From: Methylomonas koyamae
GTDB taxonomy: Bacteria; Pseudomonadota; Gammaproteobacteria; Methylococcales; Methylomonadaceae
DNA: 60,962 nucleotides
Assembly: GCF_006483455.1 (NCBI RefSeq)
Contig: NZ_PPPU01000015.1
Location: 1 to 60,962, forward strand
Direction: 5' to 3'
Of the stretch, positions 1 through 60,962 are shown piece by piece. Made by a program: the position numbers and the translations under genes. Numbering within the stretch: the stretch's first letter is position 1; each line of letters begins with the position of its first letter. Under the pieces are notes generated by a model. The model searched no databases and was not told the DNA's origin. It saw nothing but the letters and a program-made list of their open reading frames with translations.

Positions 1-52
1 GGTTTAAGACGGTATCTACATGTTGGATTTTCTTTGCTTTCTGACAGATTTT

Positions 53-86
53 CGTAGGGTGGGCACGTGCTTTTTGTGCCCACGCG
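53..86. repeat. REP-like hairpin R1
   Basis: Short palindromic repeat of the CGTAGGGTGGGCAC...GTGCCCACGCG type with a T-rich loop. It sits just past the ureA stop codon. The same element recurs at 419, 7107, 11018, 14452 and 15082, and the last two copies frame a RAYT transposase that probably belongs to this REP family. Confidence 0.9.
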
Positions 87-90
87 ATGA

Positions 91-393
91 CTATACAATT
101 GGGTCATGCACTGTTACCAATTTGGTGCCATCCGGAAACGTCGCCTCCACCTGTACGTCGGGAATCATTTCCGCCACGCCGTCCATCACGTCGTTGCGGG
201 TCAATAAGGTTCGCCCGTAACTCATGAGTTCGGCGACGCTCTGGCCGTCGCGGGCACCTTCCATGATCGCGGCGGAGATATAGGCCACGGCTTCCGGGTA
301 GTTGAGTTTCAAGCCTCTGGCTTTGCGGCGCTCGGCGAGGAGGGCGGCAGTGAAGAGGAGTAGTTTGTCTTTTTCTCTGGGGGTTAATTGCAT
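91..393 (-). CDS. ureA: Urease subunit gamma (UreA)
   Basis: Smallest structural subunit of nickel urease, which hydrolyses urea to ammonia and carbamate in the cytoplasm. The 100-residue product matches the usual length of a free-standing gamma subunit and begins [20 protein letters not shown], the familiar UreA N-terminus. It keeps the [12 protein letters not shown] and [18 protein letters not shown] segments. I chose the ATG at 391-393 rather than an upstream in-frame start because the family begins there. The gene reads leftward, so ureB and ureC probably lie beyond the left edge. It is separated from ureD (2850-3701) by a toxin-antitoxin pair and a repeat-bounded insertion, which is unusual for a urease operon. 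REP hairpins lie on both sides. Confidence 0.95.
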
Positions 394-418
394 AGTCGTT
401 TCGTTAATGTGACGTTTT

Positions 419-451
419 CGTAGGGTGGGCACGCTTTATCGTGCCCACGCG
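419..451. repeat. REP-like hairpin R2
   Basis: Second copy of the CGTAGGGTGGGCAC/GTGCCCACGCG hairpin, in the same orientation as R1. It lies directly upstream of ureA and so separates it from any promoter further up, including the old link to ureD. Confidence 0.9.
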
Positions 452-484
452 TGTTTCCAATTTGCAGTAGCCAACCGTCGGCGT

Positions 485-511
485 TAAGCTATCGTACACT
501 TTTTCGTACAA
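485..511 (+). promoter_or_regulatory. Candidate yefM-yoeB promoter/operator
   Basis: Two direct repeats of TCGTACA (492-498 and 504-510) are one helical turn apart, just ahead of the AGGAG ribosome site of the antitoxin. They overlap a weak -10-like TAAGCT (485-490), with a poor TTGCAG 17 bp upstream. E. coli YefM binds TGTACA-core palindromes, so autoregulation here is plausible. The match is partial and the assignment is inference. Confidence 0.4.
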
Positions 512-522
512 CAGGAGCATCA

Positions 523-774
523 ATGGACGCCATCAGTTACAGCGCCGCTCGTGCCAATTTGGCTAAAACCATGGACAAGGTTTGCGCCGACCATGCCCCG
601 ATCATCATCACCCGCAAAAGCGAATCCCCGGTGGTAATGCTGTCTCTGGAAGACTACCAAGCCATGGAGGAAACCGCCTATCTATTACGCTCGCCAGCCA
701 ACGCCCGCCGCTTGCTGGAATCCATCGCCGAGCTGGAATCCGGCCAAGGCACGGAGCGCGAATTAATCGAGTGA
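523..774 (+). CDS. yefM: YefM/Phd-family antitoxin
   Basis: Labile antitoxin that would neutralise the YoeB toxin encoded next and autorepress the pair. The 83-residue product starts [20 protein letters not shown], a YefM-type DNA-binding N-terminus. It continues through the [20 protein letters not shown] strand typical of Phd/YefM and ends in an acidic helix expected to wrap the toxin. The ATG at 523 is preceded by ACAGGAG at good spacing; upstream in-frame codons lack this. The stop overlaps the toxin GTG start by 4 bp, implying translational coupling. The pair lies between ureA and ureD, in the opposite direction to both, which suggests later insertion. Confidence 0.93.
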
Positions 775-1031
775 AAATCACCTTTTCCTCCGATGCCTGG
801 AACAGCTATCTGTACTGGCAAGCCACCGACCAGGCCATTCTTAAACGTATCAACCAACTGATCAAGGAAATCCAGCGCCAGCCCTTCGAGGGCATCGGTA
901 AGCCGGAACCTTTGAAACACGGCTTGTCCGGCTATTGGTCGCGGCGGATCAACGATGAGCATCGGACTGTCTATAAAGTTGCCGGGGATACATTGTTGAT
1001 TGCGCAGTTGCGGTTTCATTATGAATATTGA
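771..1031 (+). CDS. yoeB: YoeB-family mRNA interferase toxin
   Basis: Ribosome-dependent mRNA endonuclease of the RelE superfamily. Starting from the GTG at 771, which overlaps the antitoxin stop by 4 bp, the protein is 86 residues. The catalytic positions known for E. coli YoeB fall at the same numbers: Glu46 (GKPEPLK), Arg65 (DEHRTVY), His83 and Tyr84 (RFHYEY C-terminus). The internal [13 protein letters not shown] motif is diagnostic. All active-site residues are present, so the toxin looks intact. A longer upstream start in this frame would run inside the antitoxin gene and is rejected. Hairpin-array repeat A begins 10 bp after the stop. Confidence 0.95.
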
Positions 1032-1040
1032 GTTTGTTTT

Positions 1041-1291
1041 GTGTCGCTATCTCGACGGGTTTATTTAATGTCGGTTCGCGGACCGACAACCGCGATACTT
1101 TTCTTTGCTTGTCCAAAGAAAAGTATCCAAAAGAAACGACACCCCATGCCGCTTGTATCCTGCGCTCCGAAGGGTTTGAACGGGGTTTTCGGAAGGGCTA
1201 TCCATAGCCCTCCGAAAACGAGCGGCATCCCTGCCGCTCCCCTGCGGGCTGATCCGTCCAAACCCTCCGGTGCTCGGCGCGGCATCAGGGG
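1041..1291 (+). repeat. Hairpin-array repeat, copy A
   Basis: A 251-bp element starting GTGTCGCTATCTCGACG and ending CTCGGCGCGGCATC. It is a string of hairpins: a terminal one, GTCGG...CCGAC, a 10-bp ACTTTTCTTT/AAAGAAAAGT stem, a long stem with GGGTTTG/CAAACCC arms enclosing GTTTTCGGAAGGGCTAT/ATAGCCCTCCGAAAAC, and GAGCGGCA/TGCCGCTC followed by CCCTGCGGG. Five more copies (B-F) lie in the window. It pairs with inverted copy B. Confidence 0.9.
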
Positions 1292-1394
1292 GAGAAAAAC
1301 CATTCTGGAATTTAAAGTTTTAAAACAAACCCTGCATAGCCCATTACGCTGTGATAATGGGACCTACGCGGGTTACGATTCTAACTTGCGGACT

Positions 1395-2393
1395 TCAATG
1401 AAAATTACTACACCAACAATTTGTATCAGTAGCAGTTCCGGTTGAACAAGAAACATATTGACCAATTTGGGGGCCCTTAGCAATCTGTGCTCCTACGCAT
1501 GTTCCTGTGGCTCCCCATTGGCTGCCAGCGCAGAAAAGCTCGCAAGATACAGAACCATTGTTACCGCCTTTAGCAAAAATTTGTCCATCTAAGGTGCGAA
1601 TATTTTGCACTTTTTGAGACAAAACCTGGATGTCTGAGATGCTTCTATTAACTTTCGTATCAATGGCAGAGAGCGAATTTATTATCGAATCAACAGTGCC
1701 TATTGGAATCCCATCTCTTGTGTAACCCTGCCAAGGTAATGTAAGTGGTTGGCTAGATGCGTCATCTTTTCTAACTACACTTACATAGCCTTTTTTCGAC
1801 TGATCGGTTCTTGAACATTCAAGAACTGCAGTAGACCCTGAAACCATTTTAAGTGATTTGTCTGAATTTCCATCCCAGGTACATGTAATACCGTTCGATG
1901 TTGAATAAATTAAAGTAGTACTTGAGGCGTGTGTGTTTTGCGATGTAAAAGCAACAGACATGGAGAACTGATCAGGCAAAATACTCGCCAAATTCACGTT
2001 AAACTTTAAATCCTGTTGGGTCATTTTGAGGCATTGTTCATAGGCTCCATAAGCATTGGGGGAAATCGATTCAATGTATTGTCGGTAAACATCCTTTCGA
2101 GCTGAATAGTTATTGGAAGCAGAACAGTACTTGCTTGCTACCTCGTCTACTGATGCATTTGAATTACCATAACTTGCCGAAAGAAATTTATAACTTGCTC
2201 CAAAATTTGTATTTGAAGAGTGACCAGACGAACGTGCATACTCGTTGCAAAAATTAGCTGCATGCTGATCAACTGAATCTTTGTCAGAGACTGTTGTTGT
2301 GACAATTTTAGATAGTGCAATAACAGTTTCACATTCTTGCGCGTAAACAATATTTGCAATTGAAAATAAAGCAAGTAAACCAAAAGTTTTCAT
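1395..2393 (-). CDS. Secreted Cys-rich protein of unknown function
   Basis: I do not recognise the family. The 332-residue product begins with a clear signal peptide (MKTFGLLALFSIANIVYA, cleavage likely before QE), so it is exported. The middle is rich in Ser, Thr and Asn. Residues about 245-270 (IINSLSAIDTKVNRSISDIQ) may form a short coiled coil, and the last 50 residues contain at least six cysteines (SCELFC, GTCVG, YVSCS, NCWC), suggesting a disulphide-bonded tail. A strong AAAGGAG ribosome site precedes the ATG at 2393. The gene is much more AT-rich than its neighbours and lies exactly between inverted repeats A and B, so it looks like acquired cargo. Confidence 0.75.
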   Translation of the reverse strand: MKTFGLLALFSIANIVYAQECETVIALSKIVTTTVSDKDSVDQHAANFCNEYARSSGHSSNTNFGASYKFLSASYGNSNASVDEVASKYCSASNNYSARKDVYRQYIESISPNAYGAYEQCLKMTQQDLKFNVNLASILPDQFSMSVAFTSQNTHASSTTLIYSTSNGITCTWDGNSDKSLKMVSGSTAVLECSRTDQSKKGYVSVVRKDDASSQPLTLPWQGYTRDGIPIGTVDSIINSLSAIDTKVNRSISDIQVLSQKVQNIRTLDGQIFAKGGNNGSVSCELFCAGSQWGATGTCVGAQIAKGPQIGQYVSCSTGTATDTNCWCSNFH

Positions 2394-2430
2394 TATTAAC
2401 TCCTTTTGAAATGGAATGGCTGAACAAATT

Positions 2431-2460
2431 GAAGCACATCGTTCGCGACAGATGTGCTTC
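2431..2460. repeat. Hairpin upstream of cargo gene
   Basis: Perfect 10-bp inverted repeat GAAGCACATC/GATGTGCTTC with a 10-base loop, about 37 bp upstream of the secreted-protein start at 2393. A diverged version of the same hairpin is at 13861-13890, ahead of the AT-rich membrane-protein gene in the third repeat-bounded segment. Confidence 0.75.
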
Positions 2461-2527
2461 CTATGTTAAACGCTATGTTCAGACTTATAAAATCTCCAGA
2501 TTATTATTGTTTCCACGAAGGCTTAAT

Positions 2528-2779
2528 CCCCTGATGCCGCGCCGAGCACCGAAGGGTTTGTGCGGATCAGCCCGCAGGGGAGCGGCAGGGATGCCGCTCG
2601 TTTTCGGAGGGCTATGGATAGCCCTTCCGAAAACCCCGTTCAAACCCTTCGGAGCGCAGGATACAAGCGGCATGGGGTGGCTTTTTCTTTGGATACTTTC
2701 TTTTGGCCAAGCAAAAGAAAGTATCTCGGCTGTCGGGCCGAGACCCGACATTAAAATAAAGCCGTCGCAATAGCGACAC
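2528..2779 (-). repeat. Hairpin-array repeat, copy B
   Basis: A 252-bp inverted copy of element A, with the GTGTCGC end facing right, so A and B bracket 1.2 kb with outward-facing identical ends. It shares the GGGTTTG arm with A. Its terminal hairpin loop reads TATT instead of TATC. Confidence 0.9.
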
Positions 2780-2791
2780 CGAATGCTCAAT

Positions 2792-2824
2792 CCGTTCATG
2801 GTCCGACAAGCTCACCACGAACGG
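2792..2824. repeat. Second-type REP palindrome
   Basis: CCGTTCATGG...CCACGAACGG, an imperfect palindrome of the widespread GTTCGTGGTGAGCTTGTCG class, between repeat B and the ureD stop. Related sequence is found inside the urtB reading frame (9369-9418) and at 13400-13420. Confidence 0.6.
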
Positions 2825-2849
2825 CTTAACCGGCATACCACCAAAACTA

Positions 2850-3701
2850 TTAGGTCGCCCAAATCCTAGGCGCACAAACCGCCTTACCAACAACATCCCC
2901 CCTCACCAATCCCCAAACAGCTTCAAAAAACGATTTCAACAAATCCGCCCTAAGATCCAAGCCCCGACAAATCAACAAACCCTCAATTGAAGTCACCCCG
3001 CGATTAGCCTCATCCCCAATCAATTTCTGTACCGCCGCCAACTGCAAAGCCGAAGCGGGATAAACAAACATCGTCCCGCAGGCCGAATGCCCGAACAAAC
3101 CCCAGCGGGCCTGAAACGCTTCGGCATCCAGGCGCAAGCGTTCCAGGTAAAACAAACGCCCGGCGCGGCTGATGCGCCAATTCAAGGTTGCGGCGCCGTT
3201 GGCAAAGCCTTCGCCGGCAGCCGGGCGGCCTAGAGCCAAGATTTCCCAGCCGATGAAGCGGGCGTGATCGGCCAACTCGATATGCATGCTCGAATTTAAG
3301 CGCGCGCCTTCGTAAACGATGGTTTCCTGTGGCAACCATTCCAGGCTGGCGTGTTCTGAAACCTTGAGATTGACGGTTTGCCGGGCTTCGCCGCCTTCGC
3401 TGCGGTAAAACTTGCCGGCGGCGGGCGTGGTGATGAGTGCTTGGGCTGTGGTGTCGACAGCGGCAGTAATGCTCAGCTTATCGCCTGCCACTACGCCGCC
3501 GGGCGGATGCAGCAGATAGACGTGGCAGACTCCGCCTTCCGGATAGAAGGGCCGCTGCACGGTCAATGGCCCATGGTGCTCGCTGCTAGCCAAGACGGTT
3601 TTGTCGCCGCGTTGGCTAAAGCCCAGCCTTAACTCGGCCTCCCATGCTGCTGGCTCTGAGGTGGCAACGGGAACGGATGAAGCGGCGAGGTTTGCGGGCA
3701 T
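2850..3701 (-). CDS. ureD: Urease accessory protein UreD
   Basis: Urease chaperone that binds apo-urease and, with UreF and UreG, directs nickel into the active site. The 283-residue product has the UreD hallmarks: GFSQRGDKTVLA near the N-terminus, VQRPFYPEG, the HVYLLHPPGGVVAGDKL block, ALITTPAAGKFYRS, and ASLEWLPQETIVYEGA. Length fits the family. The ATG at 3701 follows the neighbouring small membrane-protein stop by 18 bp, consistent with transcription from the urt side. In related urea loci ureD runs straight into ureABC; here about 2.4 kb of inserted DNA separates it from ureA, so the urease structural genes may need their own promoter. Confidence 0.93.
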   Translation of the reverse strand: MPANLAASSVPVATSEPAAWEAELRLGFSQRGDKTVLASSEHHGPLTVQRPFYPEGGVCHVYLLHPPGGVVAGDKLSITAAVDTTAQALITTPAAGKFYRSEGGEARQTVNLKVSEHASLEWLPQETIVYEGARLNSSMHIELADHARFIGWEILALGRPAAGEGFANGAATLNWRISRAGRLFYLERLRLDAEAFQARWGLFGHSACGTMFVYPASALQLAAVQKLIGDEANRGVTSIEGLLICRGLDLRADLLKSFFEAVWGLVRGDVVGKAVCAPRIWAT

Positions 3702-3719
3702 GGATGAGCGGTGGCGTTA

Positions 3720-4022
3720 TCAGTTTTTGGATTTCGGCGTGATCGCCGATTTTTCCGACAACAGTGGTGGCTCAGACTTTTGAGCGTGCCGTTGCCGGGC
3801 GATGTGCAATATAACCGGGCCGAACACGAATCCCAAAATTAATACACTGATCAATAATGCCGGCAGATCGGGGATTTCGAAAAAGGGATGCAGGATGGCT
3901 TGGGTTAACTGTATCAGGTTGCCGCCTGCCATCACGGCTTCGTAACTGCCATGCGCCTCGCTCCGCATCGACCAAACCAATAACAATGCCCCGACCGCCA
4001 GCCAATATTGTTCGGATTTCAT
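3720..4022 (-). CDS. Small membrane protein of the urea cluster
   Basis: A 100-residue protein that I cannot assign to a named family. It has an N-terminal hydrophobic segment ending SEAHGSYEA (about 5-23), which could be a cleaved signal peptide. A second hydrophobic stretch (LPALLISVLILGFVFGPVIL, about 53-72) is a likely membrane helix, and the tail is basic and Lys/Ser-rich. It sits between urtE and ureD on the same strand with short gaps, so it is probably co-transcribed with them. It may help urea or nickel uptake or be incidental; neither can be decided from sequence. Confidence 0.7.
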   Translation of the reverse strand: MKSEQYWLAVGALLLVWSMRSEAHGSYEAVMAGGNLIQLTQAILHPFFEIPDLPALLISVLILGFVFGPVILHIARQRHAQKSEPPLLSEKSAITPKSKN

Positions 4023-4079
4023 GCCTATTTCTCCGTGATCCCGCTGTGAGTTTGAATGATGGCCGATGCCCGTTTTTGC

Positions 4080-4108
4080 CCAAGCCCCTTTTTTGAAAAG
4101 GGGCTTGG
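4080..4108. terminator. Intercistronic hairpin after urtE
   Basis: A perfect 13-bp stem, CCAAGCCCCTTTT/AAAAGGGGCTTGG, with a 3-base loop lies 5 bp after the urtE stop. There is no T-run after it on the minus strand, so it may set mRNA 3' ends or stability between urtE and the next gene rather than terminate fully. Confidence 0.55.
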
Positions 4109-4113
4109 TTGGG

Positions 4114-4890
4114 TCACACCGTCAAATATCGCTTCACCATATCGTCCGCCAATTCGTCCATCGCCCCGACCGCCACATGCCGGCCGCGGTCCATGATGCA
4201 GAATTGATTGGCCACCTTGCGGGCGAAGGGCAGTTTTTGCTCGACCAACAACACCGTCACGCCAAGCTCCTTGTGGATACGGTCGATGGCTTGGTGGATT
4301 TCGCCGGTTTCCGGTTTGGGCATTGGGGTGGCAATACCGCGCGATTTGTTCAGGCGAATGATCACATCGCCGATTTCGCTGACAATATTGGGCTGAATGC
4401 CTTCGGTGGGTTCGTCCAAAATCAGCAGGCGCGGGTTTATTACCAGCGCGCGGCCAATCGCCAATTGCTGTTGCTGGCCGCCGGACAGGTCGCCGCCCCG
4501 GCGCTTCAGCATTTGTTTTAGTACTGGAAAAATCTCGAAAATACTGTCCGGGACTTTTTTGATGCCGTGTTTGTTGGCGGCGCGCAGGCCGGTTTTCAGG
4601 TTTTCTTCTACGGTTAATAGCGGAAAGATTTCCCGGCCTTGCGGTACGTAACCGATGCCCATTTCCGCACGGGATTCGGCTTTGGCCTTGGCCAATTCCA
4701 CCCCGTCGAATTGAATGCTGCCGTCTGCCACTGGCAGCAAGCCCATGATGGCTTTGAGCAGTGTGGTTTTGCCGACGCCGTTGCGGCCCATCAGGCAGAC
4801 GCAGGAACCGGCGGGTACGCTCAAATCCAGGTCCCATAGGGTGTGGCTGGCGCCATAGTATTGTTGCAATGCGCTGATATTTAACATCAT
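4114..4890 (-). CDS. urtE: Urea ABC transporter ATPase UrtE
   Basis: Second ATPase of the high-affinity urea importer (LivF-like), on the cytoplasmic face of the UrtB/UrtC channel. The 258-residue product carries Walker A GRNGVGKTT (about 35-43), Q-loop YVPQG, signature LSGGQ (135-139) and Walker B LLILDEPTEGIQP (155-167). The ATG at 4890 overlaps the urtD stop by 4 bp (ATGA), so the two are translationally coupled; a longer upstream reading frame is out of context. Unusual: about 26 residues (roughly 183-208, GIATPMPKPETGEIHQAIDR and on) separate the Walker B helix from TVLLVEQKLPFAR. In most UrtE proteins I know these segments are nearly adjacent, so the product is longer than the usual 230 or so. 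Confidence 0.93.
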   Translation of the reverse strand: MMLNISALQQYYGASHTLWDLDLSVPAGSCVCLMGRNGVGKTTLLKAIMGLLPVADGSIQFDGVELAKAKAESRAEMGIGYVPQGREIFPLLTVEENLKTGLRAANKHGIKKVPDSIFEIFPVLKQMLKRRGGDLSGGQQQQLAIGRALVINPRLLILDEPTEGIQPNIVSEIGDVIIRLNKSRGIATPMPKPETGEIHQAIDRIHKELGVTVLLVEQKLPFARKVANQFCIMDRGRHVAVGAMDELADDMVKRYLTV

Positions 4891-5696
4891 CCCCCCAGGT
4901 AAACTTGGATCACGCGTGGATCGTTTTGGACTTCGTCCATGCTGCCTTCGGTCAGCACAGAGCCTTCGTGCAACACCGTGACTTTGCGGGCGATGCTGCG
5001 CACGAATTCCATGTCGTGCTCGACGACGACGATGGAATGTTTGCCTTGCAAGGACAGCAATAGTTCGGCGGTGCGTTCCACTTCTTGATGGGTCATGCCG
5101 GCGATGGGTTCGTCGACCAACATCACTTTTGGGTCCTGCATCAGCAGCATGCCGATTTCCAGCCATTGCTTCTGGCCGTGCGACAGGGCACCAGCCAGTT
5201 GCCGCTGTTGAGCGGGCAGGGCGATGGTTTGCAACACATCATGGATGCGGTCGCGCTGCTCGCTGTTGAGTTTGTGAAACAGCGTCGGCCAGGTGCGTTT
5301 GTCGGTTTTCAAGGCCAGTTCCAGGTTCTCGAACACGGTCAAGGCATCGAACACGCTGGGCTTTTGAAACTTGCGGCAGATACCGGCCTGGGCGATGGCT
5401 GGTTCGTCCAGTTCCAGCAAGTCGATGGTTTGGCCGAAGAACACTGAGCCGCTGTCGGGCTTGGTTTTGCCGGTGATGACGTCCATCAGCGTGGTCTTGC
5501 CGGCACCGTTAGGGCCGATCAGGCAGCGCAGTTCGCCGTCGTCGATGTACAACGACAGATGGTTCAGCGCGCGGAAGCCATCGAAACTGACGCTGACGTC
5601 TTCCATGTACAGAATCGGGCCGTGGCGGGCGTCGATTTCCCCGACCAGCGGCAAGCTGGCGCCGCCTTCGGTGGTGGTTGCAGCCGAGATCATCAT
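4887..5696 (-). CDS. urtD: Urea ABC transporter ATPase UrtD
   Basis: First ATPase of the urea importer (LivG-like). The 269-residue protein has Walker A GPNGAGKTT, a Q-loop in ICRKFQKPSVF, signature LSHGQKQWLEIG, Walker B VMLVDEPIAGMT and the H-switch VVVEHDMEFV. The LSHGQ signature and EPIAGMT are typical of UrtD rather than amino-acid LivG proteins. Two ATG codons in tandem begin the frame; the first overlaps the urtC stop by 4 bp. An N-terminal extension of about 25 residues precedes the ILYMEDVSVSFDGF core. It is coupled at both ends to urtC and urtE. Confidence 0.95.
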   Translation of the reverse strand: MMISAATTTEGGASLPLVGEIDARHGPILYMEDVSVSFDGFRALNHLSLYIDDGELRCLIGPNGAGKTTLMDVITGKTKPDSGSVFFGQTIDLLELDEPAIAQAGICRKFQKPSVFDALTVFENLELALKTDKRTWPTLFHKLNSEQRDRIHDVLQTIALPAQQRQLAGALSHGQKQWLEIGMLLMQDPKVMLVDEPIAGMTHQEVERTAELLLSLQGKHSIVVVEHDMEFVRSIARKVTVLHEGSVLTEGSMDEVQNDPRVIQVYLGG

Positions 5697-6811
5697 GCCG
5701 GTTGTCCTCCGGTAGCGTTAAGAGTGGGTTTGGGTTTAATCCGCCGGCGCAACAGGCCGACGATGCCGTCGGGCATCAACAGCGTGACCAAAATGAAGGC
5801 GCCGCCCAGGCAAAACAGCCAGGCATCCGGCATCAATCCGGTCAATACGGTTTTGGCGTAGTTGACCAGCACCGCGCCGATGATCGCGCCATATAAAGTG
5901 CCGCGACCGCCGACCGCCACCCAGATGACGATTTCCAGCGAGTTGAGCGGCGAGAATTCGCTGGGGTTGATGATGCCGACCTGCGGCACGTACAGCGCGC
6001 CGGCCAGCCCGGCCAGCATGGCCGCGAACACGAACACCCAGAGTTTGAACAATTCCACCCGGTAACCTAGAAAGCGCACCCGCGATTCTTGGTCGCGAAT
6101 GGCGGTGACGACCCGGCCCAATTTGCTATTCACGATCCAGCGACAGAGCAGCAGGGCACCGATCAGGCTCAGGCCGGTCATTAGTAACAATACCGAACGG
6201 ACGGCTTCGGATTGGATATTGAAGCCCAGGATGTCTTTGAAATCCGTCAGTCCATTATTGCCGCCGAAACCCATTTCGTTGCGGAAGAAAGCCAGTAACA
6301 GCGCGTAAGTCAACGCTTGGGTGATGATGGATAAGTAAACGCCGGTCACCCGCGACCGAAACGCCAGCCATCCGAACACGAAGGCCAGCAAACCTGGGGC
6401 GAGGAATACCATCAACATCGCAAATCCGAAATTCTCGAAGCCGTACCAATACCAAGGCAGTTCGGTCCAGTTCAGGAACACCATGAAGTCGGGTAGTTCG
6501 GCATTGCCGTAAACACCACGGGTACCGATCTGCCGCATCAAATACATGCCCATCGCGTAGCCGCCCAGCGCGAAGAATGCGCCTTGACCCAAGACCAGAA
6601 TGCCGGCGTATCCCCAGACCATATCGAGTGATAAGCCGAGGAGGGCGAAGGTGAGATATTTGCCGATCAGGGAGACTGAGTAGGCCGAAAAGTGAAGGGC
6701 CGAGTCTTCGGGGAAGATTAGGTTGCAGAGGGGGATTAGTAGTGTGACCGATGCTAACGCGGTTAGGACGGTGCTGTAGGTTTTGTCTTGAGTCAGATTG
6801 CTTATATTCAT
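5693..6811 (-). CDS. urtC: Urea ABC transporter permease UrtC
   Basis: Inner-membrane permease half of the urea importer (LivM-like). The 372-residue product has about ten hydrophobic helices and the recognisable segments LDMVWGYAGILVLGQGAFFALGG (residues about 55-80), SIITQALTYALLLAF, GGNNGLTDF and VAVGGRGTLYGAIIGA. Its stop overlaps the urtD start. Repeat C begins only 18 bp upstream of its ATG (6811), and about 0.9 kb of repeats separates it from urtB, so in this genome urtC-D-E must be read either through many hairpins or from a promoter inside the repeats. Confidence 0.95.
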   Translation of the reverse strand: MNISNLTQDKTYSTVLTALASVTLLIPLCNLIFPEDSALHFSAYSVSLIGKYLTFALLGLSLDMVWGYAGILVLGQGAFFALGGYAMGMYLMRQIGTRGVYGNAELPDFMVFLNWTELPWYWYGFENFGFAMLMVFLAPGLLAFVFGWLAFRSRVTGVYLSIITQALTYALLLAFFRNEMGFGGNNGLTDFKDILGFNIQSEAVRSVLLLMTGLSLIGALLLCRWIVNSKLGRVVTAIRDQESRVRFLGYRVELFKLWVFVFAAMLAGLAGALYVPQVGIINPSEFSPLNSLEIVIWVAVGGRGTLYGAIIGAVLVNYAKTVLTGLMPDAWLFCLGGAFILVTLLMPDGIVGLLRRRIKPKPTLNATGGQPA

Positions 6812-6828
6812 TTGACTACCGTTGTTTG

Positions 6829-7081
6829 GTGTCGCTATCGCGACGACTTAATTTTGATGTCGGTTCTCGGACCGACAGCCGAGACACTTTTCTTTGCTCC
6901 GCCAAAGAAAAGTGTCCAAAAGAAAGGCGGCCCGGATGCCGCTTATATCCTGCGCGCCGAAGTTTTTATCGAGGGTCGGCAGAAGGGGCTTCCCTGCCCC
7001 TCCGCCGCCGTGCGGCATCCCTGCCGCACCCCTTCAGGCTATTCTCGATAAAAACTTCGGTGCTCGGCGCGGCATACGGGG
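6829..7081 (+). repeat. Hairpin-array repeat, copy C
   Basis: A 253-bp copy with outer end GTGTCGCTATCGCGACG. Its long-stem arms (6957-6973 and 7044-7060) are 17-bp perfect complements, CCGAAGTTTTTATCGAG/CTCGATAAAAACTTCGG, unlike those of A or B, while the flanking consensus (CTTCGGTGCTCGGCGCGGCAT) is unchanged. It pairs with inverted copy D. Confidence 0.9.
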
Positions 7082-7106
7082 TTAAAACCATCAGCCGCCC
7101 AAATGT

Positions 7107-7177
7107 GCGTAGGGTGGGCAACTTTGCCCACCGTTGGCTGCTATTCCGCGTGGGCACTTAATCGTGCCCACCCTACG
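7107..7177. repeat. REP doublet R3 (BIME-like)
   Basis: Two REP hairpins in head-to-head orientation, GCGTAGGGTGGGCA at 7107 and TGCCCACCCTACG ending at 7177. They form a BIME-like pair in the middle of the C-D repeat pair, between urtB and urtC. Confidence 0.88.
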
Positions 7178-7240
7178 ACTGAGTCTCAAGCTAGTCGGAA
7201 AGGATGGGCCGACCACCTTAATTTTCGTGGCGGGGTTAGT

Positions 7241-7649
7241 CCCGTTATTTCGCCCCGAGCATCGCAGCTCTTGTGCCCCGTGGGTATTTGGCGAGATCAG
7301 CCCGCAGGGGAGCGGCAGGGATGCCGCTCGTTTTCGGAGGGGCTGGGAAGCCCCTTCCGAAAACCCTCGCCAAAAGCGACAAATTTGCCTGGAGCAAATT
7401 TGAACAGCCGATAGGCTGGCCCGCAGGGCGAAAACCATGGATGGTTTTCGTAAAAGCCAGGATTAAGGCGGAATGTCGGGTGGCCTTTTCTTTGGATACT
7501 TTCTTTTGGCCAAACAAAAGAAAGTATCTCGGTTGTCGGGCCGACAAATCGGCAGGATTGCCGATTTGCATGCATAGCACCCGCAGGGCGAAACACATGG
7601 ATGTGTTTCGTGAACCCGACTTCTAAACAACCCGTCGCGGTAGCGACAC
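7241..7649 (-). repeat. Hairpin-array repeat, copy D
   Basis: The longest copy, about 409 bp, with its GTGTCGC end facing right. It carries two extra modules at hairpin tips, each made of a small hairpin followed by CCCTGCGGG and another hairpin (about 7370-7460 and 7545-7615). About 300 bp are nearly identical to copy E in inverse orientation (about eleven differences by eye). Confidence 0.9.
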
Positions 7650-7689
7650 AACAAAAACCAAAGCCATCAAATAATCCAAAAGCCTTCGT

Positions 7690-7715
7690 GTTGGGTTACG
7701 CTTCGCTAACCCAAC
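7690..7715. repeat. Third-type REP hairpin
   Basis: GTTGGGTTA/TAACCCAAC, a 9-bp stem with loop CGCTTCGC, followed by CTACGC. It lies 15 bp beyond the urtB stop and may also act as a 3'-end hairpin for the urtA-urtB message. Confidence 0.7.
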
Positions 7716-7729
7716 CTACGCGAGTCACA

Positions 7730-9502
7730 TTAAGACTCGGCAGCTCTCCCTTTCTGCGGAAACAACCCCCTCGGCTTTTTCTGAATAAACAAAATAATAA
7801 ACACCAGCACTAAAATCTTCGCCAACACCGCCCCGGCATAAGGCTCCAATACCTTATTGGCAATCCCCAACGAAAACCCGGCCACCAAGGTGCCGAACAA
7901 ATTGCCGACCCCACCAAACACCACGACCATGAACGAATCGACGATGTATGCTTGGCCAAGATTCGGCCCGACGTTGGTGATCTGGCTCAAGGCCACCCCG
8001 GCCACGCCGGCGATGCCGGAGCCCAAGCCGAAGGTCATCGCATCGACTCGCGACGTGGGGATGCCCATTGCCCTGGCCATGCCGCGATTTTGGGCGACGG
8101 CCCGGACTTCCAGACCCAGTTTGGTGCGCTTCAAGATTTGCAGCAGTGCGGTGAACACCAACAGGCAGAAGATCAGGATGTAGAAGCGGTTCCAGGTCAG
8201 CGATAAAAAGTCGTTGATCTGCCAGGAGCCGCTCATCCAATCCGGCGTCGAGACGCTGCGGTTCAGCGGCGAGAAGATCGAGCGCACCGCTTGTTGCAGG
8301 AACAGGCTGACACCGAAGGTCGCCAACAGGGTTTCCAACGGCCGGCCGTACAGGAAGCGTATGATGCCGCGTTCGATGGCTATGCCGACCAGCGCAGCGA
8401 CCAAAAAGGCCATCGGAATCGACAGAATCAAAGCGGTGCCCAGGTTATTCGGCAGCAGTTGCTGCATCACGTAAGTGGTGTAAGCGCCCAACATCATCAG
8501 TTCGCCGTGGGCCATGTTGATGATGCCCATCACGCCAAAGGTAATCGCCAAACCGATGGCGGCCAGCACCAGCACCGCGCCCAGGCTCAGGCCGAAGAAC
8601 ACGGTTTCGATGGCGGCGTAAGCTTGCATCCGGCCGCGGATTTTGATTAGCGCCGCTTCGGCCAGATTGCGGATGTCGCTGTCGGCTTCGACGAAATTGC
8701 CCTCGGCGTCTTTTTCGGTCAAGGCTTGCAGCTTGTTGACGGCGTCCTGGCTATCCAATTCCTTCAAGGTCGTGATTGCATTGATGCGCTGGCTTTTGTC
8801 CGGGCTGTTGATGTCCTGCAGCAATAGTACGGCGCGGATCGCGGCGACGATTTCGGCGTCGGCTTCGTGGTCCAGGTGGTCCTTCAACAGCGCCAAGGCC
8901 TTGTCGTCGACGTTTTTGGCCATGGCTTGCACGGCGCCGAGGCGCACGGCCGGGTCGGCGTGGTTCAGTTGCAACTGGCCGATGGCTTTGCGCAGCAGCG
9001 TGCGCAGTTTATTGTTCAGATTGATCTTGCCGACCGCGCCGCGCTCGAGCTCGCCGAGGCTGGCGCCGCTGATCGGGTCGGTCAGGCTGTAGCCGGTTTG
9101 GGTTTCCTGGCCGATGGCCAGCTTGGCTTCGGCTTTCAGTTCGAACAGCTTGCCGTCCTGCAAGGCCTGCAGCAGTTTCAGATTGGCGCTGTCGGTGGCC
9201 AGTTGTTCCACCGCTTGCTCCCGCTCGGACATGCTGCCTTGGCGCAGCAAGTCCAGCGGGTTGCCGGTTTCGTCGGCCAGTGCCGGCCGGGCGGCCATAG
9301 CCGCGGCGGCAATCAGCAGGACGAGTCCGGTTCTGATTAGCCAGCCGGATCGATCTACTGCACTGGTTCCGTTCGAGCCGGGCAGCGCGGAAAGGCCGGC
9401 GACAGGTTCAGGACGGGCGGTATTCAAAAAAACGAGTTCGAAAAGCCGTTTAAAAACGCCGCGGGTTTCGATTCCGGTCTGAGTAGAAGTAGTAGTCATC
9501 AT
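7730..9502 (-). CDS. urtB: Urea ABC transporter permease UrtB
   Basis: Inner-membrane permease half of the urea importer (LivH-like). The 590-residue product has the two-part UrtB plan: a helical periplasmic-type region (about 80-290; LRQGSMSEREQAVEQLATDS, repeated LQ/AL helices), then a permease of about eight helices (295-590) with GLAITFGVMGIINMAHGELMMLG, FGVSLFLQQAVRSIFSPLNR and VVVFGGVGNLFGTLVAG. The ATG at 9502 (ATGATG) gives about 50 residues before the first hydrophobic segment (SGWLIRTGLVLLIAAAAMA). That extension contains ARPEPVAG, a peptide typical of REP sequence read in frame. A later start near the hydrophobic segment cannot be excluded, although no good ribosome site is evident. 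It reads with urtA but is cut off from urtC by repeats. Confidence 0.93.
   Translation of the reverse strand: MMTTTSTQTGIETRGVFKRLFELVFLNTARPEPVAGLSALPGSNGTSAVDRSGWLIRTGLVLLIAAAAMAARPALADETGNPLDLLRQGSMSEREQAVEQLATDSANLKLLQALQDGKLFELKAEAKLAIGQETQTGYSLTDPISGASLGELERGAVGKINLNNKLRTLLRKAIGQLQLNHADPAVRLGAVQAMAKNVDDKALALLKDHLDHEADAEIVAAIRAVLLLQDINSPDKSQRINAITTLKELDSQDAVNKLQALTEKDAEGNFVEADSDIRNLAEAALIKIRGRMQAYAAIETVFFGLSLGAVLVLAAIGLAITFGVMGIINMAHGELMMLGAYTTYVMQQLLPNNLGTALILSIPMAFLVAALVGIAIERGIIRFLYGRPLETLLATFGVSLFLQQAVRSIFSPLNRSVSTPDWMSGSWQINDFLSLTWNRFYILIFCLLVFTALLQILKRTKLGLEVRAVAQNRGMARAMGIPTSRVDAMTFGLGSGIAGVAGVALSQITNVGPNLGQAYIVDSFMVVVFGGVGNLFGTLVAGFSLGIANKVLEPYAGAVLAKILVLVFIILFIQKKPRGLFPQKGRAAES
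9369..9418. repeat. REP-like sequence inside urtB
   Basis: An imperfect palindrome (CCGTTCGAGCC...GGTTCAGGACGGG) within the first 50 codons of urtB, encoding NTARPEPVAG...LPGSNG on the minus strand. This resembles the common GACAGGCTCAGGACGAACGG REP class, suggesting that a REP entered the gene in frame. Confidence 0.55.
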
Positions 9503-9565
9503 GCTCAAGAGGCTGTTTTTGGGGGAACGGTCGGCCGGGCGTAAACCGGGCGGCGTTTTTAAACG
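9448..9565. repeat. 16-bp inverted repeat spanning the urtB start
   Basis: CGTTTAAAAACGCCGC (9448-9463) and its exact complement GCGGCGTTTTTAAACG (9550-9565) flank the urtB start codon region. In the urtA-urtB message they could form a long stem enclosing the urtB initiation site. A further hairpin, GTCGGGGGC...GCCCGCGAC, is at 9600-9620 in the same 155-bp gap. Confidence 0.6.
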
Positions 9566-9657
9566 GGTTCTAAAACGGTGGCTTTGCATCGTAATTCCTG
9601 TCGGGGGCGAAGCCCGCGACTTCCGTGTCGCGCGCCTCGCGGGGATAACATCCGCTG

Positions 9658-10959
9658 TTAGTAGTTCTGTCCTGAACACTTCTTGGTTTTGGTGTTGTAG
9701 TTGCCGCAATTGATCGGTGCGGTCCAGTCGGCGATGATCGGTTTGCTGTCCGGCAGGAAGTCGGACCAGGCGTCGCCGTCGACGACTTTGTTGGTTTGCC
9801 ATACGGTGGCGAATTGGCCGTCTTCCTGGATTTCGCCGATCAGCACCGGTTTGCTGATGTGGTGGTTGGGCAGCATTTTCGCGGTGCCGCCGGTCAGGTT
9901 GGGGAATTCGACGCCGATGATGGCTTTTTGCACCGCGTCGGGATCGGTGGTGCCGGCTTTCTCGACCGCTTTCACCCACATGTTGAAGCCGATGTAGTGC
10001 GCTTCCATCGGATCGTTGGTCACGCGTTTCGGATTCTTGATGTAGTCCTTCCATTGCTGGATGAAGGCCGCGTTTTTGGTGGTGTCTACGCTCATGAAGT
10101 AGTTCCAGGCTGCCAAATGGCCGACCAGCGGTTTGGTATCCATGCCGGACAGTTCCTCTTCGCCGACCGAGAACGCGACGACCGGAATGTCTTCAGCTTT
10201 AATGCCTTGGTTGCCCAATTCTTTATAGAACGGGACGTTGGCGTCGCCGTTGATGGTCGAAACCACCGCGGTTTTCTTGCCGGCCGAGCCGAATTTTTTG
10301 ATGTCGGCGACGATGCTTTGCCAGTCGGAATGGCCGAACGGGGTGTAGTTGATCATGATGTCCGCCGGTTTAACGCCTTTGGCTTTCAAGTACGCTTCCA
10401 GGATTTTGTTGGTGGTGCGCGGATAGACGTAGTCGGTACCGGCCAACACCCAACGTTGCACTTTCAGATCGTTCATCAAGTAATCGACCGCCGGAATCGC
10501 TTGTTGGTTAGGCGCGGCGCCGGTGTAGAACACGTTTTTGGAAGACTCTTCGCCTTCGTATTGCACCGGGTAGAACAGGATGCTGTTCAGCTCTTCGATC
10601 ACCGGCAATACCGATTTCCGGGAAACGGAGGTCCAGCAGCCGAAGATGGCCGAGACTTTGTCCTTGGTGATCAGCTCGCGGGCTTTTTCCGCAAATAACG
10701 GCCAGTTGGAGGCCGGGTCGACCACCACCGCTTCCAGTTTCTTGCCGAGCAGACCGCCTTTTTTGTTTTGCTCGTCGATCAGCATCAGTATGGTGTCTTT
10801 CAGCGTGGTTTCCGAGATCGCCATGGTGCCGGACAGCGAATGCAGTACGCCGACCTTGATGGTGTCTTCGGCCTGGGCCGAGCCGGCGGCGCCGAACAGC
10901 GCGGTGGAGAGTGCTGCGGCGGTCGCCAGTTTGCGGAAGGAAATGCTCAGTCTTTTCAT
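9658..10959 (-). CDS. urtA: Urea-binding protein UrtA
   Basis: Periplasmic substrate-binding protein of the urea importer. The 433-residue product starts with a signal peptide (MKRLSISFRKLATAAAL...GSAQA, about 30 residues). The mature part has the UrtA signature IKVGVLHSLSGTMAISE, then IFGCWTSVSRKSVLPVIEE and LFYPVQYEGEESS, which separate UrtA from branched-chain amino-acid binding proteins. The C-terminus (INCGNYNTKTKKCSGQNY) has two Cys that may form a disulphide. It is the first gene of the urtA-urtB pair. The urtA start is preceded by a 170-bp gap largely occupied by a REP doublet that separates it from the porin gene. Urea transporters of this kind are usually nitrogen-regulated, but I could not identify a sigma-54 site. 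Confidence 0.97.
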   Translation of the reverse strand: MKRLSISFRKLATAAALSTALFGAAGSAQAEDTIKVGVLHSLSGTMAISETTLKDTILMLIDEQNKKGGLLGKKLEAVVVDPASNWPLFAEKARELITKDKVSAIFGCWTSVSRKSVLPVIEELNSILFYPVQYEGEESSKNVFYTGAAPNQQAIPAVDYLMNDLKVQRWVLAGTDYVYPRTTNKILEAYLKAKGVKPADIMINYTPFGHSDWQSIVADIKKFGSAGKKTAVVSTINGDANVPFYKELGNQGIKAEDIPVVAFSVGEEELSGMDTKPLVGHLAAWNYFMSVDTTKNAAFIQQWKDYIKNPKRVTNDPMEAHYIGFNMWVKAVEKAGTTDPDAVQKAIIGVEFPNLTGGTAKMLPNHHISKPVLIGEIQEDGQFATVWQTNKVVDGDAWSDFLPDSKPIIADWTAPINCGNYNTKTKKCSGQNY

Positions 10960-11017
10960 TGTAGTAGTCCTATGTCAGGAAGAAATCGTGGGCGATGGTG
11001 GCCCGTTTGCTTGCTAG

Positions 11018-11091
11018 GTAGGGTGGGCACGCAGTGCCCACGCGTGAAGGTTTCTGCTTCGCGTGGGCACCTATTCGGTGCCCACCCTACG
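11018..11091. repeat. REP doublet R4 (BIME-like)
   Basis: Two head-to-head REP hairpins, GTAGGGTGGGCACGCAGTGCC from 11018 and a complement ending GGTGCCCACCCTACG at 11091. They lie between the porin stop (11131) and the urtA start (10959), where they may act as a 3'-end hairpin for the porin message. Confidence 0.88.
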
Positions 11092-11130
11092 GTTTGTCAG
11101 GTTGGCGTAAATGTGGCTATGCCACCGTCA

Positions 11131-12423
11131 TTAAATTTGCCACTGGAAGCCGACCATCATCTGGCTGACGTCGTCGCCGGTGGCGGTGGATTTGTAGTTG
11201 ATGCCCTTGGTTAACAGGTCGCCGTATTGGTAGCTGGCGAAAATTTTGGCGTTGTGGCCGTCGATGATGTAGTTGACGCCGGCTTCATACACCTCGCGGG
11301 TGGAACTGGTGCTGGGGGAGACGTTGACGTAGCGCAGGAACGGTTGGAACTGGCCGATACCGATCTTTTGCGGAAACAGGTACATGCCGCTGACGTCGTA
11401 AGCATTTCCTTCGAACATCGAGAATTGGGTTGACCGGTCGGTTCCCTCGCTATCGCGGACTGATTGGTTGTATGCGTTGCCGGAAATCCCGTAGTTTTTG
11501 TACTCGCCATTGAAGGTCACGACGCCGCCGCCGGGCAATACTTTTTCCATCAACAGATCGACCGTGGTGCCCCGAAAACTACCTGCTGCCGCAGGAATCG
11601 CCGGATCGGCTCCACTGGCCGCGGTAAATCCACGGCCGGCGCCGTCTTCCTGATATTGGTTGGAGATGCCGACGGTCAGGATGTCGCCGCCTTTGCCGTA
11701 ATAGGTGCCGGAGGTGTAATAGCCTGGGTTCTTCTCGACTTCCCAAAAGTTATAAGCGACGCGTTGCCCATAGAGAATATTGTGGTCGACGTTAGCGCCG
11801 CCGCGTAAGCCGCGGAAAAAACCGGCGGCGTATTGCAAGCGACCGTCGAATGCCGCACCCCAGAAGGTGACACCGTCGTCGCGGCCGAAGGAACCGGCCG
11901 AGGTGCCGTCGGATTTGATGACCAAGTTGTAATCCGAGGGTTCGAACGGGGTACCGGCGGAGAAGATGTTATAAACGGCGCTGTAGAACGGACCGTTCAT
12001 TTCGCGGCGTTCGGCCGGGACCAGCATCCGGCCCACCCACAAGTTGGCGTAAGGATTGACCTCGAATTTGCCGATCGCGTCCAGTACCCGCACCTCGCCG
12101 CCGTTGCCGCAGGTTTGGCAGTCGGTGTTGAATTCCACTTTCAGGTATTTATGGATTTGGCCGTTGATATACAAACGGATGTTGTCCAGGTTGAAATCGT
12201 TGCTCCATTTTTCCGCGCCGGCACCGGCGGCACTTTCCTGAGCGCGGAAACTGGTGCGCAAACCGGCGCCGACGCTGACCCATTTGGTGTCGTCGATCTT
12301 GAAGGTGGCGCCGGCTGTCGCTTCCGGCGCCTGGCTCAGGCCGATGGCACCCAAGGCCATACCGCTCAGCAAGCCGATGGCCCGGCTGCCGGTTTTTTGT
12401 CGATTAAAACCCGTCATTTGCAT
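11131..12423 (-). CDS. Outer-membrane porin, probably for urea/amides
   Basis: A 430-residue outer-membrane protein: signal peptide (about 1-38, SGMALGAIGLSQAPEATA), then alternating strands with many aromatics (NDFNLDNIRLYINGQIHKYLKVEFNTD, NPYANLWVGRMLVPAERREM) and a terminal strand (QMMVGFQWQI) near-ideal for BAM recognition. It resembles OprO/OprP-type and FmdC-like porins. FmdC of Methylophilus methylotrophus is co-expressed with a short-chain amide/urea transporter, so position next to urtA suggests urea passage; that is inference. It has Cys in TDCQTCGNGGE, an odd pair for a porin. The start could be either of two nearby ATGs (12423 or 12417). Confidence 0.85.
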   Translation of the reverse strand: MQMTGFNRQKTGSRAIGLLSGMALGAIGLSQAPEATAGATFKIDDTKWVSVGAGLRTSFRAQESAAGAGAEKWSNDFNLDNIRLYINGQIHKYLKVEFNTDCQTCGNGGEVRVLDAIGKFEVNPYANLWVGRMLVPAERREMNGPFYSAVYNIFSAGTPFEPSDYNLVIKSDGTSAGSFGRDDGVTFWGAAFDGRLQYAAGFFRGLRGGANVDHNILYGQRVAYNFWEVEKNPGYYTSGTYYGKGGDILTVGISNQYQEDGAGRGFTAASGADPAIPAAAGSFRGTTVDLLMEKVLPGGGVVTFNGEYKNYGISGNAYNQSVRDSEGTDRSTQFSMFEGNAYDVSGMYLFPQKIGIGQFQPFLRYVNVSPSTSSTREVYEAGVNYIIDGHNAKIFASYQYGDLLTKGINYKSTATGDDVSQMMVGFQWQI

Positions 12424-12521
12424 TCCCCTATCTAGTTAAAACTTGCCAGAGCCGGCGGCCGTGGCGCTCGTAAACTTCGGGGAAATTTTTAAATTTTGCG
12501 CGGTCCTGCCACAATCGGGCG

Positions 12522-12539
12522 AATGACTCATCAGTCATT
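12522..12539. promoter_or_regulatory. Palindrome between divergent genes (operator candidate)
   Basis: AATGACT-CATC-AGTCATT, a perfect 7-bp inverted repeat in the 180-bp gap between the divergent porin and periplasmic-protein genes. The size suits a dimeric regulator such as the LuxR-type protein at 18844, but no site preference for that protein is known. Confidence 0.3.
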
Positions 12540-12602
12540 TGACGTATGGCCGGCAACTCGCGGCGTCCGTAGAGTGGCAAGCAACTTGGGAGAGAGAAGA
12601 CT

Positions 12603-13322
12603 ATGAAAAACTTTTTTGTTTTGGCTGTCGCCGCACTGGGTTTTGCCGGTGCGGCAGGCGCGGCCGAGCCGGAACCGGTCAAGCCGCTGCAGGCGGTTGC
12701 ATTCGAACTGGCCGACGATAATCTGAGCCAGTTCGGCATTGGATTGGACCCGGCGAATCTGGCTGAGCGGGTACGGAACAATCTGGCGGAATGGCAGTTT
12801 CCGCTCAGCGCCAGCGGGCCGTTCAGCCACCGGTTGCAGGCCAGGCTGGGTAAAGTGGCGCGGCGGGAAACCCCGGTCGGCTTTTCGTTTTCCTCCGGCA
12901 ACTCCGACCCGCGCGCCGTCGATTTCCAAAAAGCCGACGTATTGCCGGTGACCTGCAGTTTGCGCGATGCCGGCAATCAGGCGGTTTTGGTCGAACGCGA
13001 ATCGACTTTCAGCGCCCATGCTTTAGACAAAGACGTTGCCCCGGCGCGGATCGCCGACAAACTGGTCGACCAAATCGGCACCGCCTGCCTGGACGTGCTG
13101 GAGCAAGCACCGCTGCCGAAGCAACCTGGCCGAGTCAGAACCGAGTTGTTCAAACCGAAATGGATGCCGGACGTGCGGGTGGAGGTTCGGGAGATTCCGG
13201 CTGCGGCGGGGGCGAGTACTGCAGCGCAACCGGCGGCGATAGGCGACGAGCCGAAGAAGGAGGTGATTATTCATAACCAGGGCAATCCGGTGATTTTTCA
13301 GTTTGGGTATGAGAGGAAGTGA
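12603..13322 (+). CDS. Periplasmic protein of unknown function
   Basis: A 239-residue protein with a clean signal peptide (MKNFFVLAVAALGFAGAAGA, cleavage before AEPEP). The body has no motif I can name. It contains PVTCSLRDAGNQAVLVERES and IGTACLDVLEQAP, giving two cysteines that could pair, and a Pro/Ala linker (about 195-215) before a conserved-looking tail (KKEVIIHNQGNPVIFQFGYERK). A GGGAGAGAAG ribosome site precedes the ATG. It is divergent from the porin, sharing a 180-bp regulatory gap, so the two may be co-regulated. The next gene on this strand is far away beyond repeat E. Confidence 0.75.
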   Translation: MKNFFVLAVAALGFAGAAGAAEPEPVKPLQAVAFELADDNLSQFGIGLDPANLAERVRNNLAEWQFPLSASGPFSHRLQARLGKVARRETPVGFSFSSGNSDPRAVDFQKADVLPVTCSLRDAGNQAVLVERESTFSAHALDKDVAPARIADKLVDQIGTACLDVLEQAPLPKQPGRVRTELFKPKWMPDVRVEVREIPAAAGASTAAQPAAIGDEPKKEVIIHNQGNPVIFQFGYERK

Positions 13323-13349
13323 TGTGCTTTGGTGTTGATTCCGTGCTTG

Positions 13350-13399
13350 GTCGACTGCATGGATACAGGAGGTAGAGCAACGCAGGAGCAGTTGCCGAG
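13350..13399. repeat. 50-bp repeat, copy 1
   Basis: TCGACTGCATGGATACAGGA...GAGCAGTTGCCGAG. A nearly identical copy is inserted inside hairpin-array repeat F at 15350-15398. It is followed at 13400-13420 by GGCTTGTCGAACCGTGAGCGG, a REP-type end. Confidence 0.8.
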
Positions 13400-13434
13400 A
13401 GGCTTGTCGAACCGTGAGCGGAGAATCAATTGAG

Positions 13435-13776
13435 GTGTCGCTGGCGCGACGGCTGGTTTTAAAGTCGGGTTTCGGCCCGACAGCCGAGATACTTTCTTTT
13501 GCTTGGCCAAAAGAAAGTATCCAAAGAAAAGGCCACCCGACATTCCGCCTTAATCCTGCGCTTTACGAAAACCATCCGTGGTTTTCGCCCTGCGGGTCAG
13601 CCTATCGGCTGTTCAAATTTGCTCCAGGCAAATTTGTCGCTTTTGGCGAGGGTTTTCGGAAGGGGCTTCCCAGCCCCTCCGAAAACGAGCGGCATCCCTG
13701 CCGCTCCCCTACGGGCCAATCTCGCCAAATACCCACGGGGCACAAGAGCTGGGATGCTCGGGGCGGAATAACGGGA
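13435..13776 (+). repeat. Hairpin-array repeat, copy E
   Basis: A 342-bp copy starting GTGTCGCTGGCGCGACG. It is near-identical to copy D in inverse orientation and shares its TTTGGCGAG/CTCGCCAAA arm. It pairs with copy F around a 1.4-kb segment carrying a membrane-protein gene and a RAYT. Confidence 0.9.
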
Positions 13777-13860
13777 ACGACCCCGTCGCGAGATGAAAGG
13801 TTATTAGATGATTTTGAAAGCTAGGATTTTGATTGTGTTGTAGGATGCTGCCGACGAAAG

Positions 13861-13912
13861 GAGGCGCATCGTTCGCGATCGATGGGCTTCGCTCCGTTCG
13901 GCACATCCATCG
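13861..13912. repeat. Hairpin upstream of cargo gene
   Basis: GAGGCGCATC/GATGGGCTTC with a 10-base loop, then GCTCCGTTCGGCACATCCATCG. It is a diverged relative of the hairpin at 2431-2460 and likewise lies about 40 bp upstream of an AT-rich gene enclosed by hairpin-array repeats. Confidence 0.6.
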
Positions 13913-13932
13913 GAATAAATTTTCAGGCATTT

Positions 13933-14448
13933 ATGAAAAATAAATCAAGTTTAGCTAGCGCTGCTTTATTATTTGTTTTATTAACATTTATATTGTCGTT
14001 ATTCGATCTCGATATATTTTTATTAAAAATTCCAGAGTTTAATCAATTAGAAACTGGCGATGGGACGATATCATTTAACCTTACGCCACTAAGCAGAGGT
14101 AGTTCACTAATGCTTAACGGTCAAGGTAAATCTATCGAATTGAACTGCTGGATAACAAGTGTTGGGATGAAAGATTGCGTCGCTTCCGAAGATAAAAATC
14201 AACTTAAAGGCAAAAAAGCGAAAGCATGGTGGTATGAGGCAAGAATCAATGGATTTTTTACTGAAAATCGGCTCCTTCAGCTGGACGTTGATGGAAAGCT
14301 AGTAATTGATTATTTAGATCAACGAAGTAAATATATCAAAAGTAAGGAGGCTTATATTTATGTTTGGCCTATGTTTTTTTGCGTCGCTGTGTTTTTTTAT
14401 TTTGTCGTGCGCCTGAGTAATAATTATCGTAACAAATGTTCAACGTAG
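13933..14448 (+). CDS. AT-rich two-helix membrane protein, unknown function
   Basis: A 171-residue product from the ATG at 13933 (MKNKSSLASAALLFVLLTFI). I preferred it to an in-frame ATG 51 bp upstream because the upstream codons are repeat-derived. It has one membrane helix near the N-terminus (about 7-27), a polar middle region with two cysteines (LNCWITSVGMKDCVAS), and a second helix near the C-terminus (VWPMFFCVAVFFYFVVRL). The middle would face the periplasm. Base composition is clearly more AT-rich than neighbouring genes, like the cargo gene at 1395. No family recognised. It lies between repeat E and the RAYT unit. Confidence 0.65.
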   Translation: MKNKSSLASAALLFVLLTFILSLFDLDIFLLKIPEFNQLETGDGTISFNLTPLSRGSSLMLNGQGKSIELNCWITSVGMKDCVASEDKNQLKGKKAKAWWYEARINGFFTENRLLQLDVDGKLVIDYLDQRSKYIKSKEAYIYVWPMFFCVAVFFYFVVRLSNNYRNKCST

Positions 14449-14451
14449 CTG

Positions 14452-14484
14452 CGTAGGGTGGGCACGGCTTTTTGTGCCCACGCG
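14452..14484 (+). repeat. REP hairpin R5, left flank of RAYT
   Basis: CGTAGGGTGGGCACGGCTTT...GCCCACGCG, 33 bp. It is the exact reverse complement of R6 at 15082-15114; together they frame the transposase gene. Confidence 0.93.
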
Positions 14485-14531
14485 GGGAAAACCACAAACC
14501 CTGATTTAACCATCAAAAATTAACGACCGAA

Positions 14532-15071
14532 ATGTCCCGTTACCGCCGCTCGCAAAATCCCGGTGCAACGTATTTTTTCACGGTGGTGACGTATCGGCGG
14601 CAAGCGATTTTATGTGATGAACCGATACGGGAAGCTTTGCGCACGGCGATTGCAACAACTCGCGCCAAACGACCGTTTAACATAGATGCCTGGGTTCTGT
14701 TGCCGGATCATTTGCACTGTATTTGGACTTTACCGGTTGACGATGCAGATTTTGCAACCCGTTGGAGCGTGATAAAACGGCAGGTGAGCGTGGCATGTGG
14801 TGACGCATATCGGCGGGCCGAATGGATCAATGCCTCGAAACAAAAACATCGGGAATCGACCTTATGGCAACGCCGGTATTGGGAGCATCAAATACGCGAT
14901 GAAACCGATTTTGCCCGGCATATGGATTACATTCATTACAACCCGGTAAAGCACGGGTATTCGCAGCAGGTCAAAGATTGGCCGTATTCGACGTTTCATC
15001 GATATGTAAAGGAAGGCGTTTATTCGATGGATTGGGGGGATGGCGTTGATGAATTGGTTGTGGGGGAGTGA
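14532..15071 (+). CDS. REP-associated tyrosine transposase (RAYT)
   Basis: Single-strand-specific HUH-type nuclease/transposase of the Y1/RAYT family that cuts and moves REP hairpins. The 179-residue product starts MSRYRRSQNPGATYFFTVVTYRR. It has the two-histidine metal motif in DHLHCIW and ends its core with HMDYIHYNPVKHGY, which provides the candidate nucleophilic tyrosine. Length and motifs are intact, so it may be active. Perfect 33-bp inverted REPs sit 48 bp upstream of its ATG and 11 bp after its stop, the usual RAYT-REP arrangement. The other REPs of this sequence class in the window (53, 419, 7107, 11018) are likely to have been spread by this enzyme or a relative. Confidence 0.95.
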   Translation: MSRYRRSQNPGATYFFTVVTYRRQAILCDEPIREALRTAIATTRAKRPFNIDAWVLLPDHLHCIWTLPVDDADFATRWSVIKRQVSVACGDAYRRAEWINASKQKHRESTLWQRRYWEHQIRDETDFARHMDYIHYNPVKHGYSQQVKDWPYSTFHRYVKEGVYSMDWGDGVDELVVGE

Positions 15072-15081
15072 ACGGTTTGTC

Positions 15082-15114
15082 CGCGTGGGCACAAAAAGCC
15101 GTGCCCACCCTACG
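15082..15114 (-). repeat. REP hairpin R6, right flank of RAYT
   Basis: Exact reverse complement of R5 over 33 bp, just downstream of the RAYT stop. Confidence 0.93.
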
Positions 15115-15173
15115 AATCTAGATTGGTTTCTTTAGAATGAACCCAATCCGTTTTGATAGCGCGATGGTTTTGT

Positions 15174-15471
15174 CCCGTATGCTGCGCCGAGCACCGGAGC
15201 TTTTGGTGGGAATAGCCCGAAGGGGTGTGGCAGGGATGCCGCACGTTGGCGAAGGGGCAGGAAGCCCCTTTCGCCAACCCCCGCCAAAAGCTTCGGAGCG
15301 CAGGGAATAAGCGGCATCCGGGTGTCTTTTCTTTTGGATACTTTTCTTTCGACTGCAGGGATGCAGGAGGTAGAGCAACGCATGGAGCAGTTGCCGAGGA
15401 CAAGCAAAGAAAAGTATCGCGGCTGTCGGTCCGCGAACCGACTTCAAAAACACCCGTCGCGATAGCGACAC
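15174..15471 (-). repeat. Hairpin-array repeat, copy F
   Basis: Inverted copy with its GTGTCGC end facing right. Without a 49-bp insert (15350-15398) it would be about 249 bp, like A-C. Its arms are GAGCTTTTGG/CCAAAAGCT and its inner stem is GTTGGCGAA/TTCGCCAAC, both unlike the other copies but still self-complementary. The outer end stops 4 bp before the kinase start codon. Confidence 0.9.
15350..15398. repeat. 50-bp repeat, copy 2, nested in repeat F
   Basis: The sequence CGACTGCAGGGATGCAGGAG...AGCAGTTGCCGAG interrupts the ACTTTTCTTT hairpin of repeat F near its tip. It matches 13350-13399, so it arrived after repeat F, or repeat F tolerates insertion at that tip. Confidence 0.8.
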
Positions 15472-15475
15472 AACT

Positions 15476-18400
15476 ATGAAGCCAATTCACCAAAACATCA
15501 CCAAAATCCGCCGCGACTACAACGCCCTGGTCGCCAACGAAACCCTGGAAGACTACGCGCTACGCTATGCGCCGCGCAGCTTTCGCAAATGGTCGGAATT
15601 TCAGGTCGCCAATACTGCGTTTGGCTCGACCTCGTTTTTAGTTCTTGAAGCCATCGGCGGGTTTTTGTCGATCAACTACGGCTTTACCAACGCTTTCTGG
15701 GCCATCATCGCCGTCGGCATCGTCATCTTCATCACCTCGTTGCCGATCAGCTATTACGCCGCCCGGTTTCATATCGACATCGATCTGTTGACCCGCGCCG
15801 CCGGCTTCGGCTACATCGGCTCCACCGTTACCTCGCTGATTTACGCTTCGTTCACCTTCACGCTGTTTGCGCTGGAAGCGTCGATCATGTCGCTGGCGCT
15901 GGAATTGTATTTCCAGATTCCGTTGGCTTACGCCCATGTGGTCAGCGCGGTCATCGTGGTGCCGCTGGTGACCTTCGGCATTACCACCATCAGCCGGATG
16001 CAACTGTGGACCCAGCCGGTCTGGCTGTTGTTGTTGATCGCGCCGTATATCGCGGTGGCGCGGGCCGAGCCGGAGGCGTTGATGACGCTGGAAACCTATT
16101 TCTGGATCGCCGGCAGCGGCCAGGGTTTCGATTGGCTGCTGTTCGGCAGCGCGGCGACGGTGGCCTGTTCGATGGTGGCGCAGATCGGCGAGCAGGTCGA
16201 TTTTCTGCGCTTCTTGCCGGATAAAACCGAGCAAAACAAATGGCGCTGGTGGGCGGCGATGTTGGCGGCCGGACCGGGTTGGGTGGTGTTCGGCGTGGTG
16301 CGGCAGTTGTTGGGGGCGTTGTTGGCGCACTTGGCGATCCGCCACGGCATTCCCGCCGAGCATGCCCACGAGCCGACCCAGATGTATCTGGTGGCGTACA
16401 ACGAGCTATTCGACAATCCGGAATGGGCGTTGGCTGCCACCACCTTGTTCGTGGTGCTGAGCCAGCTCAAGATCAACGTCACCAACGCCTATGCCGGCTC
16501 GCTGGCCTGGTCCAATTTTTTCTCGCGTCTGACTCACAGCCATCCGGGACGGGTAGTATGGTTGTTGTTCAACGTGCTGATCGCGCTGCTGTTGATGGAA
16601 TTCGGCGTGTTCGGCGCGCTGGAGAAAGTGCTGGGTTTGTTTTCGAATATGTCGATCGCCTGGATCAGCACCGTCGCCGCCGAATTGATGATCAACAAGC
16701 CCTTGGGCTTGAGTCCGAAGGAAATCGAGTTCAAACGGGCTTATCTGTCCGATTTGAATCCGGTCGGTATGGTCTCGACTTTCGTCGCGTCGCTGGTATC
16801 GATTCTGGCTTATGTCGGTTTGTTCGGCGAGTGGCCCAAAGCCTTCTCGGCTTTGATCGCGCTGGGCTTGGCCTTTGCGCTGGCGCCGGCGCTGGCCTGG
16901 TTCAGCCAGGGCAAGCATTATCTGGCGCGCGACCGCGACGAGCGCAACCGCTACGCCCGTAACACCTGTTCGATTTGCGAGAACGAGTTCGAGCACGACG
17001 ACGTGGCTTATTGCCCGGCTTACGGCGGCAGTATCTGTTCGCTGTGCTGCACGCTGGACGCCCGCTGCCTGGATAGCTGCAAAGTGGGTTTTCGCTTCGA
17101 CGACTACCTGGAAAGGATGGCCAAATACGGCCTCCCTGAATTTCTGAGTCTGCATGCGCGGATGCGTTTATTGCGCTTCGGTTTGTTATTCGGCTTTCTG
17201 GCGGTGCTGACCGGCATTTTCATCAGCATCATTTATTACCAGGATTTGCTCAGCATCCGCCGCGACGCCGGTGCGTTTCAATTGCTGCTGCATAATTTTC
17301 TGAAGATCTACGCCTCACTGTTGGTCTTCATCGGCCTGTGCACCTGGTGGCTGATTTTGAACGGTGAAAGCCGCCGCGTCGCCCACGAGGAGACTGCGAA
17401 ACAAACCCAGTTATTGCTGCAGGAAATCGACGAGCACAAGAAGACCGACAGCAAACTGCAACAAGCGATGAAGCTGGCCGACAGCGCGAATCAGGCCAAA
17501 AGCCGCTTCCTGAGCAGCATGAGCCACGAGATCCGTTCGCCGCTGAACAGCATCATCGGCTACGCCCATATCCTGCATCAAGATCCGGAGATTCCGCCGC
17601 ACCGCAAACAGGCCGTGGAAACCTTGAAGCGCAGCGGCGAGCATTTGTGCGCGCTGGTCGAGGACATCCTGGACATCGCCCGGATCGAGGCGCGCAAGTT
17701 CGAATTGAAATATCAAACCTTCAATTTCCCGGAGTTTATCGAGCATTTGGTGCATACCTACCGGGTCCAGGCCGAGGATAAAGGTTTGAGTTTCAATTGC
17801 CAGATCGGCAACCAGTTGCCGCAGCGGGTGCGCGGCGACGAGAAGCGGGTGGGGCAGATTCTGATCAATCTGTTGGGCAATGCGGTCAAGTTCACCGAGC
17901 AAGGCGAGATCGTGTTTCGCATCGGTTATAGCGGCGGCGTCGCCAGTTTTCAGGTCATCGACAGCGGTGCCGGGATTGATGAGGAACATTTGCAGAATAT
18001 CTTCCAGCCGTTTACCCGCGTCAGCCAGCCGACTGGCAACGCCGTGGCCGGTGCCGGGCTGGGCTTGACCATCAGTAAAATCCTGACCGAAGTGATGGGC
18101 GGGGAATTGACCGTGAAAAGCCAAGTGGGACAGGGCTCGACCTTTACCGTGCGCTTGCTGCTACCCAGTCAGGGTGCCGATACCGAGCCGGATCAAGCCG
18201 CCGCGATCGCTGGCTACCGGGGCGCCAGACGCAGAATCATGGTGGTCGACGACCAGCGCGAGCACCGCGAGTTGTTGCTGGACATGCTGGAGCCGCTGGG
18301 TTTTTATCTGAGCGAAGCCGATTCCGGCGAGCAATGTCTGCAAAAAGTGGCCGAAGAGCGGCCGGATTTGATCTTGCTGGATATTTCGATGCGCGGCATG

Positions 18401-18847
18401 AACGGCATCGAAACCGCGATGCTGTTGCGGGAAGGCGGTTGCAGTATGCCGATCGTGATCCTGAGCGCGAATGCCTACGCCAGCGACCGGATGGCGGCGC
18501 TAAATGCCGGCTGCAACGATTTTCTGGCCAAGCCGATCCAGGTGCGGGAACTGATGCACAAGCTGAAACTCTATCTGGCCTTGACTTGGCTGTATCGCGA
18601 CGAAGCGGTGCCGGCCGGTGATGCCGAGCGGGCGCTAGCGGTGCCGCCGGCGGAATTGCTGGCCGACTGCATCGACTGCGTGCGGATCGGCGATTTGATG
18701 GGCCTGAAAAAGGTCTTGCAACGTCTGTCGGTGCAACAACCACAATATGCGTTGTTTTTTGCCAAGTTGCTCAATCTGGCCAACGAATTCAAGTTGGGCC
18801 AAATTCGGCAATTGTTGAATATGAACAAACAGGAGGCAGGGCGATGA
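15476..18847 (+). CDS. Hybrid sensor kinase with NCS1-transporter-like sensor
   Basis: A 1123-residue membrane sensor. Residues about 1-485 look like a nucleobase:cation symporter-1 (purine/cytosine permease) domain with about 12 helices (LEDYALRYAP, RAAGFGYIGSTVTSLIYASF). Next come a Cys-rich stretch (about 498-536, TCSICENEFEHDDVAYCP then CSLCCTLDARCLDSC), two more helices, a coiled coil, HisKA with His684 in MSHEIRSP, HATPase (NLLGNAVKFTE, GAGLGLTISK) and a receiver whose acceptor is Asp969 (ILLDISMRG). The transporter domain probably senses a small nitrogen compound; urea, allantoin and purines are candidates, inferred from family and neighbourhood. The ATG overlaps no visible ribosome site and lies 4 bp from repeat F. 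The stop overlaps the regulator start by 4 bp. Confidence 0.88.
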   Translation: MKPIHQNITKIRRDYNALVANETLEDYALRYAPRSFRKWSEFQVANTAFGSTSFLVLEAIGGFLSINYGFTNAFWAIIAVGIVIFITSLPISYYAARFHIDIDLLTRAAGFGYIGSTVTSLIYASFTFTLFALEASIMSLALELYFQIPLAYAHVVSAVIVVPLVTFGITTISRMQLWTQPVWLLLLIAPYIAVARAEPEALMTLETYFWIAGSGQGFDWLLFGSAATVACSMVAQIGEQVDFLRFLPDKTEQNKWRWWAAMLAAGPGWVVFGVVRQLLGALLAHLAIRHGIPAEHAHEPTQMYLVAYNELFDNPEWALAATTLFVVLSQLKINVTNAYAGSLAWSNFFSRLTHSHPGRVVWLLFNVLIALLLMEFGVFGALEKVLGLFSNMSIAWISTVAAELMINKPLGLSPKEIEFKRAYLSDLNPVGMVSTFVASLVSILAYVGLFGEWPKAFSALIALGLAFALAPALAWFSQGKHYLARDRDERNRYARNTCSICENEFEHDDVAYCPAYGGSICSLCCTLDARCLDSCKVGFRFDDYLERMAKYGLPEFLSLHARMRLLRFGLLFGFLAVLTGIFISIIYYQDLLSIRRDAGAFQLLLHNFLKIYASLLVFIGLCTWWLILNGESRRVAHEETAKQTQLLLQEIDEHKKTDSKLQQAMKLADSANQAKSRFLSSMSHEIRSPLNSIIGYAHILHQDPEIPPHRKQAVETLKRSGEHLCALVEDILDIARIEARKFELKYQTFNFPEFIEHLVHTYRVQAEDKGLSFNCQIGNQLPQRVRGDEKRVGQILINLLGNAVKFTEQGEIVFRIGYSGGVASFQVIDSGAGIDEEHLQNIFQPFTRVSQPTGNAVAGAGLGLTISKILTEVMGGELTVKSQVGQGSTFTVRLLLPSQGADTEPDQAAAIAGYRGARRRIMVVDDQREHRELLLDMLEPLGFYLSEADSGEQCLQKVAEERPDLILLDISMRGMNGIETAMLLREGGCSMPIVILSANAYASDRMAALNAGCNDFLAKPIQVRELMHKLKLYLALTWLYRDEAVPAGDAERALAVPPAELLADCIDCVRIGDLMGLKKVLQRLSVQQPQYALFFAKLLNLANEFKLGQIRQLLNMNKQEAGR

Positions 18848-19773
18848 TGGAAGCGGCTCTCAGCAACGGCACGGTATTGATCGTCGACGATACGCCGGGT
18901 AATTTGGCTTTGCTGTCCGATACGCTGTCGGAAGCCAATTACCGGGTGCTGGTCGCTACCGACGGCAGTTCGGCGCTGGAACAAATCCAATACGTCAAAC
19001 CCGACATCATTTTGCTGGACGTGATGATGCCGGGCATCGACGGTTTCGAAACCTGTAGCCGGTTGAAAGCCGATCCGGCCACGGCGGCGATTCCGGTACT
19101 GTTCATGACCGGCCTCAGCGAATTGGAAAACTTGCTGCGCGGCTTCGGCGAAGGCGCGCTGGATTACATCGTCAAGCCGATCCGGCCGGCCGAAGTCTTG
19201 GCGCGGATCGAAGTACATCTGAGCCAGACCCGCAACCTGCTCCGAGCCGAACAATTGCTGAACCACGGCGAGTTTGCCGCGTTGGCGGTCGACGCCGGCG
19301 GTCAAATCCACTGGCGGACGCCGGCCGGGGCGCAATGGCTGGCGGATTTCAAGGCATTCCAGGGGCTGGACCTAGCGCTTGCCGGCGACAGTGTGTTGCC
19401 GGAGGGCATGCTGGGCTGGTTTCAACGCTGGTTGCGCCAGTCCGGCCGGACTGAGGCCGACTCGGAACCGCATCGGCTGGTGCCGGGATTTGCGGTCACA
19501 GTCAATGCCTGCGAACAGCCGGGCGAGTACCTGCTGCTGTTGCAGCGCGACGATGCGCAGTGGAGTCCGCAGACGCTACGTGAAAAACTGAAACTGACTT
19601 TTCGCGAAGCCGAAATTCTGATGTGGATTGCCCGCGGCAAGACCAATAAGGAGATCGGCATTATCCTCGGTACCAGTCCCCGCACCGTGAACAAACACCT
19701 GGAACATATCTTCGAAAAACTGGGCGTGTCGACCAGGGCGGCGGCGGTGGCGATGGCGATGCAGCAAGGTTGA
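18844..19773 (+). CDS. LuxR-type response regulator
   Basis: DNA-binding partner of the preceding kinase. The 309-residue protein has an N-terminal receiver (about 10-125) with acidic pair Asp15-Asp16, acceptor Asp59 (ILLDVMMPG) and a conserved Lys in DYIVKPIRP. A middle region follows (about 140-235) without a clear family, and then a LuxR/FixJ helix-turn-helix (about 250-305: FREAEILMWIARGKTNKEIG, SPRTVNKHLEHIFEKLGV). Its start (ATGATG) overlaps the kinase stop, so the two are translationally coupled. It most likely controls genes nearby, such as urtA, the porin or urease, but that is inference. A bidirectional terminator follows. Confidence 0.93.
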   Translation: MMEAALSNGTVLIVDDTPGNLALLSDTLSEANYRVLVATDGSSALEQIQYVKPDIILLDVMMPGIDGFETCSRLKADPATAAIPVLFMTGLSELENLLRGFGEGALDYIVKPIRPAEVLARIEVHLSQTRNLLRAEQLLNHGEFAALAVDAGGQIHWRTPAGAQWLADFKAFQGLDLALAGDSVLPEGMLGWFQRWLRQSGRTEADSEPHRLVPGFAVTVNACEQPGEYLLLLQRDDAQWSPQTLREKLKLTFREAEILMWIARGKTNKEIGIILGTSPRTVNKHLEHIFEKLGVSTRAAAVAMAMQQG

Positions 19774-19794
19774 GATGTTCGGCCGGCGGGCAAT

Positions 19795-19831
19795 AAAAAG
19801 GCCTGAAGCCTTTTCGGCGACAGGCCTTTTT
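19795..19831. terminator. Bidirectional intrinsic terminator
   Basis: AAAAAGGCCTG (19795-19805) and CAGGCCTTTTT (19821-19831) form a perfect 11-bp stem with A/T runs on both sides. It lies between the convergent response-regulator and fabG genes and serves both strands. Confidence 0.9.
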
Positions 19832-19852
19832 GTCAGGCTTGACCGGCTGCTG

Positions 19853-20581
19853 TTAAGGCATGTACATGCCGCCGTTGACGTGCAAGGTCTCGCCGGTGAT
19901 GTAGGAGGCTTGTTCGGAGGCCAGGAAGGATACCGCGTGGGCGATTTCGTCCGGTTGGCCGAGGCGGCCCAGCGCGATTGAGCCGAGCAGGGCGGTTTTG
20001 ATCTCTTCCGACAATTCTTTGGTCATGTCGGTGTCGATGAAACCCGGCGCAACGGTGTTGACGGTGATGCCGCGCGAACCGACTTCTTTGGCCATCGATT
20101 TGGCGAAGCCGACCATGCCGGCCTTGGCCGCGGCATAGTTGGTCTGGCCGGCGTTACCGGTCGAACCGACGACGGACGAGATATTGATGATGCGGCCGTA
20201 ACGGGCTTTCATCATGCCGCGCAACACGGCTTTGCTCATCCGGAAGATCGAAGTCAGGTTGGTGTTGATGATGTCGTCCCATTCCTCGTCTTTCATCCGC
20301 ATCAACAGGTTGTCGCGGGTGATGCCGGCGTTGTTGACCAGAACGGCCGGGGTGCCGTATGCGTCACCGGTGGTCTTGATAAAGGCTTCGATGTCGGCGG
20401 CGTCGGCCACGTTCAGTTTATAGCCTTTGCCGTTTTCGCCCAGGTAGGCGGAAATAGCCTCGGCACCGCTGTCGGAGGTGGCGGTGCCCAGTACGTAAAA
20501 GCCGTCTGCGACCAGTCTTTCGGCAATGGCCCGGCCGATGCCGCGGCTGGCGCCGGTAACGATGGCGGTTTTCTTATCCAC
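19853..20581 (-). CDS. fabG: 3-oxoacyl-ACP reductase FabG
   Basis: NADPH-dependent reductase of the type II fatty-acid cycle. The 242-residue short-chain dehydrogenase has TGASRGIG for cofactor binding, NNAGITRDNLLMRM, and the Ser-Tyr-Lys catalytic set in NISSVVGS and TNYAAAKAG. It ends ITGETLHVNGGMYMP, a FabG hallmark. I place the start at the GTG at 20581 (VDKKTAIVTGAS), which has GGAG upstream and overlaps the fabD stop by 8 bp; an upstream ATG would add about 20 residues read from fabD. It is the last gene of the yceD-rpmF-plsX-fab run. The usual next genes, acpP and fabF, are absent here. Confidence 0.95.
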   Translation of the reverse strand: MDKKTAIVTGASRGIGRAIAERLVADGFYVLGTATSDSGAEAISAYLGENGKGYKLNVADAADIEAFIKTTGDAYGTPAVLVNNAGITRDNLLMRMKDEEWDDIINTNLTSIFRMSKAVLRGMMKARYGRIINISSVVGSTGNAGQTNYAAAKAGMVGFAKSMAKEVGSRGITVNTVAPGFIDTDMTKELSEEIKTALLGSIALGRLGQPDEIAHAVSFLASEQASYITGETLHVNGGMYMP

Positions 20582-21530
20582 GGAGTTGCTCCACAACGTT
20601 GTTGATGGTTTCGATGTCGTACAAGGTGAAGTGGGCGGCATCGGCGGCGATGCGCTTGTTCAAGCCCATCAGCACTTTGCCGGGGCCGCACTCGACGAAG
20701 GCGGTAACGCCTTGCTCGTGCATGAATTTGATGCTTTCCACCCAGCGCACCGGTTTAAACAATTGCTCTTTCAGCGCGTAGCGAATCACTTCCGGCGAGC
20801 CGTGCGATTTGACGTCGGCATTGTGAATCAGCGTGGTATTGGGCATGTCGACGTTCAGGCCTTGCAGAATCTCGTTGAGCTGGTCGGAGGCCGCTTCCAT
20901 CAAGGCGCAATGCGACGGTACGCTGACCGGCAGTTTCAAGGCGCGCTTGGCGCCCAGGGCTTTCAAGGCCTCAATGGCGCGGTCGACGGCGGCGGTTTGG
21001 CCGGCGATGACGACTTGGCCGGGCGCGTTGAAGTTGGCGGCGGCGACGATCTCGCCGTGGGCGACTTCAGTGCAAGTGTTGACCACTTGGTGGTCTTCCA
21101 GGCCCAGGATGGCGGCCATTGCACCTTCGCCGGCCGGTACCGCTTCCTGCATCAAGCGGCCGCGGGCGGCAACTAATTTGATTGCGTCGTCGAAGCCCAT
21201 TGCGCCGGAACAGACCAGGGCGGTATATTCGCCCAAGCTGTGGCCGGCCATCCAGGCAGGGCGGATCGCCGATAGCTCGCACCAAGCCCGCCAGACGGCC
21301 ACGCCGGCCGCCAGCATGGCCGGTTGGGTATTGTGAGTTTGATTGAGATCGGCTTCTGGGCCGTTGGCGATCAGATTCCACAAATCGAAACCCAGCGCGT
21401 CGGACGCTTGTTCGAAGGTTCGTTTCACCACCGGGGTGGCTTCCGCCAACGCGCCGAGCATGCCGACGGCTTGCGAGCCCTGGCCGGGAAAGACGAAGGC
21501 CAGATTGTAACTTTGTTCGTTGATTGTCAT
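20574..21530 (-). CDS. fabD: Malonyl-CoA:ACP transacylase FabD
   Basis: Loads malonate onto acyl carrier protein to start fatty-acid elongation. The 318-residue protein has the FVFPGQGSQ N-terminal motif, the nucleophile motif GHSLGEYTAL, the conserved Arg in AARGRLMQEAVP and a catalytic His region in VSVPSHCALM. Length matches the family. ATG at 21530, two bases after the fabH stop; its own stop lies inside the fabG start region. Confidence 0.96.
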   Translation of the reverse strand: MTINEQSYNLAFVFPGQGSQAVGMLGALAEATPVVKRTFEQASDALGFDLWNLIANGPEADLNQTHNTQPAMLAAGVAVWRAWCELSAIRPAWMAGHSLGEYTALVCSGAMGFDDAIKLVAARGRLMQEAVPAGEGAMAAILGLEDHQVVNTCTEVAHGEIVAAANFNAPGQVVIAGQTAAVDRAIEALKALGAKRALKLPVSVPSHCALMEAASDQLNEILQGLNVDMPNTTLIHNADVKSHGSPEVIRYALKEQLFKPVRWVESIKFMHEQGVTAFVECGPGKVLMGLNKRIAADAAHFTLYDIETINNVVEQLRG

Positions 21531-21532
21531 CG

Positions 21533-22501
21533 TTAATACCTCAGTAATGCGGAGCCCCAGGTGAAACCGGCGCCGAATGCTTCCATCAGCACGGTTTGGC
21601 CGCGTTGGATGCGGCCGTCGCGCACGCCTTCGTTAAAGGCGAGCAGCACCGATGCCGAGGAGGTATTGCCCTGGTTTTCCAAGGTCAGTATCACTTGATC
21701 CATCGACATGCCGAGTTTTTTCGCGGTGGCGGCAATGATGCGGGTATTGGCCTGATGGGGCACCAGCCAGTCGATATCGCTTTGCTGCAAGCCGTTTGCG
21801 GCCAGGGTTTCATCGACAATCCGGCCCAGCGTGTTGACCGCAACTTTGAACACTTCGTTACCGCGCATACTGATGAAGGCCGGCTCTTGCTGTTTGGCTT
21901 CGGCTGCCACTTGCGGGTTCGGGCAATACAACAGGTCTTCGTAACCGCCGTCGGAGTGAATATGAGTGGACAATATGCCGGGCTCCGCGCTGGCCGTCAG
22001 CAGGATCGCGCCGGCGCCGTCGCCGAATAGAATGCAGGTGCTGCGGTCGCTCCAGTCGACAATCCGCGAGCAGATTTCGCTGCCGACTACCAGGACGTTT
22101 TTGGCGAAACCGGTTTTGATGTATTGGTCGGCGATGCTGAGGCCATAGACTGAACCGGAGCAGGCCGCCTGGATATCGAAGCCGACCGCATGTTTGATGC
22201 CGAGCCGCTCTTGCAGCAGGCAGGCGGTGCTGGGATAGACCCGTTCCGGCGTGCCGGTGGCAACCACGATCATGTCGATATCGGTCGCGGCGATGCCGGC
22301 CATGGCTATGGCCTGGCGGGCGGCGATTTCGGCCATACTGGAGGCGGTTTCCTCCGGGCCGGCGATGCGGCGGCTTTTGATGCCGGTACGTTCGTAAATC
22401 CAGCTGTCGGAGGTGTCGACCATGTTGGAGATATCGTCGTTGGTGCGGACGATCGGCGGCAGATAGCCGCCGGTGCCGATTACCTTGGTCCAGCGGCTCA
22501 T
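21533..22501 (-). CDS. fabH: 3-oxoacyl-ACP synthase III FabH
   Basis: Initiating condensing enzyme of type II fatty-acid synthesis, joining acetyl-CoA to malonyl-ACP. The 322-residue protein shows the Cys-His-Asn triad in [19 protein letters not shown] and [10 protein letters not shown], and the FabH start [12 protein letters not shown]. The ATG overlaps the plsX stop by 4 bp. The ending, [13 protein letters not shown], is typical. Confidence 0.97.
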
Positions 22502-23544
22502 GAGGCGACCTTCTGCGCTAGCGCAACTTCCAGTTTTTCGCTGATTTTACGGATAACGCCTTGCGCCACTTCCAGTTCGGCCAGATGAATGGCAGTCTCG
22601 AAGGCCAGGGCGTCGGCGCCGCCGTGGCTTTTGATCACCAGTCCGCGCAAGCCGATGAAGCTGGCGCCGTTGTAGAGGCGCGGATCGATGCTGTCTTTGA
22701 ATTGTTTCAGAACCGGGTAGGCCGCCAGACCGGCCAGTTTGGTCAGCCAGTTTTTCGAGAAACTGTCTTTCAATTTGGAACCGATCATTTTTGCGGCGCC
22801 TTCGATCGATTTTAAGGCGACATTGCCGACGAAGCCGTCGGTGACGATCAAATCGACTTTGACGTTGCCGGCGTTGATCGAGTTACCTTCCACGTAGCCG
22901 ATGTAATTTAGCGAAGAATTTTCCAGTAATTTGGCGGCAGCTTTGACTTGCTCGTTGCCTTTCATGTCTTCCTCGCCAATATTCAGCAAGCCGATACGCG
23001 GCCGCTCGATGTTCTCCACCGCTTTGACGACTTCCTCGCCCATCACGGCGAATTGATAGAGATGTTCGGCGCTGGAATCGACGTTGCCGCCCAAGTCCAG
23101 CATGTGGGTATGGCCGAAGGTCGAAGGCAGGGTGGAAATAATCGCGGGACGATCGATACCGGGGATCATTTTCAGAACGAAACGGGCGGTTGCCATCAGG
23201 GCTCCGGTGTTGCCGGCGCTGACGCAAGCGTCGGCTTTGCCTTCCTGAACCAGGTTGATCGCTACCCGCATCGAAGAATCTTTTTTGTTCTTCAGCGCTT
23301 TTTGCGGCGTTTCGTCCATTTCCACGACCTGTGAGGCGTGTTGAATGCTGATCCGGCCGTCAAATTCGGCAAGCGCCGGTTCCAGCAGTTTGCGCAGAAC
23401 CGCCTCGTCGCCAACCATGATGAGATTCAGATCCGGATTTTTTCTTAAACAGGCCAGAGAGGCGGGAACCGTTACTTGCGGACCGAAATCCCCGCCCATG
23501 GCGTCGATTGAGAGAGTTGAGCTCACGCTTATGACTAACCCCAT
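22498..23544 (-). CDS. plsX: Phosphate acyltransferase PlsX
   Basis: Makes acyl-phosphate from acyl-ACP, feeding PlsY in phospholipid synthesis; peripheral to the inner membrane. The 348-residue product has [12 protein letters not shown] at the N-terminus, [30 protein letters not shown] and [12 protein letters not shown]. The start is uncertain: the ATG at 23544 lies only a few bases past a terminator-like hairpin, while a GTG at 23529 ([12 protein letters not shown]) has GGGG upstream and gives a more usual N-terminus. The gene is coupled to fabH by a 4-bp overlap. Confidence 0.94.
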
Positions 23545-23550
23545 AAGTTA

Positions 23551-23586
23551 AAAGAAGCCAACTGTTGCCGAACAACAAGTTGGCTT
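23551..23586 (-). terminator. Terminator/attenuator between rpmF and plsX
   Basis: On the minus strand, AAGCCAACTTGTTG pairs with CAACAGTTGGCTT (one unpaired base), loop TTCGG, followed by CTTTTAACTT. It has the form of an intrinsic terminator and ends directly before the plsX ATG, so it could lower plsX-fab expression relative to rpmF. Confidence 0.7.
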
Positions 23587-23728
23587 TACCCAGAGACTAT
23601 CGTGCTGCCGAAATGCGCCGTTTGTCTTCCCGGCCGCCGAGACCGAAAGCGCCGGTCCCGGTTCGCGGACCGGAGCGGTTTATTCGGTATAAATCCGGCG
23701 CGGGTAGATACCCGGCGGAACGCTACGA

Positions 23729-23911
23729 TTAATCTTCTTCGTGTGCGCCGACGATTTGACGGCCTTTGAAATAACCGTCGGGTGTCATGTGGTGGCGCAG
23801 ATGGGTTTCGCCGGTCAATGGATCCTGGGCCAGGGTTTTGCCGACCAATGCATCGTGTGAACGACGTTGACCGCGTCTGGAACGCGATACTTTGCTCTTT
23901 TGTACTGCCAT
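23729..23911 (-). CDS. rpmF: 50S ribosomal protein L32
   Basis: A 60-residue ribosomal protein beginning [20 protein letters not shown], the unmistakable L32 N-terminus, and continuing [20 protein letters not shown]. Cysteines of the zinc-binding form are absent, as in many gammaproteobacteria. The start follows the yceD stop by one base. The 184-bp gap to plsX contains a terminator-like hairpin. Confidence 0.97.
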
Positions 23912-23912
23912 T

Positions 23913-24431
23913 TCAATCTCCAGTTTTTTTAAGTTTTGCTAAAACAGAAAAAGGGTTGTTCGCCTTGATCTGACTATCGGTCGCGCCGTATTCGGCGTCT
24001 TCGGAACGGTTGCGTTCGATGCAGTCGAACGGGTGTCGCGGATAATTCGGCAACGCCAGTAGAATTTCGTCCTCGACCAAGGCGGTTAACGAAATCGTAT
24101 CGCCGTCCAGCATTAACGGCTCGGAATCGTCCAGTTGCTTGGCTTCCTGTAGCGAAGACACAACAGACAATTTAAAGCTGATATCTACAGGCCATGCCAG
24201 CGCCTGCAGGCAGGATTGACACTCCAATTGGAGGTCGCCCCCTATATGGCCGGACACGGTAACCCGTTTACCCTCTTTGCCGAACTCGATGCGGACGGCC
24301 AAGACACCGCTACGGTCAACTACGCTATCGGCCAAGCGTTCGAGCGTAGCGATATTCAATTCTCCGGCCAATACGCTACGTCTTTCAGCGAACAGCAGAG
24401 GATCAATATGGTCGGGAAACTTATCTGACAT
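23913..24431 (-). CDS. yceD: YceD/DUF177 protein (23S rRNA accumulation)
   Basis: A 172-residue DUF177 protein; the family is linked to 23S rRNA accumulation and almost always lies before rpmF. It shows the family pattern: a Cys-x-x-Cys site in [12 protein letters not shown], the [20 protein letters not shown] block with the ALP motif, then a Cys after PRHPFD. The gene is divergent from yceF with a 57-bp gap that must hold both promoters. Confidence 0.92.
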
Positions 24432-24488
24432 AACTGTACAATGATACAGATATCAGACTGTTGCGTCAAACTGACAACTTGCTATTCC

Positions 24489-25091
24489 ATGACCGAGACT
24501 AGTTCCATCGTGCTGGCATCCAGCTCCGCGTACCGTCGAGAGCTATTGAAAAAATTGGCTGTCGACTTCAATTGTTGCCCGGCGAACGTCGACGAAACGC
24601 CCCGGCCGAACGAGCCGCCAACCGATTTGGCACTGCGTTTATCGGTCGAAAAAGCGCTGGCAGTCGGCAGTATCCATCCCGCACATTTGGTGATCGGCTC
24701 CGACCAGGTGGCGGCGTTCGACGGCGAAATCCTGGGAAAGCCGGGGAATCGGGAGCGGGCAGTTGCCCAGCTGCAGCGCCAATCGGGCAGAGTGGTGTCT
24801 TTCTACACCGGGCTTTGCGTATTGGATAGCGCCAGCGGACAGTATTTTACCGATCTGGTCGAGTGTGAGGTGCACTTCAAATCCTTAAGCCTGCAGCAGA
24901 TCGAATATTACTTGGACATCGACCGTCCCTACGATTGCGCCGGCAGCTTCAAATCCGAATCCCTGGGTATCGCCTTGTTCGATAAAATTTGCGGCGAAGA
25001 TCCGAATGCCTTGGTTGGCTTGCCCTTGATTAAATTGGCCGGTTTGCTGAAGAAATTCGGCGTCGACGTGTTGAACCCGGCGGCGGGTTAG
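24489..25091 (+). CDS. yceF: Maf-like nucleotide pyrophosphatase YceF
   Basis: House-cleaning pyrophosphatase of the Maf superfamily; the YceF branch prefers 7-methyl-GTP. The 200-residue product starts MTETSSIVLASSSAYRRELL. It contains VDETPRPNEPP, the catalytic-Asp motif IGSDQVAAFDGEILGKPG, and DCAGSFKSESLGIALF, all close to E. coli YceF. I chose the ATG at 24489 over an upstream in-frame start because the family begins at this point. Position opposite yceD-rpmF is the same as in E. coli. Its stop overlaps the convergent HDOD gene by 4 bp. Confidence 0.94.
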   Translation: MTETSSIVLASSSAYRRELLKKLAVDFNCCPANVDETPRPNEPPTDLALRLSVEKALAVGSIHPAHLVIGSDQVAAFDGEILGKPGNRERAVAQLQRQSGRVVSFYTGLCVLDSASGQYFTDLVECEVHFKSLSLQQIEYYLDIDRPYDCAGSFKSESLGIALFDKICGEDPNALVGLPLIKLAGLLKKFGVDVLNPAAG

Positions 25092-25936
25092 GGCGGGCTG
25101 AATAAATCCAGCATTTGCGCTAAGTCCTGGTCGACTTGGTCGGCGATTTCCAGAATCTGTTCGCGGCTGATTCGGACCAAGACCAGCGTTTGCTTCGCAA
25201 AACCGGTCGCAGTGGCTTGACGTTCGGCGGCCGATTTGCAGTCGGCCAGCCGGCAAGCAATGTGCAGTAGGTGCGCGTCCAGCTTATGCAGTAAAGCTTG
25301 CTCCGGTTCCAGGTAACAGCCTACTGTCTCGTACAGGGATTCGGGCAGGCCCCAGTTCTTCAATAATTCGCGGCCAACCTCGGCATGGGTGAAGCCGAGC
25401 AGGGCTTGTTCGAGGCCGGGAACCAAACGGCGGTCGCCGTTGGCCGCCAGCAGGGCCTGGCGGCTGGGCTCCGCCAAGCGGTGATAGAGCAGCAGCGAGC
25501 CGATATCGTGCAGCAGGCCGGCGATAAACAGCCGTTCGGCGTGCAAAACCGCGCAGCGCTTGGCCAAGGCCCGCACCAAAATCGCACAATGGATACTGCG
25601 GCGCCAGAAACTGGCCATGTCCACCAATTCGCCCGGTATTTGCCGGAACCGGTCGGCGATGCAGGTTGCCACGACCAGGCTGTACAGGTCGTCGACGCCG
25701 ATTACGGTAATGGCCCGCGACAATGTGTCTATCCGGGCCTGGAAGCCGTAGAAAGGACTGTTGACGACGCGCAGCAGCCGCGCCGCAAGTACGGGGTCTT
25801 TTGCGATCACCGCGCCGATATCGGCTGGCGAATACCGCGAGTCCCGGATCATTTCGTTCAGTTGGAAATAGATGTCGGGCAACGAGAACAGGTTTGTCGC
25901 GTCGGCGACCAGTTGCCTGATTGCGGCGACCTTCAC
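25088..25936 (-). CDS. HDOD-domain signalling protein
   Basis: A 282-residue protein made almost entirely of an HDOD domain, a non-hydrolytic relative of HD phosphohydrolases used in signalling and stress responses. It has LPDIYFQLNEMIRD, IAKDPVLAARLLRVVNSPFYG (the classic HDOD segment), ITVIGVDDLYSLVVA, and a partial HD motif in AGLLHDIGSLLLYH. No extra output domain is seen. The start is GTG at 25936, immediately after the stop of the lytic transglycosylase, implying coupled translation. Confidence 0.88.
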   Translation of the reverse strand: MKVAAIRQLVADATNLFSLPDIYFQLNEMIRDSRYSPADIGAVIAKDPVLAARLLRVVNSPFYGFQARIDTLSRAITVIGVDDLYSLVVATCIADRFRQIPGELVDMASFWRRSIHCAILVRALAKRCAVLHAERLFIAGLLHDIGSLLLYHRLAEPSRQALLAANGDRRLVPGLEQALLGFTHAEVGRELLKNWGLPESLYETVGCYLEPEQALLHKLDAHLLHIACRLADCKSAAERQATATGFAKQTLVLVRISREQILEIADQVDQDLAQMLDLFSPP

Positions 25937-26512
25937 TCAGCTTTTCCGATATAGCGACAGTACGTGCTGTACGTAGTTGCGGGTTTCCGGGTAGGGCGGT
26001 ACGGCGTTGCCGTATTTCATCACCGCACCCTCGCCGGCGTTGTAACCGGCTACGGCCAAGGTCAAATTCGAGTTGAACATGGCCAGCAGGTCTTTCAAAT
26101 AACGGGTGCCGCCGTCGACGTTCTGTTCGGCGTCGCGCCGGTCGGTTACGCCGTAGCGACGGGCCGTGTCGGGCATCAACTGCATCAAGCCCACTGCGCC
26201 GGCAGAAGATACTGCGTGCGGGTTGTAGGCCGATTCCGCTTGAATTACGGCGTGCAGCAGTTTCGGGTCCATTTGGTGTTTGGCTGCGGCTTTGGCAATC
26301 AAATCGTTGAATTTGAGTTTGTTGCCGGACATGTACTTCAAGTCGCGACTATAGGTGCGCGGCCGGGTGCGGATGATCAGGCGGTAATCGAAGCCTTTTT
26401 TCGGCTCGTCGGTGTAATAAACCCGGCCGTCCGGGTCAACATATTTATAGATATCCGCCCCGGAGTCGGCGATTGGCGCGAAGGATAAGATGGCGATCAG
26501 CAGGCGTTTCAT
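25937..26512 (-). CDS. Lytic transglycosylase with DUF4124 N-terminus
   Basis: Periplasmic murein-cleaving enzyme. From the ATG at 26512 the 191-residue product has a signal peptide (MKRLLIAILSFAPIADSGA), a short DUF4124-like segment (DIYKYVDPDGRVYYTDEPKK) and an SLT domain (about 80-180). The SLT domain has the catalytic Glu in VIQAESAYNPHAVSSAGAVG, then LMQLMPDTARRYGV and VAGYNAGEGAV. An upstream in-frame ATG would overlap purT and add a non-signal sequence, so it is rejected. It is followed without gap by the HDOD gene. Confidence 0.92.
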   Translation of the reverse strand: MKRLLIAILSFAPIADSGADIYKYVDPDGRVYYTDEPKKGFDYRLIIRTRPRTYSRDLKYMSGNKLKFNDLIAKAAAKHQMDPKLLHAVIQAESAYNPHAVSSAGAVGLMQLMPDTARRYGVTDRRDAEQNVDGGTRYLKDLLAMFNSNLTLAVAGYNAGEGAVMKYGNAVPPYPETRNYVQHVLSLYRKS

Positions 26513-26537
26513 CGCGTTACCCTCCCGAAATATCAGA

Positions 26538-27734
26538 TCATTGCTGAACCGCGACCGAGCTGGCGGCCTGTACGGCCTTGGCCCGCGCCGCTTCGACCGT
26601 CTCGCCGGTCGCCAACGCGACGCCCATGCGCCGGGCGGCGAAGGCTTCCGGTTTGCCGAACAGGCGGACATCGGTATCGGGTATTGCCAAGGCTCGCTCT
26701 AATCCCTGGTAGCTAACCGCTTTGGCGTCGATGCCGCCCAGAATCACGGCGCTGGCAGCGGTTCTGTCCAGCGCTGTATTGACCGGTAAACCCAAAATCG
26801 CCCGGGCATGCAGATCGAATTCGCTCTGGCGTTGGCTGGCCATTGTGACCATGCCGGTATCGTGCGGCCGCGGGCTGACTTCACTGAACCAGACCTGGTC
26901 GTCGGCGACGAACAGTTCCACACCGAACAGGCCCAGTCCGCCCAAGGCATCGGTGACTTTGCCGGCGATTTGTTGCGCCAGCGCGATGGCATTTTCGCTC
27001 ATGGCTTGCGGTTGCCAGCTCTCTCGGTAGTCACCGTGTTCCTGACGGTGGCCGATCGGTTCGCAAAAATAAGTCTGCACCCGGCCTTCCGCATCCAGCG
27101 CCCGTACCGTCAATAAGGTGATTTCGAAGTCGAAATCGATTTTGGCTTCGACGATGACTTTGCCGGTATCGGTGCGGCCGCCGGCTTTGGCGTAATCCCA
27201 AGCCGCTTGCAATTGGTCTGCGCTTTTCACCATCGACTGGCCCTTGCCCGATGATGACATGGTCGGCTTGACGAAACAAGGGTAACCGATGCCGCTATCC
27301 ACGGCGGCTTGCAGTTGGGCGAAGGATTCGGCAAAGGCGTATTTCGAGGTAGGCAAGCCCAATTCCGCGGCTGCCAGTTGGCGGATGCCTTCCCGGTTCA
27401 TCGTCAATTGGATGGCGCGGGCATTCGGTACCACCGTGGTTTCCCCGACCCGTTCGATTTCTGCAAGTGCGTCGGTGGCGATCGCTTCCAGTTCCGGCAC
27501 GATGAAGTGCGGTTGTTCCTGCGCGATCAAGGCCTTGACCGCCGCGGCATCGGTCATGTCGATCACATGGCGGCGGTGGGCCACCTGCATTGCCGGGGCG
27601 CCGGGGTAGCGGTCGACCGCTATCACTTCCACCCCGTAACGCTGCAGCGAGATCGCGATTTCCTTGCCCAGTTCGCCGCTACCGAGCAGCAGGGCTTTAG
27701 TGGCGGAGGCAGTGTCGGGGGTACCTATGTTCAT
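26538..27734 (-). CDS. purT: Formate-dependent GAR transformylase PurT
   Basis: ATP-grasp enzyme of purine synthesis that formylates glycinamide ribonucleotide using free formate instead of formyl-tetrahydrofolate. The 398-residue protein has [50 protein letters not shown] (ATP loop) and [15 protein letters not shown]. Length is standard. Use of formate fits a one-carbon-oxidising host. The start overlaps the stop of the upstream MutS-like gene by 4 bp. Confidence 0.97.
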
Positions 27735-29323
27735 GAATTGGCTAGATAGTTATCGATATCTTGTTTGGAAAAGCCGATTTTCTTTGCTACCCGATCGGCA
27801 TGGCTGACGCGGGAAATGCCGTCGATCAGCTTGAAGGTCGGCATGTCGTCGGCGAATTCCACTTGTTTCGGCGTCGCCACCCGGCGATTGACGAACACGT
27901 CGACCAATTGGTGGTTATGCGTAATCAGGATAGTGCTGTTCCCTTTGCGGTAAAAGCCGTCCAGCACGTCGATCGACGATTGCATTTTCTCTTCAAAAGT
28001 AGTGCCTTCCGCCATTTCGTCAAGCACGACCAGACTGTTGCTGCTGGCTGCCAGGAAAATGTCGCGAGTGCGTTTCAACTCGGTGCCGAAGCGGCCTTCG
28101 CCGTCGTCGAGATGGCTGATTTCCGGCGCCTGGTAAAAAATCCGATCCGCTATGCTCAGTTTGGCAGCCCGGGCCGGCACGTAGCAGCCGATTTGGGCAA
28201 GCAATTGAATTTGAGTGACGGTTTTGCAGAATGCGGTTTTACCGCCGCTATTCGGCCCGGTGACGCAGACCAGCCGTTCCTCGCTCATGCTGAAATCGTT
28301 GCCGACGTAGTTCGGATTTTTGTGGCCGAGCACCGGATTCTTCGCGTCGTGCAATTCAATCGAGTGGCGGTCTCCCGCGGTCAAGTCGGGCAATACGGTT
28401 TCGCTGCCGTAGTTCTCGGCATACTTGATAAAGGCTAACAGTTCGTCGAGCTGACCCAGGCCGTCCAGCAATTCGCCGAGCGCGGCAGAGTTTTTGTAGA
28501 TCTCGCGTAGCGGAATGATGCAGTTGTCGCGGTCGTAGCCGCCGACCACCGGAATGTAAGCCAAGGCCAACGGCAGGAAGAATACCGAGGCTACAGACAG
28601 GCCGTCGCGGGTGACCTGGAACATGTCGCTGGGGAAAATCCGGGTCAAGCCCCAAATTGCGGCAACCAACATTGCGATCAGTAACGGTTTGAATAGTGTG
28701 GGCCGGAAAATCGTGGCCGGGGCAAACGAGTTTTTACGTTGTTCCTTGCTTTGCAGGCCTTTTTCGCTGTTGTAGACCGGGCCGACCATCAGCGAGTATT
28801 CGTTGCTTTGGGCGAAATTACCGATTTTGTCGAATACGCTTTGCAGATAAGGGCTTTGCGGCCGGCCGGAATTGTAAATGGCGCCGACCAGATTCAGCAC
28901 CACGCGAATCCCGCGCACGTATTGTTTGTAGCCGTAGCCCTCGATCTGATTGTCTTCGCGGGCGGTGCCGAAACCGCCCAGGAATTCGCCGAACAGCAGC
29001 AGATACAAGCGGTTTTCGCCGGCGGCGGCATTGGCGACAATGTTTTCGATGTTTTCCCGGACGGCAGGGTTGTCGCGAATTTCGCGCACGGCGTCCTGTT
29101 TGGCGGCAATGGCTTCGCGGTCGTTCATGGGCTGGGCCAGCGAACGGTAAAGCACGGCTTGGCCGGCCAGGGTGCTGGCGTAATTGACGTTGTCGAACAG
29201 TTCGTCGACCTCGATCGTATTGAACGCGCCCGGGTCGATCACTCCGGCACCGGTTGCCAGCGGTTCGGTAGAGCGGGCCTTCGGCCATTCGCCGTTCCAG
29301 CTTTGTAGAATGTTCTGTTGCAT
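27731..29323 (-). CDS. Membrane-associated MutS-like ATPase
   Basis: A 530-residue protein combining a MutS-type ATPase core with two probable membrane helices. N-terminal helical region (1-215, [20 protein letters not shown]). Hydrophobic segments follow at about 223-290 ([36 protein letters not shown]), and then Walker [11 protein letters not shown] (about 355), Walker [14 protein letters not shown] and the H-loop [10 protein letters not shown]. Mismatch-recognition and clamp domains of true MutS are absent. Function is unknown; a role in DNA mismatch repair should not be assumed. The ATG at 29323 follows GGGGGAGGC. It is coupled to purT. Confidence 0.82.
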
Positions 29324-29355
29324 GCTGCCTCCCCCGTTTTTTATCGGCCGCAACG

Positions 29356-30333
29356 TCAGCGCGCGGTTCTTATTAACTCTAGCATCAGCTCGACGTGGGC
29401 GTCGCTGTCGTTCAGGCACGGAATGTAGCGGTAGCTTTCGCCGCCGGCTTCCAGAAACAGTTCGCGATTGGCGATTGCGATTTCTTCCAGCGTTTCCAGG
29501 CAGTCTACCGAAAATCCGGGACAGATCATGTCAATTTGGTGGATACCTTGTTTGGGTAATTCCTCCAGCACTTCCACGCAATAGGGTTTCAACCATTCCG
29601 CACGACCGAATCGGGACTGAAATACCAGTTTCCATTGCGTTTCGGTCAGGCCCAATTGCTCGGCAATCAAGCGGGCGCTGGTCTGGCATTGGTAATAGTA
29701 AGGGTCGCCCCATTCGGTCAATTTGGCCGGCAAGCCGTGAAAGGACATTACCAGCAATTGCGCTTGGCCATTTTCCTGCCAATGCTGTTGCACCGACTCG
29801 GCGACAGCAGTGATATAAGCCGGGTGCTGGTGAAAATCGCTGATAAAACGCAGGCCGGGCATATGCCGCCAGTCGACGAATTCGTCGGCGACGATGTCGA
29901 AAATCGAGGCCGTGGTAGTCGACGAATACTGGGGGTAGAGCGGTAATACCACGATTTCGGTGACGCCTTGTTTTTTCAGATCCCTTAATTTGTCCCGCAA
30001 GGCCGGTTTGCCGTAGCGCATCGCGCAGTCGATGGCTAGCGACGGTCCGCCGTAACGCGCTTTCAGTTTTTCGGTCAATTGCTCGCTGAACACGATCAGC
30101 GGCGAACCTTGCTCGGTCCAGATCGATTGGTAGGCATGGGCGGATTTGCGCGGCCGAAACGGCAGCACGAACAGATTCAATATCAGCCACCACAGCGGCC
30201 GCGGCAGGTTGACGACCCGTGGGTCGCCCAGGAACTCGCGCAGGAAACGCCTGACGTCTCCGGTTTTCGGCGAAGCCGGCGAACCGAGATTGACCAGCAA
30301 GACGCCGGTTTTGTTGGCAGGAGTTTCGCTCAT
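29356..30333 (-). CDS. hemH: Ferrochelatase
   Basis: Terminal enzyme of heme synthesis, inserting Fe2+ into protoporphyrin IX. The 325-residue protein has GVLLVNLGSPASPKTGDVRRFL, VVLPLYPQYSSTTTAS, the catalytic His in LLVMSFHGLPAKL and the acidic set in PGFSVDCLETLEEI. Length suits the bacterial family. It begins 4 bp after folE and precedes the MutS-like gene by 32 bp. Confidence 0.97.
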   Translation of the reverse strand: MSETPANKTGVLLVNLGSPASPKTGDVRRFLREFLGDPRVVNLPRPLWWLILNLFVLPFRPRKSAHAYQSIWTEQGSPLIVFSEQLTEKLKARYGGPSLAIDCAMRYGKPALRDKLRDLKKQGVTEIVVLPLYPQYSSTTTASIFDIVADEFVDWRHMPGLRFISDFHQHPAYITAVAESVQQHWQENGQAQLLVMSFHGLPAKLTEWGDPYYYQCQTSARLIAEQLGLTETQWKLVFQSRFGRAEWLKPYCVEVLEELPKQGIHQIDMICPGFSVDCLETLEEIAIANRELFLEAGGESYRYIPCLNDSDAHVELMLELIRTAR

Positions 30334-30337
30334 CGGG

Positions 30338-30883
30338 CTATTTTCGGTTGATCAGATTGAGGAACTCGGAGCGGGTGCTGATTTCCTGGCGGAAAATGCC
30401 GCTCATCACCGAGGTGGTCATCACCGAGTTTTGTTTTTCGACGCCGCGCATCATCATGCATAAATGTTTGGCTTCGATCACGACCGCGACGCCGCGGGCG
30501 TCGATAGCGGTTTCCACCGCGTCGGCGATTTGCCGGGTCAGTTGTTCCTGGATCTGTAGCCGGCGGGCGTACATGTCGACGATGCGCGCCAATTTCGACA
30601 AGCCCAGTACCTTGCCTTGCGGCAGGTAACCGATGTGGCATTTGCCGATGAAGGGCAGCAGATGGTGTTCGCACAGCGAATAGAGTTCGATGTCCTTGAC
30701 GATGACCATGTCTTCGGTATCGGCTTGAAAAATGGCCCCGTTCAAGACGTCGTCCAGGTTTTTTTCGTAACCGTTGTTCAGGAACTTAAAGGCTTTCGCG
30801 GCCCGTTTCGGCGTATCGCGCAAACCTTCCCGGTTCACGTCTTCGCCTATTGCCTGAATGATTTTGGAGAAATATTCTTCCAT
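30338..30883 (-). CDS. folE: GTP cyclohydrolase I
   Basis: First enzyme of tetrahydrofolate (and pterin) synthesis, converting GTP to dihydroneopterin triphosphate. The 181-residue protein has the zinc ligands in [20 protein letters not shown], the [20 protein letters not shown] block, and [21 protein letters not shown]. No N-terminal extension is present, so it is the standard short form. It is tightly spaced with hemH. Confidence 0.97.
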
Positions 30884-30922
30884 CGCCGCCCCTGGGTAAA
30901 AAAATGCCGTGAGTATACAGGA

Positions 30923-31915
30923 TCAAAAAGTAAATGCCAGAGCGTCCAAAATCACCTCAAAACCGGCGCCGGGTTTGCCGGCATTCTCGCTCAGATGCCG
31001 GCGCCAGGCCCGGGCCCCGTCCACGCCGTGGAACAAGCCGAGCATGTGCCGGGTGATGTTATGCAGACGTTGGCCTGACCGAATTTGCTGTTCTATGTAA
31101 TCCTGCATCGCCATCACGATCTGCTGCCGGCTGGGTAGCGGCCGTTCATCCCGGAAAATCCGAGCGTCGACCTGCACCAGCAGGAACGGGTTATGGTAAA
31201 CCTCGCGGCCGAGCATGATGCCGTCGACTTGGCTCAATAAGGCTTCGGCCGCATCCAGAGTATTAATGCCACCATTTATCACAATCTCAAGTTCCGGAAA
31301 ATCTTGCTTCAACTGGAACACCACGTCATAACGCAAGGGCGGAATCTCGCGGTTTTCTTTCGGAGACAGCCCGGACAGCCAAGCCTTGCGGGCATGGACG
31401 ATGAAGGTTTTACATCCGGCACGGGCGACTGTCGCGATGAAATCGACCAATTCGGTATAGGAGTCGCGGTCGTCGATGCCGATGCGGGATTTGACCGTCA
31501 CCGGAATCGAAACCGCATCGCGCATGGCCGCGACACAGTCGGCGACCAGTTGCGGTTCGGCCATCAGGCAGGCGCCGAAGCGGCCGTTTTGCACCCGGTC
31601 GCTGGGGCAGCCGACGTTTAGATTGATTTCATCATAGCCATAGCGGGCGCCAATTTTGGCGCATTGCGCCAGTTCCTGTGGATTGCTGCCGCCCAATTGC
31701 AAGGCAACCGGGTGTTCGGCTGCGTCGAATTGCAAATGCCGTTCGGCATTACCTTGCAATATTGCGCCGGTGGTCACCATTTCGCTATACAGCAGAGCAT
31801 GCCGGCTTAATAAGCGGTGAAAATAACGGCAATGGCGATCGGTCCAGTCCAACATCGGCGCGACGCTGAACCGGGATGCCGCAAACGGCGGCGGGACGGA
31901 CGGGGTATTTGTCAT
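30923..31915 (-). CDS. dusA: tRNA-dihydrouridine synthase A
   Basis: Flavin enzyme reducing uridines 20/20a in the tRNA D-loop. The 330-residue protein has [31 protein letters not shown], the catalytic Cys in [40 protein letters not shown] (a DusA-type signature) and [16 protein letters not shown]. It is the first gene of a minus-strand run to folE and hemH, with a 39-bp gap to folE. Confidence 0.96.
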
Positions 31916-32345
31916 ACTGTGTTTGGTTAATTTCGGCTGGAATCAGGGTTTGCTCCAGCGGGCGGCGGGGTCGTTTCGGCTAAATTTTTACAAAGGCATT
32001 CCTGCGGCTACCGACTATTATTGTACACAGGAGATACGGGATATTTTGGGTTAAGATCGATGCATGACGGAGCGATGGGCCCACTTGTGGTGCCGGGTTA
32101 AGTCTTTAGGCTTAGCCATGAGGAGGCGTTTTTGTGCGGCTTTGCCCCCATTTGTGCGTTCCGGAGAGCTGATGTAGTATTCGATTTTAGAGTTAGCGCC
32201 CTTGTTAGACGCTTTACCCCGGCTGGTCCAGTATCGCTCGCGTCCGGTACCTGTTGCAGTCAGCCCGGACGGGGTGCCCAAGTCGATCTTGTTCGATCCC
32301 CGCGGCGGATTTTCGCGATCGATAGAATTTCAATTTTCGCTTTAC
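31916..32345. other. Long intergenic gap, dusA to PilZ gene
   Basis: 430 bp between divergent genes. It must hold the dusA promoter and the PilZ-protein promoter, but I see no convincing -35/-10 pair. A minus-strand frame at 32051-32281 (76 codons, TTG start, KAAQKRLLMAKPKDLTRHHK) has basic composition and no recognisable family; I do not count it as a gene. No repeat of the A-F or REP type occurs here. Confidence 0.5.
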
Positions 32346-35300
32346 ATGCCTACCAACATTAATAAACAAAAACAGCGCAGGTACATTCGCTATCCGATCG
32401 AGCTGGAAGCCGTGTTGGTGGTCGATAACCGTTTGCAGTTCGACGCAGTGATTTTGGATTTTTGCTTGGGCGGATTTTTCTTGGCGCTGAAGGCGCCCGA
32501 GCAAATACCATTGGACAAAGCGGTGAAAATCCAGTTTTCCCTGGATTCGGCGGTCAACGGCGAGAAATATCGGATCGATGCCCGCGCCTTACATGTTGCC
32601 GGCGGTGGCATCGGCGTCGCGGTCGAGGATATGCCGCGGGATACGTTTAATGCATTGAAAAAATATGCCAGCGCACCATTGAATGCGTTGTTGGCACCCG
32701 GAAACCTGAACCAGCCGGGTAAGTTGGATCAGGAGAAGTTGAGAAATCTGTTCAAGGTGTTCTTGATCGAAAACCTGCCGCCGGTGCTGAACCACTATTA
32801 CGAGATGGTGGGCAACTATATCGCCGACTCCAGTCAATACAGCGAATGCTTTACCAATCAGTCGATGCTCGACGATTTAATCACGGTATTGAAAACCGGG
32901 CGGGAAACATTTATAAGCGAATTCTGTACTTCGGTATTGTCCCATGTCGACGGCATTGCCCGGAACGAGCCCGATAAAGAGCGTTTGATTCCCGACTACA
33001 ACGTGCTTTCCCTGGTCGAGAAAGAGGACTTCGAAGACTGGCTGAATATGTCGTTGATCATCAGAAAGCTGGCTAACCATTACGACGAGCAAATCAATCT
33101 GGTCGCCGGCGAGATCGGCCGGATATTCGGTTTCAGCGAGAGTGGCGTCGTTAACCCCCTCAGCCCAGCGGTGTTGTGCGACAGTTTTCGCGAGTTGGTG
33201 ATCCAGCTGGATTTGACGCGGAAAATCAATAGTCTGGTCTATAGCGCATTCGGCAAGGTGCTATTCAATGACTTGAACGGCGTTTACCAGAAAACTTACA
33301 TGTTTTTGTCGCGGAACCAATCTGCGGACAAGAGAACTCCGCGGCAGCCGCATTGGAGCGATATCGGCAAATCCAGGGGGCTAGGCGGAGGGAACGTCGC
33401 CGACCGCTCAGGGCTCGGCGAACAGCAAACGCCCACTGAATTGAGTCAGGTAACGGGAGGCGGCGACACGCGGGAACGGCGGCCGCTAGGCCAGGTCGCG
33501 GCGACGTTGCTGGATTTGTTGACCGAGACCGGCATCGACTATCCCGAGCTTGCCGCACCTGCCGCGACCGCGCGCCAGGCGTCGGCCGCGGCGCTGTTCG
33601 ACCGCGATGAAATTGCCACGGCCATCGCCCGGTTGCAGGAAAATCTGGCCGGAGAACCCAAGTTGCACTGGGATGCGTCGCTGCTGAAAAAACGCTTGCA
33701 GGATACGCTGAGCGGCTTGGGGCTGGGGGCGAAATCGATTTCCGCGTCCGATATGCAACATCTCGATCTCTATGGCCGGTTTTTCGAAACCTTGTTCAAC
33801 GACGTGGCGCCCGAGTCCGAGATCAAACCGGCGCTGGAACGTATCCACTTGCCTTTACTGTCTCTTGCATTGCGCGGCGACGATTTTTTAAACGCCGATT
33901 TACATCCGGTAAAAAGCATTTTGAACCAATTGTCGGTATTGGAGCCGGCGGTCAAAAGTAATCGGGTGGTAAAAAATATCAATATTAAAACCGCGGTAGA
34001 CGATATTGTTGCCCGGATCAATAGCGAATCTCAAACCAACCCTGAGGTCTTCAAGCAAGCCGAGCGCGAGTTGGGCGAACTTACCCGGCAAGTGACCCGA
34101 TCGGTCGATACCAATGTCAAACGCATCATAGAAACTTACGAAGGCCAACAGAAGCTGGAAAAGGCCCGGCATTCGGTACAGGACGAAATCGACAAGCGTA
34201 TTGCCGGCCGGGTGGTGCCTAAAGTCATCCCGGAATTATTGCAATACGGCTGGCAACACCTGCTGCTGATCGCCGAATTGAACTGCGAACGTAAACCCGA
34301 GGAAAAACGCACCTATTTGAAGGTGTTCGACGATCTATTGTTCTGGCTGTTCGAACAGGATTCGATGCTGAAAATTCAGGCGGCGACGATCCAGACCACG
34401 CTGGATTACGTCAAGGAGCAGTTGACCTCGGTATGTACCAACGTGTTTTTACTGGACAGTGTGGTCGATGAATTGACCGCGTTGTTGCTGGGTAGCGGCG
34501 ACCCGAAGGTACGCAAACCGGTCGAGACGGTCAGAATTCCGCCGGCCGATACCGGAAGTCATAAAGAACGCCCGCTCAAGGAAGACGCCTGGATGGCGCA
34601 GGTCGAGCAGCTCAGTGTTGGCGATTGGTTTACCTTGCTGCGCGACGGCCAAGGCTTCGAATCGATGAAATTGGTGTGGGTCGGTGATTTGTTGCAATTG
34701 TATGTGTTCGTTAATCGAGACGGGCTGAATAAATTGGAGTTGAGCCGGGAGGAGCTGGCCGACCTGATGCGTAAAGGCGAAGCCATAAAAATGGAAAGTC
34801 TGGATTCGCCCTTGGTCGACAGAACGACCAATTTGATGCTGCAGAAGATGCATGAAAAACTGCTGTTCAATGCCACGCACGATCCGGTGACCGAACTGTT
34901 TACCAGGGACGAGTTCAGTAAGCAGCTCAAAAACGAGACCGCCAGAATCGGTGAAGCCCACCATATGCTGTGTCATATGGAAGTCTTGGATTTGCGGGTG
35001 ATCGCCAATATTTGCGGCACTGCCGGGGTCGAGCAATTGTTGAAGAGTTTGGCGGCAACGCTATCGCAACACGTCGAACACAACGATTTGCTGGCGCGGT
35101 TGGGCGATGAATCGTTCGCGATTTTGTTCAAAAACTGTTCCGCGGCGGAGGGTTTGGCGTCGGCGCGTAAGCTGGTGAAAGTGGTTAACGAGGCACATTT
35201 TCAATGGCAGGAAAGCAGCTTTTCGATCAGCGTCAGCCTGGGTTTGGTGCCGTTCGCCGCCGAATGCTACGACGTACAGGAATTGCTGCGGCGGGCGGAT

Positions 35301-36197
35301 TCAGCCAGCATGTCGGCCGAACGCTCAGGGCCGAACAATGTATTGGTGTTTTCCAGCGACGACGAGAATTTGCGTTATCAGGAAAAACTGCACGAATGGA
35401 TCGGCCGGATCGACAAAGTTTTTGCCGAAAACCGTTTGTTTGCCCGTTGCCAGATGATCGCAGGCACCGATCCCGTCACCGCCAGCCATTTGCATTACGA
35501 GATATTGCTTGGCGTCACCGGCGAGGACGGCAACGTCATTGCCCCCGACCATTTCATCCCTGCGGTGGAACGTTGTCAGCGCATGCCGGAAATCGATCAA
35601 TGGGTGGTCAGCAATGTATTCGACTGGATCGGTAACAATCGCGAGTTATTCAATAGAATCGACGGTTTCTCGATCAATCTGTCCGGGCAGTCGATCAATA
35701 GCGAGGATTTTCTGGAGTTTCTGAAATCGGTGTTGGCGGCAGGCAGCGTACCTTGCGAAAAAATCACGTTCGAAATCACTGAAACCGTGGCGGCGGAGAA
35801 TTTGGGATTTACCAAGAAATTTATCGGCGCGATCAAACAGTTCGGCTGTAAATTTTCGCTCGACGATTTCGGTTCCGGATACTCGTCCTATTCCTACCTG
35901 AAAAATCTCAACGTCGATTATCTGAAGATAGACGGCGCTTTTGTCAAAGACATGCATAACAACAAGGCCGATGTTGCCATTGTCAAGTCGATGAACGAAA
36001 TTGCTCATTCCATGGGCTTGCAAACTATCGCCGAATACGTCGAGAACGACGAAATCAGGACGCTATTGAAAGGGATAGGGGTGGACTTTTGCCAGGGCTA
36101 CGGCATCGAAAAGCCGATCCGGCTGCTGGAATTGAGCGAAAAGCTGCCGCCCAGCGAGTCGTTTTCGTTCGAAAACGTCGAATTTTGGGGATTTTGA
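32346..36197 (+). CDS. PilZ-DUF1631-GGDEF-EAL cyclic-di-GMP protein
   Basis: A 1283-residue cytoplasmic signalling protein. The N-terminal PilZ domain (1-110) keeps RRYIRYPI and DFCLGGFFL for cyclic-di-GMP binding. A long helical DUF1631 region follows (about 115-800; FLIENLPPVLNHYYEMVG, ELGELTRQVTRSVDTNVKRI). The GGDEF domain (about 850-1020) has a degenerate LGDES in place of GGDEF, so it is probably not a synthase. The EAL domain (about 1040-1275) has EIL for EAL but keeps SINLSGQS, FEITET, LDDFGSGYSS, DYLKIDG, TIAEYVEN and FCQGYGIEKP, so it may be an active phosphodiesterase. I chose the ATG at 32346 because PilZ starts there; an upstream TTG adds 48 non-homologous residues. Confidence 0.9.
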   Translation: MPTNINKQKQRRYIRYPIELEAVLVVDNRLQFDAVILDFCLGGFFLALKAPEQIPLDKAVKIQFSLDSAVNGEKYRIDARALHVAGGGIGVAVEDMPRDTFNALKKYASAPLNALLAPGNLNQPGKLDQEKLRNLFKVFLIENLPPVLNHYYEMVGNYIADSSQYSECFTNQSMLDDLITVLKTGRETFISEFCTSVLSHVDGIARNEPDKERLIPDYNVLSLVEKEDFEDWLNMSLIIRKLANHYDEQINLVAGEIGRIFGFSESGVVNPLSPAVLCDSFRELVIQLDLTRKINSLVYSAFGKVLFNDLNGVYQKTYMFLSRNQSADKRTPRQPHWSDIGKSRGLGGGNVADRSGLGEQQTPTELSQVTGGGDTRERRPLGQVAATLLDLLTETGIDYPELAAPAATARQASAAALFDRDEIATAIARLQENLAGEPKLHWDASLLKKRLQDTLSGLGLGAKSISASDMQHLDLYGRFFETLFNDVAPESEIKPALERIHLPLLSLALRGDDFLNADLHPVKSILNQLSVLEPAVKSNRVVKNINIKTAVDDIVARINSESQTNPEVFKQAERELGELTRQVTRSVDTNVKRIIETYEGQQKLEKARHSVQDEIDKRIAGRVVPKVIPELLQYGWQHLLLIAELNCERKPEEKRTYLKVFDDLLFWLFEQDSMLKIQAATIQTTLDYVKEQLTSVCTNVFLLDSVVDELTALLLGSGDPKVRKPVETVRIPPADTGSHKERPLKEDAWMAQVEQLSVGDWFTLLRDGQGFESMKLVWVGDLLQLYVFVNRDGLNKLELSREELADLMRKGEAIKMESLDSPLVDRTTNLMLQKMHEKLLFNATHDPVTELFTRDEFSKQLKNETARIGEAHHMLCHMEVLDLRVIANICGTAGVEQLLKSLAATLSQHVEHNDLLARLGDESFAILFKNCSAAEGLASARKLVKVVNEAHFQWQESSFSISVSLGLVPFAAECYDVQELLRRADSASMSAERSGPNNVLVFSSDDENLRYQEKLHEWIGRIDKVFAENRLFARCQMIAGTDPVTASHLHYEILLGVTGEDGNVIAPDHFIPAVERCQRMPEIDQWVVSNVFDWIGNNRELFNRIDGFSINLSGQSINSEDFLEFLKSVLAAGSVPCEKITFEITETVAAENLGFTKKFIGAIKQFGCKFSLDDFGSGYSSYSYLKNLNVDYLKIDGAFVKDMHNNKADVAIVKSMNEIAHSMGLQTIAEYVENDEIRTLLKGIGVDFCQGYGIEKPIRLLELSEKLPPSESFSFENVEFWGF

Positions 36198-36257
36198 TCG
36201 CTGTGAAATCCGCCAGTTACCGGCCGGCGGAACCCTGTCGCGGCCGGTAGTCCGGGC

Positions 36258-38249
36258 TTATACCTTGAATTGCGACACCGCTTGTTCCAGTTCCTTGGCC
36301 AGATCGGTCAATTCTATGCCGGATTTCAGCGAGGCCCTTGCGGTATCGACGCCGGTTTCGGCGATCTCGGTGATCTTGATCACGGTATAGCTGACTTCCT
36401 CGGTCACCGCATTTTGTTGCTCGGCAGAGGTGGCGATCTGGGTGTTCATCGTGCTGATGGTCGCCACCGACTGGGTAATTGCGCCCAGGGCCTGACCCGA
36501 TGCCTGAGCTTTTTCCACGCTCTGTTCGGCCAGTGTCCGGCTGGCATTCATCGCGACGACGGCTTGTTTCGAGCCTGATTGCAGCTTTTCTATCATGCTC
36601 TGGATTTCGCTGGTCGATGACTGCGTGCGGCTGGCCAGAGTACGTACTTCGTCGGCGACCACGGCGAAGCCGCGGCCGTGTTCTCCGGCGCGGGCCGCTT
36701 CAATCGCCGCGTTCAGCGCCAGCAGATTGGTTTGTTCGGAAACGCTGCGAATCACATCCAGAATGCTGCTGATGTCGTTGACGTGGTTTTCCAGATTGCT
36801 GACCGTTCCCGCCGCATCGGCAATTTCTCGGGCCAGTGCGTTTATCGAGCCGACTGCCTGCTGCACTACGGTCTGCCCGGCGCGGGCTTGGCGGTCGGTT
36901 TCCGCCGCGGCTCCGGCCGCCTGCGAAGCATTGCGGGCCACCGCTTGCACGGCCGCAGCCATTTCCGTCATGGCCGACGCAACCTGTTCGATATATTCTT
37001 TTTGCGACTGAGCCCCGGCTGAGTTGTTCTCTACGGCCCGCAGCAGTACTTCGGCATTCCGTTGTAAGGTTTGCGAGTAGCCGCTGACCTTGCCGACAAT
37101 TTTGTGAATACTTTCTGCGGCGTGGTCGAAGTCTTGCGCCATGACGCCGATTTCGTCGCTGGGCGAGAACCGGGTGCGGACGGTGAGGTTGCCGGTGCCG
37201 AAGGCTTTGGCGAATTTGCTGAGCGCATTGATGGAGTTGACGATATTAGTCGGCACGGTGAACGCCATGCCGACGCCGATGACAATGCCCAAGATCAGAC
37301 ACACCACGATGATGGTATTGGCCTGGCCGACCAGCGCCACGGTTTTGCCGGCGATTTCCTGAGCTTTGCTCCAGCCGTCCTGTTCCGCGGCGGCGGCCGA
37401 TTGCCGGGCGCTGGCGGCGATTTGGTCCATTTTGGCGACGATTTGTTTCAGGCGGGTGTCGTTGTCGATCCATTGCGCCGCGGCGTTTTGGTATTTTGCG
37501 GTTTCGGCCCGAGCTTTATCGATGCGTTCGTGTTCGGTCGGTTCGGGCGTAATTGCGGCGAGTTTGTCGTACAACACCATCAATGCCGGTAATTCCTGCT
37601 GCATTTGTTGGTAATACTGGCGGTCCTTGTAAAGCCGTTCTTCCTTTTCGTGTTGAATGATGGTCTGCGCCAGCGACTTGATGCGGTTGACCAGAATGTA
37701 TTTTTGTACCTTGCCGTTCAGTTCGGTCTGGCTGGCGCCGTTTTCCAACAGTTTGGCATATTCCGTTTCTTGCTTTTCGGCAAAGGCGTCGGCTTCGGCC
37801 AGTACCGCTCTGCCGCTGTTGACCATGGTGTCGACCGCTTGCCGATTGTTTTTCAATGCGGCGACGCCGTTATCGTATAACTCGCGGAAATCTTTGACAT
37901 TGTTGCGCACTGAGGCCGATTGTTCCAACAAGGCTTTATCGGAGAAGGTGTTGCCTATCTTGTCGACTTTGTTCAGGTTGTCGTCCATGGTGTTCAACAC
38001 CTGCTTGGCGCGGCTATAGGTTTCCTCGCGTTCGTAGAGCAGGTAATTGAGCTGCTCTATCGTCGCGTCGTAGGCGCCGGCGTGCACGTCGACGGCCAGT
38101 TTAACGGCCGGCACCTTCCATTCTGCGATTTCGTCGAGACTTGATCCCAACCGGCCGATGTAGATCCAGGCTAACAGCCCGAATATGACTAAGATCAGTA
38201 CCAGAGCCGAAAAGCTGGCGATCAATTTGTTCCGTATGGTGAGTTGCAT
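36258..38249 (-). CDS. Methyl-accepting chemotaxis protein
   Basis: Inner-membrane chemoreceptor, 663 residues. TM1 at about 8-30. A long all-helical periplasmic region (about 35-305), resembling the helical bimodular (HBM) sensors that bind small organic acids, follows. TM2 is at about 310-332 ([20 protein letters not shown]), HAMP at about 333-388, then the signalling hairpin with tip [20 protein letters not shown] and [16 protein letters not shown]. The C-terminus ([11 protein letters not shown]) lacks an NWETF tail for CheR/CheB tethering. The ligand cannot be inferred. It is convergent with the PilZ/EAL gene across 60 bp that include TACCGGCCG/CGGCCGGTA. Confidence 0.93.
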
Positions 38250-38357
38250 TAAAGATTTTCCAAAGGTTGAAGGCGTATCAGACGGCAGGTAGGCTAGACA
38301 ATTCGCCGGCTTGCGCCGGTTTTTCGAAAGTGTAGACCATATTTTTGGGGAAGGAGT

Positions 38358-38380
38358 GCTGTGACGCCCGCAGTCACAGC
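38358..38380. promoter_or_regulatory. 8-bp palindrome upstream of chemoreceptor gene
   Basis: GCTGTGAC-GCCCGCA-GTCACAGC, a perfect inverted repeat about 110-130 bp upstream of the chemoreceptor start. It is CRP-like in half-site, but the spacing between TGTGA and TCACA is 9, not 6, so the binding protein is unknown. Confidence 0.3.
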
Positions 38381-38459
38381 GAGCCTCCGCCTTGCTGGGA
38401 GTTGAGGACGGAGCGAGGTTGGCGCTAGTGGTTTTGGGGCTTGGCAGGTGCCAGACGCG

Positions 38460-38499
38460 CTGGCCCGGGCCGATACTTCAAAGTTTCGGCTCGGGCCAG
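38460..38499 (-). terminator. Hairpin after DUF2076 gene
   Basis: CTGGCCCGGGCCGA/TCGGCTCGGGCCAG, a 14-bp stem with one mismatch, 9 bp beyond the DUF2076 stop. There is no T-run, so it is an mRNA 3'-end hairpin or weak terminator. Confidence 0.5.
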
Positions 38500-38507
38500 T
38501 CCATAGG

Positions 38508-39149
38508 CTAAATCCAGTCGGAGTCGTCGGAGCCGGCGGTATCGAAGTCGTTCGATCCGTCGCTGGCATAATCGTTCGGCTCGTCCGCGGTCGCGGCGGC
38601 AATCGCCTCGTCGCCGTAGTAGTTGTTGATGACCGTCGGTTCCGCCAAGCTATCGTGCGAGGGTTGGCTCCACAGCGATTGGCCGCCGCCGTGATGGCCC
38701 AATAGGCTTTCGATGCCTTGATATAGAAACGATCCGGCGACGACGCCGGCGGCAGTGGTGGCGATGTTGCCCAGAAAGCTTGAGCCGCCGCCGAACGCGC
38801 TGGCTTGCGGTGGCATCGGCGCGTTGCGCGGCACCTGGTAATTGCCGACGCCGGGAACGCCGCCAGCAGCTGGTGCTGGCGCCCACGGATCGTTGCTCAA
38901 AAATCCGCCGCGCGGTGCCGCCGCGGCGCTATTTTGCAATTGCTGTTGCAGGTCGGCGATCTGGCTTTTGGCGCTGTTCAACGCTTGTTCCAGTAACATG
39001 GCCCGCTGCACCAGCAGGTAGGCGGCATCGGGTTGTTTGGCGACGCCGTCGGCAATCAACTGCGCGGCTTCCGCATCTTTGGCGCTGATTCTGGCCTCGG
39101 TCAATTGATTTAAGAACAGGTTGAGTTGATCGCGTTCTTGAGGATTCAT
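38508..39149 (-). CDS. DUF2076-family protein
   Basis: A 213-residue protein of DUF2076. It begins MNPQERDQLNLFLNQLTEAR, then AAQLIADGVAKQPDAAYLLVQRAMLLEQAL (helical, about 25-65), a low-complexity Ala/Pro/Gly region, a short hydrophobic stretch FLGNIATTAAGVVAGSFLYQGIESLLG (about 125-150), a GHHGGG patch and an acidic Asp/Ser-rich tail. The family is widespread in proteobacteria and its function unknown. No catalytic motif is visible. Confidence 0.85.
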   Translation of the reverse strand: MNPQERDQLNLFLNQLTEARISAKDAEAAQLIADGVAKQPDAAYLLVQRAMLLEQALNSAKSQIADLQQQLQNSAAAAPRGGFLSNDPWAPAPAAGGVPGVGNYQVPRNAPMPPQASAFGGGSSFLGNIATTAAGVVAGSFLYQGIESLLGHHGGGQSLWSQPSHDSLAEPTVINNYYGDEAIAAATADEPNDYASDGSNDFDTAGSDDSDWI

Positions 39150-39302
39150 TCGAATGGCTCCGTTTTTGAGAATATTGGCCGCTCAGCGGTTGCGCAGCAG
39201 ACCCCAGGGGTAGCTTAAAGGTTCCGGAACGATGTGGGGCAAGCTGCGCCGATTTTCAACGCCTGAACCTTCGGCCGCGGCCGGATTGCGCATGGGCGCC
39301 GG

Positions 39303-40211
39303 TCAGGAGCGCTGTCGACGCGCTTCGCGCTCGGCGGCTTTTTCGGCGCGGATCGAGGCCAGTTCCATCATCTCGGCCTCTATCATCTCCGGAGTTTCCA
39401 GTGTGATTCGGCCGATAGTGCCGGCACGCAACTCGGTCAGTAGCAGTTTGGCCGCCTTGTCCAGTTCGACGATGCCGCCGGCGCGCAAGCAGCCGCGTTT
39501 GGCACCTATCGCTTCCAGCAAGGCTTGCGATTCTTCCGCTAGGGTTTCCATTCGATAGCGTTGGCGCATTAGTTCCGGATACACACGACGCAGGTAATCC
39601 AGCGTATACAAAGCAATATCGGCGTGTTCGAACGCGGTGTCCTTGACGGCACCGGTGGCGGCCAGCCGGTAACCGCTGTGCCGGTTCTCGACGTTAGGCC
39701 ACAGTACGCCAGGCGTGTCGGACAGCACGATATTCTTGCCCAGGTTGATGCGTTGTTGCTGTTTGGTCACGGCCGGTTCGTTGCCGGTTTTGGCGATGGT
39801 CCTGCCGGCCAGTACGTTGATGATGGTCGATTTGCCGACATTCGGGATGCCCATGATCATGGTTCTGACCACTTTGCCGGCGGCGGTTTTTTCCGGCAGC
39901 ATTTTGCCGCACAGGTCGATGATCTGTTTGATTTTGTCGGGTTGTTGCGTGGTTACCGCCAGGGTTTTCACCGCTTGCTCGAGTTCCAGATACGCCTGCC
40001 ACTGCTTGGTCAGTTCCGGATCGGCCAGGTCGGTTTTGTTCAATACCCGGATACAGGGTTTGCTGCCGCGCAGTCTGGCCAGCATCGGGTTTTGACTGCT
40101 GTAAGGGATGCGGGCGTCGAGGATTTCGATCAGCAGATCGATCTCAGGCAGCGCATATTTGATTTCTTTGCTGGCCTTGTGCATATGGCCGGGGTACCAC
40201 TGGATTTGCAT
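39303..40211 (-). CDS. ylqF: Ribosome biogenesis GTPase YlqF/RbgA
   Basis: Circularly permuted GTPase assisting late 50S assembly. From ATG 40211 the product is 302 residues and starts MQIQWYPGHMHKASKEI. The GTP motifs are in permuted order: G4 NKTDLAD (about 62-68) comes before G1 GIPNVGKSTIINVL (about 122-135), with G3 DTPGVLWP after it. A C-terminal RNA-binding helical tail is present. An in-frame ATG 33 bp upstream is less likely. It is divergent from gapA. Confidence 0.93.
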   Translation of the reverse strand: MQIQWYPGHMHKASKEIKYALPEIDLLIEILDARIPYSSQNPMLARLRGSKPCIRVLNKTDLADPELTKQWQAYLELEQAVKTLAVTTQQPDKIKQIIDLCGKMLPEKTAAGKVVRTMIMGIPNVGKSTIINVLAGRTIAKTGNEPAVTKQQQRINLGKNIVLSDTPGVLWPNVENRHSGYRLAATGAVKDTAFEHADIALYTLDYLRRVYPELMRQRYRMETLAEESQALLEAIGAKRGCLRAGGIVELDKAAKLLLTELRAGTIGRITLETPEMIEAEMMELASIRAEKAAEREARRQRS

Positions 40212-40401
40212 GAGCGGTTGTCTGCGGTCGGGAATGGAGCGCAATTGTAACGTAGTTGCGCAGGTGCGGCAGCGGCGAGCGGCGCTAATCCGGTCGCGGC
40301 GGTAGACGTTGTTTGTCCGGGTTTGCTACAATCTGCCGAATTTTTGGTGCTTTCGGCACATCTCAACCCCAGTCCTTCACAATCATCCCGGAGAAAATTC
40401 T

Positions 40402-41415
40402 ATGGCAATTAAAGTTGCAATTAACGGTTACGGCCGTATCGGTCGCAATGTTCTGCGCGCACTGTACGAGGCCGGTCGCACCAACGAAATTCAAGTGGTT
40501 GCGATCAACGATTTGGGCGATTCCAAAACCAATGCGCATTTGACCAAATACGACACCGTTCATGGCAAATTCCCGTTTGATGTGACAGTGGATGGCGATT
40601 ACATTGTGGTTAATGGCGACCGCATCCGGGTTTTCGCCGAGCGCGATCCGGCTAAATTGCCTTGGGGTGAACTGGGCATCGACGTCGTGCACGAGTGCAC
40701 CGGTTTCTTTACCAGTAAAGCCAAAGCTTCCGCGCACATTTCTGCCGGCGCCAAAAAAGTCATCATTTCCGCTCCAGGCGGTAACGACGTCGACGCCACC
40801 GTGGTTTACGGCGTCAACCACCAAACCCTGAAAGCGTCCGATACCGTGATTTCCAACGCGTCTTGCACCACCAACTGCTTGGCACCGCTGGTTAAACCGT
40901 TGATGGACACCATCGGCGTCGACCACGGTTTGATGACCACGATCCACTCGTACACCAACGACCAAGTGCTGACCGACGTTTATCACAGCGATTTGCACCG
41001 CGCCCGTTCTGCGACCCAGTCCATGATCCCGACCAAAACCGGCGCCGCTGCCGCAGTGGGTTTGGTATTACCGGAAATGAAAGGCAAACTGGACGGTTTC
41101 GCCATGCGGGTTCCGACCATCAACGTTTCCGTGGTCGATTTGTGCTTCCAGGCCTCGCGCAACACCACCAAGGAAGAAATCGACAGCATTCTGCGCGAAG
41201 CGGCTAACGGTTCTTTGAAAGGCATTTTGGCGATCAACGATGAGCCTTTGGTGTCTTCCGATTTCAACCACAATCCGCACTCGTCGATTTACGAAGCGGG
41301 TCTGACCAAAGTGACCGGCGGTAACTTCGTTAAAGTCTTGTCCTGGTACGACAACGAGTGGGGTTTCTCCAACCGTATGTTGGACACCACCATTGCGCTG
41401 CATAACGCCAAATAA
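40402..41415 (+). CDS. gapA: Glyceraldehyde-3-phosphate dehydrogenase, type I
   Basis: NAD-dependent glycolytic enzyme. The 337-residue protein begins [20 protein letters not shown], has the active-site Cys in [15 protein letters not shown] and ends [26 protein letters not shown] ribosome site precedes the ATG at 40402; an upstream in-frame start is rejected because its added residues are not homologous. It is followed after 9 bp by pykA, so the pair forms a lower-glycolysis operon, in keeping with sugar-phosphate flow out of the RuMP cycle in type I methanotrophs. Confidence 0.97.
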
Positions 41416-41424
41416 AGGGATTAC

Positions 41425-42858
41425 ATGCTGTTACGAAGAACCAAAATCCTGGCGACGCTGGGACCCTCCACGGACAAGCCGGGCGTACTCGAGGAATTGT
41501 TCGACGCGGGTATCGATGTCGTCCGTTTGAATTTCTCGCACGGTTCCGCTCAGGATCATATCGACCGTGCCAACCGCGTGCGGGAACTGAGCAAGAAAAC
41601 CGGCCGCAGGGTCGGTATTCTGGCCGACCTGCAAGGCCCGAAAATCCGGATCGAGCGTTTCAAGGAAAACAAAGTCTGGCTGGACGAAGGCCAAGACTTT
41701 GCCTTGGACATCAATCTTGGTAAATACGACGGCGACCATACTCAGGTCGGTATCAGCTACGAGCCGCTGGCGCGCGAAGTCAAGCCGGGCACTCGCCTGC
41801 TGTTGGACGACGGTCGGGTGGTGCTGGACGTGGTCAACGTCGAGAACGGCACCCGCGTCAACACCAAAGTGGTGGTCGGCGGCGACTTGTCCAACAACAA
41901 GGGCATCAACCTGCTGGGCGGTGGTTTGTCGGCGGCGGCGTTGACCGACAAGGACAAAGAAGACATCAAAACCATCGCGGTGATTCAGGCCGACTACGTG
42001 GCGATTTCGTTCCCGCGCACCGCCGACGACATGCACGAAGCCCGTGCCTTGTTGGAAGCGGCCGGCTCCTATGCCGGTTTGGTGGCGAAAATCGAACGGG
42101 CCGAAGCCATGGACGTGATCGATGAGATCATCATGGCCTCCGACGCGATCATGGTCGCCCGCGGCGACTTGGGTGTGGAAATCGGCGACGCCAACTTGCC
42201 GGCGGCGCAAAAGCACTTGATCAAACGTTCGCGCGAATTGAACCGGGCCGTGATTACTGCAACGCAGATGATGGAGTCGATGATCGAAAATCCGATCCCG
42301 ACCCGCGCCGAGGTGTTCGACGTTGCCAACGCGATTGTCGACGGTACCGATGCGATCATGCTGTCGGCGGAAACCGCTTCCGGCAAGCATCCGGTGAAAA
42401 CCGTGCAAGCCATGGTGCGCATCTGCTGGGAGACCGAAAAGCAACCGAGCGTGACTCATTCACATCACCGCATGACCGATAGCTTCTCGGCGATCGACGA
42501 AGCCATCGCGATGTCGGCGATGTACATGGCCAACCACACCAAGATCAGCGGCGTGGCCTCGTTGACCGAGTCCGGCTCGACCCCGTTGTGGATGTCGCGG
42601 ATCAACTCCAACATCCCCATTTATGCGTTCAGCAGCCACGAAAAAACGCTGGGCCGGGTGACGTTGTACCGCGGCGTATTCCCGATTCCGTTCAGCCGCG
42701 AATCGATGGAAAAAGCCGAAGTCAACAAAGCCATCATCGATAAGCTGCGTACCCGCGGTGTGGTCAACAAAGGCGATACCTACATCATCACCAAAGGCGA
42801 CGCGACCGGCCATCAAGGCGGTACCAACTCGCTGAAAGTGGTCACCGTAGAAGACTGA
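41425..42858 (+). CDS. pyk: Pyruvate kinase
   Basis: Converts phosphoenolpyruvate and ADP to pyruvate and ATP. The 477-residue protein has RRTKILATLGPSTDKPGVLE, VRLNFSHGSAQDH, the substrate-binding Lys in LVAKIERAEAMD, the metal site MVARGDLGVEIG, and TATQMMESMIENPIPTRAEV. It resembles the PykA (AMP/sugar-phosphate-activated) branch. A strong terminator follows its stop. Confidence 0.96.
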   Translation: MLLRRTKILATLGPSTDKPGVLEELFDAGIDVVRLNFSHGSAQDHIDRANRVRELSKKTGRRVGILADLQGPKIRIERFKENKVWLDEGQDFALDINLGKYDGDHTQVGISYEPLAREVKPGTRLLLDDGRVVLDVVNVENGTRVNTKVVVGGDLSNNKGINLLGGGLSAAALTDKDKEDIKTIAVIQADYVAISFPRTADDMHEARALLEAAGSYAGLVAKIERAEAMDVIDEIIMASDAIMVARGDLGVEIGDANLPAAQKHLIKRSRELNRAVITATQMMESMIENPIPTRAEVFDVANAIVDGTDAIMLSAETASGKHPVKTVQAMVRICWETEKQPSVTHSHHRMTDSFSAIDEAIAMSAMYMANHTKISGVASLTESGSTPLWMSRINSNIPIYAFSSHEKTLGRVTLYRGVFPIPFSRESMEKAEVNKAIIDKLRTRGVVNKGDTYIITKGDATGHQGGTNSLKVVTVED

Positions 42859-42877
42859 TCGGTTTTTGCCCTAAATC

Positions 42878-42918
42878 AAAACGCGGCGTTCCGGCTTCGG
42901 CCGGACGCCGCGTTTTTT
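42878..42918 (+). terminator. Intrinsic terminator after pyk
   Basis: AAAACGCGGCGTTCCGGC and GCCGGACGCCGCGTTTTTT form a GC-rich stem (one bulge) with a TTCG tetraloop and a T-run. It ends the gapA-pyk operon. Confidence 0.93.
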
Positions 42919-43268
42919 GTTTGTGGGACCGGCGAGCGGGAGTGTGGGGGCTTGGGTTATTCTATGAGCCATTAACTCCGTACTTAAATACCGTTTGCCC
43001 TGAACGTGTCGAAGATCCCGTCTCCTCTGGCTTCCATCAGCTTAGCCCGACCGGGATTCCAGGATAAATTCGGCGAATCATTACGGCTTGGCAAATTACT
43101 CACTGGACAGACCGAGGCACGAACCACCGAATATCGCGCTGTAAGTTCATAGACTTACCAGGTACTTTCGTACCGGTACGCGGGTGCCATGACAAGTCGC
43201 GACGATTGTTTTAGAGTGACGATGCTCAAAATGTGAGCTTACCGTAGTTACTCAGAGGAGGATCTGCC
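42919..43268. other. Intergenic gap upstream of tyrosinase
   Basis: 350 bp without a clear gene. It includes a REP-like TTGCCCTGAACGTGTCGAAG (about 43004-43016) and an open frame at about 43021-43150 (SPLASISLARPGFQDKFGES...) that could be a gene remnant. A small hairpin, GGTACTTTCGTACC, is near 43161. The strong GAGGAGG site for the tyrosinase is at its right end. Confidence 0.45.
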
Positions 43269-44696
43269 ATGGGTATCCGAAAAAATCACACCACATTAAC
43301 GCCGGACGAAAAGGCGCGTTTCATTGCCGCTCTTTTGCAACTCAAAGCTAACGGCGTCTACGACCGATATGTGCGTCATCACCGTGAGCTATTCAACAGT
43401 GGGATTCATCGCAGCGTGTTGTTTTTGCCATGGCACCGGGAGTTTTTGCGGCGACTTGAACTTGACCTGCAGGCTATTGACGCCTCGGTAAGCTTACCCT
43501 ATTGGGATTGGACTACCGACCGTAACGCCAACTCGAGTCTTTGGGATGATGATTTCATGGGCGGCAACGGCGTTCCGCGCGGCGGCGCAGTGCAAAACGG
43601 CCCGTTCGCATTCGGTAGCGGTCGGTGGCCGTTGACTGAGCGCGATTCCCCCAGCGATCCCGTCGAACTTACTCGCGACCTGCAACTCAGTCAGTTACCC
43701 ACCGCCAATACCGTGCGTGCCGTATTGGCTAGCGTGCCTTATCGAGTATTCGTGCGCAACGCGGAGAACCAAAGCCATAACACGGTGCATACGTCGGTCG
43801 GCGGTGCCGCGGGTACCGCCAGTTCGCCCAACGATCCGATCTTTTTTCTTTTGCATTGCAATGTAGATCGGCTTTGGGCGCTGTGGCAACGCCAACACCC
43901 TGATCAGGCAGCGTTCCAAGGCGATGCCAATTTCAATTTGAACACGCCGCTAGAGCCCTGGCAAAATGAAGTGTCGCCACCGACGCCGGGGAGTGTTATT
44001 AACCATACGACCCTGGGATACAGCTACGACGACGAATTGGCGCAACCTCAGCAAATTATCGATTTGACGGTGGGGGCGGCTCCGCGGCCGGCCAATATCG
44101 GACTCGCCAGCGAGCGCGACTGGTATCGCTTTTTGGCGCCGACAGCCGGGATCTATACGCTGGAAACAAGTGGGCCAACCGATGTATTCATGTCGCTATT
44201 CGGGCCTAACAATCAGACCGATCTGGTTACCAGCGACGACGATAGCGGCCCTGAAACCAATGCTCGAATCGAAACCCAGTTATCGGCAGGTACCTATTTT
44301 ATCGAGCTGCGCCATTATCAGGCTGGCGGCACCGGTCCATACGGGATTGCAGTGGGCGGCAATTTATCGCCCAATCCACCGCCTGGGTTGCCGGAAATCT
44401 TGGTCAACGGCCCGGTGGTGCAAGGCAATATCGCCGCTGCGAACGAAAGCGATGTATATACCTTTATGGTTTCCGCTGCCGTCAGCCATACGATTACGAC
44501 ATCCGGTTCGACAGATACCTTTATCAGTCTGTATGGACCCAACAGCCAAACCAGTTTTGTGACGCAAGACGACGATAGCGGACCCGGCACTAATTCGCAA
44601 ATTGTTCGGGTCCTGCTGCCCGGTCAGTATTTCGTTAGGGTGCGTCATTACAGTCCAACCGGTACCGGGGCTTACGGAATTTCGGTGACTCGCTAG
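43269..44696 (+). CDS. Tyrosinase-type copper enzyme with two PPC domains
   Basis: A type 3 copper protein of the tyrosinase family, oxidising phenols to quinones. The 475-residue protein has CuA ligands at His37/38, His47 and His56 (RHHRELFNSGIHRSVLFLPWHREF) and a CuB site in NQSHNTVHTSVGG and SPNDPIFFLLHCNVDRLW. Two beta-rich PPC-like domains follow (about 270-365 and 385-475), each ending in DDDSGP...LxxGxYFxxxRHY. No signal peptide is visible although PPC domains usually occur in secreted proteins. The ATG follows GAGGAGGATCTGCC. The reaction could be melanin-forming or a specific oxidation; substrate unknown. It stands alone between a terminator and convergent uvrD. Confidence 0.9.
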   Translation: MGIRKNHTTLTPDEKARFIAALLQLKANGVYDRYVRHHRELFNSGIHRSVLFLPWHREFLRRLELDLQAIDASVSLPYWDWTTDRNANSSLWDDDFMGGNGVPRGGAVQNGPFAFGSGRWPLTERDSPSDPVELTRDLQLSQLPTANTVRAVLASVPYRVFVRNAENQSHNTVHTSVGGAAGTASSPNDPIFFLLHCNVDRLWALWQRQHPDQAAFQGDANFNLNTPLEPWQNEVSPPTPGSVINHTTLGYSYDDELAQPQQIIDLTVGAAPRPANIGLASERDWYRFLAPTAGIYTLETSGPTDVFMSLFGPNNQTDLVTSDDDSGPETNARIETQLSAGTYFIELRHYQAGGTGPYGIAVGGNLSPNPPPGLPEILVNGPVVQGNIAAANESDVYTFMVSAAVSHTITTSGSTDTFISLYGPNSQTSFVTQDDDSGPGTNSQIVRVLLPGQYFVRVRHYSPTGTGAYGISVTR

Positions 44697-44792
44697 TGAG
44701 AGCGGAATTGGAAAGGTACCGATGCCGGAATTAACGCTTCTTCCGAACTAAAATTGACCAGGCGTCGGCATCAATTCTGCCGCAAAATTCGC

Positions 44793-46955
44793 TTATAGCC
44801 TGTCCAATTTGGCATAAGCCAACATCAGCCACTTCAAGCCGGCGTTGCGGAAATTGATTTGTACCCGCTCTTGATCGCCTTCGCCTTCGGTTTGCAGTAC
44901 GACGCCTTCACCGAATTTCTCGTGGCGGACGGTTTGGCCGAGTTTGAAGCTGCTACCGCCCAGAGTGGCGGATGCCGACGGCGCAGCGGCGGCAGGGCGG
45001 GTGACGTTGGCGCGCAAGCGGATTTCCTGTATCGATTCCTGCGGCAATTCGCGCAAAAAGCGCGAGGCCCGCGGATAGCTGTCTTTGCCGTATAGCCGGC
45101 GCGATTCGGCGTGGGTCAAATACAGTTGTTGCATGGCACGGGTGATGCCGACATAGCATAGTCTGCGTTCTTCCTGTAACCGGCCGGGATCGTCCAGCGC
45201 CTGTTGCGACGGAAACAGGCCTTCTTCCATGCCGACCAGAAACACCAGCTTGAACTCCAGGCCCTTGGCGGAATGCAGCGTCATCAACTGCACGCAATCC
45301 TCGTCGGCTTCGCCTTGCATTTCGCCGGCTTCCAGCGCGGCGTGGGCCAGAAACATGTCCAGCTCAGACAGGTTTTCCGCATTCTCGCGATCATAGTCGA
45401 ACAATCGGGCGGCGTTGACCAACTCTTCCAGGTTTTCCACCCGGGCTTCGCCTTTATCCTGCTTTTCCTTTTTATACAGTTCGATCAGGCCGCTGGTTTC
45501 GACGATATGTTTGACGGTTTCGTGCAGACTCCAATCCTGTGTAGCCCGGGCCAGCTCAAGCACTAGAGTCATGAAGCCGCGCAGCGCGTTGGCTGCACGG
45601 GCCGGCAACTGGTTTTGTTCCAGCATGGCCTGCGCCGCCTGCCACAAGGACAATTGCTTTTCGCGGGCCAGGAGTCGCATGTCGTCCAGGGTTTTGGCGC
45701 CGATGCCGCGGGTTGGCGTATTGACGACCCGTTCGAACGAGGCGTCGTCGTGCGGGTTGCTGGACAGGCGCAGATAGGCGAGGGCGTTCTTGATCTCCAT
45801 CCGTTCGAAAAAGCGCAGGCCGCCGTAAACCCGGTATGGGGTGGCGGTGGTCATCAAACGTTCTTCGAACTGGCGGGATTGGGCGTTGGAACGGTACAAA
45901 ATCGCCGTCTCGCTGCGTAGGCCGCCGTCGCGCACCCATTGCCGGATTTTTTCGACGACGAAATAGGCTTCGTCCTGTTCGTTGAACGCAGAGTACAAGG
46001 CCAGAGCGTGGCCGTCGCCGGCGTCGGTCCACAGCTCCTTGCCCATCCGGTTGTCGTTGTTGGCGATCAGCGTGTTGGCGGCTTTCAGAATGTGGCCGCT
46101 GGAGCGGTAGTTCTGTTCCAGGCGGATCACGCCGTGTTGCGGATAGTGCTTTTGGAAGGCGTAGATATTCTCGATCTTGGCGCCGCGCCAGCCGTAAATC
46201 GATTGGTCGTCGTCGCCGACCACGAACAGGTTGTTGTTGCCTTCGGTTAACAGCCGCAGCCAGGCGTATTGGATGGTGTTGGTGTCCTGAAACTCGTCGA
46301 CGTGGACTTGCTGGAACCGCTCGCGGTAAAAGCTCAATAAATCGGCATTGTCGCGCAGCAGTTCGTGGGCGCGGAGCAGCAGTTCGGCGAAATCGACCAA
46401 GCCGGAGCGATCGCACAATTCCTCGTAAGCCAAATAGATCTGGCGCATCTGCCTCAGGTAAAAATCGCCGCTGTCCTGCATGTGGCGGGCGCGGATGCCT
46501 TCGTCCTTTTGCCCATTGATGAACCATTGCGCTTGTTTCGGCGGCCATTTGCTGTCGTCCAGGTTCAGATTCTTGATCAGGCGTTTGACGATGCGCAATT
46601 GGTCGTCGCTGTCCATCACTTGAAACGTTTCCGGCAGTTTGGCTTGCTTGGCATGTTGCCTGAGCAAGCGGTGGGCCAGACCGTGAAAAGTGCCGATCCA
46701 CATCGAGCGGGCAGAGGTGTTCAGCAAATCCTCGATCCGGCCGCGCATCTCGTTGGCGGCCTTGTTGGTGAAGGTTACCGCCAGGATGTGGTAGGGCGAG
46801 ACGTGGTTGATCTTGATATGCCAGGCGATGCGGTGTACCAGCACCCGGGTTTTGCCGCTACCGGCGCCGGCCAGCACCAGCATGGCTTGGGAAGGGGCCG
46901 AAACGGCCAGACGTTGCTGGTCGTTTAACGGGGCAATGATAGAAGAGACATCCAT
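44793..46955 (-). CDS. uvrD: DNA helicase II UvrD
   Basis: Superfamily 1A 3'-5' helicase for nucleotide excision and mismatch repair. The 720-residue protein has the Q motif LNDQQRLAV, Walker A LAGAGSGKTRVL, motif II VHVDEFQDTN, motif III GDDDQSIYGWRGA, motif IV/V LMTLHSAKGLEFKLVFLVG, motif VI EERRLCYVGITRA, and the C-terminal Tudor-like domain (LGQTVRHEKFGEGVVLQTEG). Length equals typical UvrD. It is convergent with the tyrosinase gene across 96 bp with no strong terminator. Confidence 0.97.
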   Translation of the reverse strand: MDVSSIIAPLNDQQRLAVSAPSQAMLVLAGAGSGKTRVLVHRIAWHIKINHVSPYHILAVTFTNKAANEMRGRIEDLLNTSARSMWIGTFHGLAHRLLRQHAKQAKLPETFQVMDSDDQLRIVKRLIKNLNLDDSKWPPKQAQWFINGQKDEGIRARHMQDSGDFYLRQMRQIYLAYEELCDRSGLVDFAELLLRAHELLRDNADLLSFYRERFQQVHVDEFQDTNTIQYAWLRLLTEGNNNLFVVGDDDQSIYGWRGAKIENIYAFQKHYPQHGVIRLEQNYRSSGHILKAANTLIANNDNRMGKELWTDAGDGHALALYSAFNEQDEAYFVVEKIRQWVRDGGLRSETAILYRSNAQSRQFEERLMTTATPYRVYGGLRFFERMEIKNALAYLRLSSNPHDDASFERVVNTPTRGIGAKTLDDMRLLAREKQLSLWQAAQAMLEQNQLPARAANALRGFMTLVLELARATQDWSLHETVKHIVETSGLIELYKKEKQDKGEARVENLEELVNAARLFDYDRENAENLSELDMFLAHAALEAGEMQGEADEDCVQLMTLHSAKGLEFKLVFLVGMEEGLFPSQQALDDPGRLQEERRLCYVGITRAMQQLYLTHAESRRLYGKDSYPRASRFLRELPQESIQEIRLRANVTRPAAAAPSASATLGGSSFKLGQTVRHEKFGEGVVLQTEGEGDQERVQINFRNAGLKWLMLAYAKLDRL

Positions 46956-47058
46956 TTTTTATAGCTTGCAGATTTCGGGGAGCTGTGTATATTTGCTTGC
47001 CTTTAAAGGGAGAGCCTTGCGTCAGGACTAAATAAATACAACACAGAGAGGATTGGAA

Positions 47059-47313
47059 ATGAGCTTCGATTATAAACGTTTGGTCAAGTTTGAGCACAAC
47101 ATCGGCGATAAAGACAAAAAAGTGCGCATGGTTTCAGGAGTGGTTTTGCTGAGCGTGTCTTTGTTTACCGCCAGCGTGTTAATGCTGCTGGTCGGTTTGG
47201 TGTTGGTCGCTACCAGCTACTCCGGCTGGTGCCCGGCGTATTCAGGTTTTGGAAAAAACACGCTGAGCGGCGGTTTTGCCGCCACCGATGCCAGCACCGA
47301 CAACGGCCAATAA
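47059..47313 (+). CDS. DUF2892 small membrane protein
   Basis: An 84-residue protein with two adjacent membrane helices (about 25-60, MVSGVVLLSVSLFTASVLML) and the segment SYSGWCPAYSGFGKNTLSGG, the Cys-containing motif shared with the membrane part of YgaP-like proteins (DUF2892). I chose the ATG at 47059, preceded by AGAGAGGAT, over an in-frame TTG 6 bp upstream. Function unknown. It is divergent from uvrD and is followed by a perfect terminator. Confidence 0.85.
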   Translation: MSFDYKRLVKFEHNIGDKDKKVRMVSGVVLLSVSLFTASVLMLLVGLVLVATSYSGWCPAYSGFGKNTLSGGFAATDASTDNGQ

Positions 47314-47321
47314 ATGCGGGA

Positions 47322-47355
47322 CAGCCTGAATTCGCGATGGCGCGAATTCAGGCTG
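47322..47355. terminator. Terminator between DUF2892 gene and fxsA
   Basis: A perfect 15-bp stem, CAGCCTGAATTCGCG/CGCGAATTCAGGCTG, with loop ATGG, followed on the plus strand by CTGTCATTTTT. It lies between convergent genes. Confidence 0.9.
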
Positions 47356-47364
47356 CTGTCATTT

Positions 47365-47802
47365 TTAGTGTTTCTCGTATTCGCCGTCAATCACAGACCG
47401 GTCGCGGGCAGTGTGTCGGAATATCGAACCAGCCTGGGTGGTGGATAAATGCCGCTCGATCAGATAATCGGCTATTTTTCGCCGGACCGCCGGAATCAAG
47501 CAGGCGAAGCCGCATAAGTCGGTAAAGAATCCCGGCGTCAGTAATAAGGCCCCACCGACCAACAAGACCGGGCCCTCCACCATTTCATAAGCCGGAATTT
47601 CTCCTTGTCTCAAGCCGTTCTGGAACCGGTTCCAGGTTGCAAAGCCCTGTTGCCGTAGTAGCCATGCTCCCAGGGTCGCGGTCAACACCACCAAAAGCAC
47701 GGTCGGAAAGGTGCCTATGACGCTACCGACCTGCAACAACAGGTAAATTTCCACAAACGGTACGATCAGAAAAGTCAGAAACAGGGCGTGCATGATTTTC
47801 AT
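47365..47802 (-). CDS. fxsA: FxsA-family membrane protein
   Basis: A 145-residue cytoplasmic-membrane protein. FxsA of E. coli relieves F-plasmid exclusion of phage T7 when overproduced; its normal role is unknown. It has four hydrophobic segments in the first 100 residues (ALFLTFLIVPFVEIYLLLQV, FPTVLLVVLTATLGAWLLR, VEGPVLLVGGALLLTPGFFTD) and the family motif LLTPGFFTDL. From ATG 47802; a longer frame overlaps the divergent cutA. The C-terminus is charged. Confidence 0.92.
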   Translation of the reverse strand: MKIMHALFLTFLIVPFVEIYLLLQVGSVIGTFPTVLLVVLTATLGAWLLRQQGFATWNRFQNGLRQGEIPAYEMVEGPVLLVGGALLLTPGFFTDLCGFACLIPAVRRKIADYLIERHLSTTQAGSIFRHTARDRSVIDGEYEKH

Positions 47803-47872
47803 GGTGAGCTGGCCGGGAAAAAAGCGGCTAATACTAAGAGCATCCCAGTAGAAATTCCAGGATAATATCGCG

Positions 47873-48190
47873 ATGTACCAATTGATACTCTGTACCTGTC
47901 CCGATGCGGATTGCGCCGAAAATTTGGCGCATGCGCTCATCGCCGAAAAGCTCGCGGCTTGCGTCAACATCGTGCCCGGCGTCCGTTCGGTTTACCAATG
48001 GCAAGGCCAAATAGAAACCGCTCAGGAACATTTGCTGCTGATCAAGAGTCGGCAGGACCGTTATCCGGCAATCGAAGCTGCCGTGAAAAAACTCCACCCT
48101 TATGAAGTTCCGGAAATTATCGCGCTCGACATTGAACGCGGGTCTCAGGATTATTTGCAATGGATAAATTCATGTTTGATTGGCGTTTGA
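47873..48190 (+). CDS. cutA: Divalent-cation tolerance protein CutA
   Basis: A 105-residue trimeric signalling-type protein. It has CPDADCAENLAHALIAEKLAACVNIVPGVRSVYQWQGQI, EHLLLIKSRQDRYPAIEAAV and the HPYEVPEIIALDIERGSQDYLQWI ending, all diagnostic. It is linked in E. coli to copper tolerance, possibly through the neighbouring dsbD. Its 3' end overlaps dsbD by 31 bp, so the two are co-transcribed. Confidence 0.95.
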   Translation: MYQLILCTCPDADCAENLAHALIAEKLAACVNIVPGVRSVYQWQGQIETAQEHLLLIKSRQDRYPAIEAAVKKLHPYEVPEIIALDIERGSQDYLQWINSCLIGV

Positions 48191-50397
48191 TTTTTTTCTG
48201 GGTTTTAGTCACGTTGTCATCGCTGGTCGCGGCTGAAGACAGCCAGGATTTTTTGCCGGCGGAGCAGGCGTTTAAATTAAGCGCAAGCGCTCAAAGCGCC
48301 AATAGTGTCGAGCTTAACTGGCAGATCGCCGACGGTTACCACCTGTACCGGGACAAGACCAAGTTTCAGTCGCAGACCGAGGGCATCGTGCTGGGTCAGG
48401 CGCAAATGCCCGAAGGTGCTAGCGAACACGATCCCAGCTTGGGCGATGTCGTGGTCTACCGCAATTCGTTGCAGGTAGGGTTGCCGCTGGTAAACGACAA
48501 GGGTTTGCCTAAGCTCAAACTGCTGGTGAAGTATCAAGGCTGTGCCGACGCCGGCGTTTGCTACCCGCCGCAAAAAGTGGTGCTGGATATCGGTTTGCCG
48601 GCAGCGCCAACGGCGGCGGTCGTCGGCGGCGAAACGGTGCAACAATTCGTCAAGGGCTTGAAAGGTTTGACGGCCAATGTATTTTCCGCAGACTTGTTGC
48701 CGGCCGAACAAGCCTTCCGGTTTTTTGCCAGCGTCAAGGATGGGCATACCCTGCAGGCCTCGTGGCTGATTGCGGACGGTTATTACCTGTACAAGGACAA
48801 ATTGTCGTTGGCGCTACAGGTGCCGACGACGGCGCAATTGGGCAAACTCCCGCTGCCTGAAGGCGATGCCTACCACGATGCCGAATTCGGCCAAGTGCAG
48901 ATCTACCGTAACCAGGTTAATGTCGATGTGCCGTTAATACGCGGCCAATCGGCGGCCGAAACCGTCCAATTGCTGGCAAAATTTCAGGGCTGCGCCGACC
49001 GCGGCGTGTGTTATCCACCGATGCAGCAGACGGTCAGCCTGGATTTGCCGGAGGCGGGTTCGTTACCGGTTGAACCGGCGGCAGCCAACCCGCGGGAGTC
49101 GGAGCAAGACCGGATCGTCAATGCTTTGCGCCACGACAGTCTGGCGTTAACCTTGCTCAGCTTTTTCGGCTTCGGTTTACTGCTGGCTTTTACCCCGTGC
49201 GTGTTTCCGATGATCCCGATTTTGTCCGGGATTATCGTTGGCCACGGCCATCAGGTCAGCGTCCGCAAAGGGTTTTTGTTGTCTTTGAGTTACGTCTTGG
49301 CCTCGGCGTTGATGTACACCGCATTCGGCATTCTGGCCGCGCTGTTCGGCAGTAATTTGCAGGCAACGTTTCAAGAGCCCTGGGTGATTGCGACCTTCTC
49401 CGGCTTGTTCGTGTTGCTGGCCTTGTCGATGTTCGGTTTTTACAATTTGGAAGTGCCCAAGTCGATTCAAACCATGCTGCATCGCTCTAGCGATCGCCAT
49501 CGAGACGGTTCTTATTGGGGGGCGGCAATCATGGGCGCTTTGTCGTCGCTGATCGTCGGGCCGTGTGTGGCGGCGCCGTTGGCAGCGGCATTGATTTACA
49601 TCGGCCAGACCGGCGATGCGGTGCTGGGCGGAGCGGCCCTGTTCGCGATGGGCTTGGGCATGGGGGCGCCGTTGTTGTTGCTCGGTGCGTCGGCGGGCAA
49701 GTTGTTACCTAAATCCGGCAGTTGGCTGAATTCGACCAAGGCCGTGTTCGGTGTGGTGATGTTGGCGGTGGCGGTCTGGATGCTGTCGCGTATTTTGCCG
49801 GCCTCCGTGGCGATGCTGTTGTGGGCTTTGCTGTTGGTGATTCCGGCTATCTATCTTGGCGCGATTGAGCCATTGCCGGAAGCCGCCGGCGGTTGGCGCA
49901 AGTTATGGAAAGGCCTGGGGTTGGTCATGCTGGTGTTCGGCATTTTACAACTGATCGGCTTGAGCGCCGGCAATTCCAATCCATTGCAGCCGCTGCAAGG
50001 CTTGGCTGGCGGTGGTGGCTCGAAGTCTGAACCGGAGGGGCTGCGCTTTGAGCGAGTGGCGAACCTGCCGGAACTCGAGCAGCGGATACAGCAAGCCGCC
50101 GCCAGCGGTCGCAACGTGATGTTGGATTTTTATGCGGACTGGTGCGTGTCCTGTAAAGAGATGGAGGCTTATACCTTCACCGATCCGCGCGTAAAACAAC
50201 GCTTGGCCAATACCGTATTGTTGCAGGCCGATGTCACAGCCAACAACGAAGCGGACCAGGCCTTGTTGAAACGCTTCGATCTGATCGGGCCGCCCGGCAT
50301 TATCTTCTTCGGCGCAGATGGCCATGAGCGTAGCGGCATGCGCGTGATCGGCTATCAGGATGCCGCCACTTTTTTGAACACTTTGCAGCAATTATGA
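48160..50397 (+). CDS. dsbD: Thiol:disulphide interchange protein DsbD, duplicated alpha domain
   Basis: Membrane reductant conduit passing electrons from cytoplasmic thioredoxin to periplasmic thiols. At 745 residues it is far longer than the usual 570-600. Order: signal peptide; alpha-like domain 1 (about 30-145, CADAGVCYPP); alpha-like domain 2 (about 170-300, CADRGVCYPP); eight-helix beta domain (about 325-590, FTPCVFPMIPILSG and VGPCVAAPLAAAL); thioredoxin-like gamma domain (DWCVSCKEMEAY). The two alpha copies align (FLPAEQAF/LLPAEQAF, IADGYHLYRDK/IADGYYLYKDK), an internal duplication. Start 48160 or the ATG at 48172. The stop overlaps the following thioredoxin-like gene by 4 bp. Confidence 0.94.
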   Translation: MDKFMFDWRLIFFWVLVTLSSLVAAEDSQDFLPAEQAFKLSASAQSANSVELNWQIADGYHLYRDKTKFQSQTEGIVLGQAQMPEGASEHDPSLGDVVVYRNSLQVGLPLVNDKGLPKLKLLVKYQGCADAGVCYPPQKVVLDIGLPAAPTAAVVGGETVQQFVKGLKGLTANVFSADLLPAEQAFRFFASVKDGHTLQASWLIADGYYLYKDKLSLALQVPTTAQLGKLPLPEGDAYHDAEFGQVQIYRNQVNVDVPLIRGQSAAETVQLLAKFQGCADRGVCYPPMQQTVSLDLPEAGSLPVEPAAANPRESEQDRIVNALRHDSLALTLLSFFGFGLLLAFTPCVFPMIPILSGIIVGHGHQVSVRKGFLLSLSYVLASALMYTAFGILAALFGSNLQATFQEPWVIATFSGLFVLLALSMFGFYNLEVPKSIQTMLHRSSDRHRDGSYWGAAIMGALSSLIVGPCVAAPLAAALIYIGQTGDAVLGGAALFAMGLGMGAPLLLLGASAGKLLPKSGSWLNSTKAVFGVVMLAVAVWMLSRILPASVAMLLWALLLVIPAIYLGAIEPLPEAAGGWRKLWKGLGLVMLVFGILQLIGLSAGNSNPLQPLQGLAGGGGSKSEPEGLRFERVANLPELEQRIQQAAASGRNVMLDFYADWCVSCKEMEAYTFTDPRVKQRLANTVLLQADVTANNEADQALLKRFDLIGPPGIIFFGADGHERSGMRVIGYQDAATFLNTLQQL

Positions 50398-50924
50398 AGC
50401 GGAAAATACTGGTTTTTTGTTTGGTTGCGTTAATAGCCGTCGTCGCGGGTATCGCTTTTTACGGGTACCGGGACCAAACCCCGCCTGCAACAACCGAGCC
50501 CGGACCGGAGTTGAATTTCAGCCTGCCGGATTTGCAGGACGTGCCGCAGTCGATAGCGCAATGGCGAGGCAAGATTTTGCTGGTCAATTTTTGGGCGACC
50601 TGGTGTCCTCCCTGTTTGAAGGAGATCCCCGAGTTCGTTAAATTGCAGGCCGAATATCAAGATCGCGGCGTGCAATTTGTCGGTATTGCCCTGGAAGATA
50701 AGCAGCCGGTGTTGGACTACCAGAGTCAGGTGAAGGTCAATTATCCGCTGCTGATCGGCGGCGAGGACGCGGCGATGTTGGCGCAGCGCTTGGGTAACTT
50801 GATCAATACCGTGCCGTTTACCGTGATTGTCGATCCGCAAGGCAAAATCGTGCACCGCCAATTAGGCGAATTGTCCAGGGAAAAAATCCTGGAAGTCATT
50901 GAGCCGCTACTGCAGCCTAATTAA
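50394..50924 (+). CDS. TlpA/ResA-like periplasmic thioredoxin
   Basis: A 176-residue protein anchored by an N-terminal helix (KILVFCLVALIAVVAGIAFYG) with a thioredoxin fold in the periplasm. Active site WATWCPPCLKEIPEF; NTVPFTVIVDPQGKIV carries the cis-proline loop. It would be a client of DsbD, which overlaps it by 4 bp, and may reduce apocytochrome c or copper-site cysteines. The specific target is unknown. Confidence 0.92.
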   Translation: MKRKILVFCLVALIAVVAGIAFYGYRDQTPPATTEPGPELNFSLPDLQDVPQSIAQWRGKILLVNFWATWCPPCLKEIPEFVKLQAEYQDRGVQFVGIALEDKQPVLDYQSQVKVNYPLLIGGEDAAMLAQRLGNLINTVPFTVIVDPQGKIVHRQLGELSREKILEVIEPLLQPN

Positions 50925-50973
50925 CGCCAAATACAGGGAAAGCGTTGCTTAGACGGCTAGAAAGCGGTTTATC

Positions 50974-51002
50974 TGGACAAAAACCTGCGAATTAGGCAGA
51001 AT
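50974..51002 (+). promoter_or_regulatory. Candidate sigma-70 promoter for aroQ-acc operon
   Basis: TGGACA (50974-50979) and CAGAAT (50997-51002) with a 17-bp spacer, 37 bp before the aroQ ATG. Five of six and four of six consensus matches. Confidence 0.4.
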
Positions 51003-51038
51003 TTCGCTTTATTTGATTCTTTCTTGTTCGATATTTTC

Positions 51039-51500
51039 ATGGCGATCCTTACCGTTCTGAACGGACCCAATTTGAATATGTTAGGTGTTCGGGAACCGGG
51101 GTTATACGGCAGCAAAACTTTGCAGGATATCCAGGGCAGCGTTGAGAGTTTGGCGCGGTCGTTGGGGCATCAGCTGAGTTTTTGGCAGAGCAACGCCGAA
51201 CACGAAATCGTCGAACAGATTCATCAAGCTTACCGGCAAGGTGTCGATTTCATCATCATCAATCCTGCTGCGTTTACCCATACCAGCGTGGCGATTCGCG
51301 ATGCCCTGCTGGCTACCAAGATTGCATTCATAGAAGTTCATTTATCGAACGTGCATGCCCGCGAGCCTTTCAGAAGACATTCTTATTTTTCGGATATCGC
51401 CGTCGGCGTTATCTGCGGATTAGGGGCTACCGGTTACGAATTGGCTGTTCAAGCCGCTCATCAGTTATTACAAGAGAGAACTCAGAACGATGGATATTAG
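51039..51500 (+). CDS. aroQ: 3-dehydroquinate dehydratase, type II
   Basis: Shikimate-pathway enzyme forming 3-dehydroshikimate. From the ATG at 51039 the product is 153 residues: [22 protein letters not shown] with the active Tyr, [17 protein letters not shown], and [19 protein letters not shown] with catalytic His and Arg. An in-frame TTG 15 bp upstream is less likely. The stop region overlaps accB by 11 bp; aroQ-accB-accC is a common gene order. Confidence 0.96.
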
Positions 51501-51933
51501 AAAAATAAAAAAATTAATCGATCTTATCGAAGAATCCGATATTGCTGAGATAGAAATTAGCGAAGGCGAAGAGTCGGTACGCATCAGCCGCTACTCCGCG
51601 GCTGCGCCGATGCAATATGCAGCTCCTGCGCCGGTAGCGGCTGCACCGGCTCCTGCAGCGGCAGCGCCCGCTGCGGCTCCGGCGGAAGAGAAAATCAGCG
51701 GCCACGCCGTCAAATCGCCGATGGTCGGCACGTTCTACCGTTCCGCTTCGCCCGGATCGGCTGCGTTTGTCGAAGTCGGTCAAAGCGTTAGCGTTGGTCA
51801 GACCTTGTGTATCATTGAAGCGATGAAAATTCTAAATCAGATCGAAGCCGACAAAAGCGGCAAGGTTAAGCAGATTCTGGTGGAGAATGGTCATCCGGTC
51901 GAATACGGCCAGCCTCTATTCATTATCGAATAA
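51490..51933 (+). CDS. accB: Acetyl-CoA carboxylase biotin carrier AccB
   Basis: Carries the biotin moved between biotin carboxylase and carboxyltransferase in malonyl-CoA formation. 147 residues: N-terminal [20 protein letters not shown], an Ala/Pro linker (about 38-65), and the biotinyl domain with the modified Lys in [12 protein letters not shown]. The thumb segment [20 protein letters not shown] is complete. The start lies within the aroQ end. Confidence 0.97.
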
Positions 51934-51953
51934 CCTGTTTCGAGGCTTGGCTT

Positions 51954-53297
51954 ATGTTTGAAAAAATTGTTATCGCCAATCGTGGCGAGATTGCATTGCG
52001 CATTTTGCGGGCTTGCCGCGAGTTGGGTATTAAAACTGTGGCGGTCTATTCCGAAGCGGACCGCGACCTGAAGCATGTGCGTCTGGCCGACGAAGCGGTT
52101 TGCATCGGCCCGGCGGCTTCTTCCGGCAGCTATCTGAACATCCCGGCCATCATCAGTGCTGCCGAAGTTACCGATGCCGAGGCGATTCATCCTGGGTACG
52201 GTTTTCTGTCGGAAAATGCCGATTTTTCGGAAAAAGTCAGTCAGAGCGGATTTGTATTTATCGGGCCCAAGCCGGATACCATTCGGATGATGGGCGATAA
52301 AATCTCTGCGAAGAAAGCGATGCAAGCGGCCGGTATTCCATGCGTTCCCGGTAACGGCGACCCATTGGGCGACGACGACGAAACCAACCTAAAAATGGCG
52401 CGGGAAATCGGTTATCCGGTGATTATCAAGGCTGCGGGCGGCGGCGGCGGCCGGGGCATGCGTACAGTGCATACCGAAAGCACCTTGTTGAACGCGATAG
52501 CAATGACCAAGGCTGAAGCCGGTACCGCATTTGGCAACAGTACGGTGTACATGGAGAAGTTTTTGGAGGATCCGCGCCATATCGAGTTTCAAGTGCTGGC
52601 CGATTCGCACGGCAATGCCATCCATTTGGGCGAACGCGATTGCTCGATGCAGCGCCGTCACCAAAAGGTGGTCGAAGAAGCACCGGCGCCGGGCATCACC
52701 GAGGAACAGCGTCAGTTGATGGGGGAACGTTGTGCCAAGGCTTGCCGGGAAATCGGTTATTTGGGGGCCGGAACTTTCGAGTTTCTGTACGAAAAAGGCC
52801 AATTTTATTTCATCGAGATGAATACCAGGGTCCAGGTCGAACATCCGGTCACCGAGATGATTACCGGTTTCGACATCGTCAAGGAGCAGTTGCGAATTGC
52901 CGCCGGCGAACCTTTGTCTATCACTCAGGAGCAGGTTACGTTCACCGGCCATGCCATTGAGTGTCGCTTGAACGCCGAAGATCCGAAAACCTTTATGCCG
53001 AGTCCGGGCCTGATCGAGCAATTCCATATGCCGGGCGGTCCTGGCATTCGTTGCGAGACCCATATTTATAACGGCTATCGGGTACCGCCGTATTACGACT
53101 CGATGATCGGTAAACTGATCGCGCACGGCGATGATCGAGCCAGCGCAATTGCCCGGATGAAGACGGCGCTGAGCGAAATGGTGATCGACGGCATCAAAAC
53201 CAATATTCCGCTACAGCAAAGCATCATGGCAGATGCGGCATTTGCTCAGGGCGGACAAAATATCCATTATTTGGAAAAGAAACTGGGCATCCACTAA
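51954..53297 (+). CDS. accC: Acetyl-CoA carboxylase biotin carboxylase AccC
   Basis: ATP-grasp subunit carboxylating biotin on AccB. The 447-residue protein has [33 protein letters not shown], the glycine loop [33 protein letters not shown] and [18 protein letters not shown]. Standard length. 20 bp after accB. Confidence 0.98.
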
Positions 53298-53354
53298 GCC
53301 GTAAATGGCCAAGGCAAAGCGTACGCCGTTTAATTCTCCAGTCAGGGCTTGTTT

Positions 53355-54239
53355 ATGGCATGGCATCAGCTTTCGGTCGTAACCGACGAAACCACCGCTC
53401 CGGAAATCTCGGACTTCTTTTCCGAATTGGGAGCGGTTTCGGTAACCTATAGCGATGCGGAAGACGAGCCGGTTTACGAACCGGCTATCGACCAAACCAA
53501 AGTTTGGAGCCGCACGCGGGTGACGGCACTGTTCGAATTGGACTCGGATCCGGATATCGTGCAGTCACTGTTGTTCAATCAATTCATCGGTCAACCTTTG
53601 CAGGAGTGGTCGGCGGAAGTGTTGCAGGATCAGGCTTGGGAAAGGGCGTGGATGGAGCATTTTCAGCCGATGAAGTTCGGCGGCAAGCTTTGGATTTGTC
53701 CTAGTGGGCAGGAGAGAGCGGAGCCGGATACGGTGTGCATGACCTTGGACCCGGGGTTGGCTTTCGGGACCGGAACCCACCCGACCACGGCCTTGTGCCT
53801 GGAATGGCTGGCTAGTCACGAATCTAACGGCAAAGTCTTGATCGATTTTGGTTGCGGTTCCGGCATATTGGCGGTGGCGGGCTTGTTATTGGGCGCCGGA
53901 TACGCGCACGCCATCGATATCGATCCGCAGGCCTTGACTGCCAGCCGTTACAATGCCGAGAAGAACGGGGTGCAAGACCGGATCAGCTATTATCTGCCGG
54001 AACAGTTCTCGGCGTTTGCCGCGGATGTGGTGCTCGCCAATATTCTGGCCAAACCGTTAGTCGAATTGGCGCCTGTGATCGCCGAATTGGTCAAACCCGG
54101 CGGCCAACTGGTGTTATCGGGGATTTTGAACGAACAGGCCGAAGTGGTGGCCGACGCCTACCGCGCGCTCGGTTTGTCGGTTGCCGAACCGGTGCGTCGT
54201 GAAGATTGGTGTCGGCTAGATGTTTGCAAGCCCGGTTGA
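53355..54239 (+). CDS. prmA: Ribosomal protein L11 methyltransferase PrmA
   Basis: SAM-dependent enzyme trimethylating several amino groups of L11. The 294-residue product from ATG 53355 begins MAWHQLSVVTDETTAPEISD. It contains TLDPGLAFGTGTHPTTALCLEWL, the SAM loop IDFGCGSGILAVAGLLLGA and VLANILAKPLVEL. An in-frame TTG 6 bp earlier is the alternative start. It follows accC by 57 bp. Confidence 0.96.
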   Translation: MAWHQLSVVTDETTAPEISDFFSELGAVSVTYSDAEDEPVYEPAIDQTKVWSRTRVTALFELDSDPDIVQSLLFNQFIGQPLQEWSAEVLQDQAWERAWMEHFQPMKFGGKLWICPSGQERAEPDTVCMTLDPGLAFGTGTHPTTALCLEWLASHESNGKVLIDFGCGSGILAVAGLLLGAGYAHAIDIDPQALTASRYNAEKNGVQDRISYYLPEQFSAFAADVVLANILAKPLVELAPVIAELVKPGGQLVLSGILNEQAEVVADAYRALGLSVAEPVRREDWCRLDVCKPG

Positions 54240-54242
54240 CGA

Positions 54243-54881
54243 ATGTTCACCCTCTGTCCGAATTGCCAAGCACCACAAGCCGTAACGGTCGGGCAATTGC
54301 GTCGGCAGCGAGGATTGTTGACCTGCCCGAGTTGCGGTCAGCGTTTCGACGGTCTGGCAGAGTTAAGCGAGGACGGCAGCGAAGCGTCGGATTGTTCTAG
54401 AGAGCCAAATGGGATCGTTGCGAAACCAGGACAGTCAAGTTTCAAGGGCTGGCGATGGGCTGGCGCGATGGCATTCGCTGTATTGCTCGCTCAGGTTTTT
54501 TATTTCGAAGGCGAAAAACTCTACCGCTTGCCTACCGTTGCCGCGAATTGGCAGCGATTGTGCGGAATGGTCGGTTGCCGACCTCCCGGTTATAACAATG
54601 ACCTTGAGTTATCGGTATCGCATACCGATTTACAGCGCCAAGCCGACAATAGTTACGTTTTCAGCGCGGCAATCACCAATCATGCCGTTTTGTCGCAGGA
54701 AGGTACGATGTTAAGGTTGACTCTGCTCGGCTTTAACGGCCAAGCGATTGCGGAGCGGGCTTTTTCATTGCCGCAATTGGCGGGCGTCGCTGTGCTAAAG
54801 CCGGACCAGACATTGCCGATTCGATTGCATATCGCCGCACCTGCGGCTCAGGTGGGCGGTTATGTTTTTAAGTTATCGTAA
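54243..54881 (+). CDS. Zinc-ribbon DUF3426 membrane protein
   Basis: A 212-residue protein: an N-terminal MJ0042-type zinc ribbon (CPNCQAPQAV...LTCPSCGQRF, residues 5-35), a variable linker, one membrane helix (about 70-87, WAGAMAFAVLLAQVFYF) and a periplasmic DUF3426 domain (SVSHTDLQRQADNSYVFSAA, PDQTLPIRLHI). The family commonly follows prmA. Function unknown. It starts 3 bp after prmA, so the pair is co-transcribed. Confidence 0.9.
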   Translation: MFTLCPNCQAPQAVTVGQLRRQRGLLTCPSCGQRFDGLAELSEDGSEASDCSREPNGIVAKPGQSSFKGWRWAGAMAFAVLLAQVFYFEGEKLYRLPTVAANWQRLCGMVGCRPPGYNNDLELSVSHTDLQRQADNSYVFSAAITNHAVLSQEGTMLRLTLLGFNGQAIAERAFSLPQLAGVAVLKPDQTLPIRLHIAAPAAQVGGYVFKLS

Positions 54882-54887
54882 ATACGC

Positions 54888-56084
54888 ATGAGTTATCCCG
54901 AACTGTTTCTGAAAAAGAACGAAGACAAACGTTTGCGCCAAGGCCATTTATGGGTGTTTAGCAATGAGGTTGATTGCCGGCGTTCACCGCTGGAGCAATT
55001 TAGTCCGGGCGACTTGGCTACCGTATGCGATGCCGAGGCTAAGCCGATCGGACTAGCCTATGTCAATCCCAATGCTTTGATTTGCACGCGGTTGTTGACG
55101 CGTAAAAGCAATCTGAAAATTGGCGAGAGTTTTTTCAAATCCCGGCTGAGCCAGGCGCTGAATCTGCGTCAGCGTTTGTTCGACAAACCGTTTTACCGCT
55201 GGGTGTTCGGCGAAAGCGATGGGCTGCCTGGTTTGGTGGTGGACCGGTTCGGCTCGGTATTGTCGGTGCAAATCACCACGGCCGGCATGGAGCGGCACAA
55301 GGATTTAGTGGTCAAGGTTTTATGCGAGTTGGCTGAACCGACAGCGGTACTGTTGAAAAATGATACCGGCCAACGCCAGCTTGAAAACTTGTCTCTGGTG
55401 CCGGAGTTGGTTTTTGGGGAATTGCCGGAGCATTTGGTGGTCGAGGAAAACGGTTCCCGATTTTTGGTGAATGTTGCCGAGGGTCAAAAGACGGGCTGGT
55501 TTTACGATCACCGGGAGAACCGTGCCCGGCTGGCAAAGTTGGTGGGCGGCATGCGGGTGCTGGATTTGTTCAGTTACGCCGGGGCCTGGGGCATTCCGGC
55601 AGCAATGGGCGGGGCGGCCGAAGTCTGTTGCGTCGATAGTTCTGAAAGCGCGTTGAAACTGGCCGAAGCCAGCGCCGAGTTAAACGGTGTCGCCGGTAAA
55701 ATGCGTTTTGTGCGCAGCGATGTGTTTGAGTTTTTAAAGCAGGCTCGAGAGCAACGCGAACAGTTCGACGTCATCATATTGGATCCGCCGGCCCTGATAA
55801 AACGCAAGAAAGATTTTAAATCCGGTTATGAAGCTTATCGACGCTTGAACCATTTGGCGTTACAGGTCTTGTCCGGCAGCGGTATTTTGGTTTCGGCGTC
55901 TTGTTCTCACCATTTGAGTCGGGAAAATCTGCAAGAAATTTTGCGATCGTCGGCACGGCATATTGATCGGCATTTGGTGTTTTTTGCCGCCGGTGGCCAA
56001 GGCCCGGACCATCCGATACATCCGGCGATGGCCGAAACCGAATATTTGAAAGCGTTCTTTTGCGCGGTTAGCGCACGTATCTGA
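54888..56084 (+). CDS. rlmI: 23S rRNA (cytosine-C5) methyltransferase RlmI-like
   Basis: Class I SAM-dependent RNA methyltransferase with an N-terminal PUA domain (KKNEDKRLRQGHLWVFSNEV, about 8-75). Then the EEHI-like region (RWVFGESDGLPGLVVDRFG), GQKTGWFYDHRENR, the SAM loop VLDLFSYAGAWGIPAA, and the catalytic segments IILDPPALIKRKKDF and ASCSHHLSRENL (Cys nucleophile). 398 residues, normal for RlmI/YccW. RlmI modifies C1962 in E. coli; the same target is inferred. Confidence 0.92.
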   Translation: MSYPELFLKKNEDKRLRQGHLWVFSNEVDCRRSPLEQFSPGDLATVCDAEAKPIGLAYVNPNALICTRLLTRKSNLKIGESFFKSRLSQALNLRQRLFDKPFYRWVFGESDGLPGLVVDRFGSVLSVQITTAGMERHKDLVVKVLCELAEPTAVLLKNDTGQRQLENLSLVPELVFGELPEHLVVEENGSRFLVNVAEGQKTGWFYDHRENRARLAKLVGGMRVLDLFSYAGAWGIPAAMGGAAEVCCVDSSESALKLAEASAELNGVAGKMRFVRSDVFEFLKQAREQREQFDVIILDPPALIKRKKDFKSGYEAYRRLNHLALQVLSGSGILVSASCSHHLSRENLQEILRSSARHIDRHLVFFAAGGQGPDHPIHPAMAETEYLKAFFCAVSARI

Positions 56085-56088
56085 CCAG

Positions 56089-56265
56089 ATGCCGGCGCAG
56101 AAATCGGGCTGCGATCTGTGCGGGCAGCCGGTGTTGATTGGCGGATTCAAGTTGAATACCGTGCAAGGGCCGAAAAAATTCTGCTGCGAGGGCTGTCGCA
56201 GCATTTTTCAATTGCTCAATGCCGAGCAAATAATAATAACGACAACAGAGGAGAAACAAACATGA
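56089..56265 (+). CDS. 58-residue metal-binding zinc-ribbon protein
   Basis: A short gene encoding a protein with CDLCGQPV and FCCEGCRSIFQLLN. This is the pattern of the putative metal-binding domain normally found at the N-terminus of copper-type P1B ATPases (PF12156-like). Here it stands alone: the frame ends after residue 58 and no ATPase follows. Start ATG 56089, 4 bp after the rlmI stop. The stop overlaps the ATG of the next gene (ATGA), so the two are translationally coupled. It could be a soluble copper/zinc carrier or a fragment of a lost ATPase; the coupled downstream gene argues for a kept function. Confidence 0.7.
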   Translation: MPAQKSGCDLCGQPVLIGGFKLNTVQGPKKFCCEGCRSIFQLLNAEQIIITTTEEKQT

Positions 56266-56807
56266 CTACCCAAGGGGGCATAAAAGCCTGCGAATCGTGT
56301 ACAGACCGCGTCAATATCGGTTGCCATCATAAACAGATGCCGGTGTGGTCCAGGGCCGTCGGTTTGTTGTTCATCTACTTACCGATTCTGACTTTGCCTT
56401 TTGTCATTGCCAGTGCTTATCTCACCTACTTCAGTCTGAAATTGGTCGGTGCGCAAAATGTCAAAACCTGGGGCGATTTTTTGCCGGCCAGATCGAGTCA
56501 TCGCTATGATCTGAAAAGCCAGATTACGATGGACGGCTCGTTCAAGTTGAGTATGTCGCAGTCCAAGCTATTTTGGATTTTAAATTGCACTTGGTATTGC
56601 CCTTACAGCGTGGGTTTGTTTGAATGGCATGCCTACATGGTGAAAGTGGTGGAAAATTGGTGGTGCCCGTTTACCCATGATCGTAAGAACAGCTACACCC
56701 AAGGTGCTATTGATCAGTCTTTTTGGCACATTTACCCGGAAGAGAAGGCCAAGTTGCATGAAGAGGATAAAAGCAATCCGATTTTTACCGCCGACCCGGA
56801 TGCCTAG
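56262..56807 (+). CDS. Cys-containing membrane protein, unknown function
   Basis: A 181-residue protein that I cannot assign. The N-terminus has CESCTDRVNIGCHHKQ (a possible metal site), then one or two hydrophobic segments (about 30-62, AVGLLFIYLPILTLPFVIAS). A soluble part follows with further Cys and Trp (WILNCTWYCPYSVGLFEWHA, ENWWCPFTHDRKNSY, SFWHIYPEEKAKLHEED). ATG 56262 overlaps the stop of the 58-residue metal-binding protein; a ribosome site AGAGGAG is inside that gene. An upstream in-frame start would overlap that gene entirely and is rejected. Together they may handle a metal, but this is inference. Confidence 0.75.
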   Translation: MTTQGGIKACESCTDRVNIGCHHKQMPVWSRAVGLLFIYLPILTLPFVIASAYLTYFSLKLVGAQNVKTWGDFLPARSSHRYDLKSQITMDGSFKLSMSQSKLFWILNCTWYCPYSVGLFEWHAYMVKVVENWWCPFTHDRKNSYTQGAIDQSFWHIYPEEKAKLHEEDKSNPIFTADPDA

Positions 56808-56993
56808 TGGTTCCGCGATTGTCACCGTGCCTTAATCCGGCCCAGGGATAATGGCGGGTCGGTCTGGTGCTGGGGTTATATAGTTTTTCGGCACTTGACC
56901 GGGATGGGTGGTTGAGAAGGCTGGTTAAATTCATTAGCCGCAAACTCTCATAACCTACAGAGTCTAAAAACCAATTCTTATTGTCGACACGGA

Positions 56994-58601
56994 ATGAATA
57001 CAGAGAATACTAGAGCGGCCGTTGTGTGGTCTTGTTGGGGTGCAGCTTTTTTGCTGCTGTGTTTGGTCTTTCGCGACAGCTTGGCCGAAATGGTTAACAC
57101 CTGGACTAACGTTGAGGAGTATAGCCACGGTTTCTTCATTCCGTGTATCACGGTTTATCTGATCTGGATGCGGCGTAGCGAGCTGAGCTTGGCACAAAAC
57201 TTCAGAGAATCGACGCCCGGGTTGGCTGTGATTGTTTTGGGCCTACTGATTTTTATATTGGGTGGTCTGGCGACAATCAAGACGATGGAGCAATACGCCT
57301 TTCTGATTGTATTGGTTGGCGTATTCATCTCTGCTTTTGGATTCAAGGGGCTTAGGACGTCTGCGGTACCGTTAATGTTCCTAATCTTCATGGTGCCCTT
57401 TCCTCAGTTCATTTTAAATAACCTCTCATCGAAATTGCAGTTGATTTCGTCTTGGCTCGGTGTCGAATTTATTCGGGCTTGTGACATCATGGTATACCTG
57501 GAGGGTAACGTTATCGACTTGGGCAATTATAAGTTGCAAGTGGTTGATGCTTGCAGCGGTTTGCGCTATCTGTTCCCCCTGGCCAGTTTGGCATTCTTGT
57601 GCGCCTATCTGTTTAAAGGGCCGTTCTGGCAGAAGCTGCTGATTTTTTTGTCGGCCATGCCGTTGACTATCCTCATGAACAGTTTTCGTATCGGCGTGAT
57701 TGGTGTGTTGGTCGATAATTGGGGTACTGAGATGGCGGAAGGCTTTTTGCACGATTTTGAAGGTTGGGCTGTATTTCTGTTGTGTATGGTGCTGTTGTTC
57801 ATTGAGATGTGGGTTTTTAGTCGGATCAGCGGCAGAAAGTTGGCATTCGGTGAATTGGTGCAGATCCCCGCGGAATGGGGGATGGCTCCGGCCATTGGTT
57901 TTTCCGTCGGACAATTGAATCGCTCGGTATTTGTAGTTGCAATATTGCTTGTTATCGGAGCCAGTTTCGCGGAAATGTCCAGAGGCAGGGAGGATGTAAT
58001 CCCGCAGCGCAAAGCGTTCTTAAATTTTCCGACTAAGCTAGGCGATTGGCAGGGTCGCAATGATTATTTAAGCCAATTCTATCTGAACGAGTTGAAACTC
58101 ACCGATTACGTAATTATCAATTTCAATCGGCCTGGCACCCAAAATAGCGTCAATTTTTACAGCGCTTACTATCAGTCTCAGCGTAAAGGCGCTGCGGTGC
58201 ATTCGCCGCGCAGTTGTATTCCGGGCGACGGTTGGCAGATCATCAGCTACGGTCAGAAAGAGTTTCCTGAATTTGCGTTGGACGGCCATTCGCTTGAATT
58301 GAACCGGGCTGTTATTCAAAAAGGCGACAGTCGCCAATTGGTATATTTTTGGTTTCAACAACGGGGTAGAACGATAACTAACGAATACATGGTCAAATGG
58401 TACCTATTTTACGATGCTATTATGATGAATCGGACGGACGGGGCGTTGGTAAGATTAGTCACTCCGGTGAATACGGCTGAAGACATAGCGTTGGCTGACA
58501 GTCGCTTGCAAAGTTTTTTGCGCGATTTATTACCTGAGTTAGGAAATTATTTGCCTGGGAAAACGATAGTTCCAGCTACAAATGTTTCTACTTCAGGTTG
58601 A
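56994..58601 (+). CDS. xrtD: Exosortase fused to EpsI (XrtD-like)
   Basis: Inner-membrane transpeptidase of the exosortase family that processes PEP-CTERM-type proteins tied to exopolysaccharide. 535 residues: about eight helices (1-290) with the catalytic Cys in VVDACSGLRYLFP, Arg in LMNSFRIGVIG and His in GFLHDFEGWA, then a C-terminal EpsI domain (about 320-515; FPTKLGDWQGRND, YYQSQRKGAAVHSPRSCIPG, GWQIISY). The fused layout is that of XrtD, whose targets end in VPLPA-CTERM tails. None are encoded in this window. It opens an EPS region and is more AT-rich than the genes before 56 kb. Confidence 0.9.
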   Translation: MNTENTRAAVVWSCWGAAFLLLCLVFRDSLAEMVNTWTNVEEYSHGFFIPCITVYLIWMRRSELSLAQNFRESTPGLAVIVLGLLIFILGGLATIKTMEQYAFLIVLVGVFISAFGFKGLRTSAVPLMFLIFMVPFPQFILNNLSSKLQLISSWLGVEFIRACDIMVYLEGNVIDLGNYKLQVVDACSGLRYLFPLASLAFLCAYLFKGPFWQKLLIFLSAMPLTILMNSFRIGVIGVLVDNWGTEMAEGFLHDFEGWAVFLLCMVLLFIEMWVFSRISGRKLAFGELVQIPAEWGMAPAIGFSVGQLNRSVFVVAILLVIGASFAEMSRGREDVIPQRKAFLNFPTKLGDWQGRNDYLSQFYLNELKLTDYVIINFNRPGTQNSVNFYSAYYQSQRKGAAVHSPRSCIPGDGWQIISYGQKEFPEFALDGHSLELNRAVIQKGDSRQLVYFWFQQRGRTITNEYMVKWYLFYDAIMMNRTDGALVRLVTPVNTAEDIALADSRLQSFLRDLLPELGNYLPGKTIVPATNVSTSG

Positions 58602-58687
58602 TTGAGCAAGAGCAGCTGCGTCGGCTTTAAAGTGGCTGAGTCTAAATTGGATTTTTCGAATGTTGTCCTACAGAAAAGGAGCTTTAA

Positions 58688-59809
58688 GTGAGTACTAAAA
58701 AAGCGTTGATTACCGGAATTACCGGCCAGGACGGGTCGTATCTGGCTGAGTTTTTATTGGAAAAGGGCTATGAGGTGCACGGTATCAAGCGACGTTCTTC
58801 GCTTTTTAACACTGAGCGCGTCGATCATATTTACCAAGATCCGCATATCAAAGATCCGAAGTTTTTTTTGCATTATGGCGACTTAACCGATACTTCGAAT
58901 TTGACGCGGATTCTCAGTGAGATCCGTCCCGACGAAGTCTACAACTTGGGGGCGATGAGCCATGTTGCTGTATCGTTTGAGTCTCCCGAATATACGGCCG
59001 ACGTCGATGCAATAGGTACCCTGAGGTTGTTGGAAGCGATTCGGTTTTTAGGATTGGAGAAAACTACTCGGTTTTACCAGGCATCGACTTCCGAGTTATA
59101 TGGCTTGGTCCAAGAAATTCCGCAGAGAGAAACGACGCCGTTTTATCCTCGTTCGCCCTATGCGGTGGCTAAGCTGTATGCTTACTGGATTACTGTCAAT
59201 TACCGCGAAGCCTATGGTATGTATGCTTGCAACGGTATTCTGTTCAATCATGAGTCGCCACGTCGTGGCGAAACGTTTGTAACTCGGAAAATTACCCGAG
59301 GTCTCAGCAATATAGCCATTGGTTTGGATCAGTGCTTGTACATGGGCAATATGGACTCTCTGCGTGACTGGGGGCATGCTAAGGACTATGTGCGGATGCA
59401 GTGGATGATGCTGCAGCAGGAACAGCCGGAAGATTTTGTAATTGCTACCGGCGTGCAATATTCGGTGCGACAATTCATCGAAATGTCAGCTAAAGAATTA
59501 GGGGTAACTATTCGCTGGGAGGGTAAAGGCGTTAGCGAAAAAGGGTTTGTCGAGACTATTACCGGCGACAAAGCCCCGGCAATGACGGTCGGCCAAAACA
59601 TCGTGGCGATTGATCCCCGTTATTTCAGACCGGCAGAAGTTGAAACCTTGTTGGGCGATCCAGCTAACGCCAAAAACAAGTTGGGCTGGGTGCCGCAAAT
59701 TACGCTGCAAGAAATGGTCGCGGAAATGGTGGCGTATGATCTGGAGCAGGCGCAGAAGCATGCCTTACTCAAAAAGCAAGGGTATAGTGTAGCCGTCAGT
59801 AGGGAGTAG
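58688..59809 (+). CDS. gmd: GDP-mannose 4,6-dehydratase
   Basis: First committed step to GDP-L-fucose and related deoxy sugars. The 373-residue protein has the Rossmann motif [37 protein letters not shown], the catalytic YxxxK segment [16 protein letters not shown], and [17 protein letters not shown]. The start is GTG at 58688, after AAGGAGC. It lies 7 bp upstream of fcl. Confidence 0.97.
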
Positions 59810-59816
59810 GTTTGTA

Positions 59817-60788
59817 ATGGATAAAAATTCGAAAATTTATCTGGCAGGTCATCGCGGTATGGTTGGATCGGCCATATATCGCCAGTTATCGGATGCCGGC
59901 TATCAGAATATTGTGGTTCGAACCCATGCGGAATTGGATTTGACTGATCAAGCCGCTGTTCGCGAGTTTTTGGCGTCCGAGAAACCCGATTGTGTGGTAT
60001 TGGCTGCCGCCAAGGTTGGCGGTATTCATGCCAACAACGAGTATCCGGCTGAATTCATATACCAGAATTTGATGATTGAGGCTAATGTCGTTCATGCCGC
60101 TTGGTTGGCGAATTGTCGTAAGCTTTTGTTTTTAGGAAGTTCTTGCATATATCCGAAGTTTGCGGAGCAGCCTATGCGGGAGGATGCGTTGCTAACGGGA
60201 GTGCTGGAGTCGACTAACGAACCTTACGCGATTGCCAAAATCGCTGGGATCAAATTGTGCGAATCGTACAACCGCCAATATGGCGTTGATTACCGTTCGG
60301 TCATGCCGACCAACCTATACGGCGAGAATGATAATTTTCATTTGGAGAACAGTCACGTTATTCCGGCCTTGGTCAGGAAATTTCACGACGCAAAAATAAA
60401 CAATGCTCAGACGGTCGAGGTGTGGGGAACTGGCAAGGCTATGCGCGAGTTTTTACACGTCGATGATATGGCGGCGGCTTGTATACACGTCATGGGCTTA
60501 TCCGAGGCGGAATACAAGTCTTGCACCGAGCCTATGTTGTCGCATTTGAATGTTGGCACTGGTACGGATGTGACTATTCGAGAACTGGCAGAGACTATCG
60601 GTCGAGTCGTCGGTTTTCAGGGTGAAATTAGTTGGAACACAAGTAAGCCTGATGGTACGCCGCGTAAGTTGATGGATGTATCCAAACTGAAGTCTTTGGG
60701 GTGGGAGCCCAAGATTGGTTTGGAAGAAGGTCTAAGCAGTACCTATAAATGGTTTTTGGCTCATCAGGGGCACTTTAAGAGTCATTAG
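59817..60788 (+). CDS. fcl: GDP-L-fucose synthase
   Basis: Epimerase/reductase converting the Gmd product to GDP-L-fucose. The 323-residue protein has [54 protein letters not shown], the catalytic YxxxK region [19 protein letters not shown] and [12 protein letters not shown]. Co-transcribed with gmd. Supplies fucose for the polysaccharide linked to the exosortase. Confidence 0.97.
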
Positions 60789-60848
60789 CCGTCTCTCGCC
60801 GCACCTTAACGGCTAAAATTAAGTTAAGTGTTGACAGAGTGGAGAGTT

Positions 60849-60959
60849 ATGGCTAGAATGAGCGGCTCTTCACTGCTGGCGGCTTTGGGATTGAAAGTTG
60901 GATCCTGGTTTGGTGGTGGCTTTACTGGCTCTGTTGTTTTGGGGTTGGTGAGCTGGTGA
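60849..60959 (+). CDS. Possible 36-residue hydrophobic peptide
   Basis: A short frame, MARMSGSSLLAALGLKVGSW then a Gly/Val-rich hydrophobic end. It is preceded by GTGGAGAGTT as ribosome site and TTGACA about 19 bp upstream. It could be a small membrane peptide or a chance frame at the window edge; no family recognised. Confidence 0.25.
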   Translation: MARMSGSSLLAALGLKVGSWFGGGFTGSVVLGLVSW

Positions 60960-60962
60960 TTT

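Follow-up and report, generated by a model that had tools for sequence, protein, structure and literature searches.

Inverted pairs of GGA-hairpin arrays as candidate CsrA-binding RNAs at the ends of gene cassettes in Methylomonas koyamae

A GGA in a hairpin loop is the recognition motif of CsrA/RsmA, and the sponge RNAs CsrB, CsrC and RsmX/Y/Z carry many GGA hairpins per RNA. The exchange of different genes at fixed sites is familiar from the minimal mobile elements of Neisseria and from integron cassettes. RsmW of Pseudomonas is described as a single RsmA-sequestering sRNA, which derives from the 3' UTR of PA4570 and has several hairpins with GGA loops (PMC4950607). TwoAYGGAY, a pair of hairpins with AYGGAY-like loops, is reported from gamma-Proteobacteria, Clostridiales and the human gut (PMC2864571) and has been proposed to bind CsrA (PMC4333381). 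The arrays described here share GGA-loop hairpins with all of these RNAs.

The window, which is the whole stretch of DNA analysed (60,962 nt of M. koyamae contig NZ_PPPU01000015.1), contains six such arrays, A-F (Table 1). They lie where the first-pass annotation had placed them, and the stems quoted there were matched letter for letter. Each array has a long main stem around a CCCG-NN-AGGG mini-hairpin and two GGA-loop hairpins, followed by further hairpins. The recurring block that had been described as a hairpin plus CCCTGCGGG is present as well and corresponds to the mini-hairpin adjoining a GGA-loop hairpin. The GGA loops of array A read AGGGAT, ATGGAT and GGACAAGC. Some copies carry additional GGA modules, and in F the long stem is broken up by extra GGA hairpins. 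The source genome holds 37 copies, and a model of the array found matches in 83 of 201 genomes of the order and in 34 of 369 genomes of the class. The array family is real and occurs in methane-eating bacteria and some of their relatives; the Methylomonas laboratory strain LW13 also has arrays. A phage origin was rejected, as blastn gave no array match in a phage collection; matches in plasmid records were limited to 41-bp stretches in three Pasteurella records.

Table 1 Arrays, genes and hairpins of the cassettes in the window
Feature	Position	Strand	Candidate core RNA domain	Model score (bits)	Length (aa)	Remarks
Array A	1039-1300	-	1162-1273	127.0
Cargo gene, cassette 1	1395-2393	-			332	no Pfam or NCBIfam match
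Array B	2518-2782	+	2546-2657	126.8
Array C	6828-7091	-	6952-7063	113.7
Spacer between C and D	7092-7224					two REP-like hairpins; no ORF of at least 50 aa
Array D	7225-7651	+	7284-7379	92.0		extra GGA-hairpin blocks
Loops of extra blocks in D	7388-7394, 7437-7442, 7554-7559, 7597-7602
Array E	13433-13805	-	13637-13732	91.3		extra GGA-hairpin blocks
First cargo gene, cassette 3	13882-14448	+			188	no Pfam or NCBIfam match
Inverted REP-like hairpins flanking RAYT	14441-14490, 15076-15125
Second gene, cassette 3: REP-associated tyrosine transposase (RAYT)	14532-15071	+				PF01797 3.7e-7; NF047646 1.3e-59
Array F	15164-15473	+	15191-15301	118.8

The first-pass annotation knew of no named family with this layout, a statement that stands in part: the paired cassette layout was not found in the literature searched, but the cores come near, while staying below, the gathering scores of two Rfam families that belong to the same clan. 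The only Rfam family of relevance with matches in the window is RsmW (RF02809, cut-off 52 bits), which scored 28.2 bits on A, 39.3, its best, on B (at 2501-2639) and 29.8 on D; B is also overlapped by a MEG8_3 match at chance level (16 bits). TwoAYGGAY (RF01731, cut-off 43 bits) gave four sub-threshold matches over 15 loci, all on array cores and inside or over model matches, and the best of them (40.6 bits) lies outside the genus. Because 20 loci gave no Rfam family at gathering score, a known Rfam family was rejected as the identity of the arrays. PrrB_RsmZ (RF00166), the one sponge family searched for across the source genome, had no match there at E 0.001, a negative of uncertain sensitivity because the control genomes were likewise without a match above the cut-off. 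The arrays differ from the single sRNA RsmW in being a dispersed family, and from CsrB/CsrC/RsmX/Y/Z in their many copies and in having no recognised promoter of their own. Their paired layout was found neither in the accessible text of the published descriptions of TwoAYGGAY nor, as paired GGA arrays bounding cassettes, among the matches listed from titles and abstracts of the open-licence PMC literature. The cassette-bounding layout links a candidate RNA family without a settled role, that of the RsmW/TwoAYGGAY clan, to accessory-gene exchange and supplies its genomic context.

RNA-fold z-scores against dinucleotide shuffles were -9.1 for B and -10.0 for C (200 shuffles each), -9.1 for D and -6.0 for F (100 each), and no shuffle was as stable as its native fold. 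The first-pass annotation had reported compensating stem changes and named covariation as the way to check them, and the covariation is strong. We aligned with MAFFT 76 of 80 extracted cores, leaving out three longer and one short, under an extraction rule that missed 21 further full-length matches; in this alignment both sides had changed in 30 of 44 stem pairs, and there were 484 double-change cells against 161.6 in shuffles, with 0 of 500 shuffles as high. Shifting the partner columns by 1-3 lowered the paired cells from 94.7% to 39-48%. Outside the genus (26 matches, 18 loci), an alignment fitted to the model gave changes on both sides in 40 of 44 pairs and a covariation score of 0.696 against 0.153 when shuffled. 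Selection on folding and not on coding, as had been suggested, is well supported by the covariation in both alignments. G-U pairs exceed A-C pairs (124 against 46 of 4911 cells, with one column supplying 37 G-U and another 19 A-C), which tells the folding strand and fits RNA and single-stranded DNA alike. These counts were rejected as proof of RNA, since DNA also tolerates the G-T pair.

The GGA loops are confined almost entirely to one strand. Among the best 114 of 150 aligned model matches, GGA is kept in 113 loops for each of the two core hairpins, although the 5' stem arm of one of them occurs in 24 versions. The first-hairpin loop reads ANGGAT in 99 of the 114 (AGGGAT 65, ATGGAT 24, AAGGAT 10); set against TwoAYGGAY-type loops, its second base is mostly G in this Methylomonas-rich set. 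Within the source genome (38 copies of more than 200 nt), GGA is present in 109 of 213 forward loops, compared with 1 of 218 on the reverse strand. Distinct stems (n=107) carry GGA in 68 cases, TCC in 4 and neither in 35, while the window hairpins outside arrays have GGA in 1 of 36 and TCC in 2 of 36. Beyond the genus, GGA is found in 50 of 63 array hairpins and TCC in 1, and TGGA loops are common. The arrays thus possess the GGA (ANGGA) hairpin loops of CsrA-binding RNA. CsrA SELEX is reported to yield the consensus RUACARGGAUGU with an ANGGAN hexaloop, to which the ANGGAT loops are close, and winning stems of mostly four pairs or fewer, shorter than the 7-10 bp and more of the arrays (PMC7652899). 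The first-pass annotation had left the choice between RNA and single-stranded DNA open; judged from sequence, the loop motif speaks for RNA and for CsrA.

The same loops bear on the idea that the arrays have no function and are large palindromes of the REP/MITE type, in which template-switch repair and gene conversion maintain stem complementarity. The arrays are repetitive and palindromic and lie mostly between genes, some forms have terminal inverted repeats, and palindromes are correctable by template-switch repair. Template switching would account for intact stems but not for GGA loops kept on one strand amid stem change, and the layout is retained in several families of the class. Loop conservation speaks strongly against passive repeats, which we consider very improbable. 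Terminal inverted repeats as in a MITE were found in 6 of 215 distinct full-length arrays and in 0 in the window, counting one type of repeat with a strict pattern. By eye, more arrays seem to have short bounding inverted repeats than this pattern counts.

Neighbouring arrays are mostly divergent: of 91 pairs, 74 are -+, 9 ++, 6 -- and 2 +-, and in the source genome the counts are 13, 3, 2 and 0. The paired arrays mostly enclose one or two genes, often low in GC, some of them defence-like and resembling phage-defence genes; an ORF of 100 aa is missing from 15 of the 67 complete -+ units. The cargo shows a polarity, and its upstream and downstream inner flanks differ. At three chromosomal sites (S1-S3) the cargo differs between genomes and its orientation is mostly kept: all 13 filled S1 sites, and 13 of the 14 filled S3 sites, have their longest ORF on the same strand. 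Some sites are empty, and S1 has two palindromic scars of ~75 bp. This resembles the Neisseria minimal mobile elements and integron cassettes, but the borders here are inverted GGA-hairpin arrays. The same cargo was rare at different sites among the sampled units, so that movement of a whole unit is weakly indicated. Neither the GGA loops nor the back-to-back pairing around genes figured in the first-pass annotation.

We propose, with moderate confidence, that the arrays are structured RNAs of the CsrA/RsmA-binding type and serve as ends of exchangeable gene cassettes. Each array would be the DNA of a candidate CsrA/RsmA-binding RNA, and two outward-pointing arrays would form the ends of a cassette, usually with one or two accessory genes. 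Whichever direction the cargo gene takes, the array behind it is in sense, so that a GGA array would form the 3' end of the gene's transcript, as with the 3'-UTR-derived RsmW. An array at the transcript end might bind CsrA dimers, titrating CsrA and/or protecting the message. The simplest route by which one cassette may take the place of another at a fixed chromosomal site is homologous recombination via flanks and arrays; a cassette could be lost when its two arrays join at the palindromic hairpin that is next to last in each. Several features count against this proposal: the upstream array of a pair points away from the cargo and would have to be transcribed from a different promoter, the stems are long, the outer array end lacks a T-run in the sequences inspected, some -+ units lack an ORF of 100 aa, and no enzyme that would move the cassettes was identified. 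When flanks were searched for a conserved cassette-leader promoter, 10 of 321 satisfied a loose filter; in their alignment one looked out of place, and no promoter was drawn from it.

The cargo stop codon lies a median of 92 bp from the array. This distance, the very stable hairpins and the occurrence of arrays also without csrA would suit bidirectional 3'-end elements (processing stops, mRNA stabilisers or insulators) that shield neighbours from inserted genes, with GGA read by another RNA-binding protein. On its own the idea leaves the GGA loops on unrelated stems unexplained, and we regard it as unlikely.

Were CsrA to bind the arrays, the 37 copies in this one genome would be possible sponges and would change the way Csr networks are drawn in these bacteria. 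More tentatively, the cassettes might form a platform across several gammaproteobacterial families whose portable ends are two outward CsrA-binding arrays; every incoming accessory or defence gene would bring a CsrA-titrating 3' UTR and be wired at once into carbon-storage regulation. Two questions become testable: what role GGA-hairpin repeats have, and how methanotrophs and related bacteria swap single defence-like genes at fixed sites. In addition, the arrays can serve as a marker in searches for accessory genes whose function is unknown.

The source genome has csrA. Within the order, the gene is present in 77 of 83 genomes with arrays and in 108 of 118 without them. There is no association, and because the gene is equally common without arrays, its presence was rejected as support for CsrA binding. 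A csrA match is absent from 7 of 25 same-genus genomes (G001, G003, G004, G010, G017, G020 and G022), five of which (G003, G004, G010, G017, G020) have array matches by blastn; the model gave 5 matches in G003, 13 in G004, 6 in G010 and none in G001. In G003, G004, G010 and G043 (the last not among genomes checked for csrA), GGA occupies 44 of 78 hairpins and TCC 1 (26 of 28 matches). One copy, L318, has lost GGA from both core loops. That GGA arrays are kept in several csrA-less genomes of the genus counts against the CsrA reading.

This retention favours the main rival, in which the arrays act as single-stranded DNA, as folded transposon-like or cassette ends whose GGA loops are read by a recombinase or HUH-type enzyme. 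Hairpins act in this manner in IS200/IS605, REP/RAYT and integron attC systems. The inverted pairs around cargo, the polarity with unlike inner flanks, the empty sites with palindromic scars, the arrays with short bounding inverted repeats and the RAYT within some cassettes would all suit such ends. However, no gene is common to all units examined, and the loops carry the CsrA motif. An array with as many as four extra GGA hairpins, such as D, suits a protein sponge better than an end recognised once. The window RAYT lies inside GTAGGG-type hairpins of its own, and the RAYTs of the cassettes fall into two groups, each mainly common to one site (S1 or S3); owing to these repeats and site-bound groups, RAYT was set aside as the mover of the arrays. 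We hold the single-stranded DNA explanation to be possible, if rather doubtful.

REP/REPIN-RAYT systems have 20-40 bp GTAG-tagged palindromes flanking a RAYT, whereas the arrays are ~260 bp or longer, consist of many hairpins, show no GTAG tag and bound many different genes. As described, these systems and the CGTC-tagged repeats are like the arrays in their palindromes, inverted dimers and nearby RAYT (PMC3733652), and on our reading the outer hairpin of the arrays is also adjoined by CGTC.

All six hairpin arrays that the first-pass annotation had described were found at their positions on the source contig (C6) of this 4.54-Mb, 89-contig genome. Their strand alternates along the window, so A-B, C-D and E-F are back-to-back pairs. 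Folding of C, B, D and F gave z-scores of -10.0, -9.1, -9.1 and -6.0 against shuffled sequence. The core of about 112 nt consists of a main stem, a CCCG-NN-AGGG mini-hairpin and two further hairpins. The claimed covariation of the stems was borne out, as 30 of 44 pairs showed double changes in a plain MAFFT alignment of 76 cores. On each of five measures 0 of 500 shuffles reached the observed covariation, a result not to be taken as a probability since the cores are related copies; pairing fell likewise sharply in a control with partners slid. Eighty cores had been extracted, of which three long and one short were excluded, and the extraction rule missed 21 further full-length matches. The covariance model found 37 sense copies above 90 bits in the own genome, and 13 weak rows among its 50 there are antisense shadows of strong copies.

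Features of the window and of two array-free sites
Feature	Location	Position	Strand
Hairpins similar to GTAGGG-type REP	window	53; 419; 7109-7175	
YoeB-like toxin gene (PF06769)	window	582-1031	
Array A	window	1039-1300	-
Array B	window	2518-2782	+
41-bp plasmid match, within the long CTTTCTTTTGG-type stem of B	window	2683-2723	
Array C	window	6828-7091	-
Array D	window	7225-7651	+
Repeated block with further GGA hairpins, just outside E	window	13351-13399	
Array E	window	13433-13805	-
RAYT gene	window	14441-15125, flanking hairpins included	
Array F	window	15164-15473	+
Repeated block with further GGA hairpins, inside long stem of F	window	15349-15398	
Palindrome at otherwise array-free S1	L239	1507-1583, window orientation (locus reverse complemented)	
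Palindrome at otherwise array-free S1	L238	1783-1859, window orientation (locus reverse complemented)	

On one strand, the array loops retain GGA across changing stems. Read in the orientation of B, each of the two core hairpins carries GGA in 113 of 114 copies, the best of 150 aligned matches. The two exceptions are L115, whose inner stem has also decayed, and L049. The 5' arm of the first core hairpin occurs in 24 versions, with ANGGAT in 99 of the 114 loops. Among the 38 copies of the own genome that exceed 200 nt, GGA lies in 109 of 213 predicted loops on this strand vs 1 of 218 on the opposite strand. In the extra blocks of D and E the loops once more hold GGA, on unrelated stems. Distinct stems from 215 distinct full-length arrays carry GGA in 68 of 107 cases, TCC in 4 and neither in 35, this last group consisting largely of the long CTTTCTTTTG-type stem and of hairpins close to the outer end. 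The remaining window hairpins outside the arrays have GGA in 1 of 36 and TCC in 2 of 36.

CsrA-family proteins are described as binding ANGGAN hexaloops, with the SELEX consensus RUACARGGAUGU (PMC7652899). The SELEX hairpins reported there have mostly four pairs or fewer, whereas the array stems are long. Rfam RsmW matched B, D and A with 39.3, 29.8 and 28.2 of 52 bits; the match on B was confirmed in a second search, where a 16-bit MEG8_3 match also appeared. TwoAYGGAY, proposed earlier as CsrA-binding (PMC4333381), matched four array cores among 15 loci outside the window with up to 40.6 of 43 bits. Both families belong to clan CL00106 and both stay below their gathering score on the arrays.

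The own genome has one csrA. Across the order, csrA was found in 185 of 201 genomes, and its frequency of 77 of 83 among array carriers against 108 of 118 among the others indicates no association; the six array-positive genomes lacking it (G004, G020, G165, G192, G196 and G198) are drafts of 60-240 contigs. In a 41-genome set it was missing from 7 of the 30 genomes that match an array and from 3 of the 11 that do not. No csrA was detected in 7 of 25 same-genus genomes (G001, G003, G004, G010, G017, G020 and G022; 2.0-3.7 Mb, 77-99% complete). Because G003, G004 and G022 are 99% and G020 95% complete, its absence is probably real in several of them. The model finds 13 arrays in G004, six in G010, five in G003 and none in G001. 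Hairpins from G003, G004 and G010, which lack csrA, and from G043 carry GGA in 44 of 78 cases and TCC in one (26 of 28 matches, two cut-off ones excluded); one copy in this set, L318, no longer has GGA in either core loop. These GGA arrays in genomes without csrA are the strongest point against CsrA as the reader and need explaining, either by recent loss of csrA or by CsrA not being the sole reader. Putative binding of CsrA is the likeliest single reading of the arrays, albeit an unproven one.

By blastn, arrays are matched in 30 of 41 genomes, own genome counted; these comprise 23 of the 25 from the genus and 7 of the 16 from the rest of the order. With the model at E 1e-6, arrays turned up in 83 of the 201 genomes screened for the order and in 34 of the 369 for the class (28 of 272 genera), counts that include the own genome and drop weak matches through stricter filters. 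Outside the genus (26 matches, 18 loci) the stems are altered nearly throughout with pairing kept; double changes occur in 40 of 44 pairs and covariation is 0.696 vs 0.153 in shuffles, in an alignment fitted to the model and hence favouring the structure. Loop counts on matches of the model lean towards GGA, because it has itself learned these loops. The arrays are a real and widespread RNA-type family near the TwoAYGGAY/RsmW clan.

What the first-pass annotation saw holds, and its interpretation, selection on folding, is extended here: as inverted pairs, the arrays border accessory genes that are exchangeable. Among 91 distinct neighbours at most 3.5 kb apart, 74 are divergent (-+), 15 point the same way and two are +-, at loci picked by array matches, shared sites included, and so not a random sample; the corresponding counts in a smaller preceding set were 32, 10 and 0. 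The own genome has 26 of its 40 arrays and fragments in 13 -+ pairs, the other neighbours being three ++, two -- and no +-. Outside the genus the -+ layout recurs at L283, L285, L286, L287, L292 and L297, with L284 (+-) as exception.

Fifteen of the 67 complete -+ units, C-D among them, are without an ORF of 100 aa; the others hold 51 non-identical cargoes, many homologous at shared sites. ORFs lie on both strands in two units. Interior GC is 0.34-0.48 in 29 of the 32 first-listed interiors; in the window it is 0.391 and 0.439 in the two gene-bearing interiors and 0.556 outside cassettes. Pfam recognises only part of the cargoes: NACHT with SNaCT11, AAA_15/AAA_21 ATPases, PIN, KAP NTPase, AbiU2, DUF3644, DUF2971, DUF3825, DUF5677, DUF1152, T5orf172, OmpA and Y1_Tnp (RAYT). 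The two uncharacterised cargo genes of the window had no match in Pfam or NCBIfam. PADLOC matched six of 20 chosen larger cargoes below 1e-10 (L126, generic AAA; L043, PDC-S19; L046, PDC-S05; L048, HEC-04; L232, PDC-S20; L287, PDC-S57) and L035 weakly (0.0054), leaving 13 without a match. The window's RAYT gene is flanked by inverted GTAGGG-type REP hairpins.

We traced the chromosomal sites of the three cassettes (S1-S3) in 37 genus genomes and then in 20 fetched regions and the window, excluding array matches below 60 bits. S1 lies ahead of ureD; its second marker, yoeB, was found in 8 of 21 regions, and 4 kb before ureD were used elsewhere. Thirteen of these regions have a -+ pair with cargo, three one array (two at contig ends) and five none (one truncated). 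All 13 filled regions have their longest cargo ORF on the same strand, yet among these ORFs blastp finds only two alike pairs at this site, G011/G042 and G006/G012; RAYT is the second ORF in three regions. In the window, the YoeB-like gene stops about 10 bp ahead of array A. At S2, 12 of 20 regions have pairs, three one array and five none; in seven genomes on top of these (G001, G003, G004, G010, G021, G043 and G051) a single alignment spans both flanking genes. S3 (19 regions) has 14 pairs, three single arrays and two regions without; of the 14 pairs, 13 share the strand of their longest ORF and 10 contain RAYT, at times fragmented.

G042, of the same species, carries a KAP NTPase and a RAYT-like gene at S1 in place of the 332-aa gene. 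Its ureD is 85% identical, its S3 genes 97-99% and others 90-94%, as if S1 had been imported along with its flank. In G002 and G018 the S1 arrays are gone and a palindrome of about 75 bp remains, made of each side's outer hairpin and one shared middle hairpin (three hairpins). The two palindromes differ in sequence and may be deletion products or the ancestral state. The inner flanks differ upstream and downstream of the cargo: by rough patterns, a ATGGTTTT-like end is found in 39 of 51 downstream vs 8 of 51 upstream flanks; for a CGCGACGGGG-like end the downstream and upstream counts are 6 and 20 of 51.

Within a -+ pair, the gene and the array that follows it read in the same direction, and the median gap between stop codon and array is 92 bp. 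RsmW, an RsmA-binding RNA, is likewise described as derived from a 3' UTR (PMC4950607). From orientation, distance and this parallel, we infer that the cargo mRNA would terminate in the GGA array and there bind CsrA. The simplest route for swapping cargo at one site and in one orientation would be homologous recombination via flanks and arrays. There is hardly any sign of movement between sites: interiors with more than 350 aligned bases and different flanks were confined to L045/L262, some units with a RAYT, and a pair that really belongs to S3, so the label of different flanks is not fully reliable. The arrays are probably able to move by other means too, since MITE-like inverted-repeat forms (6 of 215 distinct full-length arrays by a strict pattern) occur in other genera. 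Arrays of MITE-like form at L109, L136, L152, L159, L189 and L274 lie between CTGATGTTACGCA/TGCGTAACATCAG-like inverted repeats; at least the five other than L189 are from other Methylococcales genera. The long stem of array B has a 41-bp match of 90% identity in three Pasteurella multocida plasmid records.
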